From Haliotis asinina (taxonomy: Eukaryota > Mollusca > Gastropoda > Lepetellida > Haliotidae): a stretch of DNA of 64,000 nucleotides. Positions 1 to 64,000 of this stretch are shown here, one piece after another. Position numbers and translations under genes: made by a program. Every line of letters starts with the position of its first letter. Positions within the stretch are counted from its first letter, which is position 1. Under the pieces are notes generated by a model. It saw nothing but the letters and a program-made list of their open reading frames with translations, had not been told where the DNA came from and did not search any database. Location: assembly GCF_037392515.1 (NCBI RefSeq), contig NC_090280.1, positions 29,517,118 through 29,581,117 on the forward strand. The letters run 5' to 3'.

Positions 1-2228
1 GTCAAGATAATTAAAGGTGAAGATACTAAATCTGGAGTCCATCATCTTAAACATGGAGATCAATTACAGATAAATCAGATATTGCAAAAAAACTGGGTGA
101 AACCCTCGCTAAACACTCTTTCTTTTCTAATTATGTGTCTACATTCCAAAAGTACCAAAAACAACATGAAAGGAAACCTATTAACTTCAGTTCTGATAAT
201 GGGGAATACTATAATGAACTATTTTCTGCTCACAAGCTCTATACGGCTCTTGAGCAAGTGAGTGAGTTTAGTTTTACGTCGCACTTAGCAATATTCCAGC
301 TATATGGCGACGGTCTGTAAATAATCGAGTCTGAACCAGACAATCCAGTGATCAACAACATGAGCATCGATCTGCGCAATGGGGAACCGATGACATGTGT
401 CAACCAAGTCAGCTAGTCTGACCACCCGATCCCGTTAGTCGCCTCTTACGACAAGCCTAGTCACCTTTTATGGCAAGCATGGGTTGCTGAAGGCCTATTC
501 TACCCCGGGACCTTCACAGGTCCTCTTGAGCAAGCCCACGATACTGCTACAGAAGCTGATAACATACATCATCAGCACTTACCAGAATCCTGTCTTCAAA
601 CTGTGTTGACTATTTTTGATTATATTTGGACATCGGTTAACTTTCCTCCCTCATGGCGTGACGCTATAGTAGTACCAATACCTAAACCTGCACGTGATCA
701 TACGGATCCGTCAAATTATCGAACAATTTCACTAACTAGCTGTGTTTGCAAAACCATGAAACGCATGATAAATAATCGACTTGTTTGATACTTCGAAACA
801 AAAGACCATATAACAGATATACAGTGTGGTTTCCGTAAAAATAGAGGTACTGTCGATCATTTAGTGCGTTTAGAATCATTTGTTAAAAACACTTTAATCT
901 ATAAACAACACGATGTGTATATCTTTTTGGATCTTGAGAAGGCATATGATACAACCTGGAAATATAGCATTTTAAGAGATTTACATGACTTCGGTTTGCC
1001 AGGTCGTTTGCCTGATTTGTGGCCAACTTTTTAAATGACAGACAATTCCAGGTCCGCGTGGGTTCTGCCCTTTTTGATCATTACAATCAGTATCAGGGTG
1101 TTCCACAAGGCAGTATTTTGTCTGTTTATGTCTCATTTTAGCATAAAGATCAACAGTTATTCTAAAGGCCTACGACTTCGTCTTGGTTCTTTTAGAACCT
1201 CAGAGTCTCCTATCGACAGTCTTTACGTCGAAGGTGATGACCCTTCTCTCAACCAACGCCGTATAAAACTATTTTTACAATACATTACAAACTTAGCTTC
1301 TAATGAGTCTAACCCCGCATTTAATTGTGTCTTTAATCCTCTTTATGAGGATTTGTATAACAAAACGTTTTCCCTTGTTCCGCCTCTTGGGCTCAGAATC
1401 AAGCCATTTCTTGCTGCTTCTAGCATTGAGCTGGAAAATATAGTTCTTCTCCTCCTGAGCAATTGGTTAGATCCCAAGTGGACCTAACATTAACTACATT
1501 TAAAAATGAGAGAAGAATATAATCAATTAAAACATAAATATAGTAATTAAAAATCATTATTTATCTGCCACTGTCATTGGATCGAAAACAATATCTTCTT
1601 GATTACCGGATAACAGCTCGAATTTTACAGCTGAAGCCATATCAACGGCTCTTAAATATATTCAAAGACACCCTAAACATTAACAGTATATAATCTTTTC
1701 AGACTCTCTTTCTTGCTTTCAGGCTATTAAAATATTTCTTGCCAACATTATTGATTTGTATAGTAATCTTGCTACTGTTGGTTACCCAGCCACGTTGGCG
1801 TTTCTGGTAACACAATGTGCGATCTTGCTGCCAAGGCAGCACTCAACAAATCTGAGACACCACTTCTTATTCCATACTCTGATTACAAAGCTAGCATTAG
1901 AACTTACATCCGTGATCTGATGCAGAAAACGTGATACACCCAAGTAGGTATGAATAAATTACATGAAATAAAACCGCATGTTGGTTACACTTACTTGGCA
2001 TTACATTTGGGCTGTCAGTCCAGATTTAAAAAGGTTATTTTACGACGATGTCGATATACCTATGCATACCTATTGAAATGTGAGGATCCTCCATTTTGTA
2101 TCCCTTTTGATGAGAGAGTAACGGTCAAGCATATCCCGCTTGACCGTGTTGAATTCTTCATCATAAGGAATAAGTATTTTACAGATAAAACAATTAAGGA
2201 CCTTTTTAACACTTTTAGGTATAATGTT
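1..2228 (+). mobile_element. Truncated I/Nimb-like LINE copy (L1), RT to C-terminus
   Basis: Non-LTR retrotransposon fragment entering from the left edge. It begins in the linker between endonuclease and reverse transcriptase, runs through an RT fragment (EKAYDTTWK near 935-960), the post-RT region (1150-1490), RNase H remnants (about 1600-1860) and the C-terminal region with a degenerate CIP..DERVTVKHI motif (2095-2130). Frames are broken by several stops and frameshifts, and the RT active-site segment after about 1140 is deleted. An R1 element interrupts it at 259-522. The 3' UTR is missing: the copy stops near 2228, where the 5' UTR of the next LINE begins head to tail. The I/Nimb-type assignment rests on RNase H plus the CCHC ORF1 seen in the neighbouring copy. 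This copy is inactive. Confidence 0.85.
259..522 (-). mobile_element. R1 SINE-like element inside LINE L1
   Basis: R1 reads on the minus strand from a head ACCTGTGAAGG to an ACTC microsatellite tail (seen on the plus strand as TGAGTGAG). It is flanked by a 12-bp direct repeat CTCTTGAGCAAG at 247-258 and 523-534, which is a target-site duplication splitting the LINE reading frame. No ORF. Diagnostic core: ATATAGCTGGAATATTGC-type tail segment, AATAATCGAGTCTG and GTCGTAAGAGGCGACTAA-like head (here slightly diverged). Variable-length target duplications and a microsatellite tail suggest a retroposed, LINE-mobilised element. Confidence 0.85.
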
Positions 2229-2430
2229 CACCCCAGATGTGTTTGGCACCCATGAAGAGCCACCTCCTCGTGGTGGGTGGTGGGTGACGCTAAGTGCTTT
2301 TCTCCCGTGTGGACCCGGGACAGAATGTGTTCACAGCACCCCATTGATTGTCGTAAGAGGCGACTAAATTGGGCAACCTGTTTGCCGTGGGTTGCGTCCC
2401 GTGTCGGTGAAGGACGGGATCCTGGTGGTT
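2229..2430 (+). promoter_or_regulatory. LINE 5' UTR, likely internal promoter region
   Basis: Non-coding leader between the end of copy L1 and ORF1 of L2. It holds GAAGAGCCACCTCC, a GTGGGTGGTGGGTG run, the segment ACCCGGGACAGAATG and ATTGTCGTAAGAGGCGACT. The latter two parts recur, in the same order, in the head of the R1 SINE-like elements. Non-LTR elements normally carry an internal promoter here; no promoter motif is proven from sequence. Confidence 0.55.
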
Positions 2431-3581
2431 GAGGGCATTTGGGTTTTTAACTGTGTTCCATTTGCCCAACACACCATCTTCGGCCCTTACTTCACCTAGA
2501 CGGGTGGTTGAATGGGCTGTCTCCAAAGGTATTCAAGGTATGGCTGGAGATGTGAAAAACATTAGACGATTACATTCGGGTGCACTGTTAGTTGAATGTA
2601 GTAAAACACAACAATCCACCAACCTGATGAACATCAAATCTTTCGTGGGCATTCCCGTCACAGCGTCTGCTCACAAAACCCTGAACACAAGCAAAGGTAT
2701 CGTTAGGGATCGAGACCGATTGTTTGACGAAAAGTCTGTTTACTTTTTCCTCTCCAAATGCACCCAAATCAGTGAAGGCAGGCTACTGTAATATTCAGGT
2801 TGATACATACATCCCCAACCCGCTCAGGTGTTTTAAATGCCAGAAATATGGACATGGTGTATCTACCTGCACATTGTCTGTTGTGTGTGCTCACTGTGGT
2901 GAGAAGACACACACAACAGAAGATTGTGACAGTGACTTTAGAAAATGCACCAACTGCTCAGGCGACCATTCATCTTCGTCAAAACAGTGCCCAATATGGA
3001 AAGAGCAAATGGAAATAAACAGAATAAAGTATACCCAAAACATCTTTTTTTCTGAAGCAAAACAACTGGTAAAGAGATCTGACCTTACAGACAGTTACGC
3101 TACAGTCGCAAAACCACCATCTGAGTCCAGATCTAAAATAACAAAATCATCTACAGGCTGCCAAACTACCTTGACTTGGGTAAATTGCGATTCTCCACAG
3201 CTTTTATCCCCTACTATGTCATCTCAGACTGAGGAATCACTTCCTAGTACCTCAAAGTCTTCTTCTGCTAACAAGTCATCATCTCAGTCGAACTCAAAAT
3301 CTCAGTCGACAGCTGATAGTCAGCAAACGGTAAAAAGGAAACCGAAGCCTAAGGCTGATGCTTCAAAACAACAAAGTGGCAGAGCTCCTAAAGGGTCAGA
3401 GAACAAAATTCAATTGTTCAATAAATATGGGTCTCTTGAAGACATGGACGTTTCTGAAAACGTCCATTCTATGGCACATAGCTTGTCGCCCTCCAAAAGA
3501 GTGCGGGGTAGATCCCCAATAAATCCCCCCAAAAGACAGTTTATTCCAGTAATATTGTACAGTGGAACTGCAGAGGATTGA
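2429..3581 (+). pseudogene. LINE ORF1, CCHC zinc-knuckle RNA-binding protein (frameshifted)
   Basis: Gag-like ORF1 of L2, expected to coat element RNA. The first part (to about 2790) encodes a stretch containing VVEWAVSKGIQ and VECSKTQQSTNLMNIKS, an RRM-like or pre-knuckle region in this family. The frame then changes near 2750 and continues with PNPLRCFKCQKYGHGVSTC, CAHCGEKTHTTEDC and CTNCSGDHSSSSKQC: three closely spaced CCHC-type knuckles at about 2815-3000. A Ser/Lys-rich tail follows. ORF1 ends in TGA at 3579-3581, overlapping the start of the ORF2 endonuclease frame, the compact arrangement normal for these elements. One frameshift is visible. Confidence 0.8.
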
Positions 3582-6500
3582 GGACTAATTTACATGAATT
3601 ACAGCTATTAGTCCAAGATTTTACACCTTCAGCGATATGTCTCCAGGAGACATATTTAAAGCAAACAGATACATTTGACCTTCGTCATTTTAATGCATAT
3701 CATTGTTATTCCCCTCCGGGTGATAGGGCCAGTGGCGGATCATCCATTCTAGTCAGACAAAACGTTATTCAAAGCCCTGTTCCACTTACTGCTAATATGC
3801 AGGCTGTTGCTGTGAGAATTACTTTACATGTAGCGTTTACGCTATGCTCTCTTTATATTTCTCCGTCGACGGCGTTTGCCAAAACCGATCTTCAAGCTCT
3901 ATACGATCAGCTCCCGAAGCCCTGTATTCTAATGGGAGATTTAAATGGGCACAACCCACTCTGGGGTAGTGTAACTACAAACGCTAAAGGTAAATTGTTG
4001 GAGGACTTTTGTTCTGATAATGATTAATGTATTTATAATGATGGTTCCAACACATATTTACACCCTGGTACAGGGGCCTATTCTGCTCTCGACTTGTCAC
4101 TCACAAATTCAGAACTACTAAATGAATTCGAATGGTCAGTCCACGATGACCTCTGTGGAAGTGACCATTTTCCTACAATATTAAAAGCTGTAATTCCCTC
4201 TGATGTTCCTCCATCATCAAGGCGGAATTTTAAAAAGGCTAACTAGGCTTTATATGAAACACTGTGTGCTGAAAAGCTTAAACCTGAACGTTTTATTGAC
4301 ATTCCTGATGCTATTAAGTGTTTTTCTGATGAATTGAATTCCATAGCTGATGTGTGTATACCAAATTCCTCTGTAGTTCCACATATTCGAAAACCATGGT
4401 TCAAATATGAGTGCAAACAAGCTAGGAAGGCAAGGAAAAAAGCAGAACATTATTTCCGTCGCCATCCTATGGTGCATAATTTAAATAAATTCAAACTTTT
4501 TAATGCTAAAGCACGGCGTACTTTTAAATAGAACAAACGCCAATCTTGGCAAAATTATGTAGCTAAAATAAATTCTCGGACACCCATGTCCCAGGTATGG
4601 AACATGGTCCAGAAAATTAAAGGTAAAGGTACTAAATCCACTATCCATCATCTTAAACATGGAGATCGATTGCTTACTGATAATTCAGATATTGCTAACA
4701 AACTGGGTGAAACACTTGCTTAACACTCTTCCTCTTCACATTATGCACCTAAATTCCAGTAATATCAAAAACAGGAAGAAAAGAAAAAAATATTAATTTC
4801 AATTCTGATAATGGGGAAGAATATAATGAAACTTTTTCTATTCATGAACTCCATACTGCTCTTGATCAAGCTCATGACACTGCTACAGGAGCTGATAACA
4901 TACATTATCAACTCCTGAAGCACTTACCAGAATCCTGTTTAGAGACGCTCTTATCGGTTTTTGATGATATTTGGACTGCCGGAAAATTTCCTTCTTCATG
5001 GCGTGATGCCATAGTAGAACCAATACCTAAACCTGGACGGGATCATACTGATGCATCCAATTATCGTCCGATTTTATTAACTAGCTGTGTTTGCAAAACC
5101 ATGGAACACATGATAAATAATCGACTTGTTTGGTACTTGGAAACTAATAACCCCATAACAGATATACAGTGTGGTTTCCGTCAAAACAGAGTGAGTGAGT
5201 GAGTGAGTGAGTGAGTTTAGTTTTACGCCGCACTCAGCAATATTACAGCTATATGGCGGCGGTCTGTAAATAATCGAGTCTGGACCAGACAATCCAGTGA
5301 TCAACAACATGAGCATCGATCTGCGCTATTGGGAACGGATGACATGCGTCAACCAAGTCAGCGATCCTGACCACCCGATCCCGTTAGTCGCCTCTTAAGA
5401 CAAGCTGAGTCGCCTTTTATGGCAAGCATGGGTTGCTGAAGGCGTATTCTACCCCGGGACCTTCACGGGTGCGTCAAAACAAGTACAGTCGATCACTTAG
5501 TGCGTTTAGAATCATTTGTTAAAAACGCACTGATCAATAAACAACACGCTGTATCTATCTTTTTGGATCTTGAGAAGGCATATGATACAACCTGGAAATA
5601 TGGCATTTTAAGGGATTTACATGACTTCGGTTTGCGAGGTCGTTTGCCTCAATTTATTGCCAACTTTTTAAATGACAGACAGTTCCAGGTCCGTGTAGGT
5701 TCTACCCTGTCTGATCATTACAATCAGGATCAGGGTGTTCCACAAGGCAGTATTTTGTCTGTCACTCTTTTTAGCATCAAGATCAACAATTTATCTAAAG
5801 TTTTAAAAGATTCAATTGATGGATCGTTATTTGTGGATGATTTTAATATTTCTTCTCGTGGAAAAAATATGCATACTATTGAACGACAAATGCAGCTTTG
5901 TTTAAACAAAATAGATAAATGGTGTCTTGAAAATGGCTTCAAATTTTCTAAATCAAAAACCAATTGTGTACACTTCTGCCGTAAATATATACCGCATAAA
6001 GACCCAGAAATATTTCTAAGTGGCACCCCTATCAAAGTTGTCAAGGAGGCTAAGTTCTTGGGACTTATTTTTGATTCACATTTGACCTTTTTGCCGCATA
6101 TTAAATCCCTAAAAGCCAAATGCTTGAAGGCTCTCGATTTATTAAAGGTTGATTCTAATTCAAAATGGGGCGGGGATCAGTCTACCCTCCTTCACTTATA
6201 TAGATCACTCGTGCGATCGAAACTTGATTACGGCTCCATCGTATATGGTGGAGCTTGTCAAAGCAACCTAAAACTACTTGATCCTGTGCACCAAGGCCTA
6301 AGACTTTGTCTCGGTTCTTTTACAACTTCTCCTATCGACAGTCTGTACGTCGAGGCTGATGAGCTTTCTCTCAACCATCGCCGTATAAAACTATCTTTAC
6401 AGTACATTACAAAATTAGCTTCTAATGAGTTTAATCCTGCAATTAATTGTGTCTTTAATCCTCTTTATGAGGATTTGTATAACAAAACGTCTTCCCTTGT

Positions 6501-7510
6501 TCCGCCTCTTGGGCTCAGTATTAAACCATTTCTTGCTGCTTCTAGTATTGAGCTGGAAAATATAGCTCCTTCCCGTCTTCTTTCTTCTCCTCCTTGGCAG
6601 TTGGTTAGGCCCCAAGTGGACCTAACATTAAGTACATTTAAAAAATCAGAAACGAATGAATTACAATACAAACAAGAATATAATCAACTAAAACATAAAT
6701 ATAGCAAATATAAATCCTTATTTACAGATGATCTCCAAGGACGGTGGTGCAGTTGCTTGTGCCACTGTCATTGGATCCAGAACAATATCTTCTAGATTAC
6801 CAGACAACACCTCTATTTTTACAGCTGAAGCCAATGCCATACTAACGGCTCTTAAATATATTCAAAGACATCCTAAACATAAACAATATATAATCTATTC
6901 CGACTCTTTTTCTTGTCTTCAGGCTATTAAAATATGTCTTGTAAACATCCAGTTTTAATTGATATTATTGAATTGTATAATGATCTTGCTACTGGCCAAT
7001 ACGACATCATCTTCTGTTGGTTACCCAGCCACGTAGGCATTTCTGGTAACACAATAGCCGATCTTGCTGCCAAGGCAGCACTCAACAAATCTGTGACACC
7101 ACTTCTTATTCCATACACTGATTATAAAGCTAGCATTAGATCTTATATCCGTGATCTGATGCAGAAGATGTGGGACACCCAGGTAGGCATCAATAAATTA
7201 CATGAAATAAAACCCTATATTGGTTATTCCTACTTGGGTTGTCAGTCCAGATTTGAAGAGGTAATCATGCGGCGATGTCGTATTGGCCATACTAGCTATA
7301 TTCTCATTCATGCCTATTGAAAGGTGAAGATCCTCCGTTTTGTATCCCTTGTGATGAGAGAACCACGGTCAAGCATATCCTGCTTGACTGTGTTGAATTC
7401 TCCATCATAAGGGATAAATATTTGAATGTCAAAACAATGAAGGACCTTTTTAACTCTTTAACATTTAATTCTTGGATTTTTAAAAGAAATTGATTTCATT
7501 GTTGAATTTT
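3542..7510 (+). pseudogene. LINE ORF2: endonuclease, reverse transcriptase, RNase H (broken)
   Basis: ORF2 polyprotein of L2. The APE-type endonuclease opens with NIVQWNCRGLRTN (3551) and shows CLQETYL, GGSSILVRQ and ILMGDLNGHNPLWG (to 4027). The RT domain shows YRPILLTSC, then after the R1 insertion FLDLEKAYDTTWK (5552-5590), GVPQGSIL (5733-5757) and FVDD (about 5829-5842) in place of the more usual YxDD. RNase H shows FTAEANAILTALKYIQ, IYSDS and WLPSHVGISGNT..DLAAKAAL (6820-7090). The C-terminal region keeps CIPCDE..TVKHILLDCVEF in a shifted frame (about 7339-7400). Stops occur in the endonuclease-RT linker, with shifts before and after RNase H, so no continuous product remains. Longest open stretch: 5500-6795 (431 codons). 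Confidence 0.85.
5189..5471 (-). mobile_element. R1 SINE-like element inside LINE L2 RT
   Basis: Minus-strand R1 with head ACCCGTGAAGGTCCC (right side) and an (ACTC)n tail seen as (GTGA)n at 5191-5216 on the plus strand. It sits between direct repeats CGTCAAAACA at 5179-5188 and 5472-5481, a 10-bp target duplication of the LINE RT sequence. The microsatellite is still pure for about six units, so this is one of the younger R1 copies here. Confidence 0.88.
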
Positions 7511-8044
7511 GATTATTATGGTAATTCATGGTAGTTTAGATCAGTAACTTGAATTGTTAGTGGCTGTACCCTCAAAGGGGGTTGAAGTACCGTAAAATTA
7601 TTGTCCTCCTGAGAGGGTACGTAAGTCCCAAAACATTTCCTGTCCGTTTAGACTTCCACTGTTTTTAATCGTAGCATATGTCTATTTTTAAATTTTGGCT
7701 AGATGGGACTAAATTGCTAACGGCTGAGGGGACGATGTAAATCCAACTGGGGTCCATGAAGGTAGCAAAGGTACTGTAAGTCCCCATGGTCCCTAGTATG
7801 GTAATCTACCTTCAGGTGTTGGCAATCTATAGCCTGATTTTATGTTGTATTGTCCGAATAGTGATATTAGTTTTAACTTTCTACGCTAGTTTTAATTCAA
7901 ATTGTGATATCCTAGTTGTTTTACTGTCCTTCGCCGACAGATTTTATAACATACATATAGTCTTTTTCTTTGCTAAATGTTCTCGTCACAATATGGCTCA
8001 GATATTGCCGATGTGACGTTAAATATTAACTCACTCACTCACTC
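7511..8044 (+). repeat. LINE 3' UTR and ACTC-repeat tail of L2
   Basis: Reference 3' UTR of the family. Blocks in order: the CAAAGGGGGTTGAAGTACCG box, GAGAGGGTACGTAAGTCCCA, GGCTGAGGGGACGATGTAAA, GGTACTGTAAGTCCCCATGG, a TGGCAATCTATAGCC region, CTGTCCTTCGCCGACAG, and the tail ATATGGCTCAGATATTGCCG through GTGACGTTAAATATTAACTC(ACTC)n. Pieces of this sequence make up most of the other repeat fragments in the window. Confidence 0.8.
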
Positions 8045-8334
8045 CAGGGATGTTTTGGTTTGATTTTCGAGTTTGAGGACTTATTAAAGTTAATAAAATG
8101 GGTGTTATGTCGTGGAAATCAGGCAGGATGTGTGGGGACATGTATAAATGAGAGGTACGTGTGCATAGTTTTGAATGTCACCGAATTCTTAGCGTACATT
8201 TCAGCTTGAAATCGGAGCGAGTCGATGTCGGCACGATAATCCAATATGGCAGCTGCTGCTCCTTTACTCTATTACTATATATGACGTGAGTGTATATCCA
8301 TGGTCTATGTTTAACCTACAGTGCGATATCGGGT
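8045..8334. other. Unassigned intergenic DNA
   Basis: No convincing ORF or known repeat. It separates the tail of L2 from the next 3'-UTR fragment. Confidence 0.4.
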
Positions 8335-8590
8335 TCATGTGTATGGTGATCTACCTTTAGTTGTTGGCAATCTGTAGCCTGTTTTTGTATTGTATTGTCC
8401 GAATCGTGATATTCGTTTTAACTTTTCACGCTAGTTTTAATTCCATTTGTGATATTCTAGTTGTTTTACTGTCCTTTGTTGACAGTTTTTATGATATACA
8501 TATATTCCATTTCAGTGGTAAATATTCTTGTGACGATATGGCTGAAATATTGCCGAAGTGACGTTAAATATTAACTCACACACTCACTCG
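8335..8590 (+). repeat. 5'-truncated LINE 3'-UTR fragment
   Basis: Begins near TATGGTGATCTACCTTTAG and runs through CTGTCCTTTGTTGACAG to ATATGGCTGAAATATTGCCG, GTGACGTTAAATATTAACTC and an ACTC-rich tail. It contains only the last quarter kilobase of the LINE, as expected from severe 5' truncation during target-primed reverse transcription. Confidence 0.75.
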
Positions 8591-8804
8591 TCCACATTGC
8601 ATTCAGACCACCCAGCTGTTTAACATGGGTACCTGAAAAGTGTTAATCTTTGTCTTAACGTAGGGGGCTGACACGTTAAAAGAACAGCGCGTCAGATAGC
8701 CCTGTGCGAGGATTCTTAATTTAGGTCACAGACACCGTCGTTTGTTTTCTGCCATAGATTAATCGAAATTAGGCTTAGAAGTTATTGAATATGGCATCTT
8801 AGAA

Positions 8805-8963
8805 AAGAAATACAGTTCGCTCTACCACCATGTATAGTGTAATAAAGCACACTTTCGCCCTGAACTATTATAACGTTAAAGCACTCGGACGCAAGTATAA
8901 TAGTTCAGGGCGAAATAGTGCTTTATTACACTATACATGGTGGTAGAACAAACTATATTTCTT
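8805..8963. mobile_element. Fold-back (MITE-like) inverted repeat
   Basis: Two arms of about 68 bp, left about 8805-8872 and right about 8896-8963, separated by a 23-base loop. The arms are almost perfectly complementary: ACCACCATGTATAGTGTAAT on the left and its reverse complement on the right, and CGCCCTGAACTATTATA beside the loop on both sides. Only a few mismatches are visible. No ORF. A non-autonomous fold-back DNA transposon is the simplest reading; flanking target duplications are not clear. Confidence 0.75.
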
Positions 8964-8989
8964 AACTAGGGCCCGTGTAGATAACCTAA

Positions 8990-9262
8990 GTAATGGAAGT
9001 TCCTATGGTCCCTAGTATGGCGTTCTATCATTAGTTGTGGTGATCTATAGCCCATTTATATTTTTGTCTTGGTCTCATTTAATGATATCGTTTTATGATT
9101 ACCTGGAACTTTTACCTTCTCTCTGATACTATATTTTCACTGTTCTTCGTCAACATTTGTTTGGTAAATATTAATTATTGTATTATAAATGATTGTGTTC
9201 ATCACTGTATGGCTGAAACATTGCCGATGTGACAATACATACAAGTTCTCTCTCTCACTCAT
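8990..9262 (+). repeat. LINE 3'-UTR fragment
   Basis: Starts near TTCCTATGGTCCCTAGTATG, passes TGGTGATCTATAGCCC and a diverged CTGTTCTTCGTCAACA box, and ends with GTATGGCTGAAACATTGCCG and a short ACTC-type tail. More diverged than the 8335-8590 copy. Confidence 0.65.
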
Positions 9263-9319
9263 TATTTAAACTAGCACAATAATTGATTCTTAAGAATTAT
9301 GTCAAGATTATGTAACACT

Positions 9320-9395
9320 ATCCGCCATGATATTGCTGGTATATTCTGAAAGCGGCGTAAAAGACTACTCATTCATTCACTGAGGTATCTGCAGA
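9320..9395 (+). repeat. SINE tail fragment
   Basis: Tail segment GATATTGCTGGTATATTCTG followed by GCGGCGTAAAAGACTACTCA and an ATTC/ACTC microsatellite. It resembles the tail of the tRNA-derived SINE at 40165-40330 and lies in the 3' flank shared with gene copy B. Confidence 0.55.
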
Positions 9396-9865
9396 GTGTT
9401 CTGAAACAGAATCGCAATCACTGTGCCAGTGCCACAGCCCATAACACCCACAATGTTGTCTTGCTCATAACATCCACTATGTTGTCTGGGTCAGTCGTTA
9501 AGATCCAAAGATTGTCGACGGCTTCTTGACAAAGGCATGATCAATCCTAGATACTTGTTGCTATATTCTCGCATGATCGCTGCAGAGGACACCCCAACTG
9601 CGCTTCACACATAGTACCCTTTGTACCGAAACTTCTCCCACGCTCATCATTCGGCGACAATAAGTGAAGACCCAATCTGTTGATATAATGTATGTAGCTT
9701 TATAAGCACACTATTACTAGTTTTATATAACGTCAAAGATGAAATATTGCCCACGTTAGACTTTAACTATCTCACTCAACGTGAAAGCACATGTGTCTTT
9801 CTTCTTTGACTTCAATAAATCTGGACAGAAACATACCAAATCACAACCCACATGGAGATTTAATA
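9396..9865. repeat. 3' flank of gene A, inverted match to the 3' flank of gene B
   Basis: GTGCCAGTGCCACAGCCCA and the CATCCACTATGTTGTCT segment correspond, inverted, to the stretch at about 40380-40450 downstream of copy B. The same block includes a tRNA-SINE piece at about 9570-9660 with CACACATAGTACCC (the reverse of the GGTACAATGTGTGAAG type sequence). The A/B duplication therefore extended beyond the gene. Confidence 0.6.
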
Positions 9866-9868
9866 ATC

Positions 9869-9874
9869 TTTATT
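9869..9874 (-). terminator. Polyadenylation signal AATAAA of gene A
   Basis: On the minus strand AATAAA lies about 75 bases after the TAG stop of copy A. Copy B has AATAAA at the matching distance. Confidence 0.65.
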
Positions 9875-9949
9875 CCATCAATGACAGGCAGCCATCTACG
9901 AGAATTTCAGTCCTAAGATCAGCCATGTTCTGAGGATAAGTGTTTTCAC

Positions 9950-11406
9950 CTATATTTTGCCGACAATGAGGCCAACAGATGATACATGACCACCGTCGCC
10001 TTGAAAGGTCATGTTGACGTTGTTTGTTGCACGGACTTGTGATTCGTGGACCATGAACACCCACACGTTCCATTTTGTTTTTCCGTCGGTCTTCATAGAA
10101 TCAAAGAGCATGTAGCTTGATGACAGCGTGTGGCCATTGAACACAACTGCCTTCGGTTTTGCGTCAGCATTCAAATTTCTACTAACTCCCACCCTAAGAT
10201 GCGCAGAACTGTAACCAGAGCTTGGAAGACGGATGGTTGTCTGAGCATGACCATGGCTGATAGGGATGACCATGTCTTTGCCATAGTATGTGCGTTGGTT
10301 GCACGTGGGCATTCTGCCAAAGTTGTAGTTGGTTTTGAATGTGTAGAAGCATGTTGATGATCCAGGCAGACCCACGGAGCCATGATCCTTAGATATGTTG
10401 AAATGGTAGTTGAGATGAATTGCTGGATTACTGTTTTCGAAAAGAACGCATGTTCGTTCGCCTGTGGGAGGATTGATCCAGCTGTTGGAGAAGTCAAGTT
10501 GTACATTTTGCCAATTTCTATCATAGTTGTGAAGAAGAACTACCACCTCTTTGGTGAGAGGGTTTGCCAGAGCCAGGGGTGCAATTACTCTTTCTTGTCC
10601 ATTGTATTGACTTGAAACACGGAGAAACTTGTGGTTATAAACGAAGTTTGTCCAAAACGTGAAATATTTCGTCATGGTAAGAGCATGACCGTCTTTGGTA
10701 AATAAGGAATTCCTTAGGGTGGGATGACCCGGATATTGAACATTTCCGTGAAGAAAAACTAGAACTATTTCGATAAACTCCCTCAAGTTCAGGAAAGTAA
10801 ACATGAAACCGTTGGGTTGATAAATGGTCTCAAAGTCAATGATTCCATTTTCGAAACCGTCGGGAAGTCCGAAAACATTTCCTCTACCAAATTCACTGAC
10901 AACTAACGGAACATTTTTGCCTTTCTTGAGATGGGAGTAATTCTCCACCATGTCAATAGAGGCGACCAGACGAGCTTCGTTGATGCCAAAACGTGAATAG
11001 TTTCCACCTGACACCCGCAGATAATTGTAGGAATGGAAAGAGAAAAAGTCCAAATGATCAAGCGTCATGTCCATAAACTTCGCAGTTCTTTTCCAATAGC
11101 TGAAGTTATTTTCATCTGCTTGTCGCATGGCCATACTGGTGTATGTTGGTCCGGCAACTTTCATTCCAAATCGTGATTTCAGCTTCTTGGCAACAGAGTT
11201 GTGAAAATCTATATTTGTTTGTTGGTCAATAATCTTTTCGACCCAATCAGGTTCATTGATGACTTCAAATGTGTAAGGAAGGCGTCCTCCTGTGTAGTCC
11301 TTAGCACTCTGAACCATTAGCGACACAAATTCTGATGCAGCATCAACGTTGTTTGGGAACTGACCTTGATGACGTGATTTATTCATCCAGTCGGGCCAGT
11401 TCAGTC
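9950..11406 (-). CDS. Copy A exon 3 (catalytic barrel and C-terminal domains)
   Basis: 1457 bases from the acceptor TGTACAG to TAG. Contains LNWPDWMNKS, INEPDW and SEFGRG and the conserved C-terminus GHVSSVGLIVGKI. Uninterrupted. Confidence 0.85.
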
Positions 11407-14400
11407 CTGTACAAAAGAGCGTGAGAGAAACGGAAAGTCAAACATTAGTCAAACGGAGAGACAGACACTCCTGGAGTTCCTCAAGCTCTGCACATGATGA
11501 AAGTATAGGTCAGCATTGTATATAACAGCTTTGCAAAATGTTTACAAAAGAGAAATGAGAAAGTGATTCTTTAGTGAACTTTGTTGTATATTTAGTTGTG
11601 TGCATATGATAAGCATTACAAATATCTAGTACATGATGTTCATGGTCTATATAATGCTGATAAAGAGCATAGTCTTTCGTCATATTCAGTTCCATCATAC
11701 CTGCCACAATCAACCGCATATTTGATATCACTCCATTTGAACCTTGATATAGCAATTCTTAAATGCACAGGATATCCCAACACAAATATCTTTCAAAATT
11801 GAACAAAGTTTCATACTCGTTATATAATATGTATTTAAGAGATTCACTAATTGATGAGTACCAAGATTGTTGTAAGCTATCACCTAGCCTGTTTTTGAAT
11901 AGATAACAAAATATTTAACATTTCCAATTTCTTGTTTTTTTCCAAGCATAGCCAAACCCATATTGGAATAGTAAATGTCCGTTTTCAGACCCATGTATCA
12001 CAGCCAAAGCTATCTTATGCGCTCAAATTATGTGGGCGACTTTTGTATCATATCAGCCGCAGTATTGAAAACATTGAATCTAAACCTTGATATAGCAATC
12101 TAAAATGCATAGGATATCACAACGCAATGATCTTTCAACATTTAAAAAAAGTTTGATACTACTTATATAATAACCATTCCAGAGATTCGACCCGTGAAGG
12201 TCCCGGATAGAATAGGCCTTCAGCAACCCATGCTTGCCATAAAAGGCGACTAAAGTTGTCGCAAGAGGCGACTAACGGGATCGGGTGGTCAGGATTGATG
12301 ACTTGGTTGACACATGTCATTGGTTCCCAAGTGCGCAGTTTATGCTGTTGATCACTGGATTGTCTGGTCCAGACTCGACTATTTACAGACCGCCGCCATA
12401 TAGCTGAATAGTGCTGATTGCGGCGTAAAACTAAACTCACTCCCTTCACGAGATTCACTAACTGATGATTGTGCAAAGTTATCGCCTAATAAAATTACTA
12501 AACTGTCACAAAATTTTTGTACCATACAATGTGAAAATGGGCTATAGATCGCCAACAACTGAAGGTAGATCACCACACTAGGGACCATGAGAACTTAGGG
12601 GACATTGGCTTCCTGCAAGGACCCCACCCTCGTTTACTCCATCCCTTGAGCTGCAAGCAGTTTTGAAAAATCTACCCAGACATTAAAAAGACACATATTC
12701 TACGATTGAAAAAGGAAGAAGAATCTACTTTGAATGCTTTTGGACTTCAGTGTTTGTCAAGAGAACAATAATTTTACAGTACTTCAACTCCTATGTAAAA
12801 CGTTGGATCCTCACCTTTCAGTTGATATTTAGTACATCGTGTGGCCAATACGGCATTGTCGCATGATGACTTCTCCACATCTGGACTGACAACCCATGTA
12901 GGTACAACCAGTACAGTGAGTGAGTGAGTGAGTGTAGTTTTACGCCGCACTCAGCAATATTCCAGCTATATGGCGGCGGTCTGTAAATAATCGAGTCTGG
13001 ACCAGACAATCCAGTGATCAACAGCATGAGCATCTATCTGCACAATCGGGAACCGATGACATGTTTCAACCAAGTCAGCGAGCCTGACCACCCGATCCCG
13101 TTAGTCGCCTCTTACGACAAGCTGAGTCGCCTTTTATGGCAAGCATGGGTTGCTGAAAGCCTATTCTACCCCGGGCCCTTCACGGGTATAACCAGTACAG
13201 GTTTTTACTGCATGTTAATTAGTAATACCTACTTGGGTGTCTTGCACTTCCGCATGAGATCACGGATGTAGGTTTTGATGCTGGCTTTGTAATCAGAGTA
13301 TAGGCAAGTACAAGGTGTCACAGGTTGAGTGTTGCCTGAGCAGCAAGGTCGTTATTTTGTTCCCAGAAATGCCAACGTGGCTTGATAACTAACGGATGAC
13401 GATGTCGTATTGGTCAGGAGAGGGGGATCATTATACAATTAGATAATTTCTATTAAAAGTGTGTGTTTTCACTCACGATATATTTTAATCGCCTTAAGGC
13501 AAGAAAGATACTCAGAAAAGATTATTACTGTTTACACTTTGGATGTGTATTGGTCTATTTTAAGATTGTTGATATGGCGTTAACTTCAACAGTGGAAATA
13601 GAGCTGCTATCAGGCTATCGAGAAGATGTTTTCCGGATCAAATGGCAATGGCACATGCTGCAGCGCCACCATCCTTGGACCCATATGTAAATATGTAAAT
13701 AATTGCTATATCTATTTTTTAAATGATGATATTCTTGTTTATATTGTGATTTGTTAGTTTCTGATTTCTTAAAATGTACACAACGTTAGGTCAACTTGTA
13801 ACCTAACCAAATGCCAAGGAGAAGAAGAGAGAAGTCGTGAAGCAGCTGTTTTCCAGCTCAGTGCCAGCAGCAGCAATGGATATGAATGGCTTTATTCTGA
13901 GCCAAAGAGGTGGATCAAGAGATGGCATTGTGTGTTATACAAATCCACATAAAAGGATTGAAGACGCAGTTATATGCGGGGTTAGATTATTGATATGCGT
14001 ATTTCTTAAATGACTAAATTTTCTTATTTTTTTCTTTTTTTTCAGGTCAACTTGGGGCCTAAATAATAGCCAAGCTGGAGCAGAAAGAAGACAAGAAGGA
14101 GATATGTTGCCCAGCTCAGTGCCACTAGCAGCGATGAATGGCTTTATTCTGAGCCCAAGAGGTGGATCAAGAGACGGCATTTTTATGCAAGGTTAGATTT
14201 GGTAAAGTTTACTTTAGTAGTATACTGTAAAGATGATTTTAATGTGGAAGAAGTGGTTCATCTGCCTCAATGTCAGTGGGAGAAGTTCTTAAAGATCCAA
14301 GTCTTAGACCTTGCTGATGGATAGAATCTAAAATTTTAAGGTTCTTTTACTTACTCCACTATATACAATGGAGCCATAATCACGTTTGGAGCGAGTGAGA

Positions 14401-16511
14401 GATCCGTATAACTAGGGTAGTTCGATCCCTTCCCCATGTTGAATTAGAGATATATAAAGTCAAATCGTGGGGGGCAAAAATAAGACCCAGAAACTTTCAT
14501 TTAGAAATATTTCAGGGACTTTATGTGGTTTGTATTTACGGCAGAAATGTATACAATTAGTTTCGGACTTTATGCTTCAATTTAAAAGCATTTTCTAAAC
14601 ACCATTTATATATTTTGTTTAGACACATCTGAATTTGCCGTTCACTACTGTGCACATTTTACCGCGACACGAAATGTTAAAATCATCCACAAAAAAGTGA
14701 TCTATCAATTGAATTATTTATAATCTTGGATAAACTTTAGATCTTGACACTAAATAAAGTAACTTACGAAAAATACTGCCTTGTGGGACACTCTGATCCT
14801 GACTGTAATGATGGCACAGGGTAGAACCCACGCGGCCTTCAAATTGTCTGCGAAGTCGAGTAAATCTTTTCAAATGCCTTATTTCAACGTCGTGTCGTAT
14901 GATTTTTCAAGATCAAAAAGGATAAACACAACGTGTTTTGTATTAATGAGAGCGTTCTAAATAAGCTATTCCAAACGCACTAGATGATTGACAGTACTTC
15001 TATTTTTATGGAAACCACATGTATAACTGCGATAGGGTTATTTGTTTCCAAGTACAAAACAAGTCAATTATTTAGCATGCCTTCCATGGTTTTCAAACAC
15101 AGCTAGTCAACGAAATTCGGTTGAAATGTCGACGGAATCGTACGGTCACGTCCAGGTTTTCTTACTGGTAATACCACAGCGTCACACCATGAGGAATTTC
15201 CGTGACATCCGAATATCTCACAAATATGTAAAAGTGTCTCTAAACATGATTCTGGTAAGTGCTTTAAAAGTTGATATTCTATATTAGCAGCTCCAGTAGC
15301 AAATCGAACTAATGTTGTGGAACTGTTATTCCTTATTTGTCTTTGATTTATATATCTCTGAAAAATGTTTAGTCCCCTGTTTAGACATTTCCTCAACCAG
15401 TTTAATGACTTTAGATACCTCTTATGTTCCAGACCATGTTGTCAACGGCACTCCCGTAGCCATTTAATTGTCGCATATACGTCGCCCAAGTCTTCGACTG
15501 AAGTGCATGGTCCTGGAGATAGGTGGGGTCTGGGTACCCAGGGTGACTTCGACTTTCTGGCCACTGAAAATAAAATGATACATTACAGTATGGCTGTGTT
15601 AGGTCTTCCATGAATAACCTCGATAAGTGACTTCCATATTGTAATGAAGCCCATTTCGTGCGTTCCCCGTTATGATCTTGCAGGAATATTGCTAAAGGTT
15701 ACATAAAACTCCACTCACTCCATGTTGGGGTAGAATGGATATACATTGTCCAAGGTGAGGTGAAATAGGGTTAAACGTGAGACTTATGATTCTTTCGCTC
15801 ATATGACGACGTGCATGCGTGTGTATGTGTGGCTGCTTTGCACTCAAGCAGACCTAAGCTGGTTTCAAAGTGCTAGCTCACTTAGATGTCATACCTCAGT
15901 TAAGCATGAATACTCCTCACAGTCACATTATACTGAGCCAACCCATTAATTCCAAGCGCCAGGCAGGGACCAACAAGTACAATATGTCAATGTTGTTTGG
16001 TATGACGCAGCCGGGGATCGAACCGGCTACCATGTGCTCTCCAGGCAGACGCTCTACCCACTACACCACAGAGGCGGTCAGTCCAAATGTATCACAAAAT
16101 AGTTATAGGATTATATTCACCCAAACATATTTGACAATGTCAGTTAGAATAGTATGCTTCAGGCTGTTGAGAATAGAAATGGTAAGCCCTACAGTATCAC
16201 ATGAATAGCTCCTTGTCCACGGATATCATTCAATAATTAAACCATTCACCAGCATTTCTATTGCAGACCATACTTACATTAGGAAAGAGGTTGGCTCTCT
16301 GGTCTCTGTTCAGCCAACGACCAGCAGCTGTCCCGATAGATTTACATTTTGGTATTAGGTTTTCTTGCGTCAGTCCATTAAGTTTGCTCCATCTTTTAAA
16401 TTCATAGTGGACATGCCCGCCCTGGGAGAGCCACTCGTTGTAGATTGTGACGGTTGTGTAAGAGAACACCGATCCCCACAGCAACAAAGTGCACAGAACC
16501 GGTAGGAACAT
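9950..16511 (-). CDS. Secreted clan GH-A glycoside hydrolase, copy A (intact, 3 exons)
   Basis: The model joins exons 16511-16278, 15563-15419 and 11406-9950, giving 611 residues with no stop. Intron 1 is phase 0 (donor GTAAGT), intron 2 phase 1 (donor GTATCT, acceptor ending TGTACAG). The start ATG was chosen because MFLPVLCTLLLWGSVFS is a typical signal peptide; the upstream TTG codons are not needed. After the signal come an N-terminal half barrel (TIYNEWLSQGG, GRWLNRD, QWPES type exon 2) and then the catalytic segment with FEVINEPDW (Glu178, predicted acid/base) and VVSEFGRGN (Glu298, predicted nucleophile), both placed as in clan GH-A TIM barrels. The C-terminal part (about 370-611) looks like beta-sandwich domains. 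Many N-x-S/T sites fit a secreted protein. The family is possibly GH86-like, cleaving agar- or porphyran-type algal polysaccharide; this is inference. Introns carry SINE, R1 and LINE insertions. Confidence 0.82.
11407..12494. repeat. Intron 2 of copy A: 5'-side direct duplication
   Basis: Two diverged direct copies of about 150 bp, 11740-11890 and 12083-12495, both containing CCTTGATATAGCAAT, TAAATGCA(C/T)AGGATATC and GATTCACTAA(T/C)TGATGA. The second copy is interrupted by R1 at 12189-12449, so the first preserves the empty site. Confidence 0.7.
12189..12449 (+). mobile_element. R1 SINE-like element in intron 2 of copy A
   Basis: Plus-oriented R1: head CCCGTGAAGGTCCCGG, body with GCGACTAACGGGATCGGG and tail GCGGCGTAAAACTAAACTC. 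Flanked by GAGATTC at 12182-12188 and 12450-12456. The diverged direct duplicate at 11740-11890 has AGAGATTCACTAA uninterrupted, which confirms the insertion point. Confidence 0.85.
12495..15310 (-). mobile_element. Degenerate LINE in intron 2 of copy A, with nested R1
   Basis: Minus-strand LINE, same sense as gene A. From the plus-strand left: 3' UTR (12530-12800, reverse of CTACCTTCAGTTGTTGGCGA and GTACTGTAAAATTATTG), C-terminal and RNase H remnants (12800-13680 around the nested R1), two partly duplicated post-RT pieces (about 13790-13935 and 14040-14185, the latter translating as DPPLGLRIKPFIAAS), and RT remnants to about 15310. All frames are broken. The RT portion and its 5' junction are shared with intron 2 of pseudogene C, so it was already present before A and C separated. 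Confidence 0.75.
12917..13189 (-). mobile_element. R1 SINE-like element nested in the intronic LINE
   Basis: Minus-oriented R1 with the ACTC tail at the left and head ACCCGTGAAGG at the right. Flanked by AACCAGTACAG at 12906-12916 and 13190-13200; the match extends upstream with one difference. The order of events is LINE first, then R1. Confidence 0.85.
15419..15563 (-). CDS. Copy A exon 2
   Basis: 145 bases after the acceptor TTTTCAG, encoding WPESRSHPGYPDPTYLQDHA to NMVWNIR plus the first base of a split Gly codon. Length and phase are identical in B, C and D. Confidence 0.8.
15660..15735 (+). repeat. Fossil SINE tail in intron 1 of copy A, shared with B and C
   Basis: GCAGGAATATTGCTAAAGG then ACATAAAACTCCACTCACTC, opposite in sense to the gene. 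The equivalent fragment is beside exon 2 in C (about 23085-23145) and B (about 35735-35800), so it predates the split of A, B and C. Confidence 0.65.
15740..16085 (-). mobile_element. tRNA-derived SINE (family T1) in intron 1 of copy A
   Basis: Read on the minus strand: a tRNA-like head with a B-box-like GGTTCGATCCCCGGCTG segment (about 16012-16030), a body mentioning CTGCCTGGCGCTTGG, and a tail CGTCATATGAGCGAAAGAAT followed by a CACGTTTAACCC stretch and CACCTCACC. The same family occurs at 23165-23415, 36214-36565, 53900-54195 and 57630-57960. The region also gives a shadow ORF, which I do not call. Confidence 0.75.
16278..16511 (-). CDS. Copy A exon 1 (signal peptide and first barrel strand)
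   Basis: 78 codons from ATG to NLFPN, ending at the donor AAT|GTAAGTATG. Encodes MFLPVLCTLLLWGSVFS then TTVTIYNEWLSQGG, GLTQENLIPKCKSIG and AAGRWLNRD. It aligns without gaps to exon 1 of copy B. Confidence 0.82.
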
Positions 16512-16655
16512 TCTGCTTGAGTGCAATGCCAATTTCGTTCTCTAACACGAGAACGTTAAGTTTAGGCGAGCAATGTGCATGTGAAAATGACATGTGCAGA
16601 GTGTGGGAAAAACATGTAAGATAACAGACGACAGAAGAATTGATAACGAACGGTG
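16512..16655 (-). promoter_or_regulatory. Promoter-proximal block of copy A
   Basis: Conserved with the sequence directly upstream of copies B and C: CTCGTGTTAGAGAACGAAA next to the start, TGCACA(T/A)GTCATTTTCACA further out, then the CGTTCGTTATCA region. In A the more distal duplicate seen in B and C is absent, because a minus-oriented R1 relic begins at 16655. No clear TATA box. Confidence 0.5.
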
Positions 16656-16892
16656 CCTCAGATCCAGCAATATTCCAGCTATATGGTGCCGATTTGTAAA
16701 TAATCGAGTGTCGACCAGACAATCCATTGATGAACAAAATGAGCATCGATATACACAAATGGGAACCGATGACATGTGTTAAGTTAGTGTGACCTCCCGA
16801 TCCCGTTAGTCGCCTCCTCCGACAAGCATAGTCGCCATTTGTGGCAAGCATGGGTTGTTAAGACTTATCCAACCGATGATCTTAACGGGTCA
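16655..16892 (-). mobile_element. R1 relic upstream of copy A
   Basis: Diverged R1 with AGCAATATTCCAGCTATATG, TAAATAATCGAGTG and a head end CTTAACGGGT on the right. The ACTC tail is lost. It truncates the upstream region of gene A. Confidence 0.75.
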
Positions 16893-17327
16893 TATCCTGC
16901 ACCTTTAATTTGAAGGACAAAAGATGTAATGGCTAAAGCATTCCGTTTTACGTCAGACACTGGAACACCTGTTCGATATCGACTTTGTCCTAAGTGTCTT
17001 TCTAAAACTATATCACCTTTTATTATGTTTCTAAAAGAGATAACAACATCTAATACCTTCTATGTTCGAGAAAAAGGGTTAGACAATATGTAGGATCTGG
17101 GTAACCACATGGCGACTGTGCCTTTGGTGCGTCTGAAAAAATATATTGACATTAACTTAAATGTCGTTTCATTCTGTCGAACAGACCTTCATACAAACTA
17201 CTTTAATGTTGCTGTTAATTCGACTGCATTGTATGAACATGTGCAAGAATATGTTCCAAGACTGTTTAGTAATGTCGTTCAACATATGCATGTTCAAGTG
17301 GAATGCTTCAACAAAATTCCTCTGATA
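16893..17327. other. Unassigned intergenic DNA
   Basis: Short overlapping ORFs on both strands, none with a recognisable domain. No clear repeat. Confidence 0.35.
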
Positions 17328-17475
17328 TGGGTGAGTGAGTGAATTAAGGTTTACAGTCACATCATCAGTGTTTCACACATATCGTGACAGAACGGGTCAT
17401 AAGTAAATATTTTACATTGTGATGCTACAATATCTGTCAACAAAGTACAGAGATTTAGAACTGGATGGAACGCAC
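17328..17475 (-). repeat. LINE 3'-tail fragment (minus)
   Basis: GTGAGTGAGTGAATTAAGG, a diverged tail (CACATATCGTGACAG) and GTCAACAAAGTACAG read as the reverse complement of the LINE tail and its CTGTCCTTTGTTGAC box. Confidence 0.55.
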
Positions 17476-17696
17476 TAAGATATATTCATTAGGACATTAC
17501 AACATAAAACTGACAGAGTGAATTAATATTTATTTAATATTGTGATGAAACAGATGATACATTTTGAAGAGTGTTACAGTCAATAAAGTGCCGAGACAAA
17601 TGTCATAAGAATCCCCTTTGAACCAGCAAAATATGACACAGATAACTCTAAGATATTTAATAACATACTGAGCAAACAATGAGTCAAGAAAGAAAC

Positions 17697-18478
17697 GTCC
17701 TTCTTTCTTCAGTGCACTATAAAAGAAAAAGAGATGGTAAGATGGTTAAGATGTTATTATTGCATTGCTGAGATCTGTGTGATGTACTTGATACACTCAC
17801 AGTGCCACAATCAGTTCCATTAGGTTATACCGCCGTTCCAAAACACGGATATACAAAATGTTAAGTCACAAGAATAAAAATTCGAAATTTCTCAGTTCAA
17901 TATTTTGTATGGCCGTCTTGCCTCTCGTCACGATATGGCTGCAACATTGGCGATGTGAAGATACATATTAACTCACTCACTTACTACAGTTCCAGCATGC
18001 TACGAAATTTCGCTGGAACCAATATCATGGACTGGCCATCGAGGTCTCCTGACCTTAAACTAATAGAGCACGTTTGGGATGCACTTGGGAGAAGGCTTCG
18101 TGGTCTGAGGAACCAACCTCAGCATTTGCAGGAACTTGGAGCTGCCTTGCAAGAGCAGTGGCACAGAATCTCCAACCATGTGTTCACAAGCATCAGGCTG
18201 TCGATGAGGAGATGGTGTTTGGCAGTGGTGAATGCGCGGGGCGGCCATACAAAATATTGAACTCAGAAATTTCGAATTTTTGTATTCTTGTGACCTAACA
18301 TTTGGTATACCCGTGTTTTGGAACGGCGGTATAACCTAATGGAACTGGTTGTGGCACTGTATCGAGTACATCACACAGATCTCAGCAACGAAATAATAAC
18401 ATTTTGACCATCTTATCATCTTATGTTCTTTTTATATTGCCCTGAAGAAAGAATCAAAGTTTCTCTTTTGATTCAGTA
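17697..18478 (+). mobile_element. Tc1-like transposon relic with very long inverted repeats
   Basis: Terminal inverted repeats of about 230 bp (left about 17697-17930, right about 18245-18478) share GTTCCATTAGGTTATACCGC, CCGTTCCAAAACACGG and AGATCTGTGTGATGTACT. A short internal CAGTGCCACAA begins the inner part of each repeat, the CAGTG start usual for Tc1 ends. Between them lies the C-terminal end of a transposase and a LINE/SINE tail fragment (17925-17985) that has replaced the rest. Non-autonomous. Confidence 0.75.
17994..18260 (+). pseudogene. Tc1-like transposase C-terminal fragment
   Basis: Encodes MDWPSRSPDLKLIEHVWDAL, then GRRLRGLRNQPQHLQELGAAL and RWCLAVVNARGGHT before TGA. The WPxxSPDLxxIEHxWD motif holds the region around the third catalytic acidic residue of Tc1 transposases; the usual Asn in DLNPIE is Lys and Pro is Leu here. 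About the last 80 residues remain out of some 340, so it is inactive. Confidence 0.8.
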
Positions 18479-18599
18479 TATCATCAAAGTGACTTTAAAT
18501 GTTAACTCACTAAGGTAATATATGGCTTTGATTATGACTGGATACGAAACATTGCTAAGTAGACTCTTTGTAGATCCAAGACGGGCACAATTTCTCTAC

Positions 18600-19320
18600 T
18601 TATTATCAGAAATTTTATCGTAGTCTTAATAATACAAACAGAAAAAACCAAAACAATAAGGCCGATAATATAATAATTACATACAATTCCACCATAAAAC
18701 AAGGTCTAAAATAAAGTTTCAAAAAGCGGCACTCCAATCTCTTAAGGGTTTCAATAAATAGTTCTACACTACATTCTTGCCATTCCTTACACCGAGATAA
18801 TGGTAAACATATACTTTGCCATAACCTACTTTATGTTTATCTTAACTAAGTACTAAATGCTTGACAAATTCCCATACGGTCTCATAGCAAATGTTTTTCA
18901 CCAACGTTTAACAGAATTCACAAGTATCTAAGTCTTCACATCACAGACAATGAACCCTTTTTACTTTCCCAATCGGGAGGTGAATACTCATGTATTTTTT
19001 CTCTGACCATAAGGCTATATTTGCTAGAAATATGTAATGGGCAGGGCATATACTGACCTGATCATCTAATGTTAATCACAATAGGGCGAGTATGCAGATC
19101 AAGGTACTGTCTTTGGTAAGTGTGTGTTTTCTCACGCACAGCAACCCTACCTTGTGGATATATAAGATGTTTCGGTTACAGTTACTGCATCCTCAGTTAT
19201 CCAGCATTTCACATCTCGTCCATGTGAGTAATAAATATTCAGGACTATTCCAGCTTCACGTCTTCATTACTGATGTTATATTAGGGTCCTGTCACACCTT
19301 GACGATGTAGGCACAGTAGG
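18600..19320. repeat. Segment duplicated in inverted orientation at about 44500-45450
   Basis: Shared islands include GGCACTCCAATCTCTTAAGG, TTTGTCAAGCATTTAGT-type sequence, CTAAGTCTTCACATCACAG, GGAGGTGAATACTCATGTA and CTAGAAATATGTAATGGGC, all found as reverse complements around 44500-45450. Lies 3' of pseudogene C as its partner lies 3' of gene B, so it belongs to the same inverted duplication. It may itself be an old repeat; no coding potential seen. Confidence 0.65.
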
Positions 19321-19534
19321 CCAATGCATGAAAACTTGGGGGCGTTCGGTGGCGTTATGAGCAATTAGTACAGCGGTTAAGTAGATAAAATGTGCATTTA
19401 GTGATAAACGCATGAACCTTTGCACATTTGTAGACTGATGTATGGTGAACATTTTAGGATATGGAGGCACTCAAATATTGTATTGCGTATGTGCAGTAGA
19501 TAGTTGTTTATGATAATGGCTAAATTTCAGTATA

Positions 19535-19850
19535 ATCTCCAATGGCTGAGGGGATGGTGTGAATCCATCTGGGGTCCATGCAGGTAGCAAAGGTACTGTA
19601 AACCCCCATGGTCCCTAGTATGGTGATCTACCTTCTGTTGTTGGAGATCTACAGCCCGTATTTTATATTGTATTGTCCAAATAGTGGTATTTGTTTTAAC
19701 TCTCCACACTAGGTTTAATTGTAGCAGTGATATTCTAGTTGTTTTACTGTCCTTTGACGACAGGTTTTTATGATGTATACACATTTCATTTCAGTATCAA
19801 AATGTTCTCGTCATGATATGGCTGAAATGACCTTGTTTATTAATGACTCC
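19535..19850 (+). repeat. LINE 3'-UTR fragment
   Basis: Starts near GGCTGAGGGGATGGTGTGAA, includes GGTACTGTAAACCCCCATGG and GTCCTTTGACGACAGG, and ends with ATGATATGGCTGAAATG followed by a degenerate tail. Confidence 0.7.
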
Positions 19851-19894
19851 CTCACATCACCGTTTACACTCATGTAATAAGGAGGCTTGTCTGT

Positions 19895-20290
19895 ATGACT
19901 ATTTTGACCATTCGGGTACGCCATACATTCATTAAGAATTTAAAGAATTCTACCATTTCTCTCAATAATAGATTTCCAACAGAAGTTGTGGAAGGTAGAC
20001 GACATATCCAACCAATCAAGAACATGCTAAATTTGGAACGTCCTTATGACCAAAGGCCTCATGACCCAAGGCCATGTTATTCTTCAAACAGAGATAGCCG
20101 AGTGATTTCATGTAAGTCACCTGAACTTCACATGGGCGTACTACATACTGTCTCTATTCTTTGTATATGTTGTTTCCCACGCAGAAAGTAATGATTTCTT
20201 TACCTAGGCTTAAACGCCATCTCTATGTCAAAGAGTATATGTCGCCAGGAACTAGCTCACAAATCGAGTCGGTAATTTACTGGACAAAAT
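19895..20290 (+). repeat. Dispersed or duplicated segment, direct match to 41935-42310
   Basis: Shares TGTATGACTATTTTGACC, CATATCCAACCAAT, TTTCATGTAAGTCACCTG, GAACTTCACATGGGC and TAATTTCTTTACCT-like stretches with 41935-42310 in the same orientation. Open frames are short and not conserved between the copies. Function unknown. Confidence 0.55.
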
Positions 20291-20584
20291 AAGTTAGGGA
20301 TATTGATATTTTTATGACTGACATTTTATCAGTCTGTCAGTGAATGGATGGATTGTCATTCATAATTTCAAAATTTACATGTATCCCTGACTATTTTGTC
20401 CAGTATGCAACATGCAGATTGTATTAAGAAATGAGAAACATTTTCCCTTTTTTCGTGCCATTTAAACACGTTAGTTAGTATTTTCCGACAATTTGATGCA
20501 AGATCAAATACGCCACCATTCAAAAGAGTACATTCCAGCCATTTGTCAGCATCTAGACCTGGGACCATGATCATTCCTAGATGG

Positions 20585-20730
20585 CTATACGTGTGAGTGT
20601 TGTTTCACACTCGCGGTATCATTGCAAAGGACATCCAAAATGCGCTTCACACATTGTACCCACGTGGAAATCGAACGAGGTCTTCAGCGTGACCAGTGAA
20701 CGTTTTATCCTCTTGGCTACGCTCCCGCAC
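20585..20730 (-). mobile_element. tRNA-derived SINE (family T2) truncating pseudogene C
   Basis: On the minus strand it has a B-box-like CGTTCGATTTCCACG, then GGGTACAATGTGTGAAGCGC and GGATGTCCTTTGCAATGATA. The same order occurs at 40165-40330 and 43393-43555. Homology to gene C exon 3 stops exactly at its edge. Confidence 0.65.
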
Positions 20731-21554
20731 AGAACTGTAGCCAGTGCTTGGAAGACGATTGGTTGTCTCAGCATGCCCATAGCTGATAGGGATGTCAATG
20801 TCTTTGCCATAATATGTGCGTTGGTTGCACGTGGGCATTCTGTCAAAGTTGTAGTTGGTTTTGAACGTGTAGAAGCATGTTGATGATCCATGCAGACCCA
20901 CGGAGCCACGATCCTTGAAATAGTACTTGGGATGAGTTGCTGGATTACCATTGTCTAAAAGAACGCATGTTTCTTCACCCGTGGAAGGACTGATCCAGCT
21001 GAAGTCCAGTTGTACATTTTACCATTTTATATCATAGTTGAAGAAGAACTACCACGTCTTTAGTGACAGGGTTTGCAAGGGCCAGGGGTGCAACTACTCT
21101 TTCTTGTCCATTGTATTGACTTGAAACACGAAGAAACTTGTCCTAAACGAAGTTTGTCCAAAACGTGAAATATTTCGTCATGTTAAGAGTTAGTGGTAAA
21201 TAAGGAATTCCTTAGGGTGGGAATATGACCACGGATGTTGAACAATTCCGTGAAGAAAAGCTAGAACTATGTCGATAAACTCCCTCGAGTTCAGGAAAGT
21301 AAACATGAAACCGTTGGGTTGATAAATGGTCTCAAAGTCAATCATTTCATCTTCAAAACTGAGGGAACGTCGTAGCACATTTCCTCTACCAAATTCACTG
21401 ACAACTAACGGAACATTTTTGCCTTTCTTGAGATGAGAGTAGTTCTCCACTGTTTGGGAACTAACCTTGATGATGCAACTTATTCATCCAGTCGGCCAGT
21501 TGAGTCCTGAAAAGAAGAGCAAGAGAGAAAAGCGAAAGTCAAACATTAATCTAA

Positions 21555-22775
21555 CATTTTATGGCTGCCTTTACAGGCTTCATGTGAACCATATGCAATG
21601 GAGAAGCCATAATCACGTTTGGAGCGAATACATTATCTGTACAAGTAGGGTGCTTTGATCCTGTCCCCATTTTGAATTAGAAACAACTTTCAACAAGTCG
21701 AGTGCCTTCAGTCATTTAGCCTTAAGAGATTTAATATGCGGCAAAAAGTCAAGTGGGAGTCAGAAAGAAGAACCAGAAACCAGTCTCTTTTACAAGTTTG
21801 ATAGGTGTGTGATTTAAGAATAGTTCAGGGTCTTCATGTGGTTTATATTTACCGCTAAAATATATTCAGTTAACTTTAGACTTTAAAATCTAAGACCATT
21901 TTCTAAACACCATTTATTTATTTTCTGTAGGCAGAGCTGCATTTGCCGTTCAATAGTATGCGTATTTCACCGCAACAACAAATGTTACAACGACGAAAGG
22001 TAATCCATCAACTGAATCATTTAAAACCTTTAATAAACAGTTGATCTTGATGTTAAATAAAGTAACAGACAAAAAATACTGCCTTGTGGGACACCCTGAT
22101 CCTGATTGTAATGATCACACGCGGCACAACCCTCGCGGACTTCAAATGGTCTGTCATTTTAAAAGTTGGCTACATATTGCCATGTAAATCATTTATTATT
22201 CGTATGTCATCATCGTGTCATATGCTTTATCAAGGTCAAAACAGACAGACAATCAGAGCATTTTAACAAATGGTTCCAAACGCCCAAGATGATCGACAGT
22301 ACTTCAATGTTCAAGGAAACCACATTGCATATCGCCTATAAGGTTATTTGTTTCCAGGTACGAAACAAGTTGATTTCGTACCATGCCTTCCATGACTTTG
22401 TAACTAGTCAGTGAAATCGGTTGATGGTTTGACGGATCCGTGTGATCACGTTCAGGTTCAGGTAGTGATACGCCATGAGAAAGGAAATTTCTCTGACGTC
22501 CAAATATTGTCAAAAATGTGTAAGAGCGTCTCTAAACATGATACGCGTAATCGCTTAAAGACTTGATAATGGATGTTATCATCCCCTGTAGGAAATCGAA
22601 CTAATGACATAGCTTTGGATGTTATCATCCCCTGTAGGAAATCGAACTAATGACATAGCTTTGGATGTTATCATCCCCTGTAGGAAATCGAACTAATGAC
22701 ATAGCTTTGGATGTTATCATCCCCTGTAGGAAATCGAACTAAATACATAGCTTCTTGTGCAACTGCTGTTCCTTA
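21555..22775 (-). mobile_element. LINE RT remnant in intron 2 of pseudogene C
   Basis: Matches the RT part of the LINE in intron 2 of copy A, for example AGCCATAATCACGTTTGGAG and GCCTTGTGGGACACCCTGAT read on the plus strand. Only the RT region remains. The 5' junction with host intron (CTAA(A/T)(T)ACATAG... then CTGTTCCTTAT) agrees with that in A. Confidence 0.75.
22571..22754. repeat. 46-bp tandem repeat, four units, inside the LINE remnant
   Basis: Units start at 22571, 22617, 22663 and 22709 with the core GGATGTTATCATCCCCTGTA and GGAAATCGAACTAATGACAT. The first three are essentially identical; the last diverges at its end. Copy A has a single unit at the matching place, so the expansion is private to C and recent. 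Confidence 0.88.
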
Positions 22776-23164
22776 TATGGTTTTGGTTCAGTCATCTCTA
22801 TGTAGATATTTCTTCCACCAATTTAATGACTTTAGACACCTCTTATGTTCCAGACCATGTTGTCGATGGCACTCCTGTAGCCATTTAGTTGTATCATGTA
22901 TGATGCCCAAGTCTTTGAATGAAGTGCATGGTCCTGGAGATGGGTGGGGTCTGGGTACCCAGGGTGACTTGGACTTTCTGGCCACTGAAAATCAAATAAT
23001 ACATTACTGAAAGAGTATGTGAGTTCTTCCGTTAACAACGTCGATAAGTGACTCCCATATTGTGATGAAGCTAATTTCTGATCTTGCTCGTTGTGATATT
23101 GCTGGAATTTTGCTAACAGTTGCGTAAAGCCCCACTCACTCCATATTGGGAAATGAATATACAT

Positions 23165-23415
23165 ATTCCCAGGTGAGGTGAAATGGGGTTAAAGGTCACA
23201 CGTGAGAATATCTCGCTCATATGACGACGTGCACGTGTGTGTGGCTGCTTTATACTGGCTCAGTCCTAATCTGTTTTTATACTGCTAGCTCACTGAGATG
23301 TCATACCACAATACCCCACTTAGTCACATTATACTCCGAGCCAACCACTGATGGTCAGCACCAGGCAGGGACCAACTAGTATCATATTTTACTGTCCTTT
23401 GGGCGGTCTGTTCAT
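23165..23415 (-). mobile_element. T1 SINE in intron 1 of pseudogene C
   Basis: Tail side at left (AGGTGAGGTGAAATGGGGTT, CTCATATGACGACGTGC) and body at right (GCCAACCACTGATGGTC, CACCAGGCAGGGACCAAC). The tRNA-like head is mostly lost. Equivalent to the T1 copy in intron 1 of A. Confidence 0.7.
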
Positions 23416-23753
23416 GTCATGAAACAGATATAATATTATATTTAGCCAAACATATTTGGCAATGTCAGCTAAAATGATATATATGCTTCAGGTTGTTGAG
23501 AATTGAAATGGTAAGCCCTGCAATGTTATATACAATGCATGGCTCTGACATTCTTCAGTGATCACATAACTGCTGCATGTCATACATACATTAGGGAAAA
23601 GTATGTCTCTCTCGTCTCTGTCTAGCCAACGTCTCTGCTCCATCTTGCAAATTCATTGTGGATTGCCCACCCTGGGAGAGCCACTCGTTGTAGATTATGA
23701 CAGAGAACGCCGATCTCCACAGCAACAAAGTGCACAGAACCACTAAGAACGAG

Positions 23754-24180
23754 TACAATTCCACATTCATTCTCTAACACGAGCTTTAAACTTTACGTTT
23801 AGGGCAGAAATGTACTTGTGAAAATGGCCTGTACAGAGTCTAGGAAAAAACATGTGACTAAGAGACGACAGAAGAACTGATAACAAACGGTGTCTCAGAC
23901 CCAACAAATATCCTCCCTCTGCTCTCGTCATAATCTATTTTCATCTTGTGGATATAACATGGAGTAAAGTTGACATGAACCATTGAAGCTCTATACTCAA
24001 GGTGCATCAGAAAATGACTTGTGCAGAGTCTTGTTATAACGTGTGAGATAAGAGAAGACAGAATAATTGATAACGAAAGGTGTATCAGACCCAACAAATA
24101 ACCCTTCTCTGCTCTCGTTGTCTTATTCATATGTAATCAATTTTCTGCTTGAGTATATCACGTGTTTCAATAAAGTTGAC
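23754..24180 (-). promoter_or_regulatory. Former promoter of pseudogene C with duplicated block
   Basis: Two related blocks of about 140-165 bp (about 23800-23945 and 23985-24130) each contain, on the plus strand, GAC(T)TGTGCAGAGTCT-like sequence, an AGA(C/G)GACAGAA(G/T)AA(C/T)TGATAACGAA region and TATCAGACCCAACAAATA. The same pair lies upstream of gene B in inverted orientation. Confidence 0.55.
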
Positions 24181-24589
24181 AGGAACCTCGGAAACTCTAC
24201 ACGGTAAGGGGACGGGGGGTAACAAAGTGGTAAATCAGTTAAAATAGATCGTTCGCACGAAATCTAAATGAGCATGGAACTATTGACTTTCACGTGCACA
24301 ATCCGGTTTTTGTGATAATAGAGTATGGCTTTCAGTTACTTATAATGTTGTCGTGCGGCAAAGGGTGCTCGTGTTTCAGAAGAAAGGAAATGTTGTGTAA
24401 AAACACGTTAGTGTATTATTAAACAATGTCCTCGTTCTGTGACGGCGTGTCACTATGAAAACAATCTGAAATCAGGTAGGCCTCATGTGTTAACATCAAC
24501 GTGTACACCCACGGGGTTTAGGGCAGACAAATCCTGAAAGCTAATAGGTGTGCAAATTTCGGCGGTTTTGAGCGTTATCTTCATGTGAA
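24181..24589. other. Unassigned intergenic DNA
   Basis: Contains GGGGACGGGGGG. No ORF or repeat I recognise. Confidence 0.35.
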
Positions 24590-24800
24590 GATCCGAGTTA
24601 GAATTTGTCTAGAGCTCATGTTTGTCGTAAGAGGTGTGTATCGAGGCTCGCTGACTTGACCGACACTTGCCATCGTATCCCAGTTGTGTACATCGATGCT
24701 TATGATGTTGAGCACTGGGTTGTCTGGCCCTGAGTTATTTACAGACTGCCGCCATACAGATGGAACGCTGCTGAGTGTGGCATTAAACAACGACAACCAT
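24590..24800 (+). repeat. Old R1 fragment
   Basis: GTCGTAAGAGGTGTGTATCG, GGCTCGCTGACTTGACC, GTTGTCTGGCC, TTACAGACTGCCGCCATA and TGCTGAGTGTGGCATTAAAC keep R1 order in plus orientation. Strongly diverged; head and tail both eroded. Confidence 0.7.
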
Positions 24801-24904
24801 TATCTCCTTGTATGTTGGACCTCTTGATTGACTGTTGTTTGGGGCCGCACTGGGCAATGACTAAATACCTACCACCAAAGAACGAGTAAAACAGTAAGCA
24901 TCAG

Positions 24905-25205
24905 ATATACGAGTGAGTTTTGTTGTACACCGCACTCAGCGACATTCCAGATATAAATGTTTGTTTGTTTATCGCCACAATCTGCAATAGTACAGCTATT
25001 AGGCCATCCCAATTAAAGTTACAGTTTGTCTATGTATGATATATGTACGGAAAAGCATTGAAAATGCCAGTATTGTGTATCTTTTTATCCAGACTTAAGG
25101 CATATGAAAAGGTATCGGCAAATGATGTAGACATGATGTTCTAGACAAAGCATTGTGAAGAACGACTCGCCAAAAACACAAAACTAAACTCACTCACTCA
25201 CTGAC
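24905..25205. repeat. R1 end fragments
   Basis: At 24910-24957 GTGAGTTTTGTTGTACACCG and CACTCAGCGACATTCCAGAT match a minus-oriented R1 tail side. At about 25178-25202 CAAAACTAAACTCACTCACT matches a plus-oriented tail. The DNA between is unassigned. Confidence 0.5.
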
Positions 25206-26296
25206 AGATGAGATACGAAGAGTGACAGCGGAGTAACGGTAACGTTCCTTGGGCATGCTTCAGTTTATAGTACCAAGTAAAGTTTTTGGGCAGCGGTTTC
25301 AACCATCTTTAGACTATATATCAGATACCACCAGAGGTCAATGTCGTGCAACAACACCTCGCCAAGATCGCCATCTTTTAGATACAGAAACAGGTCTTGG
25401 TGCTCCGCCTACTTTTTATGTGTCCTACCAGACCCCCCTGCGGTATTTCTTCCTGCTCCAAAACCGAGTCTCTGCTTACAGACTGAGATAAAATGCCATA
25501 TAAAGGAAAATTCTGTAAACTTTGCATTTGCAACAAATACCCACACCTCTGTATTGACGTAGACATGACAAACTAATTTCACTGATGGCTACAGCAATTC
25601 TTTTAGTAAGAGTTCCGCCAGTTACCCCCGCTTGACATGCAGTCTATATTACGATTATTTCTAGGGGTTAGGGTTTAGATTTAGCATTATGTTTAGGGAA
25701 GGGTAGGCTTTCTACAAAAAAATATACATCAGTTCTTAGGCATAGAATGGTAAAACACGGGTGTACCGGCGGAAATCTTTCCATATCTTTAAGGATCTGT
25801 TCATAAAGAATATTTTTTGCGATTATAAGCTCGACAAAAGTTTGCTTTTTACATGTTATCTTAAAAGATAAACAGTTTATACAAACATAATGTGTCATCT
25901 GGTGCTTCGCCCGGTGTCTATGTGTCCTACCTGACCCCATTGCGGTATTTTTCCATGCTTCAAAAAGGAGTCTGAGGATCTTAACCGGCGTATCTATCAC
26001 GTGGCGTGTTGCATGTGTAGTCCGTGAAAATCATGCATAAGAGCAAATGTTATCGATTGACACAATGACGTGCGACAGTGACGGTTAGACATAGGGTATC
26101 TTGGAGACCAACTGATAATGGCAGTGTTCCTAAACTTCTACAGTTTGGCGAACCTGTGGATATGGAGACAATTCAAGTTATGGTGTTTAAAAGTATGAAT
26201 AACTTGTTTCCTTTTATCGTATGTGGCAAAACCACCGTCTACTTTTATCAATTTCTGCATACCTGACACTTTCAGGACACTGCCTGACTATATATA
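25206..26296. other. Unassigned region with an internal direct repeat
   Basis: Two diverged copies of about 95 bp at 25390-25485 and 25897-25985 share TGTGTCCTACC(A/T)GACCCC, GCGGTATTT(C/T) and GAGTCTG/GAGTCTC. Open frames are short and differ between copies. Origin unknown. Confidence 0.45.
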
Positions 26297-27590
26297 CGAG
26301 GGTTGGCTGAAAAGTTCTAAGCCTCAATGTGAAAACAAGTTACAAAGTCCACGTTTGTAATTTATTTTTCTACATAGTCCCCTTCCAAGTTCACACACTT
26401 TTGCCAGCGATGCTGCAAGGCCCGAATCCCGGTCAGGAAGAAATCTTCTTCAGCTACCCTAAAAAAATCAGTCACAGCGGAAATGACGTCATCATTACTT
26501 GCAAAATGGCGACCGGCGAGTTCCTTTTTCCTTTTGGGGAACAGGTGGCAGTCAGAAGGAGCCAAATCAGGTGAATAAGGAGGATGGTCAATGAGTTCAA
26601 AGCCACAATCGCGGATTGTTGACATGGCCACCACCGATTTGTGAATAGGCGCATTGTCTTGGTGGAAGAGGACACCTTTAGCGATCATCCCTTGTCGTTT
26701 GGCTTTGATTGCTTCTCGCAACTGGTTCAGTAGATCAGCATAGTATCTGCCGTTGATAGTTTGACCTTTTTCAAGATAATCAATGAGCAGAATACCCCTG
26801 GAATCCCAAAAGACTGATGCCATCACCTTTCCAGCTGAAGGAACAGACTTGGCTTTCTTCGGAGCTGGTGAATCAGGATGCTTCCACTGTTTTGACTGTA
26901 ATTTTGTTTCTGGTTGAAAGTGATGTATCCAGGTCTCATCCATGGTTACAAATCGTGCCACAAAATCATCGGGATCTGCTTCAAAACGACGCAAATTGTC
27001 AAGGGACGTCTGGAACCTGACACGTTTCTGTTCTGCTGTCAAGAGCTTTGGCACCCATCTTGCAGAAACTTTAGTCATTCCTAATTCGTTGGTGATAATA
27101 TGCTCAACCCTCTCGTGAGAGATGCCCACTACACTAGCAATATGTCGAGTAGTCAATCGTCGATCATCCATCAACATATCGAGCACTCGCGTGATGTTTT
27201 CTGGAGTGGTTGCCGTTGAAGGCCTTCCTGAGCGTGGGTCATCATCAAGGTTTTGTCTGCCACGCTTAAATTCTGCAGCCCACTTCTTTACTGTGGAAAA
27301 TGAAGGAGCATCATCCCCTAGAGTGGAAACCATGTCAGCATGTATCTGTGTTGGGGACATCCCTTTCTTTTGCAAGTATTTGATGACTGCCCTGTATTCA
27401 GTTTTGTCCATTTCTGATGATTTCAGAGGGTAGATTTACCAAAAGAGCTGTATTTGAGATAAAACTATTAGTACGTTTGTAGTTCTTGTGTCTATGATTC
27501 ACTAAATGATTGTCCTCATTGGTGGCAAACACCTGTCTCTACCTGGTGGGGAAAAAACACTCAGGCTGAGAACTTTTCAGCCAACCCTCG
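26297..27590 (-). mobile_element. Full-length mariner transposon, apparently intact
   Basis: 1294 bp with terminal inverted repeats CGAGGGTTGGCTGAAAAGTT at the left and its reverse complement at the right (27571-27590), continuing with a few mismatches to about 33 bp. The target TA is duplicated at 26295-26296 and 27591-27592. A single uninterrupted 349-codon transposase fills the interior on the minus strand. It lies at the edge of a degenerate LINE fragment. Length, TIRs, TA target and ORF fit a recent mariner insertion. Confidence 0.92.
26362..27411 (-). CDS. Mariner transposase (DD34D), intact ORF
   Basis: 349 residues, the normal mariner length, catalysing cut-and-paste transposition of its own element in the nucleus. 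The N-terminal helix-turn-helix half (about 1-115) includes FSTVKKWAAEFKRGR, DDPRSGRPS and VVGISHERVEHII. A WVPKLL motif near residue 119 stands where the family has WVPHxL. Catalytic triad: first Asp in FVTMDETWIHHF, second in LFHQDNAPIHKS, third in YSPDLAPSDCHLF, with exactly 34 residues between the second and third, so DD34D. Start ATG follows the left TIR after a short leader; the stop lies about 65 bp from the element end. No disabling change is visible, though activity cannot be judged from sequence. Unlike all LINE copies here, it has no stops. Confidence 0.93.
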   Translation of the reverse strand: MDKTEYRAVIKYLQKKGMSPTQIHADMVSTLGDDAPSFSTVKKWAAEFKRGRQNLDDDPRSGRPSTATTPENITRVLDMLMDDRRLTTRHIASVVGISHERVEHIITNELGMTKVSARWVPKLLTAEQKRVRFQTSLDNLRRFEADPDDFVARFVTMDETWIHHFQPETKLQSKQWKHPDSPAPKKAKSVPSAGKVMASVFWDSRGILLIDYLEKGQTINGRYYADLLNQLREAIKAKRQGMIAKGVLFHQDNAPIHKSVVAMSTIRDCGFELIDHPPYSPDLAPSDCHLFPKRKKELAGRHFASNDDVISAVTDFFRVAEEDFFLTGIRALQHRWQKCVNLEGDYVEK

Positions 27591-27592
27591 TA

Positions 27593-28545
27593 CGCATGTT
27601 ATGCTTGACTGTGGTTCTCTCATCACAAGGGATACAAAACGGAGGATCTTCACTTTGTAACAGGTATTAACGCATATGACCAATGCGACGTCGTTGTATA
27701 ATGACCTCCTAAAATCTGGAGTGCTAACCACCTAGTAGATGTAACCAATACAAGGTTTTATTTCATGTAATTTATTAATACCTGCTTCAGCGTCCCACCT
27801 CTTCTGCATCAGATATGGATGTGGGTTCTAATGTTAGATATGCAATCAGTGTGGGATAAGAAGTGGCTCCACAGATTTGCTGAGTGCTGCCTTAGCATAA
27901 ATGCCAACATGACTGGGGAACCAACAAAAGACGATGTTGCATTGGCCAGTCGCAAGTTCATTACACAATTCAACAATTATTTCGCGTAAAAGTGGATGTT
28001 TACAATAAGGATTTTTAACAGCCTGAAGACACGAAAGAGAATTGGAAAAGATATGTTTGGTTTATGTTTATGTGTGTCTTTGAATATATATAACACCTGT
28101 TACTAAGGCGTTTGCATCTGTTGTAAAACCAGATCTGCTATCTGGTATTCTAGAGCATACTGTGCTGAATCCAGTGACAGTGGCACATGCCCCCAGACCA
28201 CCATCCTTTGACCCATCAGTAAATAAGAATTTTGTATGTATTATCTTTTAGTTTTAATTGATTTTATTCTTGTTAATGCTGCAGTTCCTCAGTATCTAAG
28301 GTCTTATGTCAACTTCAGGCCTCACCAGCTGCCGAGGAGGGGATAAAAAACGTCAGGAAAGAGATATACTCAATGCAGGCAGCAGAGAGGAATGGATTAG
28401 TTAGTATAGAGGTTTGTTATATACTGCAAGGATAATGGTTAAAGGATGACTCATCAGCTTCAACAGACGGGAGAGGTTCCAAAGGAGCCAAACCAAAGGA
28501 ACCTATACAAAGTCGCAGAGCTTGATGATGACGAGTGTGTATTTT
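27593..28545 (-). mobile_element. Degenerate LINE fragment, C-terminus to RT end
   Basis: Plus-strand reading shows reverse complements of TGTGATGAGAGAACCACAG, ATGCAGAAGAGGTGGGACGC, the RNase H core (GAAAGAGAATTGGAAAAG region) and the post-RT LGLRIKP region (about 28320-28400). All frames broken. It abuts the mariner target site and probably was its landing place. Confidence 0.65.
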
Positions 28546-29035
28546 CTGTATATTTTTGTTATTAATTCAGTAATAATTATTATTGGGTCACAACATTTAG
28601 TGTTTTGAATATTAAATATGATGGGTCACATTTCGTTTTAATAGCTGGTCAACACTTTCATCATTCTGGTTTTCCGGAATTTTCTGCTCCTAGTTTTCGA
28701 TGTGATTACTTCCGAGAGACCTATTCTAGGGCATTCTATAGTGTTGACGATGTTCGTTTGTGCCCGAACTTTCGGGAAATGACTTAGTAAATATATATAA
28801 AGGCTGGTTGCCGTGCAGAGGGTGATACTCACACTCATTCACATCACTGCCAACGCTTGAAAGCCCGTCAACGCCTGGCCTACATTATCTGCTGTCGCAC
28901 CGATCACTGTGTTGACATTCTGCCATAGTTGATTCTCTCTCACACCAAGACTTTAGTGAGTTTGCCATACTGTCTTTTGTGACCCATTGACTTAGGTTTT
29001 GTCTCTCTTGAATTGTACCTGAAATCAGCATTGTT
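28546..29035. other. Unassigned region with TATA-like stretch
   Basis: A 60-codon open frame at 28605-28787 has no recognised domain. ATATATATAAAGGC at about 28789-28802 resembles a TATA box and is followed by a C-rich leader-like sequence, but no gene is linked to it. It directly precedes a LINE copy and could be a different leader for it. Confidence 0.3.
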
Positions 29036-31830
29036 ATATTGACTTGTGAATTTGTATACCTTGCTCTCGTCCAATCAAGAGCATACTCTGCCGTTGTTAC
29101 CTCCTCTAAACAAACAGTCGCGTGTCAGACAGCAATTTGCTGGGTCATAGACCAACAGACATTATATTCCACTAACAAGGAATCCACATCACCTACGTCT
29201 GCATCACAGACTGATGTACCATTAACCTGTCAGTTACCTGAAGTCGAAGCAGAACCAGAATCGCAATCCGAGTGACAGTCTCAACGTTCATCTCGAAAGG
29301 ATAAGAAACATTCGCGAAAGAAAGAATCAAAGGCCCTCAAACATCTGAAAGTGCCTTTGTCAAATCCTGTACCGGTTCATAATTCATATGAATCTTTGGA
29401 TATGGATTTGTACCATCGCTGTCACTACAGCGTAAAGGACCCCAACCTCATATCCTAGATCACCAGTTGAACCTCCATGAGTTATACACCAAACATTCTT
29501 CAATGGAACTGTAGAGGATTTCGCAACAATTTTAATGACCTTCAGCTATTAATACAAGATCTAAAGCCATCAGCCTTTTGCTTACAGGAAACTTTCCTTA
29601 AAGCTACAGATAATTTTGACTTAAAATATTGTAATTCATAACCATCACTTTTCTCCTCCAGGTGATAAAGCTACAGGAGGATCTTCTGTTATGGTGAGGC
29701 AGGGCGTCACTCACAGTCCTGTTCCCCTCAATACCCCCCTCCAAGCTGTGGCTGTACCCCTGTACTCTTTATATATTCAGCCTTCGTTTTATCTCCGACT
29801 GATCTTCAAGCATCATATGATCAGCTACCGACGCCTTGAGTCATCATGGGGGATTTGAATGGCCATAACCCACTTTGGGGTGGTACTAATCTCAATGCAA
29901 AGGGTAAAATCTTAGAGGAGTTTTTCTCAAACAATGATTTATACATTTTAATGATGGTTCTCACACTTATCTTCATCCAGGAACTGGCACACACTCTTGT
30001 CTGGACTTGTCAGTTGTGGATTCCAATTTACTGAGTGAATTTGAGTGGTCAGTTCAGGATGACTTGTGCGGAAGTGACCACTTCGCTAATGTACTAACAT
30101 CTGTGTCTCCAACAGATGTCCCTCCATCATCCACATGGAATTTCACTATGGCTAACTGGCCTTCATATGCAACTCTATGTAGTAATTAACTCACACCTGA
30201 TGTTTTTATTGATACAACTGATCCCATAGAATGTTTCTCTGCTGATCTTCTCAAAATAGCTGAAGATTGTATTCCGAAGTGCTCTACAAATCCTCACGTC
30301 CGTAAACCATGGTTTACAGCTGATTGCAAACAAGCTAAGAAGGCACGGAGGAAGGAAGGCAGAACAATATTTCCGTCACCATCCACTGGTCCATAATCTA
30401 AATAGCTATAAAATTCTAAATGCTAAAGCCCGGCATACCTTTAAACAAAATAAACATCGGTTTTGGCTAAATTATGTTTCACAGATAAATTCACAAACAC
30501 CGATGTCAAAGGTATGGAACATGATCCAGAAAATTAAAGGTAAGCGAAACAAATCAAGCATACACCATCTCAACTCTAGAGATGAATTGGTAACTGATCA
30601 CTCTGATATCGCAAATAAACTGCAAAACTTGCAAAACATTCTTCCTCATCCAACCATGCACCTGAATTTCATAAATACAAAAACTGCAGGGGAAGAATTG
30701 CATACATTTTCATTCGGACAATAGGGAAGAATAACGAACTCTTCTCTCCATGAGCTTTTTATGGCTCTTGAACAAGCTCATAATACTGCTACAGGAGCCG
30801 ATGGTGTACATTATCAACTCCTGAAGCACTTACCCGAATCATCAGAAATATATGCCTGAAGGCCTTGATTTGCTGAGGGTTGTTTCCAACTCGAAGTGGG
30901 AGGGGATCAGAAAGCCCTCCTCCACCTGTACCGAGCGTTTATACTATCCAAACTTGATTATGGCTCCATTGTATATGGTGGAGCCTGTAAAAGCAACCTA
31001 AAATTATTGGATTCTGTCCACCACCAAGGCTTAAGACTTTGTCTTGGGTCCTTTCGAACTTCCCCTATTGACAGTCTGTATGTCGAGGCCGATGAACCTT
31101 CTCTTACCCAACGGCGTATAAAATTATCTTTACAGTATCTCACAAATCTATATTCTCATGCGTCTAACCCTACATTGAAAAGTGTTTTTTCAATCCTCTT
31201 TATGAGGATCTCTACAATAAAAAGTCTTCTCTTGTTCCGCCTCTTGGGATAAGAATTAGACCATTCATTTCTGCCGCTGGCATTGAGCTGGAAAATAAAT
31301 CTCCTTCCCGTTTGCTTTCCGCTTCTCCTTGGCAGCTGGTGAGGCCACCTCTATTTCCACAGCAGAAGCTAACGCCATATTAACATCTCTTAACCCTAAC
31401 CCTAACACAGTTTAAGAAGTCGGAAACTAATGAATTACAATATAGACAAGAATATACTTAACTAAAAAGTAACTATAATACATACAGACCCTTATTTACA
31501 GATGGATCCAAGGATGGTGACACAGTTGCTTGTGCCACTGTCATTGGATCCAGAACAATATCTTGTCGATTGCCCAAGAACACCTCTATTTCCAATTCTT
31601 GTAAACATTCAGTTTTAATAGAGATTATCGAATTGTATAATTATCTTCCCACTGGCCAATGTGACATCGTCATTTGTTGGTTACCCAGCCATGTTGGGAT
31701 TTCTGGGAATTCAACGGCTGATCTTGATGCCAAGGCACCACTCAACAAATCTGTGACACCACTTCTTATTCCATACTCTGATTACAGAGCTAGCATTTGA
31801 TCTTACATCCGTGATCTAATGCAGACGAGG
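29036..31830 (+). mobile_element. LINE copy L3 (ORF1 end, ORF2, large internal deletion)
   Basis: Starts in the Ser/Lys-rich end of ORF1 (SPTSASQTDVPLTC). ORF2 begins with a clear ATG at 29477: MSYTPNILQWNCRGFRNN, then FCLQETFLKA, GGSSVMVRQG, and VIMGDLNGHNPLWG near 29845. Linker and RT entry reach about 30840, where a deletion removes the RT core and joins to ALDLL-type sequence. Post-RT (30896-31252) and RNase H (31490-31800) pieces follow with further gaps and stops. It is a relative of L2 from a slightly different subfamily. It shows that ORF2 of this LINE can start with Met five residues before NILQWN. Confidence 0.8.
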
Positions 31831-32955
31831 ACGATGGCGCAGTGGCTTGTGCCATTGTCATTGGAACCAGAACAATATCTTCTAGATTACCAGATAATAG
31901 TTCTATTTTTACAGCAGAAGCTAACGCGATACTCACGGCTCTTAAATATATTGAAAGACACCCTAAACATAAACAGTATATAATCTATTCCGACTCTCTT
32001 TCTTGCCTTCGGGCTATTAAAAATATTTCTTGTAAACATCCACTTCTAATTGAAATTATTGAATTGTATAATAATCTTGCTACTGGCCAGAGCGACATCG
32101 TCCTTTGTTGGTTACCCGGTCACATAGGCATTTCTGGCAACACAATGGCCGCTCTTGCTGCCAAGGCAGCACTCAACAAATCTGTGACACCACTCCTTAT
32201 TCCATACTCAGATTATAAATCCACAATAAGATCTTTTATCCGTGATCTGATGCAGAAGAAGTGGGATACCCAGGTAGGTATAAATAAATTACATGCAATA
32301 AAACCTTATATCGGTTATAGTTATTAGGGTTAAAAGAACTTTTTAATAATGTTAGCTCTCATGTAATTATTGTATTTTTAAAAGAATTAGATTTGTTAAA
32401 TGAATTGTAAATAGATAAATATTTTATTCTTGGAAGTTTGAATTAGTAACTTAGAGTGTTAGTGGCTGTATCCTCGAGGGGGGTTAAAGCACTGTAAAAT
32501 CATTGTCCTCCTGAGAGGGTACGTAAGTCCCAAAACGTTTAAAGTACATCAAAACGTTCCACTGTTTCTAATCGTAGAATACCTGTCCTTTTAATTTATG
32601 GCTAGATTTTTTGAATTGCTAACGGCTGAAGGGATGATGTAAATCCAGCTAGGTTCCATGCAGGAACCAAATGTACTGTAAGTCCCCATGGTCCCAAGTA
32701 TGGTGATCTACCTTCTGTCGTTGGTGATATATATCCCGTATTTTATATTGTGTTGTCCTAATAGTGATCTTAGTTTTAACTTTCCAGACTAGTTTTAAAT
32801 TGTAACTGTGATATTCTAGTCATTTTACTGTCCTTTGTTGACATGTTTATTTATGAAATATATTTAATCCATTTCAGTGTTAAATGTTCTCGTCACGATA
32901 TGGCTAAATATTGCCGATGTGACGTTAAATATTAACTCACTCACTCACTCACTAA
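31831..32955 (+). mobile_element. LINE copy L3b (RNase H to 3' tail)
   Basis: Begins with a second RNase H region right after the first: SSRLPDNSSIFTAEANAILT, IIYSDSLSCL and WLPGHIGISGNT lie open at 31842-32327. Then a shortened C-terminus, 3' UTR and (ACTC)n tail to about 32955. The RNase H domain thus occurs twice head to tail. Confidence 0.75.
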
Positions 32956-33786
32956 TGCAGACGAAGTGGGACGCTCAAGTGGGTGTCAACAAACTAGGTG
33001 AAATAATACCGTATGTTGGTTACACCTGGGTTGTCAACTTGTCCTCCGTTTTGTGTCCCTTGTGAGAGAGTCACAGTCAAACAACTCCTGCTTGACTGTT
33101 GAATTCTCCATCATAAGGGATAAATATTTCCATGTTAAAACTGTTAAGGATCTTTTTGATACTCTTAATTATCATTTAATTCTTTGATTTTGAAAAGAAA
33201 TTGATTTCATTAATGAAATTTGATAAATATGTTCCGTAAGTAGATGTGTTTTAATGACTGGTAGTTTTGATTAGTAACTTTGATTGTTTTTGGCTGTACC
33301 TTCAAAGGGGGTTAAAGTACCGTAAAATTATTGTCCCCATGAAAGGGTATGTAAGACCCAAACCTTTCAAAGAAAAATTGAAACATACCAAATTTTTAAC
33401 TATAGCATTTTTGTTATTTTAATTTTCGGCTAGTTTTTCCTACAGTCGCCAGTAGCTGAGGTGATGGTGGAAATCCAGCTAAGGTCCATGCAGGTAGCAA
33501 CGGCACTGTAAGTCCCCGTGGTCCCTGGTAAGGTGGTCTATCCTCAGCTGATGGCGACCAATAGACCAATTTTACATTGTTTTGTCCAAACTGATTTTTC
33601 TCCTTTAAAGATATCTGCTAGATAGTTTTAACTCAGTCTGTGATAATCTAGTGTTTTACTGTCTTTCGTCGACCGGATTTTCTATATCTTATGTCTATCG
33701 TATAAATTTAGAACTAGTTTTAGTCACGATATGGTTGAAATATTGCCGATATGACTTTAAATCTTAACTCACTCACTCACTCACGT
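32956..33786 (+). mobile_element. LINE copy L4 (C-terminus and 3' UTR)
   Basis: Starts with ATGCAGACGAAGTGGGACGC directly after the ACTC tail of L3b, keeps the GTCAAACAACTCCTGCTTGA region, the 3' UTR boxes and a pure ACTC tail at about 33768-33786. Third element in a head-to-tail series. Confidence 0.75.
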
Positions 33787-34261
33787 AAACCAAAAACACC
33801 AATGTGAGCAAGATAACAGTTCGGTGATGGCGTGTTATTGACCAGGCTGAAAACGTAATACAATCATGCGTATTCATATATTGTCAATACCACTTCAAAA
33901 TACTTTCTGGAAGTTCAAATTGAAATTTTAGTTTGTGGGCACATCCGTCTTTGCCAGCTATAATTCGTACTATTTCGCCAAATAATGTACAAAAAACAAG
34001 AGAGAGTGTCAATGTGCACGCATACAAGCATACTGTTCTATATTATTTTGGTTTTACAACTGGTTTGCATACAAATACATGAACATGTATTTATGGTGAA
34101 TTTACAACTGATTTAGCCACGATATGGTTGGAATATTGCCAATGTGGCCCAACGTTTTAACACGCTCGCTCACTCATTTATCGTGTGGAGGCTCAGGGCA
34201 TCCTGTCAACTTATACCACGTTATATACTCAAGCAGAAAATAGATTACATACATATATATA
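33787..34261. other. Spacer with a short LINE-tail fragment
   Basis: Mostly unassigned. A tail fragment GATATGGTTGGAATATTGCC with CGCTCGCTCACTC lies at about 34110-34177. The last part (CAAGCAGAAAATAGATTACA) matches sequence upstream of pseudogene C in inverted orientation. Confidence 0.45.
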
Positions 34262-34642
34262 TGACAACGAGAGCGTAGGTGAAGGGGTGGCTTGGTCTGA
34301 TACACCTCTGGTTATCAATTATTCTATCGTAGGTTATCTCACACGTTTTTACTAAACAGCACTAGCCATTTTAACATGCACATTCCTGTATAGAGGTTCA
34401 AAGGGCCCTGCCAACTAAAAACCACGTCCCATCCTGAAGCTGAAATGGATTAAGACAACGAGAGCAGAGGGAGGTTATTTGTTGGGTCTGAGGCACCGTT
34501 CGTTATCAGGTCTTCAGTCGTCTGTTAACTCACACGTTTTTACCAGACGCTGCACAAGTCATTTTCACAAGTACATTTCTGCTCTAAACTTAAAGTTTAA
34601 AGCTCGTGTTAGAGAACGAAAGAGGGATTGCACTCAAGCAGA
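34262..34642 (+). promoter_or_regulatory. Upstream region of copy B with a tandemly duplicated block
   Basis: Two blocks (about 34262-34425 and 34452-34615) share GACAACGAGAGC, TTGGTCTGA..CACC, GTTATCA, TCGT(A/C)(G/T)GTTA(T/A)CTCACACG, TTTTTAC and CATTTTAACATGCACATT / CATTTTCACAAGTACATT. Next to the ATG are TTTAAAG and CTCGTGTTAGAGAACGAAA. The nearest block is conserved in A and the pair is conserved in C, which suggests promoter function, but no factor site is assigned. Confidence 0.5.
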
Positions 34643-34876
34643 ATGTTCCTAGTGGTTCTGTGCACTTTGTTGCTGTGGGGATCGGCGTTTTCTGACACAA
34701 CCGTCACAATCTACAACGAGTGGCTCTCCCAGGGTGGGCATGTCCACAATGAATTTGCAAGATGGAGCAAAATTAATGGGCTGACACAAGAAAACCTAAT
34801 ACCCAAATGTAAATCTATCGGGACAGCTGCTGGGCGTTGGCTGAACAGAGACGAGAGTGACAACCTCTTTCCTAAT
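34643..34876 (+). CDS. Copy B exon 1
   Basis: 78 codons, ATG to NLFPN, donor AAT|GTATGT. Upstream in-frame TTG codons are ignored because the signal peptide begins at this ATG in all intact copies. Confidence 0.83.
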
Positions 34877-37800
34877 GTATGTATGACATGCAAAAGATAT
34901 ACTGGTAAATGATTTCATATTTTGATTATTGAATGATGTCACTGGACAAAGAGCCATTCATGTAATATTGCAGCCAGCGCCGGTTGTTATTGTATAGGGC
35001 CGGCAGTTCCAAATATCAGCTAGCCCAAATGACTTTCAGTAAATGATGTACCCGTGAAAGTCCCGGGGTAGAATAGGCCTTCAGCAACCCATGCTTGCCA
35101 TAAAAGGTGACTAACGGGATCGGGTGGTCAGGCTCCCTGACTTGGTTGACACATGTCATTGGTTCCCAATTGTGCAGATCAATGCTCATGTTGTTGATCA
35201 CTGGATTGTCTGGTCCAGACTCGATTATTTACAGACAGCCGCCATATAGCTGGAATATTGCTGAGTGCTGCGTAAAACTCACTCATTCAGTAAATTATCT
35301 GTCTTTTTTCAGCTTGAATATTTCCCCTATTTTTTTTTCTTTATTAACGTTCGGGAACGTTACTACTGCGCAAGTTAGGACTATAAACAGTCCCATAGTC
35401 ACTTGCACATTACAATACTGAGCTCCATCAAGTTCTTGCAAACGCCGTGCAGTGTGCTCTGTCATAAAACGTGCTCTCACAAAAGGAAATCTAGAAATCT
35501 GGAAAACGAGGTTCGGTCGCTAGAAATCTTTGACGGTCTCGTACGAACTTAATATTATATCAGTCACGTTGTTCGTTACAAAAAATACGCTTAATAAGCG
35601 CACAGTTGTAACCAGTGAGCCAGAGGCATTGTGACTCACACTCTTCACTTTCACACGAGGACATTCGCAAGGGGCTGATGAGACTAAATTTTCGGTTTGT
35701 TTATATTTATTTCACTCCAGCATGGGGTGAGTGAGTGAGGTTAACGCAGCATATATCAGTATTCTAGGAATATTCCAGCATATCACGACGGGAACAACAG
35801 AAATAAGCTTCATCACAACATGGAAGTCACTTATCGACGTTGTCAACGGAAAAACTAACACACCCATACTGTAATGTATCATTTCATTTTCAGTGGCCAG
35901 AAAGCCCAAGTCAACCTGGATACCCAGACCCCACCTATCTCCAGGACCATGCACTTCAGTCAAAGACTTGGGCATCGTATATGCAACAACTAAATGGCTA
36001 TGGGAGTGCCATCGACAACATGGTCTGGAACATAAGAGGTGTCTAAAGTCATTAAAGTTTCAGAGATAACTGAACCAAAACCAAATAAGGAACAGCAAGC
36101 TACTAATATCCCCCGTAATCTTGTACTACACCAACATACTGTACCCCTTAGATGGTATGTATGTCCCGAAACATTCGAGTAATATTTCATCTTACCTCGA
36201 TTTCAATCACAGACGACCGCCTCCGTTGTGTGGTGGGTTGAGCGTCCAACCGGAGAGCAGAAGGTCGTGGGTTCGGTCCCTGCCGCGTCATAGCTAAACA
36301 TGTTTAAGCGTACTTGTTGGTCCCTGTCTGGCTCTGGTCATTAATGAATACAACAAGGACTGGTCGGCTCGTAGTCAGTCAGTATAATATGTCTGACGGT
36401 GGAACTCATGCTTAACTGTGACATGGTATCTCACTGAGCTGGCACAAGAACACCAGTCTGGACCTGTGCAAGTAGCCACGCGCACACACACATGCACGTC
36501 GTCATATGAGCGAAATATTTATATTTTATGTGCGACGTGAAACCCCTATTTAACCTCACCTCACTTAATCGCAGAATATGCACGCTTTTGTTTATGGTTA
36601 AACGTGTCCCAAATCGCTAGCATCTAAAGGAATGGTTCCAACAGTACTGTACCTCCCCATGGTTCCAGATATGGTGATCTACCTTCAGTTGCTGGGCTTC
36701 TAGCTCTTCTTACATGTCTGCTTTACTATCCTTCGGCAACAGATTGTAACATACACCATAATTAACAAATGGCCTAGTCCAGTCACGATTTGGCTAAGAT
36801 ATTACCGATGTGACTTTATAATTACACACGCTAACTACTTCACCAACAGTCGTAAAAGTGTGTTATCTTTCGTCATTTTGAGAAGTGGTTTTATAATGGT
36901 TCCGCTGTTGAAATGATTTCCTTTTACAGGTACACAGGATTAGTTTTCACAACTAAGCTTGTCAGGAGTAAAGCCAGGACATGTCTTGCACCTCAGGCCT
37001 CTAAAGTTATGATGTCCTTAAATGAGGAAAATTAGTAACACAGTTTGAACTGATACATTTAATAGTTGTGATTCAATGGTTGTAACCTATTCTTTGTTAT
37101 GGCTCTGACATTTGGGGAACATATCATTACAGCGAGTGAGTGAGTCAGTTAATATTTAAAGTCACTTTGGCAATATATCAGCCATATCGTGACTAAAACA
37201 ATATACAGATTAACAACAATGAGCTTTAGATTATACAATTCTCTCAACGAAGGACAGTAAAATAACTAGAATACTACAGATATACGTGTAAAACTAGTTA
37301 TGAAATCTAAAACATTTCAGCTATAAGGGACAACACAATATGAAAATAGACTATAGATCATCAACAACTGATGGTAGATCACCAACATGGGGACCATGGG
37401 GACTTACAGTACGTTACTTACCTGCATGGGCCATATTTGGATTTACACCATCTCTTCAGCCGTTGGTGATTGCAAGAAATGTTAGCCTAAATTAAAATAA
37501 CAAGAAAACTACGTTTGCAAATCCTGGTAAATTTACATTGACTATGAACGTTTTGGGATTTACATTCCGTCTCCGGAGGACAATAATTTTACATTACTTC
37601 AACCCCCTTTAAGGGTACAGCCACTAAAAGTTCAAGTTCCTAATCTAAATTACCAATTATTAAAATACATCTAATTACACAACATATTACCCAGAATTCA
37701 ACAATTAAATCCATTTCCTTTAAAAACCAATAATTAAATGAGAACTGATTGTGTTAAAAAGATCCTTAACTATTTTAACATTAAAACATGCATCCCTTGT

Positions 37801-39794
37801 GGCATGTCATTACAAAATAATAGAGGCTCTGCAAATTTTGTAAGCAGTACCTAAGGGTGAAGCGAAGTAAGTTAAATTGTATGGTTCTAGGCGAGTGTGA
37901 CAGACTCCCACTACAGGGAAGCAATGACATGTGTCAACCAAGTCAGCAAGCGTGACCACCCGATCCCGTTAGTCGCCTCTTACGACAAGCAAAGTCGCCT
38001 GTAATGGCAAGCATTGGTTGCTGAAGGCCTATTCCACCCCGGGATCTTTACGGGTCTAGTTATAGTGCCTAAATAACTACTTGCTCATTACTCTTCTGTA
38101 AACCTTTCGCAAAGTCAAATCGTGCTGCTGCACACAATGCTGATCTATACTTATAACATGTACAGATCTTAAACTCCAGGACAAATAGCTGCAAAGTTGT
38201 TTTTTGCACTCACTAGACGTACAATCTGACTGTAAATATGTGTCAGCCTATCAACTCACAACACTGTACTTAGAACGTAGTTTAAGGCAAGCTGATAATG
38301 TTTGACTTTCCTTTTTTTCTCACGTTCTTCTTTCCAGGTCTGAACTGGCCCGACTGGATGGATAAGTCACATCATGAAGGTCAGTTCCCAAACAACGTTG
38401 ACGCTGCATCAGAATTTGTGTCGCTGATGGTTCAGAGTGCTAATAACTACACAGGAGGACGCCTTCCTTACACATTTGAGGTCATCAATGAACCTGATTG
38501 GGTCGAAAAGATTATTGACCAACAAACCAATATAGATTTTCACAACTCTGTTGCCAAGAAGCTGAAATCACAATTTGGAATGAAAGTTGCCGGACCAACA
38601 TACACCAGTATGGCCTTACGACAAGCAGATGAAAATAACTTCAGCTATTGGAAAAGAACTGCGAAGTTTATGGACATGACGCTTGATCATTTGGACTTTT
38701 TCTCTTTCCATTCCTACAGTTATCTGCGGGTGTCAGGTGGAAACTTTTCACGTTTTGGCATCAACGAAGCTCGTCTGGTCGCTTCTATTGACATGGTGGA
38801 GAATTACTCCCATCTCAAGAAAGGCAAAAATGTTCCGTTAGTTGTCAGTGAATTTGGTAGAGGAAATGTTATCGGACTTCCCGACGGTTTCGAAAATGGA
38901 ACGATTGACTTTGAGACCATTTATCAACCCAACGGTTTCATGTTTACTTTCCTGAACTTGAGGGAGTTTATCGAAATAGTTCTAGTTTTTCTTCACGGAA
39001 ATGTTCAATATCCGGGTCATCCCACTCTAAGGAATTCCTTATTTACAAAAGATGGTCATGCTCTTAACATGACGAAATATTTCACGTTTTGGACAAACTT
39101 CGTTTATGACCAAATGTTTATTCGTGTTTCAAGTCAATACAATGGACAAGAAAGAGTCGTTGCACCCCTGGCCCTAGCAAACCCTCTCACCAAAGAGGTG
39201 GTAGTTCTTCTTCACAACTATGACAGAAAATGGCAAAATGTACTACTGGACTTCTCCAACAGCTGGATCAATCCTTCCACGGGCGAACAAACATGCGTTC
39301 TTTTTGAAAATGGTAATCCGGCAATTCATTCTAACTATCATTTCAACATATCGAAAGATCATGGCTCCGTGGGTCTACCTGGATCATCAACATGCTTCTA
39401 CACGTTCAAAACCAACTACAACTTTGACAGAATGCCCACGTGCAACCAAAGCACATATTATGGCAGAGACATGGTCATCCCTATCAACGATGGGCATGCT
39501 CAGACAACCATCCGTCTTCCAAGTACTGGCTACAGTTCTGCGCATCTTAGGGTGGGAGTTAGCAGAGACTTGAATGCTGACGCACGGCCCAAGGCAGTTG
39601 TGTTCAATGGCCAGATGTTGTCATCAAGTTACATGCTCTTTGATTCTATGAAGACCGACGGGAAAACAAAATGGAACGTGTGGGTGTTCATGGTCCCTGA
39701 ATCACAGGTCCGTGCAACAAACAACGTCAACATGACCTTTGATGGCGACGGTGGTCATGTGTCATCTGTTGGCCTCATTGTCGGCAAAATATAG
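34643..39794 (+). CDS. Secreted clan GH-A glycoside hydrolase, copy B (intact, 3 exons)
   Basis: Exons 34643-34876, 35894-36038 and 38338-39794 give 611 residues in frame; intron phases 0 and 1 as in copy A. Donors GTATGT and GTGTCT, acceptors TTTTCAG and TTTCCAG. Signal peptide MFLVVLCTLLLWGSAFS, then the mature enzyme. Catalytic signatures: FEVINEPDW with Glu178 as predicted acid/base, and VVSEFGRGN with Glu298 as predicted nucleophile, 120 residues apart in a TIM barrel. C-terminal beta-rich region with ERVVAPLALANPLTKEVVVL, GLPGSSTCFYTFKTNYNF and the end GHVSSVGLIVGKI. It closely resembles copy A throughout. Likely extracellular, digestive polysaccharide hydrolase; GH86-like agarase or porphyranase is my best guess. 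It could instead belong to another GH-A family such as GH39 or an unclassified one. AATAAA follows at 39870. Confidence 0.84.
35048..35285 (+). mobile_element. R1 element in intron 1 of copy B
   Basis: Plus-oriented, head ACCCGTGAAAGTCCCGG to tail GCTGCGTAAAACTCACTCA. Flanked by TTCAGTAAATGAT (35035-35047) and TTCAGTAAATTAT (35286-35298), a 13-bp target duplication with one change. Absent from introns of A and C at this place. Confidence 0.85.
35735..35800 (-). repeat. Fossil SINE tail beside exon 2 of copy B
   Basis: GTGAGTGAGGTTAACGCAGC and GGAATATTCCAGCATATCAC, antisense to the gene, equivalent in place to fragments in A and C. Confidence 0.6.
35894..36038 (+). CDS. Copy B exon 2
   Basis: 145 bases, acceptor TTTTCAG|TGG, encodes WPESPSQPGYPDPTYLQDHA to DNMVWNIR plus a split Gly. 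The donor GTGTCT is weak but the same as in C. Confidence 0.8.
36214..36565 (+). mobile_element. T1 tRNA-derived SINE in intron 2 of copy B
   Basis: Best T1 copy. Head with A-box-like GTGGTGGGTTGAGCGTCC and B-box-like GGTTCGGTCCC about 45 bases later, body with TTGGTCCCTGTCTGGC and CAACAAGGACTGGTCGGCTC, tail CGTCATATGAGCGAAATATT followed by GCGACGTGAAACCC and CACCTCACTT. Polymerase III box spacing supports a tRNA origin. Confidence 0.8.
36600..36840 (+). repeat. LINE 3'-UTR fragment in intron 2 of copy B
   Basis: ACTGTACCTCCCCATGGTTC, GGTGATCTACCTTCAGTTG, a CTATCCTTCGGCAACAG box and a degenerate GGCTAAGATATTACCGATGT tail. Confidence 0.65.
37135..37800 (-). repeat. LINE 3' UTR (minus) in intron 2 of copy B
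   Basis: Reads in reverse: GTGAGTGAGTCAGTTAATAT tail, CAACGAAGGACAGTAAAATA, ACTGATGGTAGATCACC, then GGAGGACAATAATTTTACA and CCCCCTTTAAGGGTACAGCC up to the C-terminal coding end. Confidence 0.75.
37915..38056 (-). repeat. Truncated R1 in intron 2 of copy B
   Basis: Head half only: CAATGACATGTGTCAACCAA, CCCGATCCCGTTAGTCGCCT and the head end CTTTACGGGT at the right. The tail half is missing. Confidence 0.75.
38338..39794 (+). CDS. Copy B exon 3
   Basis: 1457 bases from the acceptor TTCTTTCCAG to TAG at 39792-39794. Open throughout; contains both predicted catalytic Glu residues. Confidence 0.86.
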
Positions 39795-39869
39795 AAGAAA
39801 ACTCTCCCTCTCAGAAAATGGCTGCACTTATGACTGAACTTCCAGTAGGAGACTACCTGTCACTAAAGG

Positions 39870-39875
39870 AATAAA
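39870..39875 (+). terminator. Polyadenylation signal AATAAA of gene B
   Basis: About 75 bases after the stop, at the same distance as in copy A, followed by AGTTTATTAAATG. Confidence 0.65.
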
Positions 39876-40164
39876 GTTTATTAAATGACCATGTGTGTTG
39901 GGATTTGGTATGCCTCTGCCCACAGCTATTACAGTCAAAGAAGAACGACACCTGTGTCAAAGTGCGCGATGAGTTAGCTAGTTAAAGTCTAATGTCACCT
40001 CTGCAGTATTTCAGCTACGACGTTTTGAAAAGGAAACAATAGTGTGCTTACAAAGATGCTTGCACATTGCACTCTGAGTTAAATCAGCAGACAGGGCTTT
40101 TACTTGTTATTGACGTATAATGAACTTGGAAGATGTTATTCATTGCCCCACACTTGTGTTAAAG

Positions 40165-40330
40165 GCAGTGGAATGGTCTAGTGGTTAAAGCATTAACTCT
40201 TCACGCCAAAGACCCCAGTTCGATCCCCACATTGGTACAATGTATGAAGCTCATTTAGGATGTCCTCCACAGTGATACTGCGGGAAACAGCAGCAACCGT
40301 CAAACCATACCCACTCACTAACACTTATGG
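40165..40330 (+). mobile_element. T2 tRNA-derived SINE downstream of copy B
   Basis: A-box-like TGGTCTAGTGGTTAAAGC and B-box-like AGTTCGATCCCC in tRNA spacing, then GTACAATGTATGAAGCTCAT, GGATGTCCTCCACAGTGATA and a CCCACTCACTAAC tail. Confidence 0.8.
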
Positions 40331-40479
40331 TAGCAAAACGTTTTGCAATCTATGATTGATCATGCCCCGACAAATGACCTTGGACCTTAACGAATGACCG
40401 AGACAGCGTAGTGGATGTTGTGGGCTGTGGCGCAGGCACACTGTTTGTGGTATATTTTGGAACACGTCAGCAAATGAAT

Positions 40480-40560
40480 GAATGAGTAGTATTTTACGAA
40501 GCTTTAAGCAATTTTCCAGCAATATCACGGCGGGTCCAGATAGGTCAATATTGGACAAGC
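40480..40560 (-). repeat. SINE tail fragment (minus)
   Basis: GAATGAATGAGTAGTATTTT then TTTTCCAGCAATATCACGGC: the reverse of a GATATTGCTGGAAAATTGC / CGTAAAAT / (ATTC)n tail. Corresponds to 9320-9395 in the 3' flank of copy A. Confidence 0.55.
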
Positions 40561-41034
40561 TTAAAACAAATCATTCAAGTACTCAGTAATGTTAGCAGTA
40601 AAAACAGCAAATGTCAGATTTCAGTTAGTTCAAGGCAATCTTATTGTTTCTTTATTTGCCCATTGTTGTCTCCTTCTCTGCGCATTGTTGTTTCACAATA
40701 TGTCTGTTTACATCTGTAGTGTCAGACAGTCTGGTACTCCGAATGTATGGACGTTTTTACAGTTATTCATCTCCCTGGACAGAATTTTCAATAGCCATCA
40801 CACCACATTGAAATGCAGACAAAGACTTCAGTTTTATCAATGTCTCATGTTTTGTATATTTTATGATACATACCAATATCAATCAAGTGATATTGGTTAA
40901 ACTGGTACTGGATGCTGACACAGGAAAGAGATCGTCTAGATATATAGCTTTGTACTTTGAATCAGTTGTAGCTTTAAAATACACTTAGTGAAGGGACATT
41001 CTCTTGACGTTGAACATCACAAGGGTCCACTTGA
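40561..41034. other. Unassigned intergenic DNA
   Basis: A 103-codon frame at 40589-40900 contains hydrophobic runs but begins without a supportive context and has no recognised domain. Not called as a gene. Confidence 0.35.
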
Positions 41035-41545
41035 CAGGCCCTTCTTCATCTGTCCCCCTGAGGGGGTACGTAAGTCCCGAAACATTCGAAGTTAAATTTA
41101 AGTTTATGTGATGTTTAAGAGTAGAATTTGTGTTAAAATTCGGCTAAATTGTTTCTCCAACCGCTAGCGGCTGAAGGGATGATGTAAAGTCATCTAGGGG
41201 TCACGCAGTTAGCAAAAGTACTGAAAGTCCCCATGGTCCCCTGTATGATGATCTACCTTCAATGGTGATTTATAGTCCGTTTCTATATTGCCTCATGGTA
41301 TATATTTTTAGTTAAATGTTAGTTTTATATGTTTATATGTGACATATCCGTAGAACTACTATTCATCGTAAGCAGTTTTCTAGCTCTTAATAGTATTGAT
41401 TTTCACTGATACTTTATCAACAAAAACTTCAGTGGCAGGTTTTTACGTTCTCAATATATTGCTTTTGATATTCATATAAATTCGATGTTCTGGTCTCGAT
41501 ATGGCGGCAATGGTACCGATGTGACACTAAATATTTACTCGGTCA
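41035..41545 (+). repeat. LINE 3' UTR fragment
   Basis: GAGGGGGTACGTAAGTCCCG through GGCTGAAGGGATGATGTAAA and ACTGAAAGTCCCCATGGTCC to a tail with TCGATATGGCGGCAATGG and GTGACACTAAATATTTACTC. Confidence 0.7.
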
Positions 41546-41930
41546 TTAATTTATTTCAGTATCAAAAGCAATAAATCGAGAAAAGCTGTCATCGAAGGAC
41601 TGTAAAATACTAGATTATCACATATATGAACATAAAACTAGTGTATAAAAATGAAAAGTGTATTTGAAGAAGAAAACACAGTATAAAACAATAAGACAAT
41701 TCAATATGAAACAACTGAAGGTAGAAGGTGGTTCCCAGCTGGATCTACACCATCACTTCAGCTGTTAGGAATTTAGACACATCTGGCCAGAAATTAAAAA
41801 TACACGTGTTCTACGCTTAAAATCAGTGGAAAGTTTAAATTTGCTGTGAATGCTTTAGGACTCGTGCACCTTCTCAGGAGGGCAATAATTTTATAAAACC
41901 TTAACCCCTCCCGATGATACAGTATTGGCA
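41546..41930 (-). repeat. LINE 3' UTR fragment (minus), tail-to-tail with the previous copy
   Basis: CATCGAAGGACTGTAAAATA, CAACTGAAGGTAGAAGG, GCACCTTCTCAGGAGGGCAA and CCTTAACCCCTCCCGATG are reverse 3'-UTR blocks. The two copies meet at their tails near 41545. Confidence 0.65.
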
Positions 41931-41934
41931 TGTA

Positions 41935-42310
41935 ATAAAGCTGTTCTTTTGTATGACTATTTTGACCCTTCTGGTATTCCATACATTCAATGTCAGGTAA
42001 CAGTTTAAGGAATTCTACCATGCTCTCTAACAGAATTCCAACAGGAGTTGTGGAATGTAGTTGACATATCCAACCAATAAAAAAACACGTAAAATTTGGA
42101 ACATGTCATTCCAAAGAGATAGCTGAGTGGTTTCATGTAAGTCACCTGTTGGAAAGCAGAACTTCACATGGGCTAAATACCTACTGTATCTATCCCTTGT
42201 ATATGTGTGTTTCCAACGCAGAAAAAAGCAATAATTTCTTTACCTTACCTTAAAAGCCATCCCTGTGTCAAAGCGACTGTGTCGACGGTAACTAGCTCAA
42301 AATTGTTTCT
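41935..42310 (+). repeat. Segment matching 19895-20290
   Basis: Same orientation and order of shared stretches as the copy 3' of pseudogene C, with small indels. Ends just before a LINE fragment. Confidence 0.55.
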
Positions 42311-42334
42311 TCTGCCCCAACCTCTTTGATCGGT

Positions 42335-43247
42335 AATGCAACACATCTGCGATGCCACTTCTTATTCCATACACTGATTACATAGTTAGCACAAAAACTT
42401 ACATCCGTGGTCCGATGCAGAGGAAGTGGGACACCCAAGTACGTATTAATAAGGTTTATACAATAAAGCCATTTGTTGGTTACATCTGCTTAGGTTGTCA
42501 ATCCAGATTTGAAGAGGTCATGATGCGACGATGTCGTATTGGCCATGTTAGATACAGTCAAGTTTATCTATTGAAAGGCGAAGATTTTCTTCTTTGTATC
42601 CCTTCTGCTGAAAGAATGACGGTCAAACATGTCCTGCCTGACTGTGTTGAGTTTTCCATTACAACGGATACCTATTTCAAAACACGATCTATGAATGATC
42701 TTTTTCACTGTCAGTTCTTATGTAATTATAACATTTTTTTAAAAAAATACATTTGTTAAATGATTTGTAAATAGACAAATGTTTTAACATTAGCAGTTTA
42801 AATTAGTAACTTATATAGATTGTCAGTAGCTGTATCCTCAAAGGGGGTTAAACTACTGTAAAATTATTGCCCTCCTAAGAGGGTACGTAAGTCCCAAAAC
42901 ATCCCAAGTAAACTGAAACTTTCCATGTTCTTAATCGTAGCGTGTATGCCCTTTTATGAATCCATCTAGGGTCCATGCAGGAAGCAAATGTACCTTAAGT
43001 CACCATGGTCTCTGGCATGGTGGCCTACCTTCATTTGCTAGTAGTCTATAGCCTCACTTTACATTGTGTAGTCATTTCTGGTTAAATGTTTTAGATTGAG
43101 TTACTAGTTTAATATGGCTATCTGTGATACACTAGTGGTGTTACTGGTTGTCGTCAGCTGGGTGTTAGTTTCTAATTTTCGTGATGTAAAATATAATTAC
43201 TATATGAAATATTGCCGAAGTGACCATGAATATTAACTCACTCACTC
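42335..43247 (+). mobile_element. LINE fragment L6 (post-RNase H to 3' tail)
   Basis: Open frame 42352-42759 encodes PLLIPYTDY, KWDTQVRINK, GYICLGCQSRFEEVMMRRC and the C-terminal Cys/His region LCIPSAERMTVKHVLPDCVE (second Cys replaced by Ser). The 3' UTR and a short ACTC tail follow. Confidence 0.75.
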
Positions 43248-43392
43248 CAATAATATATACACACTGCCGGCAATGTTCTCAAGATATTAGCTATATCGTG
43301 ATCATACTAAATCATACTCGAATTCCGTTTTCAAGTAAAACAGATATTTAGATATACTTTGTCTTAGTACCTCCCGTCTCTTTTGGAATAGG

Positions 43393-43555
43393 GGTGGTGG
43401 GGTAGCCTAATGATTAGAAACGTAAAAGACACCGGTTCGATTCCCCATATGATCACAATGTGTGAAGCCCATTTCCGGTGTCCCCCGCCGTGTTATCACC
43501 AGAATATCTTTAAAATTGACATGAGAGCAAGCAAACTCCCTCCCTCACTCAAATC
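43393..43555 (+). mobile_element. T2 tRNA-derived SINE
   Basis: A-box-like GGTAGCCTAATGATTAGAAA, B-box-like CGGTTCGATTCCCC, then CACAATGTGTGAAGCCCATT and a CCCTCACTC tail. Confidence 0.75.
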
Positions 43556-44499
43556 AGATCATTGTTTTCCATAATTCATTTCAAACATTCATACCATCTC
43601 TCTAGACTCAGACTGTAGCCGGTTGAATCAATATCATCCCACACTCAGGTACTTTCACGAGAGGAATTATATGTTGTGAAATGAGAAATGAGATTAAGAA
43701 ACAACATGGTGAAACATTAGGCAGTTACTAAAACTAGGTCCGAAACCCTGGACCTCCCGTGTGTGATCGATTTGCATGTAGCGACTCTATAACCTTGGAA
43801 CCCAATACCTAAGATGAGCTTGGAAAATCTTGTAACAGTTTTCCAATAGGAGACATGCACATAGTAAATGCCCTGTCAAGCCTTCAAGGGTTGTTCAGGT
43901 CCCGTCTCGTTAAGACGAAGAGTAGTGACGACGCCCTGGAACTCGCAGATCGCCTAACGATCCGTGGTCACACCATGTTAATTCTGTATCGTTCACTTTT
44001 CCTTCCCCTGACATAATTGACACAAAACTGGTACCGTGTCACAAGGATGAGGTCATGCTGATGTTGAAGGGCAGGTATTTTCGTCTCAGCCTTGTCGTTG
44101 CCTCCATCTCGTGGATGACATGACCATCTGGTCAACGTGGAGTCTTCGGTAATAGTGATGGTTTAACCCAATTTCCATCCACGAGACCCGATAAACCCCA
44201 TCATGCGGTAGTTGTAAGTTAGAAACATGTTCAGCAATTTCTGTAGCCGTCAAATGCGTCTATGCACGCCAGCATGCGTTGGAGATAAGTCGATCAAGGT
44301 TATACGGTCAAAGCACGTTTTACGTAGACTAGACATTATGTCCACTTCTGACCAACTTAGAAGTAACGTGTGACGACGATTGCATGATTTACTTACAACT
44401 TGTGGCCCCCGTATGAAGGATGTATACGTTGGCATGCGCCTACAATTTTGAGCATGCACTTTCCGACGGCCTCACCATACCACGATGCTTCAGCATGCG
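43556..44499. other. Unassigned intergenic DNA
   Basis: Several GCATGCG-containing stretches (44235-44500) but no ORF or repeat family I can name. Confidence 0.35.
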
Positions 44500-45450
44500 T
44501 TCAACTTTTACATCATGGGGCGACAGGGCCCAAACGTAACATCACTAATGAACTCATGAAGCTGGAGGAGGCCAGGACATTTGTTAAACCCATGGAGGAG
44601 ATGTGAGATGCTGGATAATTGATGATGCATGAACTGTGACCGCCATACAGTATACATCCACAAGATTGCTGAGCGTGAGAAAACAGACACTTATCAAACA
44701 GGTACCTTCCACTGATCTGCATACACGCCCTATTGTGATCGACACAAGAGAATCAGGTCAGTATATGCCCCGCCCATTACATATTTCTAGCAAATATAGC
44801 CCAATGCAACATATGTCATATTTGGGATTTCACTTCCTTAGTAAAGTACAAACTCCAGCACTTTTTTCGGTTGAGTCCCATCCGGGATTCGAACCCGCAC
44901 CCTCAGAGTCAGGCACCCAATCGCCAGCACACAAAGTCAGCCGCCCAGCCCGCCCAGCCACCGCGACCCCCACAAAAATGAAAGTCGGACAACTGGCAGT
45001 CCAGACTGCGCACCCCGCAATCCCGGATGGGACTCAACCGAAAAAAGTGCTGGAGTTTGTACTTTACTAAGAAAGTGAAATCCCAAATATGACATGTGTT
45101 GCATTTGACCACTTTCTGAATGGCATCGTGTAGTTATAGCCCAATGGCCAGAAAAAACATACATGGGTATTCACCTCCCGACTGGGAGAGGAAAAGGGTT
45201 TATTGCCTGTGATGTGAAGACTTAGATACTTGTGAATTATGAATCCAACTCTGAAAAACGTTTGTGAAAAACATTTGCTATGAGACCGTATGGGAATTTG
45301 TCAAGTATTTAGTTCAGAAAAACGTAAAGCAGGTTATGGGAGAAAATATCTTTACCGTTATCTCCTTGTCAGGAATGGCAGGAACGTATGGAACTGTTTA
45401 TAGTAACCCTTAAAAGATTGGAGTGCCTCTTTTTGAAACGCCTGTCCACA
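44500..45450. repeat. Inverted duplicate of 18600-19320, carrying a palindromic SINE
   Basis: Reverse complement of the segment 3' of pseudogene C. Homology is continuous on both sides of the insertion at 44807-45134, so the 18600 copy shows the empty site (CTAGAAATATGTAATGGGC side joined to the GGAGGTGAATACTCATGTA side). Confidence 0.65.
44807..45134 (-). mobile_element. Palindromic element with a tRNA-like core
   Basis: Arms of 84 bases at 44804-44887 and 45021-45104 are near-perfect reverse complements (for example TCATATTTGGGATTTCACTT and CTCCAGCACTTTTTTCGGTT on the left). Between them, on the minus strand, lies a tRNA-like stretch with GGGCGGCTGACTTTGTGTGC and the B-box GGGTTCGAATCCCGG. 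The insertion is bounded by TATAGCCCAATG at 44795-44806 and 45135-45146, a 12-bp target duplication. No ORF beyond shadow frames. Confidence 0.8.
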
Positions 45451-45724
45451 CAAAGCTTCATTACTTACCTTGTTTCAACGTGGAATTATACGAGATATCG
45501 GAATTTATTGGGGGGTTTTTCAGGAACTTCTACTGAAGGTTGAATGTTTTACTTAACATACCATCTAATGTGTAATACCTTTTGTATAGGTCTCATATAT
45601 TTAAGTATGTTTCCGAACAATAGTGAAATTGTCTCTTTGATTGTTCAGAGTGCCTGTGACCACAGCCTGACCTTTCGTATCTGAATGCAGGTTTGCTGTG
45701 TTGGTAAAACCATGAACAATTTGT

Positions 45725-46000
45725 AAATAATTGATACGTTTGGAATCTGGAAACTAATAACCTTATTACAAATATTCAATACGTTTGCCAGATAAACAGA
45801 CATATTATCGATCGTTGAAAACATTCAGAATCCTTATCCGAGCGTGCTGCCAGAACTACAAAACACATAAGTATCAGTTTTCTTCAATCTTGAAAAAAAG
45901 CATATGAGGCCGCCTGGAAGCACGGCAGTTTTAAGGATTAACATGAGAGGTCGTATACTTGAATCTATCTATCAGTAACATAGATCGTTTCATGCCTGTT
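45725..46000 (+). repeat. Very old LINE RT fragment
   Basis: GGAATCTGGAAACTAATAAC, then TCTTCAATCTTGAAAAAAAG CATATGAGG corresponding to the FLDLEKAYD motif, and TTTTAAGGATTAACATGA. No open frame. Confidence 0.55.
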
Positions 46001-46139
46001 GGAAACTACATATCAATTGGTTGCAGTGATATATCCACTGCGCGCAACCCCTTCGATAGAGCATTATTCAAATAAGATACCTGACAGCAATTCATGAACA
46101 TACACCTATGAAATGGTTGAAAACATGCAATGATCTCTG

Positions 46140-46362
46140 AACTCCTAGTTTATAGACCCATATTTACTTGTGTATCGTAACATACAATGATCTATTTTAT
46201 CCTCCTGCAACTAGTTTTAACATCCTGTAATATACTAATAGTTTTTATGTTGTCCCTCGATGGCAGATATTCAGGTATAACAAGAATAAACTAGTTCCAG
46301 TCACAACAAGGCTGAAATATTGCTGATGTGACTTTAAATGTTCACGCTCTCACTCGCCTGCC
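46140..46362 (+). repeat. LINE 3'-tail fragment
   Basis: Degenerate 3' UTR ending in ACAAGGCTGAAATATTGCTG, GTGACTTTAAATGTTCACGC and CTCACTCG. Confidence 0.6.
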
Positions 46363-46369
46363 GATTGGA

Positions 46370-46535
46370 AATAATCGATTGTGGACCAGACACTCCAGTG
46401 ATCAGCAGCTTGTGCATCTATTTACGCAACTGAAATACGATGACGTGTCAGCGAGCCTGACCACCTGATCCAGTTAGTCGTCTCTTGCGACACGTATGGG
46501 TTGCTGAAGACCAGTTCTAACCCTTTACGGATATG
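46370..46535 (-). repeat. R1 relic upstream of copy D
   Basis: AAATAATCGATTGTGGACCA, GAGCCTGACCACCTGATCC and CGTATGGGTTGCTGAAGACC, head end at the right. The same relic lies upstream of copy E (55380-55530), so it predates the D/E duplication. Confidence 0.7.
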
Positions 46536-46715
46536 ATGCTTGAGGGGATGACTCTGTTTAGACAGAGACACGTTTCCATACCACTTACTTTGTCTTCTCT
46601 TATCTCAAACATGTTTTGACTATTACCTGAGGACTGTCATGTGCTACTTTCCCACGTTGGCCACAACCCTGAAACAAACATTTAAAAGCAGAATTTCTTG
46701 ATAGCAGCATGTGAA
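46536..46715 (+). promoter_or_regulatory. Promoter region of copy D
   Basis: Highly similar to the region upstream of E and different from that of A, B and C. Contains the perfect hairpin CTCTGTTTAGACAGAG (46552-46567) and a TATA-like ATTTAAAAGC about 35 bases before the ATG. Confidence 0.5.
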
Positions 46716-46943
46716 ATGTTGCTACCGGTTCTGTACACCTTATTGCTGTGGGGAGCAGCGTCCTCTGACACAACTGTCACGATCTACAACGAGTGGCTGT
46801 CCCAGGGTGGACGTATGCACTATGAAGTTGAACGGTGGAACAAAGTTAATGGGCTGACCCAGTTGAACCTAATACCAAATATGAAATCCATCCGAGCAGC
46901 TGCCGGGCGCTGGGTGAACAGAGACATAAACCTTTTTCCAAAT
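46716..46943 (+). CDS. Copy D exon 1
   Basis: 76 codons from the signal-peptide ATG to INLFPN, donor AAT|GTACGT. Two codons shorter than in A and B near the end (RDINLF against RDESDNLF). Confidence 0.8.
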
Positions 46944-49900
46944 GTACGTATTAGGTAAAACATTATACAGAAAGAAAAGATTTTGGAAAATGTGTAATTT
47001 CGATGTACTGCTGTTCAAGCAGACGCCTCCCCATGGTGCTTAGTAAGGTGATCTACATTGACTTTCTCCATCTATATTGCCTTAATTCTTAAATACTTTT
47101 AAGTATACATCTGTAAGTGTTACGTTGTTAACCCAACCGTTGACAGGGATGCCTAGTTCAATTTTATTTTTTATGAATCTATGATTTGATTTACTCGCAT
47201 GGCTGAAATACTGCCGATGTCACCTAACTCGCTCACACACTCCAACAAAGTCTATGCTTTGCCATGCGATGGAAATGAGGCAGTTAATGTGTAGGAAATA
47301 ATACATACTTTAATGATCACGGGACAGGTCTCCTATCGGTATGTCTGGAACAGACTACATTGCTACACTGCTGAATCTCTGTTTCTGTAAGTCCCCTTGA
47401 TCCGAAGTATCGTGATATACCTTCGACTGTTGGTAATCTATAGTCCGTTTGCATAAAGATAGAAATAGTGTTTTATGCTCACATGCTACTTTGCAGTATA
47501 ATTCTGTGAAAAAAAGGTTATTTCACTGTCCTTAGTAGACAGGTAAGTACACAAGTTTGTATGTAACATAATTTTCATTTATACATAAAACTTTGAAAGT
47601 CGCGATACCGTTGAAATACTGCCCATGTGATTGTAATTTTAACTCGCTCACTCAATCTGTGATTTGTTGAAAAGATTTATCTGTTTCAAACCCAGAGATA
47701 TTCTGTTGAAAAGTGGTTTCAAACACAGATATTCCTCGGTGTTTATTTCGTTAGTTGTTTCAAACATAGGATATTCTGCGATACTCAGTGGTTTCAAACA
47801 AAGATAAATTCAGTGATGCTAAGTGGTAAAGATATGGCTGAGATATTGCCAGTGTGACTCACTCGCTCACTTTTTATGTTATAATTTCCTAAATATGCTA
47901 TCATTTTATGTTCCCTGCTAGTTTCAATCTCTACTTTGGTGACAGATTTTGTAACATCACATTGTAAAGTATTTACGTTTGACATTATGTCATTGATGAT
48001 GTCCCCAGAATGGAACGGCATCTAAGTTCTTGTCAATGTATTTTTTTTCAGTGGCCCCAAAGCCACAGTCACCATGGCTACCCAGACCCTACATATCTCC
48101 AGCACCACGCGCTTCAGTCAAAAACGTGGTCATGGTATATGCAACAACTCAGTAACTATGGGAACAACATCGCTAACATTGTCTGGAACATAGAAGGTAT
48201 GAGACGTTACTAAACTCTTTTAGAGAGAGCTTGTGCCACTGTCATTGGATATAGAAGAATATCTTCTCGACTACCCAAGAACAGCTGTATTTTCACAACA
48301 GAAAGCTAACGCTATCTTACCAACTCTTAAATATATAAAAGATATCGTAAATATTAACAACACATAACATTTTCCGATTCTCTTTATGTCTTCAGACTAT
48401 CACAAATCTTTCTTGTAAACATCCACTCTTAATAGAAAGTATTGAATTGTATAATTATCTTGCTATTGGCCAATGCGACGTCGTGATCTGTTGGTTATCT
48501 TTTTGGAATCCCTGGTAATACGATGGACGACTTCAATGCCAAATTAAATCTGTGACGCCACTTCTTATTTGATACACGGATTACAAAGCTAGCCGATGCA
48601 GAAGAAGTATGACACCCTAGAAGGTATCAATAAATAACATGCAATGAAACCATATCCGTTACACTCACTTGGGTTGTCAGTCCAGATTTGAAGACGTCGT
48701 CATGCAACCATATCGCATTGGCCATATATGATATACGCACGAATATTTTATGAACGGCGATGATCCTTTTTTTCCATCCCGTGTGAATCACTGTCTAGAA
48801 CATCCCGATAGACTGTGTTTAGTATTCCATCACTAGGGATACCTATTTCAAATCAAGAACTACGAACGATCTTTTTAACAATATCAGTTCACATTTAATT
48901 ATTGCATTGGTAAAAAAATGAGAATTGTTATTATTATTAAATTGATTTGTAATTAGATAAATATTTTAGGATTGGAACTTTGAATTAGTAACTCAGATGG
49001 TTAGTGGCTGAATCATCGAGGAGGCTAAGGTACTGTAAAATTATTGTCCTCCTGACACGGTACGTAAGTCGCAAAACATTACAATTACATTAAACTTTCC
49101 ACTATTTATAATCGTAGCATTTGTGTCTTTTTAATTTTGGGCTAGATGTGTCTAAATCGATAACAGCTGAAGTGTAAATCTAGCTAGACCCTATATAGGG
49201 TAAATGTACTGTAAGTCCACATGGTCTCCAGTGTGGCACCAAGTTTGTCACGATATGGCTGAAATATTGACGCTGTGACTTTGAACTCACTCACTCACTC
49301 TCTCAGCGATGTATACAATCACCACCAAAAGTAACGTGAATAGTGTGCAATGAAGATATTGACAATGAGTAAAGCATGGCATTTTTTGGACTAACTTTAC
49401 TTCCAAAAGAGACAACGATAACTCGAAAAAAAGCACTTGGTATGTTTATTTTTCACATGACAGGAAAATCCAATAAATCAATTTGGAAACCTTAACGGGA
49501 AACACACGTTAACGTCAATAGTGAGTGAGTGAGTTAATATTTAACGTCACATCGGCAATCTTGCAGCCATATCGTGACGAGAACAGTCTTGAAAAGAGGA
49601 ATCTATATATATAGTAAACAACCTGTCAACGAAGGACAGTAAAACAACTAGAGAATCACAATAATAAATAAAACTAGCTTGGAAAGTTAAAACTAACATC
49701 ATTATTCAGACAATACCATAAAAACAGGCTCTATAGATCGCCAACAACTGAAGGTAGATCACCATACTAGAGGCCATGGGGACTTTTGCTACCTGCATAG
49801 ACCCTAGCTTGATTTACACCATCCCCTCAGCTGCTGGAGATTGTATGCAAGATTAGCCACAAATTAAAATGACAGAAATACTACAGCTACGAAAAAATGG

Positions 49901-52900
49901 AAGATTAAATTTGACCTCAAATGTTTTGGGACTTACGTACCCTCTCAGGAGGACAATTACTTTACGGTACTTCAACCCCCTTCGAGGATACAGCCGCTAA
50001 CGATCTCAGTTACTAATTCAACTTCCAATCATAAAATGTTTATATATTTACAAGTCAGATAACAAATCTAATTCTTTTAAAAATGCAAAAATTAAATGAG
50101 AACTTACGTTACTAAAAAGGTCCATCATAGTTCTTGATTTGAAATAATTGTCCCTTGTGATGGAGTTAACGTCAATAACGGATGTGACCCCCAATGGCAT
50201 CAGTAACATATCACCTCCCAATGCTGTTGAACTGACGTCGAATGGACCTGTTGGGAATGTTGTTATAAGCGTCAACAACATTCCGTTGTTGTCGTTGCAA
50301 GTTATCTGTGCGTGCTTACTGTTGGTGAACTTGTCTTTCCATCTCATCCCAGAGGCGTTCGATGGGATTCAAATCAAAGCTGGCTAATCATTGTATGAAT
50401 GTCGTTGATCTGGAAGAATGTCTGTGTCAGTCTTGCAGTGTGCACTCTCGCTTTATCGTGCTGAAAAACAAGATGACGTCTTCCAAAGAAAACTGGACGA
50501 ATTACTAGTCTCAACACTTCGTCGATTCAGGGCTGCGCATTAACACCCCTACCAAGACCGTGCGAATTGGTCTGAAAGATTACATGTTGTACATGTCGCC
50601 CAAACTTATTTCACCCCAAAACATGAGGGAAGGCCTTGCTCAGTGATCTCTCTCCAAAACACATGGTTCTGAGAATCTTTCACCTTGGCGACGTCATATT
50701 TTCACTCTGCCTTCTGAGATGACGATACAAAAGCGACTTTCATCTGAGACGACGACGTTCTGCCACTATCCATTGCACCAGTTGCGATGGACTGCCGCCC
50801 AGTTCAGTCCAGCACGTCAAAAGTGAACTAACGTGTGCTCGAAGGCAAAGTAAACCAGAGTATGATGGCGACGTGTGGGTCTGCTGTGTCTTCCTACGGT
50901 CTCACGTGCTGTTGTGGTAGCTGGTATGAAGCAATTTGTCAAATGAAAGGTCACAATGGAGTGGTCTTGCCAGTGTGACGTTTACACGTGGACATCCGCC
51001 ACGAGGGTGGTCAGCAACGGTGTTTGTCTGCTGATAGTGGTCAGATGAACCTATGAGTTCCATAAAGCTCCAACCTTCTGCCTCAATAGTCCCTACAGCT
51101 CTCTGACGTTCGGTAGCTCTTAAACGGGACTATTAAATGGTCACTGTTGTGAACATGCGAACACAGACGTTAAGCAGTAACATCTATCATCGGCATCATA
51201 AGAGCAAGAGCATCATGGAAATAATGTCATTCTATTTCACGACCTGTCTCGGCAGTACGTGAACATCAGCGATGTGTGACGTCACATACGCTGTGTCTGT
51301 AGTAAACAGGTTTTGCCTCGAAAAACAGCATTAACGGAATCAATTACATATCAGAAAGCCACTGTTGATTTACGTCACAGTAGATATTGAGGAATGTCGC
51401 GTTTCTTTTGGCGGTGAGTATAAAAAGAGTGATATAGCGTTAGAGAGAGATACCTTGGACAAAGCCAACCTCGAACAGGTGTCCCAGTGTCTAATGATAA
51501 TCTGAATGCTTTACCTTTTACAGTTTTTGTCCTATCAGTCTATGGTGCAGGTACTGGTTCTTGAAGATCCGAGGTAGAATAGGTGTCCAGAAACTCCAGG
51601 ACACAAAACCTGCAACTGGAAATTATTAAGGCCCAGCAATTCACTTTCTTATTTACTCAGTCATTTTATTATCACGGACTTCTGGTGTCTGCCATTCATA
51701 AATCCCAAAACATTCGAGGCAAATGTTGTTCTACCAAACTTTTAATCGTAGTATATTTGTTGTTTATGATTATAACAAAAGATCAATACAATCGCCAGTG
51801 CCTGAAGGGATGGTGTAAATCCAGCAGTACTTAAGTCCTAATGGATCCAAGTATGGTGATCTACCTTCAGTTTTTGGCGTTACTATAGCCTGTTTTTATG
51901 TTCTAATGTATTGTATTTATTGTGCATGCAAAATATTAGGCCTTCCCCACATATTTGAGGTCATCAATGAACCTGACTGGTACGAAGATGTTATTGACCC
52001 ACAAACGAATATAGACTTTCACAGAGCCGTGGCCGACAAGCTGAAATCACGATTTGGAATGAAAGTTGCCGGACCGTCGTACACTAGTATGGCATTACGA
52101 CAAGCAGATGAAAATAACTTCAGCTCCTGGAAAAGAACTGCAAAGTTTCTGGACATGTCTCTTGATCACTTGGACTTTTTCTCGTTCCATTCCTACAACT
52201 ATCTGCATATCTCAGGTGGAAGCCATACCAACTCTGGCATCAACGAAGCTCGTCTGGTTGCTTCTCTTGACATGGTGGAGAATTATTCCCATATCAAGAA
52301 AGGAAAGAACGTTCAGCTAATTAACACTGAATTTGGATTAGGCGTGTCAGGAGTTCCAGCCGGTTTTGAAAATGGACTAATAGACTTTCAGACCATTTAT
52401 CAATCAAACGGTTTCATGTTTACTTTCCTTAACCTGAGAGAGTTTATCGACAGAGTTACCGTATTTCTCTTTTCGAATGAGCAATATCCAGGTCATCCTT
52501 CCCTTCGGAATTCCTTATTAACAATGCAAGGACAACCTCGTGAGATGACAAAATTCTTCACGTTTTGGAAAAATTTTATTTATGACCACAGATTCCTCCG
52601 TATCTCCAGTCAATACAATGGACAGGAGAGAGTAGTTGCATCACTCGCCCTTGCAAATCCTCACACGAAAGAGATGATGGTTCTACTCCACAACTATGGA
52701 AGTAAATTCGAGAATGTTAAACTGGACTTTCCTAACAACTGGCTTAACCCTTCCAATGGTGAAGAAACATGCGTTCTGCTCGACAATGGTAATCCATCTA
52801 TTCATGCCAATTACCATTTCGACAGGTCTAAGCTTCATGGCACCGTCGGTCTGCCTGGATCGTCAACATGCTTCTACAAGTTTAAAACTAACTACAACTT

Positions 52901-53273
52901 TAATGGAATACGCACGGATAACGAGAACACATACTATGGCAAGAAAATGATTATCCCTATCAGCAACGGACGTGCACAGACAACCGTCGATCTACCCAGC
53001 TCCGGATACCATTCATCGTATCTTAGAGTAGGAATTAGCCGCGACAAGAATGCCAGTGCAAAACCCAAGACCGTTGTCTTCAATGGCCACACGTTATCTT
53101 CGAGTTACATGTTGTTTGATGCCACAAAGGTTAACAGGAAAACAAAGTGGAACGTGTGGGTCTTCATGGTTCCGGCATCACAGGTCCACACGTCAAATAC
53201 AGTGACCATGACATTTGATGGAAACGGTGGTCACGTGACATCCGTCGCACTGGTTGCTGGCAAGCTTCATTAG
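46716..53273 (+). CDS. GH-A glycoside hydrolase, copy D (exon 3 start replaced; status uncertain)
   Basis: Exons 46716-46943, 48052-48196 and a candidate third exon 51940-53273 give an in-frame 568-residue model. Exons 1 and 2 are normal (signal MLLPVLYTLLLWGAASS; donors GTACGT and GTATGA). In A and B exon 3 begins with LNWPDW and 35 further residues before RLPYTFEVINEPDW. In D that 41-residue block is gone and repeat DNA lies at 51541-51939. Homology resumes at LPHIFEVINEPDW, directly behind a fortuitous AG (AAATATTAG|GC) that keeps phase 1. The remaining 440-odd codons are uninterrupted, with Glu135 (INEPDW) and the nucleophile in LINTEFGLG. The missing block probably forms a barrel helix before the acid/base strand, so folding is doubtful. 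It is a recently damaged gene, a rewired functional gene, or one with an upstream exon I cannot see. D differs from A and B by many substitutions and pairs with E. Confidence 0.65.
47025..47665 (+). repeat. Two LINE 3'-UTR fragments in intron 1 of copy D
   Basis: 47025-47245 (CCATGGTGCTTAGTAAGGTG to ATGGCTGAAATACTGCCGAT) and 47385-47660 (AGTCCCCTTGATCC to GAAATACTGCCCATGTG and ACTC tail). Both diverged. Confidence 0.55.
48052..48196 (+). CDS. Copy D exon 2
   Basis: 145 bases after the long T-run acceptor TTTTTTTTCAG. Encodes WPQSHSHHGYPDPTYLQHHA to NIVWNIE plus a split Gly, donor GTATGAG. Confidence 0.8.
48215..49305 (+). mobile_element. Degenerate LINE in intron 2 of copy D
   Basis: RNase H start (TGTGCCACTGTCATTGGAT), diverged C-terminus, 3' UTR boxes (GACACGGTACGTAAGTC) and an ACTC tail. 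Absent from the equivalent intron of E. Confidence 0.7.
49525..50130 (-). repeat. LINE 3' UTR (minus) in intron 2 of copy D
   Basis: GTGAGTGAGTGAGTTAATAT, ACGTCACATCGGCAATCTTG, CAACGAAGGACAGTAAAAC, CCAACAACTGAAGGTAGATC and CCTCTCAGGAGGACAATTAC, all reverse of LINE tail blocks. Confidence 0.75.
50150..51260 (-). mobile_element. Degenerate Tc1-like transposon relic
   Basis: On the minus strand a transposase piece reads FQHDKARVHTARLTQTFF (about 50410-50470) followed by a broken DLNPIERLWDEMER block (about 50320-50360): the second catalytic Asp region and the region of the third. Upstream sequence is too decayed to read and clear terminal repeats are not found. Limits are approximate. Confidence 0.65.
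51541..51939 (+). repeat. Repeat DNA replacing the start of exon 3 in copy D
   Basis: 51556-51595 resembles an R1 head (GAAGATCCGAGGTAGAATAGG); 51705-51905 is LINE 3' UTR (CCCAAAACATTCGAGGCAAA, CCTGAAGGGATGGTGTAAAT, GGTGATCTACCTTCAGTTTT). Host homology ends at about 51540 and resumes near 51940. Confidence 0.65.
51940..53273 (+). CDS. Copy D exon 3 (truncated at its 5' side, otherwise open)
   Basis: 1334 bases to the TAG stop. From LPHIFEVINEPDW to GGHVTSVALVAGKLH there is no stop or shift. The 5' border is inferred from the end of homology and the in-phase AG. Confidence 0.75.
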
Positions 53274-53899
53274 ATAAAATCATTGTTCAGTTCTTTGTTC
53301 GTTGTTTATATATAAAAAGGGTGCCATTTACAAAAAGCAGACAAGTCTGAAATATACTGAGCAAACGATGAGCAAGCTACAATGAATCACAATGCAGATA
53401 TCTAGTACAGTGCAACTGAGTCAAAAGTCAGGTAACAGGACAAGAAAATTAACTCACCAGAATCTTGGTATTGCACAGAGAGAGCAGAAATACCAAATGA
53501 AGCTTGTTCACAAAGTCAGCAGTCAGACTTTGTCAAACGATGGTGATGTAGATGATGTTGTTGACAAATAGGCGTTACAAAAGGCAGAGGCACACAACTC
53601 CAGTAATTCCGAGTGTAAATTCCTGTGTGTGTCCCTCAACACGACAACAAGCCTTGATATACACTGACACAATGTCTGGAACATTGGAGCAATATGCGGC
53701 TATCGCCATTCACTTTGAAATTTCTCGAACAAGGATAGTTAACTCTGGTGTGTTATCTAAAGAGGCCTGCCGCTAAACATACTATTGCCAAATGTGACCC
53801 ACAACTCAAACTCAAAACGCCAAACATTGCGAACCATTAATAACCATCACCTAATCAATGATTATGCAAATTAGAAAAACACGCTCGAACATTGATGAG
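53274..53899. other. 3' flank of copy D
   Basis: Contains TGAGCAAACGATGAGC and a run to 53890. No AATAAA at the position used in A and B; GATAAAATC just after the stop is the nearest candidate. No ORF supported. Confidence 0.4.
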
Positions 53900-54195
53900 G
53901 TTTAACGTCGCTCTTTACATTACGCTCATATGACGGCGTGATGTCTCAAGCTGTCGTATAGTGCTGGCGGACAGAGATACTACAAAGAATGCCACATCAT
54001 ATGCATGTGTACCACACTCAGACACATTATACTGACTCCGAGCCGACCAGTCCTTGTTGTACTCATTAATACCAAACACGGAACAACAAGTATCATGTTT
54101 TAACGTCTTTTAGCATGATGCAGCCGGGGATCGAACCCGCGACCTACCCCTCTTAGGGCGGACGCTCTTACCTGCTACACTTTGGAGACGGGCTC
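53900..54195 (-). mobile_element. T1 tRNA-derived SINE downstream of copy D
   Basis: Minus strand: tRNA-like head with the B-box GGGTTCGATCCCCGGCTG (about 54120-54140) and GAGCGTCCGCCC, body AACAAGGACTGGTCGGCTCG, tail GCCGTCATATGAGCGTAATG and GCGACGTTAAACC. The orthologous copy lies 3' of E. Confidence 0.8.
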
Positions 54196-54529
54196 TGTTA
54201 GATACATTAGGTTTTACGGATGTTATAAATCAATCCAATAGACTTAGAATTGCGATCCTAAAAATATGCACAAAGGGGTATCAAGCTGGAGCTCCTATTA
54301 GTAAGCTGTGTATATCCATATATTGTTCATTTACACGGTATGTGAGACAGACAATGAAATGAAAGGGACTGTTAAGAATCATGTCTGGACCGGACACCGT
54401 TCAGCTGTACTGATATGTGTATTGCATGCAACCACTTCGACAGATTTGTTTTGGAGGATAATATATATACGTTGTCTTACAGCAATCTATGAACATACGT
54501 TCTGACATGTTTAATGTACAGAGGCTTAG

Positions 54530-55368
54530 CGACCTTACTTGCTGGTGATCTGTAGCCTCGTTCCTACGTACTGTGTATCGTAAATTTATAATCAGGTATA
54601 TTTGACATTTTGCAAGTTATTATAGTGTCCCTCAATGGTGGGTTTTAATTCATAACAAGAAAAAGATTTATTCCAGTAACGATATGGCTGAAATATTGCC
54701 GAAGAGATTTTAAACTTACTTAGTCATTCACTCATAAAAAATGCATGACTGTTTCAAAAAGTGCTTGTCATGTAGCAATGTTCGATATGTAGTATCGCCG
54801 ATAATATTGTCATCTAACGATATTTGCAACGTTACCATATGCAGTTGGGAATTCACACACCCTGTCTTGAAGTTGAACATCTTTTGATCAAGTTTGGATT
54901 TGTTGTTTGTAGGGTCTTTGCATGGACATATAATCTGTTAACGTGCATATCTTCCTTAGTTATTGGGAATCCAAAGAACCGTAGCTTTACTATTGTGCAT
55001 CTACTTTAATTTTGCAAGCCATGCTTCGTGATATTGTAATTAACATTCTCTTCATAAAATTGACACAAACGTAACATAATTTTTTCTTGCTAGACCAACT
55101 TTCAACTGCTTTTAGTCGGAGAATATGTGTATTCTTAATGTATGGCTAGATGTGTCTCAATTGCTAACAGCTGAAGAGTTGTTGGCGATCTATAGCCCAT
55201 TTGTATACTGTCTTGTCCGCATTTGAAATCATATTTTAGAGAAAGATGCTAGTTTTACTTACTGTGATATTCTGATTGGTTTTCCTGTCCTGTTGACAGG
55301 TGTTTTAAATATATATATCTGGCTGAAATATTGCCGATATGACTAAATTTTAACTCACTCACTGTCAT
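54530..55368 (+). repeat. LINE 3'-UTR fragments between D and E
   Basis: First fragment about 54530-54735 (CTGGTGATCTGTAGCC to ACGATATGGCTGAAATATTG). Second about 55090-55368 (GGCTAGATGTGTCTCAATTG, GTTGGCGATCTATAGCCC, CTGGCTGAAATATTGCCGAT, AACTCACTCACTG). The stretch between is unassigned. Confidence 0.6.
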
Positions 55369-55379
55369 GCTACATGCCC

Positions 55380-55530
55380 CTTGCACACGCATTGATTTAC
55401 GAAATTAGGATATGATGACATGTACCAGCAGAGTCAGCGAGCCTGATAACCCGATCCCGTTAGTCGTCTCTTACGACAAGCATGGGTTGCTGAAGACCAA
55501 TTCTAACCTAGACCTGCACGGATATCATGC
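55380..55530 (-). repeat. R1 relic upstream of copy E
   Basis: GAGTCAGCGAGCCTGATAAC, CCCGATCCCGTTAGTCGTC and AGCATGGGTTGCTGAAGACC; equivalent to the relic upstream of D. Confidence 0.7.
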
Positions 55531-55721
55531 TTGAGAGGATGGCTCTGTTTAGACAGAGACATGTTTCAACACAACTTACTTTGTCTTCTCTTATCTCAAA
55601 CATGATTTGAATATTACCTGAGGACTGTCATGTGATACTTTCCCAGTTGCAGGCTGCAACTTTGAAACAAACATTTAAAGGCAGAATTCTGTGAATAACT
55701 GCATTATATTTCTCATGTGAA
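55531..55721 (+). promoter_or_regulatory. Former promoter of copy E
   Basis: Matches the D promoter, including the hairpin CTCTGTTTAGACAGAG (55543-55558), TTGTCTTCTCTTATCTCAAA and ACCTGAGGACTGTCATGTG, with TATA-like ATTTAAAGGC. Confidence 0.5.
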
Positions 55722-57590
55722 ATGTTACCAGTTCTGTACACCTTATTGCTGTGGGGAGCAGCGTCCTCTGACACAACTGTCACGATCCACAACGAGTGGC
55801 TCTCTCAGGGTGGACGTATGCACTATGAAGTTGAACGGTGGAACAAAGTTAATGGGCTCACCCAGTTGAACCTTGTTCCATATATGAAATCTGTCCGAGC
55901 AGCTGCCGGGCGCTGGGTGAACAGTGACATGAGTCTTTTTCCAAATGTACGTATTAGGTAAAACATTGTACACGAGGTTGTTGTTGGCATCCGTTATCAC
56001 ATTGTATCATTTTCTACAGTTGAAACGTTTTAATGTAATGTAATGTAATGTTTTCAATGTACGTCTGGGATCGTTTAGTTGTTTACCCCATCGGTGAAAG
56101 AGACTTGTAGTTAGTTTAGTATGAATCTATAACGTGTTTGAGTCACATGACTGAAGTACAGCTGATGTGATTTAAAATCGTAACTCGCTCATTTACTCAC
56201 TCACTCACTCCAGCAGAACCTATTCTTTGACATGTGATAACTAATGTATCCTTTAACGATCACGGGAAAGGTCTGGAACAGACTATATTGTTCAGTCTCT
56301 CCATCTGTAAGTCCCCATGATCCCTAGGATCTAAAAACTAGGGGAATTCAACTTGAACATCCCGTGTGGTACAAATTAATGTCACACACGTCATATTCCA
56401 GCCACGTTGTGAAACGCATGGCTGAGATACTGCCGATGTGACGTTAACTAATAGCCCACTTGTTCACTTTTATGTTGTAATGCCTCTAATTAATGTATAA
56501 TTTTACGTTCCGTGCTAGGTTTAAATCTCTGTACTTTAATTACAGATTTTGTAACATCACATTGTAAAATATTTACGTATGTCCCGTTTTGTCAGGTAAT
56601 GGATGAAACATTGATGATGTGACTGTAAACCTTAATTCACTCACTCATATCAGAGGTAATGACGTTCAAGCATTTCTCTTGAACATACATATATGGAATC
56701 ACATTACTAAAGGTCTTGACACATATTCTTGAACATGTTCATACAATGTAGTTGAATGAAAACCGACACTGAAGTAATGCAAATGAACGCCTACTCAACA
56801 AAGTGAAACGGCATTTAAGTTATTGTAAATATATATTTTTCCAGTGGCCCCAAAGCCACTGTCACCATGGTTACCCAGATGCTAAATATCTCCAAGATAA
56901 CGCACTCCAGTCAAAGACATGGGTGTGATATATGCAGCAGCTCAGTAACTATGGGAACAACATTGTCTGGAACATAGAAGGTATAAGATTTTATTTGACT
57001 CTTTTAGAAATGTATAATAAGAGTGATATACATGTATTTTTTTAAAATACACTCGGGGCAAAGCTAACCTCGGACAGGTGTACCAGTGTCTGATGGTAAC
57101 CTGAATGTTTTAGCCTTTACATTTTTTGCCCTAGTGAACACTGAATTTGGATTTGGGTTGCCAGGATTTGCCGACGATTTTGAAAATGGACTAATAGACT
57201 TTCACGGACAACGGAACACATACTATGGCAAGACCATGATCATCCCTATCAGCAACGGACGTGCACAGACAACCATCAATCTACCCAGCTCCAGTTACCA
57301 TTTATCTTATCTTACGGTAGGAATTAGCCGAAGCAAAACCCAAGGCAGTTGTCCTCAATGGCCACGCGCTGTCTTCAAGCTATATTTTGTTTGATACCAT
57401 GAAGGTTAACGGGAAAACAAAGTGGAACGTGTGGGTGTTCATGGTTCCGGCATCACAGGTCCACACGTCAAATACAGTGACCATGACATTTGATGGAAAC
57501 GGTGGCCATGTCACATCCGTCGCACTCGTTGCTGGCAAGCTTCGTTTATTTGAACCATCGTCGAGTTCTTTGTTCGTTGTCTATAGATAA
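55722..57590 (+). pseudogene. GH-A glycoside hydrolase, copy E (pseudogene)
   Basis: Exon 1 (55722-55946) is open: MLPVLYTLLLWGAASS to SLFPN, donor GTACGT. Exon 2 (56845-56980) has an in-frame TGA (56936-56938) and a 9-base deletion of three codons. Exon 3 is reduced to about 57134-57590: it starts directly at VNTEFGFG, the nucleophile region, so the whole acid/base half is missing. A second deletion joins LIDF to the NTYYGKTMIIPISNG segment, a frameshift follows near 57340, and the normal stop after GKL is lost. The final 150 bases remain almost identical to D. Intron 2 is only about 150 bases and lacks the insertions found in D. No active enzyme expected. Confidence 0.88.
56100..56660 (+). 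repeat. LINE 3'-tail fragments in intron 1 of copy E
   Basis: About 56130-56218 (CATGACTGAAGTACAGCTGA, ACTC tail), 56400-56470 (GCATGGCTGAGATACTGCCG) and 56560-56650 (GGATGAAACATTGATGATGT, CTCACTCA). All short and diverged, and parallel to those in intron 1 of D. Confidence 0.5.
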
Positions 57591-57629
57591 CGGCATCGTT
57601 TACACAAACCAAATGGATCAGTTGGATTG

Positions 57630-57960
57630 ACAAGGTGAGGAAACGAGGTTTAACGTCACTCTTAAGAATATTTCGCTGAGATGTCGACGTGAAGTCTTAA
57701 GCTGTGATATAGTGTCAGCGGACAGAGATACTACAGAAAAATGCCGCATTTAATCATGAATACCCCAACCAGACAGACCCCAAACAAAACACGTTATACA
57801 GACTCAGAGCCGTCCAGTCCTTGTTGTGCCTATTACTACCAAGCAGGGAACAACAAGTATGATATTTTAACGTCTTTTAGCATGACACAGTCGGGTGCTG
57901 AACCCAAGACCTACCCCTCTTAGGACGGACGCTCTTAACTGGTACACTGTGGAGGTGGTC
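57630..57960 (-). mobile_element. T1 tRNA-derived SINE downstream of copy E
   Basis: Tail side at left (AGGTTTAACGTCACTCTTAA, GAATATTTCGCTGAGATG), body with CCGTCCAGTCCTTGTTGTGC, and a decayed head at right. Equivalent to 53900-54195. Confidence 0.75.
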
Positions 57961-58629
57961 TCTGTTAGATACATTCTTTGCGAATGTTATAAATCAACCC
58001 AATAGATTTAGAATTGTGATCCTAAAAATATGCACGAAAAGGTTATCAAGCAGGAGCCCCTATTAGTAAGCTGTTTACATCGATAGAATGTTCATTTACA
58101 CGGTATGCGAGACAGACAATGAAATGAATAATAGAAAATATACAGCGGAATGTAATAAATACTATGGTTGAACTGTTAATAATCATGCACATATCTTTCT
58201 TTACACAGTACAATATCTGGGATATGAAAAACATCATTAACACACAGCAACGTTTTGAAGGACGGTCAGTAGTATTGATTGAACTCTCAGTTGACTTTAA
58301 TATGAGGAATTCAATATGTCTGTCATATGAAGCATGAGTCAAATCAAGTGAAAAGAGCACTTACTTAATGCGCGCAAGCCACAACACACAGTAAAAATAA
58401 TAACAACAGCAATAATAATTAATAATAAGGGAAATTAAAATAATACATGAACAATTGATTAAACGAGATCATAAATTGGCTTGCAACGGAAGTTAACACC
58501 AAGCAGAAATATGGCATCTTGCGACGTCGAACTGGACTATCTTAAATCAATCAACTCATAGATAAAACATGCCTGATCTTGTAAAGTGCAAGATATGTGT
58601 CCTGGCAATAATCACGTTCTCCTCTCAAT
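57961..58629. other. D/E duplicated flank, then unassigned DNA
   Basis: To about 58130 the sequence follows 54195-54365 (GAATTGTGATCCTAAAAATA, AGTAAGCTGTTTACATC, GAGACAGACAATGAAATGAA). After that nothing recognisable up to the LINE target site. Confidence 0.5.
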
Positions 58630-58642
58630 CCAGACATTGTGA

Positions 58643-60250
58643 ATCCTCTGTATGAGGATTTGTATAACAAAACGTCTTCCCTTCTTCCGCCTCTTGTGCT
58701 CAGAATTAAGCCATTTCTTGCTGCTTCTAGCATTCAGCAGGAAAATATAGCTCCCTCCCGTCTTCTTACTTCTCCTCCTTGGCAGTTGGTTAAGCCACCA
58801 GTTGACCTAACATTAACTACATTTAAAAAATCAGACACCAATGAATTACAGTATAAACAAGAATATAATCAATTGAAACATAAATATAACACTTATAAAT
58901 CCTCATATATACAGATGGATCCAAGGACGGTGGCGCAGTTGCTTGTGCTACTGTCATTGGATCCAGAACAATATCTTCTAGATTACCAGACAATAGTTCT
59001 ATTTTTACAGCTGAAGCTAACGCCATATTAACAGCCCTTAAATATATTCAGAGACACCCGAAACGTAAACAGTATATAATATATTCCGACTCTCTTTCTT
59101 GCCTTCAGGCTATTAAAAATATTTCTTGTAAACATCCACTTTTAATTGACATTATTGAATTGTATAATGATCTTGCTACTGGCCAATACGGCATCGTCTT
59201 TTGTTGGTTACCCAGCCATGTAGGGATCTCTGGTAACACATTGGCTGACCTTGCGGCTAAAGCAGCACTCAACAAATCTGTGACCCCACTGCCTATTCCT
59301 TACAGTGATTACAAAGCCACCATTAGGTGTTATTTCCGTGACCTGATGCAGAAGAAGTGGGAAACCCAAATAGGTATAAATAAATTACATGAGATAAAAC
59401 CTTACATTGGTTATACCCACTTGGGTTGTCAGTCGAGATTTGAAGAGGTTATACGACGATGTCGTATTGGCCACACTAGATATACTCATGCGTACCTCTT
59501 AAAAAGTGAGGATCCTCCATTTTGTATCCCTTGTGATGAGAGAGTCACGGTAAAGCATATCCTGCTTGACTGTGTTGAATTCTCCATCACAAGTGATATG
59601 TATTTTACAGTTAAAACAATGAAGGATCTTTTTAGCAGCGTTAGTTTTCATTTAATTCTTGGTTTTTTAAAAGAAATTGATTTTTTGATTGAATTTTGAG
59701 TAATATGTTTCTGTAAAAAGATGTATTTTAATAACTGCTAGTTTGGATTCGTAACTAGAATTGTCAGTGGCTGTACCCTCAAAGGGGGTTGAAGTATTGT
59801 AAAATTATTGTCCTCCTGAGAGGGTACGTAAGTCCAAAAACATTGATAGTAAATTTAATTCTACCAGGGTTTTTAATCGTAGTATTCCTGTTGTTTTAAT
59901 TTTGGCTAGCATATTGTACACTCGCCAGCAGCTGAAGGGATGGTGTAAATCCAACTAGGGTCCATGTGGGTAGCAAAGGTACTGTAAGTCCCCATGGTCC
60001 CTAGTGTGGTGATCTACCTTCGGTTGTTGGCGATCTATAGCCTGATTTTATAGTGTATTGTCCAAATGGTGATGTTGTTTTTAACTTTCCATGCTAGTTT
60101 TAATTCCATTTGTGATATTCTAGTTGTTTTACTGTCCGTCGTTGACAGGTTTTATACTAGACATATAATTGATTTTGATATTAGTTGTTCTCGTCACGAT
60201 ATGGCTGAGATATTGCCGATGTGACGTAAAATATTAACTCACTCACTCAC
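58643..60250 (+). mobile_element. 5'-truncated LINE (L5) with clean 13-bp target duplication
   Basis: Target duplication CCAGACATTGTGA at 58630-58642 and 60251-60263. The insert starts in the post-RT region and is nearly open: one frame change near 58910 separates 58643-59031 from the frame that runs through RNase H to the end of ORF2 at 59699. The protein end includes WLPSHVGISGNTLADLAAKA, KWETQIGINKLHEIKPYIG, GCQSRFEEV, CIPCDERVTVKHILLDCVEF and LGFLKEIDFLIEF. The 3' UTR and tail ATATGGCTGAGATATTGCCG with (ACTC)n end exactly at the duplication. Best reference for the family 3' end. Confidence 0.92.
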
Positions 60251-60263
60251 CCAGACATTGTGA

Positions 60264-60880
60264 GTTCCAGAGATTTTCAGGGCTTACTATGAAGACTTTG
60301 TAATAGTGCTAACATTACATTTGAAAAAATGCATCCCGATTTGGTTACAACAACTTTAAAGGCATCGCAAAAGGCTGAAGGTTTCAAAACTGGCGTCATA
60401 AGACATAAGCTTAGTGCCCCAATTTTCATATCTTTGAGGGATTATATTTTTGATACGTCGACACGTGTAAGTCAGATATGAGATACAGAAACTGTCTACA
60501 ATGCACACAACATATGTTGATGCGAAGGCATGGTGATCGAACTGTCAATTGGTACCTCATAAGGATGAGAAAATCGCATTCACTCGGTAAGCCTAGTGGT
60601 GGCAATAGTTGTGTGATCCCCGCTGAGTTGAGATTGATAATACGATGTGCCGTTGAGATTAGCATCTAGTGATCGAGGGGAAAATACCAGCGCCTTGAGC
60701 GTGTACTAAATGGGTGGATATGTGCGCTATATAAATATCCTAAAATAAATACAATAGACAATAATGTCTCTAATACGGGCCCTGTTTTATCATTATTCTT
60801 TTATACATGTACATATGATCTGACACTGGTAGCAGTTATACCTCAATATAGTAGGTCAGTTATCATATGAAAACACTCCA
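60264..60880. other. Unassigned intergenic DNA
   Basis: Short frames on both strands at 60426-60669; no domain. No repeat recognised. Confidence 0.35.
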
Positions 60881-61112
60881 TACTCTCCTTGGTATTGTGT
60901 ATTTGTCCTATCTCCAGCTGCTAGTGATCTGTGGACCGTTTTTACATATTGTATCGTTCGTGGCTTTTGTTAAGTTTACAGTTAAATGCTAGTCTTAATT
61001 CTGTTCTTCGTCTATTTATGATTTGAGTACATTAATTTATGAATTTCTAATTTGTCAAAGTCAAAGCTGAAGTAATGCCAATCTGACTTTTTAAACTCAC
61101 TCACTCTGATGA
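60881..61112 (+). repeat. LINE 3'-tail fragment
   Basis: TCCAGCTGCTAGTGATCTGT, a weak CTGTTCTTCGTC box, GCTGAAGTAATGCCAATCTG and AACTCACTCACTC. Strongly diverged. Confidence 0.55.
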
Positions 61113-62379
61113 CATTTACGAATGCATGTGAGAATCCATGGAGCCAGGAACGGGTGTCAGACGACATCATGTAACTCTCTCAGGCTGTAAGTCATCTCAT
61201 TCACACATGCAATATGCAACAATCACATTTTCCTAGTATCTTTTCATTGTACCTGTAAACTGTTTCCTTGGGTAAACTCACAGTTATGGAGGATAGAATC
61301 GATTTTCGTTATGGTGACATATAATATTTTTTTAACTGAATTATCTATATTTATTAAAGTCAGGACAACCCACGTTTGGCATTTAGCACAGATCTAAGAT
61401 ATCCCACTATCAACACGATGTCACGTATGAGCTCGAAAACAGAATTTGTGTTCTTTGTTTCTTGTTCTTGTAACCTCCAAATATGTCCTCACTGCCTGCA
61501 GTGGCCACGATAACATATAGTCCTTTTTCCCTGCTTCGTCTGGCTAACGAGTAGTGGTTGTTTCTTGTGCAGATTTTACGACTGATTCTATCTTTGTTTT
61601 TAATGTAAAACAGATCCAACCAGGCTTCCTCAATGACGATCCATTACTGGTTGCGATGCCACTTGATCTAGGGGCACTGTTGGTGCCAAAGCAAATGTCA
61701 CCCTTTGCATGGTTCTTTACAGTACTGATACTCGGGTGGATGAACCTACATAATATCTATGAATTCATTAATTGTATACACAAAGTAAATAACGCCCCAG
61801 ACAATTAACATATGTTCAACTGCAAACATGGGGCTAGATTTCCGGAGCCCTCTTAGCGCTAAGATAGTCGTAAGTTAATGTTAATGTGTGACACTTACGA
61901 CTATCTGTGGTCATGTACGTCGAGTAGGTGAGTACGTGAGCTTGGTGTTATGATGCAATAGTGTTGACACTTGAAATGTCGCAAAATCACTCTCCAACAA
62001 ACCTGTGCTTTCATTGTAAATTGTGGGCACTTTAAAAACGTCCTTATGGCACAACCTACTTCTTTAGATTATTCTGTCATGTTACAGGATGATGTTGATG
62101 TTGTTGTTGTTGGTGGTGGTGGTGTGCTATCTAAGTGACTCCTCATAAGTAATATAGTTTGCATTACCCAGAGTGTCAGAAGGGTTGTGCCTCCGGTGGA
62201 GAAACCAGGGCGCCCTCCTGATCTGCACCAAGAGATCAGGAGGTACCAAACCAAGGGCAATTGACAGAGAACAATGGTGACCCTGACGACAGTGTAGTTG
62301 GGATGCAAGCGAGACATATTTTCTGGTCATACCAACAGATTCGGGGGGTCATTTAGGTGCACAGGGTTGTGTACTATAC
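61113..62379. other. Unassigned DNA with two short hairpins and a microsatellite
   Basis: AGATAGTCGTAAGT at 61862-61875 pairs with ACTTACGACTATCT at 61893-61906; the flank CTTAGCGCTAAG just before it is itself palindromic. CCTCCTGATCT at 62214-62224 pairs with AGATCAGGAGG at 62233-62243 around an 8-base loop. A TTG/GGT trinucleotide run lies at about 62088-62125. No gene supported. Confidence 0.5.
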
Positions 62380-62545
62380 ACTAGGGGTTGAGAAACCACG
62401 GAAAGAGTCTGCACACAGAGCTGACTCCAAGGTTTTCACACCCGATCACAGGTGGGCTCGATCCCGACACCTCAACCTCACTGGATCACAAGCCTGGTGC
62501 TTTAGCCAGCTCACCCATCGAGTCAACACTCACGATGGTATCTTT
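62380..62545 (-). mobile_element. tRNA-derived SINE-like fragment
   Basis: On the minus strand A-box-like GGGTGAGCTGGCTAAAGCAC (about 62500-62520) and B-box-like GGGATCGAGCCCACC (about 62455-62470) in tRNA order, with GGCTTGTGATCCAGTG between. It differs from T1 and T2. Confidence 0.6.
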
Positions 62546-63838
62546 CAGCGTAACGCTTTCTTGTAAAACCATTTTGAAAATCATCATTTGAATACTTGTC
62601 TCAAGACACCACAAAGAGATATGTCAAATGTGTACTTTAGATCCCAGCTTATCGTCTTATATCTGTTACAGGAATTGCAACAATGTATGTAGCGTAGCCT
62701 TTAAGAACCTATCCCGTCTATCCAGAGTACATACATTGTCCACATGTTTCACTTGGAATATTCGGGATGTATCAGCGCGAATAATCGAGATCATAAGTGA
62801 TCATCAGAGTGATTTTGGCAATGTATTTATTTATTATTATTTGCCCACATTTTGTAAGATTAGATGTTCCTGAAAGGTTTGTTAAAAAAAGATCCTTATT
62901 TGTCTTATCAACCTTGTCAAATATTCCAAGTTGTGTGCGTTACTTTGGTGAATGCATAAGCATGTTCCACTGAAAAGTGCACCTGAAAAAATTCAGATAA
63001 GTTGGATTACATTTTATTGACCAAAGAAGTTCTCACTCGCGGGACTCCATGTCAGGTTTCTTATTTCCACACTGACTTAACTGTTCAGTGTTAACTGATT
63101 TGGACTAAAGTTTATAGGTATTTGTTTCTTAAATTGCATTTATGACACAAAGCCTTGAATTCTATAATTAAAGGTATATATTCAGTTTTTTGTGGTCAAG
63201 TGGCATATCCAAGCATGTAGATCATTTGCTCTCAGGTCTTGTTTAATTCCCCTTGCAACGTGCGAAGCCGATTTCTAGTGTTGAATTGAAATAATAATAA
63301 AATCCAAAGTCATTCACCTTATATTTTGTTACAGATACAAGGAACAGTGAAAACGTAGACCCCGAAAACATGCATTCAAATCTCAGACAATTGTGAATAA
63401 TGTTAATTTTGAATTTCCGATGCAAATTTAAATGAGCCATATTTTTGGTGTCATGCAAGTACTTCAGTTGCACCAACAAATTTCAGAAGAGAAAATGCCT
63501 CGTACAAAAACTGTTTACATTACAACTTTGCAACGCCATTTACAGTCTGTTTGATTCCATTTGAGACCGATGAATTGCTCACTAACACAAAGTCTAATAA
63601 TTGCATCAAAACCAAATTTTGCACAGCCACATGAAATCAACAGACGAACTCTGATGATGTGTCTCATAATTTGGGACACCCGAATATAAACGTTGTTTAA
63701 CAAACGATAATCATTTTCTTGTCACCTTTCGCTATTGAGGGGGCCTCTTGCTGGTAGAACAACCGGGTGGGCAAGGTGCACATGTGAAATTGACACTTGT
63801 GATTTTGATCGGCAAACCAGACATTCGTGATTGCAACA
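62546..63838. other. Unassigned, AT-rich intergenic DNA
   Basis: Short frames only. No repeat family seen here, unlike the rest of the window. Confidence 0.35.
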
Positions 63839-64000
63839 ATGAGATTACCACATGATGCTAAGTCGATTATTTGCGAAGTATTTAACTTTTTAAAAAACGA
63901 AGGTGAAAGGGGTAAGCCCCAATATGCTTTGGCAAAGTATCGTTTACGAACTGCACGTGCTGTTGGGATGACGGAAGGGAAGTTAAAAACTATCTTGAAA
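63839..64000 (+). CDS. N-terminus of a helix-turn-helix protein, possibly transposase-related (partial)
   Basis: An ATG at 63839 opens 54 codons that run off the window: MRLPHDAKSIICEVFNFLKN, then EGERGKPQYALAKYRL and RTARAVGMTEGKLKTILK. The pattern (a KSIIxxVxxFxK helix, a linker, then an A..VGMTEGKLKTIL helix-turn-helix) resembles the N-terminal DNA-binding segment of a group of invertebrate DDE-transposase-like proteins. That likeness is from memory and not tested. No signal peptide. It lies outside the hydrolase cluster and away from LINE sequence. Confidence 0.45.
   Translation, partial: MRLPHDAKSIICEVFNFLKNEGERGKPQYALAKYRLRTARAVGMTEGKLKTILK

Follow-up and report, generated by a model that had tools for sequence, protein, structure and literature searches.

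Related 3' hairpin tails in a LINE and three short element families of Haliotis asinina

Why do a LINE and several short repeat families at one locus of Haliotis asinina end in similar 3' tails? The window, i.e. the whole stretch of 64,000 nucleotides analysed here (assembly GCF_037392515.1, contig NC_090280.1, positions 29,517,118 to 29,581,117, forward strand), had been read from its letters alone as holding one LINE and three SINE families (R1, T1 and T2) whose tails converge, and the tail sharing had been taken as a sign that the LINE machinery copies the SINEs. The elements lie where this sequence-only reading placed them, and genome samples support all four tails. All positions below are those of the window.

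The LINE family encodes EN (PF03372), RT (PF00078) and RNase H (PF00075) in separate ORFs, the RNase H coming from another, related copy (58899-59699, at cut-off); in ORF 6931-7320 of the copy at 2248-8047 this domain is below the cut-off. By its domains (EN + RT + RNase H) the element belongs to the I-superfamily LINEs. Its 5' start, GGCACCCATGAAG, is present at 2248 and in L028. The copies and tails in the window are as follows.

2248-8047, + strand: LINE copy, apparently 5'-complete, interrupted by a nested R1 (5189-5471); EN ORF 3512-4027, RVT_1 5440-6795
7983-8047, + strand: LINE 3' hairpin (7983-8023) and (ACTC)n; CM 52.4 bits, E 2.3e-10
8528-8589, + strand: 5'-truncated LINE copy with hairpin tail; CM 42.4 bits, upstream 86% LINE
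32890-32950, + strand: LINE hairpin tail, 13-nt target duplication around the copy; CM 50.7 bits
33721-33783, + strand: LINE tail with AGTCAC/GTGACT-type stem (first pair A-U), used in the alignment and pair counts; CM 36.8 bits
37134-37195, - strand: LINE tail with AGTCAC/GTGACT stem, used in the alignment and pair counts; CM 45.5 bits
49520-49580, - strand: LINE hairpin tail with 13-nt target duplication; CM 42.7 bits
60191-60253, + strand: LINE hairpin tail with 13-nt target duplication; CM 55.8 bits

Target duplications of 11-13 nt were found in 5 of the 64 LINE entries examined, most copies extending past the retrieved sequence.

R1 had been counted among the SINE families, but is no classical SINE. 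Its head matches the LINE 5' UTR, from a point ~56 nt downstream of the LINE 5' start (local score 42 vs a maximum of 33 in 1000 shuffles), and R1 is therefore a LINE-derived short element. A sequence similar to the matched stretch is found at another LINE 5' end, in L028, while positions 81-170 of R1 show no match to the LINE above the shuffle range. Target duplications of 7-15 nt, a hallmark of TPRT, flank all 26 R1 copies examined (control 2.2%); they measure at least 10 nt in 25 of the 26, vs 0/1009 swapped-flank comparisons.

2304-2366, + strand: part of the LINE 5' UTR, homologous to positions 3-64 of R1
260-521, - strand: R1, beyond the span of the original reading; hairpin 272-313, CM 63.5 bits
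5189-5471, - strand: R1 nested in the LINE; hairpin 5221-5262, (ACTC)7, CM 59.8 bits
12190-12442, + strand: R1; hairpin 12390-12430, CM 40.2 bits
12918-13188, - strand: R1, query for the genome-wide copies; hairpin 12938-12979, CM 61.7 bits
35050-35284, + strand: R1; hairpin 35236-35277, CM 40.6 bits

T1 and T2 appear to be tRNA-like SINEs, the latter of ~155 nt. Their consensus heads show, by eye, a B-box (GGTTCGAtyCC) and an A-box-like motif (tagTGGtta). With the default threshold ARAGORN made no call; when the threshold was relaxed it gave Ser for T1 and Asp for T2, but also Met for R1. T2 target duplications of at least 7 nt were observed in 11 of the 16 copies examined (control 2.5%).

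36215-36565, + strand: T1, tRNA-like SINE; hairpin 36496-36542 with internal insertion, CACCT-type repeat end, CM 41.0 bits
23189-23230, - strand: T1 hairpin tail; CM 36.9 bits, upstream 71% T1
53901-53939, - strand: T1 hairpin tail; CM 30.2 bits, upstream 79% T1
57649-57690, - strand: T1 hairpin tail; CM 33.1 bits, upstream 71% T1
15667-15720, + strand: T2-type tail, paralogous with that at 23088, assigned by tail alone; CM E 0.033
23088-23141, + strand: T2-type tail in a duplicated gene cluster, paralogous with those at 15667 and 35740, assigned by tail alone, no T2 body match upstream; CM E 5.5e-4
35729-35791, - strand: degenerate T2-type tail, paralogous with that at 23088, assigned by tail alone; CM E 0.21, not significant alone

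In front of the T2-type tail at 35740-35791, a candidate dispersed repeat was rejected: the 55 matches to 35810-36056 all lie on contig C1, at 20.28-20.39, 29.08-29.73 and 35.22-35.28 Mb, and these represent the local gene cluster.

The alignment of consensus tails, which had been proposed as a check on their relatedness, was compared with dinucleotide shuffles. LINE and R1 are identical at 26/34 positions and R1 and T2 at 40/46, including the TAAAACTAA junction, and none of 2000 shuffles scores as high in either case. The R1-T1 alignment (32/43) is reached by 1/2000 shuffles, LINE-T1 (32/44) by 9, LINE-T2 (15/18) by 23 and T2-T1 (30/43) by 45. For LINE-T1, LINE-T2 and T2-T1 the primary sequence alone gives poor support, and their relatedness is carried by the stem covariation described below. 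The same 3' end in SINE and LINE, which characterizes stringent-type pairs, is therefore strong for LINE-R1 and R1-T2 and weaker for LINE-T1 and LINE-T2. The terminal repeat (ACTC)n is common to LINE, R1 and T2; T1 ends in (CACCT)n and does not share the repeat expected of a LINE/SINE tail pair.

The striking feature of the sequence-only reading, three families converging in one locus, dissolves at the genome scale, where copies of these families are scattered across many contigs. An R1 27-mer has 5983 genome matches, a T2 36-mer (up to 1 mismatch) 3929, a LINE 34-mer 1233 and a T1 36-mer (up to 2 mismatches) 77, with 0 for each reversed-pattern control. These counts and the samples of all four tails leave no one-locus peculiarity. 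For the LINE, R1 and T1, copies were collected as the best-scoring matches to the body, not the tail, and are thus biased to near relatives of the window copies; the T2 copies were sampled by tail, so that conservation of the T2 tail is circular. In 16 of the 62 hairpin matches that were classified, no body was recognised upstream.

RNA folding, the second check that had been suggested, bears out a common stem-loop. All four consensus tails fold into one hairpin of six outer pairs, a short inner stem and a 9-nt loop, YGNRAUAUU, followed by U(U)AAA and the tandem repeat. Pairing is formed at 11/11 positions in LINE, R1 and T1 and at 9/11 in T2, where one of the two broken pairs lies in the inner stem. 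The stems carry compensatory changes: the LINE differs from each short family by 2-4 doubly compensated pairs, and the loops by at most 2/9 positions among consensuses. The independent compensations are few, six distinct pairs being listed across the four families. RNAalifold, unprompted, gives eight pairs, all within the eleven proposed, and the fold energies of the single consensus tails are modest (z -1.3 to -2.2).

The covariation was measured on an alignment of 59 of the 100 sampled copies (8 of 20 T1 copies, lacking an intact tail, were omitted), against 500 shuffles and slid versions of the structure. Paired cells amount to 89.3% (shuffles 81.3 ± 0.7), double-change cells to 81 (20.0 ± 8.7) and the covariation score to 0.414 (0.269), each reached by 0/500 shuffles. 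The slid versions give at most 53.6% paired and 30 double-change cells, a comparison in which the tested structure has an advantage, as it was derived from folds of the same consensus tails. Two measures show no excess: the number of pairs with a double change (7 vs 5.2 ± 1.1, reached by 52/500) and of further pair types (18 vs 17.9, reached by 317/500). With three of five covariation measures in excess, the shared tail qualifies as a conserved stem-loop. Within 21 LINE-type tails the first stem pair is C-G in 8, A-U in 6 and unformed in 6, and double changes occur at only 2 pairs, which 130/500 shuffles equal.

Among 19 RNase-H LINE 3' regions, hand-picked from 150 matches listed, the hairpin CM is strong in 5 and weak (E 0.074) in 2, and 12 have no match at E ≤ 1. 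The five strong cases all end in (ACTC)n, and their ORF2 C-terminus resembles, by eye, that of the window LINE. In another RNase-H LINE, L116/L117, the 3' hairpin is a different one, CGTCGGC...GCCGACG, with TTAAA and (AACTG)n after it, which indicates that hairpins diversify with the LINE lineage.

Because the tails are related, form a common covarying hairpin and belong, in R1 and T2, to copies with target duplications, shared LINE machinery explains them best, in agreement with the earlier suggestion. A single LINE serving all families is unsupported, since T1 ends in (CACCT)n and the R1 and T2 tails resemble one another far more than either resembles the LINE. We consider it probable that machinery encoded by that LINE or a close sister copies R1 and T2 through the shared hairpin, and that the diverged T1 probably relied on a LINE that was older or a sister of this one. 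The RNA of this I-superfamily non-LTR retrotransposon would end in a recognition hairpin and (ACTC)n; the ORF2 protein of the LINE or its close sister would bind the hairpin, nick the target DNA and reverse-transcribe from the RNA 3' end (TPRT). R1, with both ends resembling such a LINE, and T2 would be copied by this machinery through the same hairpin and repeat, while T1, with more diverged copies, bears a diverged hairpin. Recognition may be mainly of the loop and of the existence of the stem, and we propose that for this reason the stems drifted by paired changes and the loop stayed.

The strongest alternative, to which we give a chance slightly short of even, is that every short family relies on a partner LINE of its own, these LINEs belonging to sister lineages with an ancestral hairpin in common, the window LINE serving only itself, so that the similarity reflects descent of LINE 3' ends and not a shared enzyme. 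The R1/T2 stems and post-stem sequence, which differ from those of the LINE, the T1 end and the L116/L117 hairpin agree with it. A LINE with an R1 or T2 tail was, however, found neither among the 19 RNase-H LINEs and the LINE-classified hairpin matches nor among tail-sampled copies, of which 27/28 (exact R1 tail) have R1 bodies and 20/20 (exact T2 tail) T2 bodies, samples small enough for a LINE supplying up to ~1/10 of tails to escape. Pattern searches requiring six upstream letters unlike R1/T2 also gave no such LINE, and weigh little since a fixed-upstream LINE passes the six-letter pattern only ~18% of the time. This alternative overlaps the preferred reading, copying by the LINE or a close sister, which also permits a sister LINE, and the two probabilities are not exclusive.

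That R1 and T2 exchanged tails through template switching or recombination, once either had taken its tail from a LINE, is possible though doubtful. Their near identity, junction included, favours it, and mollusc short elements are said to share bodies and tails in mosaic fashion (Matetovici et al. 2016); such an exchange leaves unexplained the LINE and T1 versions, which share the loop and stem geometry, and is compatible with copying by LINE machinery. Chance or low-complexity convergence of AT-rich ends beside a microsatellite could account for the weak LINE-T2 and T2-T1 alignments, the modest z-scores and the two covariation measures without excess, but is very improbable in view of the three measures that beat all 500 shuffles and every slid version, of LINE-R1 and R1-T2 beating all 2000, and of the 14/19 other RNase-H LINE ends without a strong hairpin match. 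Nested insertion or segmental duplication in a repeat-rich gene cluster fits the duplicated region, where a single old insertion, copied along with its surroundings, seems to account for the T2-type tails at 15667, 23088 and 35740, but is the least credible source of the shared tails, as the families occupy many contigs and target duplications flank individual copies of R1 and T2.

Copying by LINE machinery through a shared tail is best read here as an already known kind of parasitism, seen rather clearly. As in the stringent-type pairs (UnaL2/UnaSINE of eel, the ZfL2-1/ZfL2-2 LINEs of zebrafish), LINE and SINE have a common 3' tail, a stem-loop and a short terminal repeat; 58 SINEs with LINE tails are given in Ohshima 2013 (PMC3747384). 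CR1 and RTE predominate there as partners, whereas the LINE here has RNase H; the only protostome row in its table is Gecko with I-clade LINEs of Aedes. Bov-A2, RTESINE1, MAR4 and RTE1-N1_LA of its Table 1 have, like R1, a LINE 5' end, a LINE 3' tail and no tRNA head, but these four come from RTE/BovB, whereas R1 resembles an RNase-H LINE apart from its unmatched middle. In assays of the ZfL2 LINEs a stem swap was tolerated and a loop swap was not (PMC4176376); the loop/stem pattern here is known from sequence alone. For molluscs, PMC10294476 names only Nimb (Nimbus) and Ingi in the I superfamily, where the present LINE also falls, plus an unknown clade in O. sinensis, and gives SINE donors for 3/8 bivalve SINE families.

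Few mollusc SINEs have a known partner LINE. With four families in one genome carrying a near-identical loop on covarying stems, the tail-recognition rule, so far assayed in zebrafish L2-clade LINEs, is directly testable on an RNase-H LINE, and evolution has already made the stem and loop swaps. Tentatively, one RNase-H-type LINE enzyme lineage might serve three non-autonomous families whose promoters are unrelated (tRNA-like in two of them, a LINE 5' UTR in the third), reading the tail by the loop and stem shape and not by stem letters, an extension of the zebrafish rule to a distant clade; if true, the four families are a natural experiment on LINE tail recognition. Reportedly, gastropods and bivalves have SINEs with a tRNA head, and short elements whose 5' ends derive from LINEs, that share bodies or tails (Matetovici et al. 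2016; RUDI, Luchetti et al. 2016; MetaSINEs, Nishihara et al. 2016), and T1, T2 and R1 may already be described within these superfamilies.

The tails as first quoted were composites of several copies. The first half of the LINE tail is exact at 8536 and 54682 and the second at 8012, 32918 and 49536(-); for R1 the halves are exact at 35244, 12952(-) and 16665(-), and at 12937(-) and 5220(-), respectively. The first half of the T1 tail is exact at 36503, and the second has no exact match (best, 2 mismatches at 57647-). In the case of T2, the first half has no exact match and 1 mismatch at 23095+ and 40509-, and the second is exact only within R1 copies (12420, 12937- and 5220-).

When folded as RNA, the consensus 3' tails of all four families adopt the same stem-loop: the LINE (the RNase-H-bearing non-LTR element of the window), R1 (a short element) and the tRNA-like SINEs T1 and T2. 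The sequence-only reading had named folding of the tails into a common stem-loop as a check. The hairpin is composed as follows.

Consensus 3' hairpins of the four families
LINE: outer stem CGUCAC/GUGACG, inner stem UGGC/GCCG, loop UGAGAUAUU
R1: outer stem CGCCGC/GCGGCG, inner stem UAGC/GCUG, loop UGKAAUAUU (third position G or U among copies)
T2: outer stem CGCCGU/GCGGCG, inner stem UUGC/GCUA (one mismatch), loop UGGAAUAUU
T1: outer stem CGUCGU/ACGACG, inner stem UGAG/CUUA, loop CGAAAUAUU

All 11 consensus pairs are formed in the LINE, R1 and T1, and 9 of the 11 in T2, the inner stem of which is reduced to two pairs in the consensus fold. The hairpin is directly followed by U(U)AAA in the consensus tails. 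Direct search recovers all four tail types in the window, but the tails as first quoted combine stretches from different copies. For the quoted T2 tail, the first half has no exact match anywhere in the window. The claimed alignment of the tails, judged against shuffles by primary sequence alone, is decisive for the LINE-R1 and R1-T2 pairs and weaker for the remaining ones. Nothing in the window reaches an Rfam gathering threshold, and four tail strings are absent from the text of the literature searched.

Genome copies of the LINE, R1 and T1 were searched by tail-free body sequence, taking the best-scoring matches, and those of T2 by the T2 tail. The four-family alignment (A1) keeps 59 of the 100 sampled tails (LINE 15/30, R1 19/30, T1 12/20, T2 13/20). 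Identical tails were left out, as were four loci that are segmental copies of the window (L010, L040, L041, L047), two LINE loci with the tail absent at the body match (L028, L036), eight T1 loci with no intact tail (L069, L072, L073, L077-L079, L087, L088) and two loci where another copy matched best (L058, L064); the others were removed for thinning. A second alignment (A2) has 36 rows.

In A1 89.3% of cells are paired, and cells changed on both sides yet still pairing number 81, versus 20.0 ± 8.7 after shuffling (reached by 0 of 500 shuffles). When the partner is shifted by as many as 3 columns, at most 53.6% remain paired and at most 30 double-change cells are left; the scored structure derives from folds of the same consensus tails and so has an advantage over the slid versions. 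The number of pairs with a double change (7, reached by 52 of 500 shuffles) and that of further pair types (18, reached by 317 of 500) show no excess in A1. RNAalifold, run unprompted, gives eight pairs, every one within the eleven. Among the LINE-type tails (A3, 21 rows, 20 of them picked from hits of the covariance model and therefore biased toward structure) C-G makes up the first pair in 8, A-U in 6 and U-G in 1, and in the other 6 this pair is not formed. Double-change cells in this structure-leaning set number 7, versus 3.2 ± 1.3 shuffled (7 of 500). Independent compensations are few, with six distinct pairs among the four families.

The window occupies C1:29517118-29581117 in a genome of 1.14 Gb. 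The LINE copy in the window lies at:

2248 to 8047, LINE, start and end of the copy

Pfam recognizes EN and RVT_1 in the ORFs of this copy and RNase H in a related copy (58899-59699); RNase H was not found by Pfam in the window copy's own ORF at 6931-7320. RNase H assigns the LINE family to the I superfamily. T1 (some 330-350 nt) ends in (CACCT)n and T2 (about 155 nt) in (ACTC)n, and both carry a B box in their tRNA-like heads, neither of which is called by ARAGORN at the default threshold. The relaxed threshold is non-discriminating, because R1 then receives a tRNA-Met call. A tRNA head for R1 (about 265 nt) was rejected, as no B box is seen and the head matches the LINE 5' UTR instead: positions 3-64 of R1 match the stretch of that UTR at 2304-2366 of the window (score 42; 1000 shuffles give at most 33), and comparable LINE 5' sequence is present at a second LINE copy, in L028. 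R1 thus looks LINE-derived at both ends, and in this it is like Bov-A2 or RTESINE1 in Table 1 of Ohshima (PMC3747384). The R1 head also contains a 22-nt tandem duplication of a GCTTGTCGTAAGAGGCGACT-like motif, which is single in the LINE 5' UTR; in the window this duplication appears as TRF arrays at 436, 5386, 13103 and 37971.

In the genome, the exact 27-mer of the R1 tail occurs 5983 times and the exact 34-mer of the LINE tail 1233 times. A 36-mer of the T2 tail has 3929 matches when one mismatch is tolerated, and a 36-mer of the T1 tail has 77 when two are; the reversed-pattern controls have none. The T2 body as bounded in the window was dropped: all 55 matches to 35810-36056 lie on contig C1, either in the local gene cluster or in copies of it.

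Target duplications of 7-15 nt flank all 26 R1 copies examined; four of the 30 sampled loci (L039-L041 and L047) were omitted because they fall in the window or in a segmental copy of it. The duplications reach at least 10 nt in 25 of 26, versus 0 of 1009 swapped-flank comparisons, in which at least 7 nt arises by chance at 2.2%. For T2, duplications of at least 7 nt are found in 11 of 16 copies (control 2.5%; 4 of the 20 had no head match and were omitted). LINE copies mostly outrun the DNA examined; duplications of 11-13 nt were seen in 4 of 48 entries, some being the same insertion twice, and one more (L141) in 16 additional entries. At L133, 19 nt are common with the upstream flank but lie 44 nt within the LINE-aligned part, and this case is uncounted. 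The duplications of R1, T2 and the LINE are marks of target-primed reverse transcription. A T precedes the duplication at 23 of 26 R1 sites (background 0.32), 8 of 11 T2 sites (background 0.29) and 3 of 5 LINE sites, the last too few for inferring a shared endonuclease.

The covariance model of the hairpin gives 37 hits at E ≤ 1 within the window, 27 of them below 0.01. When 62 hits (31 of the 37 in the window and 31 of 112 others, mostly not already-known sampled copies) were sorted by upstream sequence, 16 had no recognised body. Among the 3' regions of 19 RNase-H LINEs, hand-picked for variety from the best 150 of 4297 candidates, the model is strong in five (L118-L122), which by eye have an ORF2 C-terminus like that of the window LINE and end in (ACTC)n; it is weak (E 0.074) in two (L116, L117) and finds nothing at E ≤ 1 in 12. 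The two weak cases (L116:1468-1529, L117:1471-1531) belong to another RNase-H LINE family with one distinct hairpin, CGTCGGC...GCCGACG (written also CGTCGGC...GCCGACGTTAAA), followed by TTAAA and (AACTG)n. Their GACGTTAAA is shared unchanged with the LINE and T1, a hint that LINE 3' ends of this kind form a broader family. Also among the best 150 of 4297, contig C6 holds at least 17 RNase-H matches in about 0.4 Mb (42.28-42.69 Mb), at least 10 in uninterrupted 1253-aa frames; this cluster of near-identical LINE ORFs is perhaps made of tandem copies.

The window LINE's tail is the nearest LINE tail known here to those of R1 and T2. A LINE carrying their exact tails is not common, because exact R1 27-mers follow an R1 body in 27 of 28 tail-sampled copies (one, L161, follows unrelated sequence) and T2 tails a T2 body in 20 of 20; a LINE contributing up to about a tenth of those tails could escape samples of this size. 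Two pattern searches for such a LINE gave 49 and 91 places, judged by eye to be local duplicates and SINE copies that are shifted or truncated. They carry little weight, as the patterns were built to exclude the usual upstream letters and a LINE with a fixed upstream would get through them in only about 18% of cases.

In the zebrafish ZfL2 LINEs, according to PMC4176376, ORF2 specifically recognizes the loop: loop replacement dramatically lowers retrotransposition, while replacing the stem with the loop kept preserves it (at about half rate for ZfL2-1), and stem disruption abolishes it in ZfL2-2. Such a rule predicts the pattern observed here, a near-constant loop and a covarying stem in the LINE and three short families. 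From this fit we infer that ORF2 of the window LINE's lineage would copy R1 and T2 in trans, with T1 having presumably used an older or sister LINE.

Tail sharing between LINEs and SINEs is long established, and Matetovici et al. in 2016 reportedly described tails held in common, in molluscs, by SINEs and by short elements whose 5' ends derive from LINEs; these may include T1, T2 or R1. The part worth keeping is the covariation over four families on an RNase-H-type LINE. According to PMC10294476, three of the eight bivalve SINE families have a known donor.

Other features of the window include duplicated gene DNA:

38286-39794, + strand, duplicated gene DNA, ORF
51819-53273, + strand, duplicated gene DNA, ORF
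9950-11437, - strand, similar by DNA relatedness
20647-21018, - strand, similar by DNA relatedness

The two ORFs tested contain a beta-porphyranase C-terminal domain (PF18040), a domain of seaweed-polysaccharide enzymes that here lies within an animal genome, and the other two copies are DNA-related. Matches to the gene cluster occur on C1 near 20.3, 29.1-29.7 and 35.2 Mb. A mariner-type transposase frame (Transposase_1, HTH_48) runs uninterrupted for 357 codons at 26362-27435 on the - strand, and a 46-bp unit is present in four near-perfect copies (98%) at 22570-22753.
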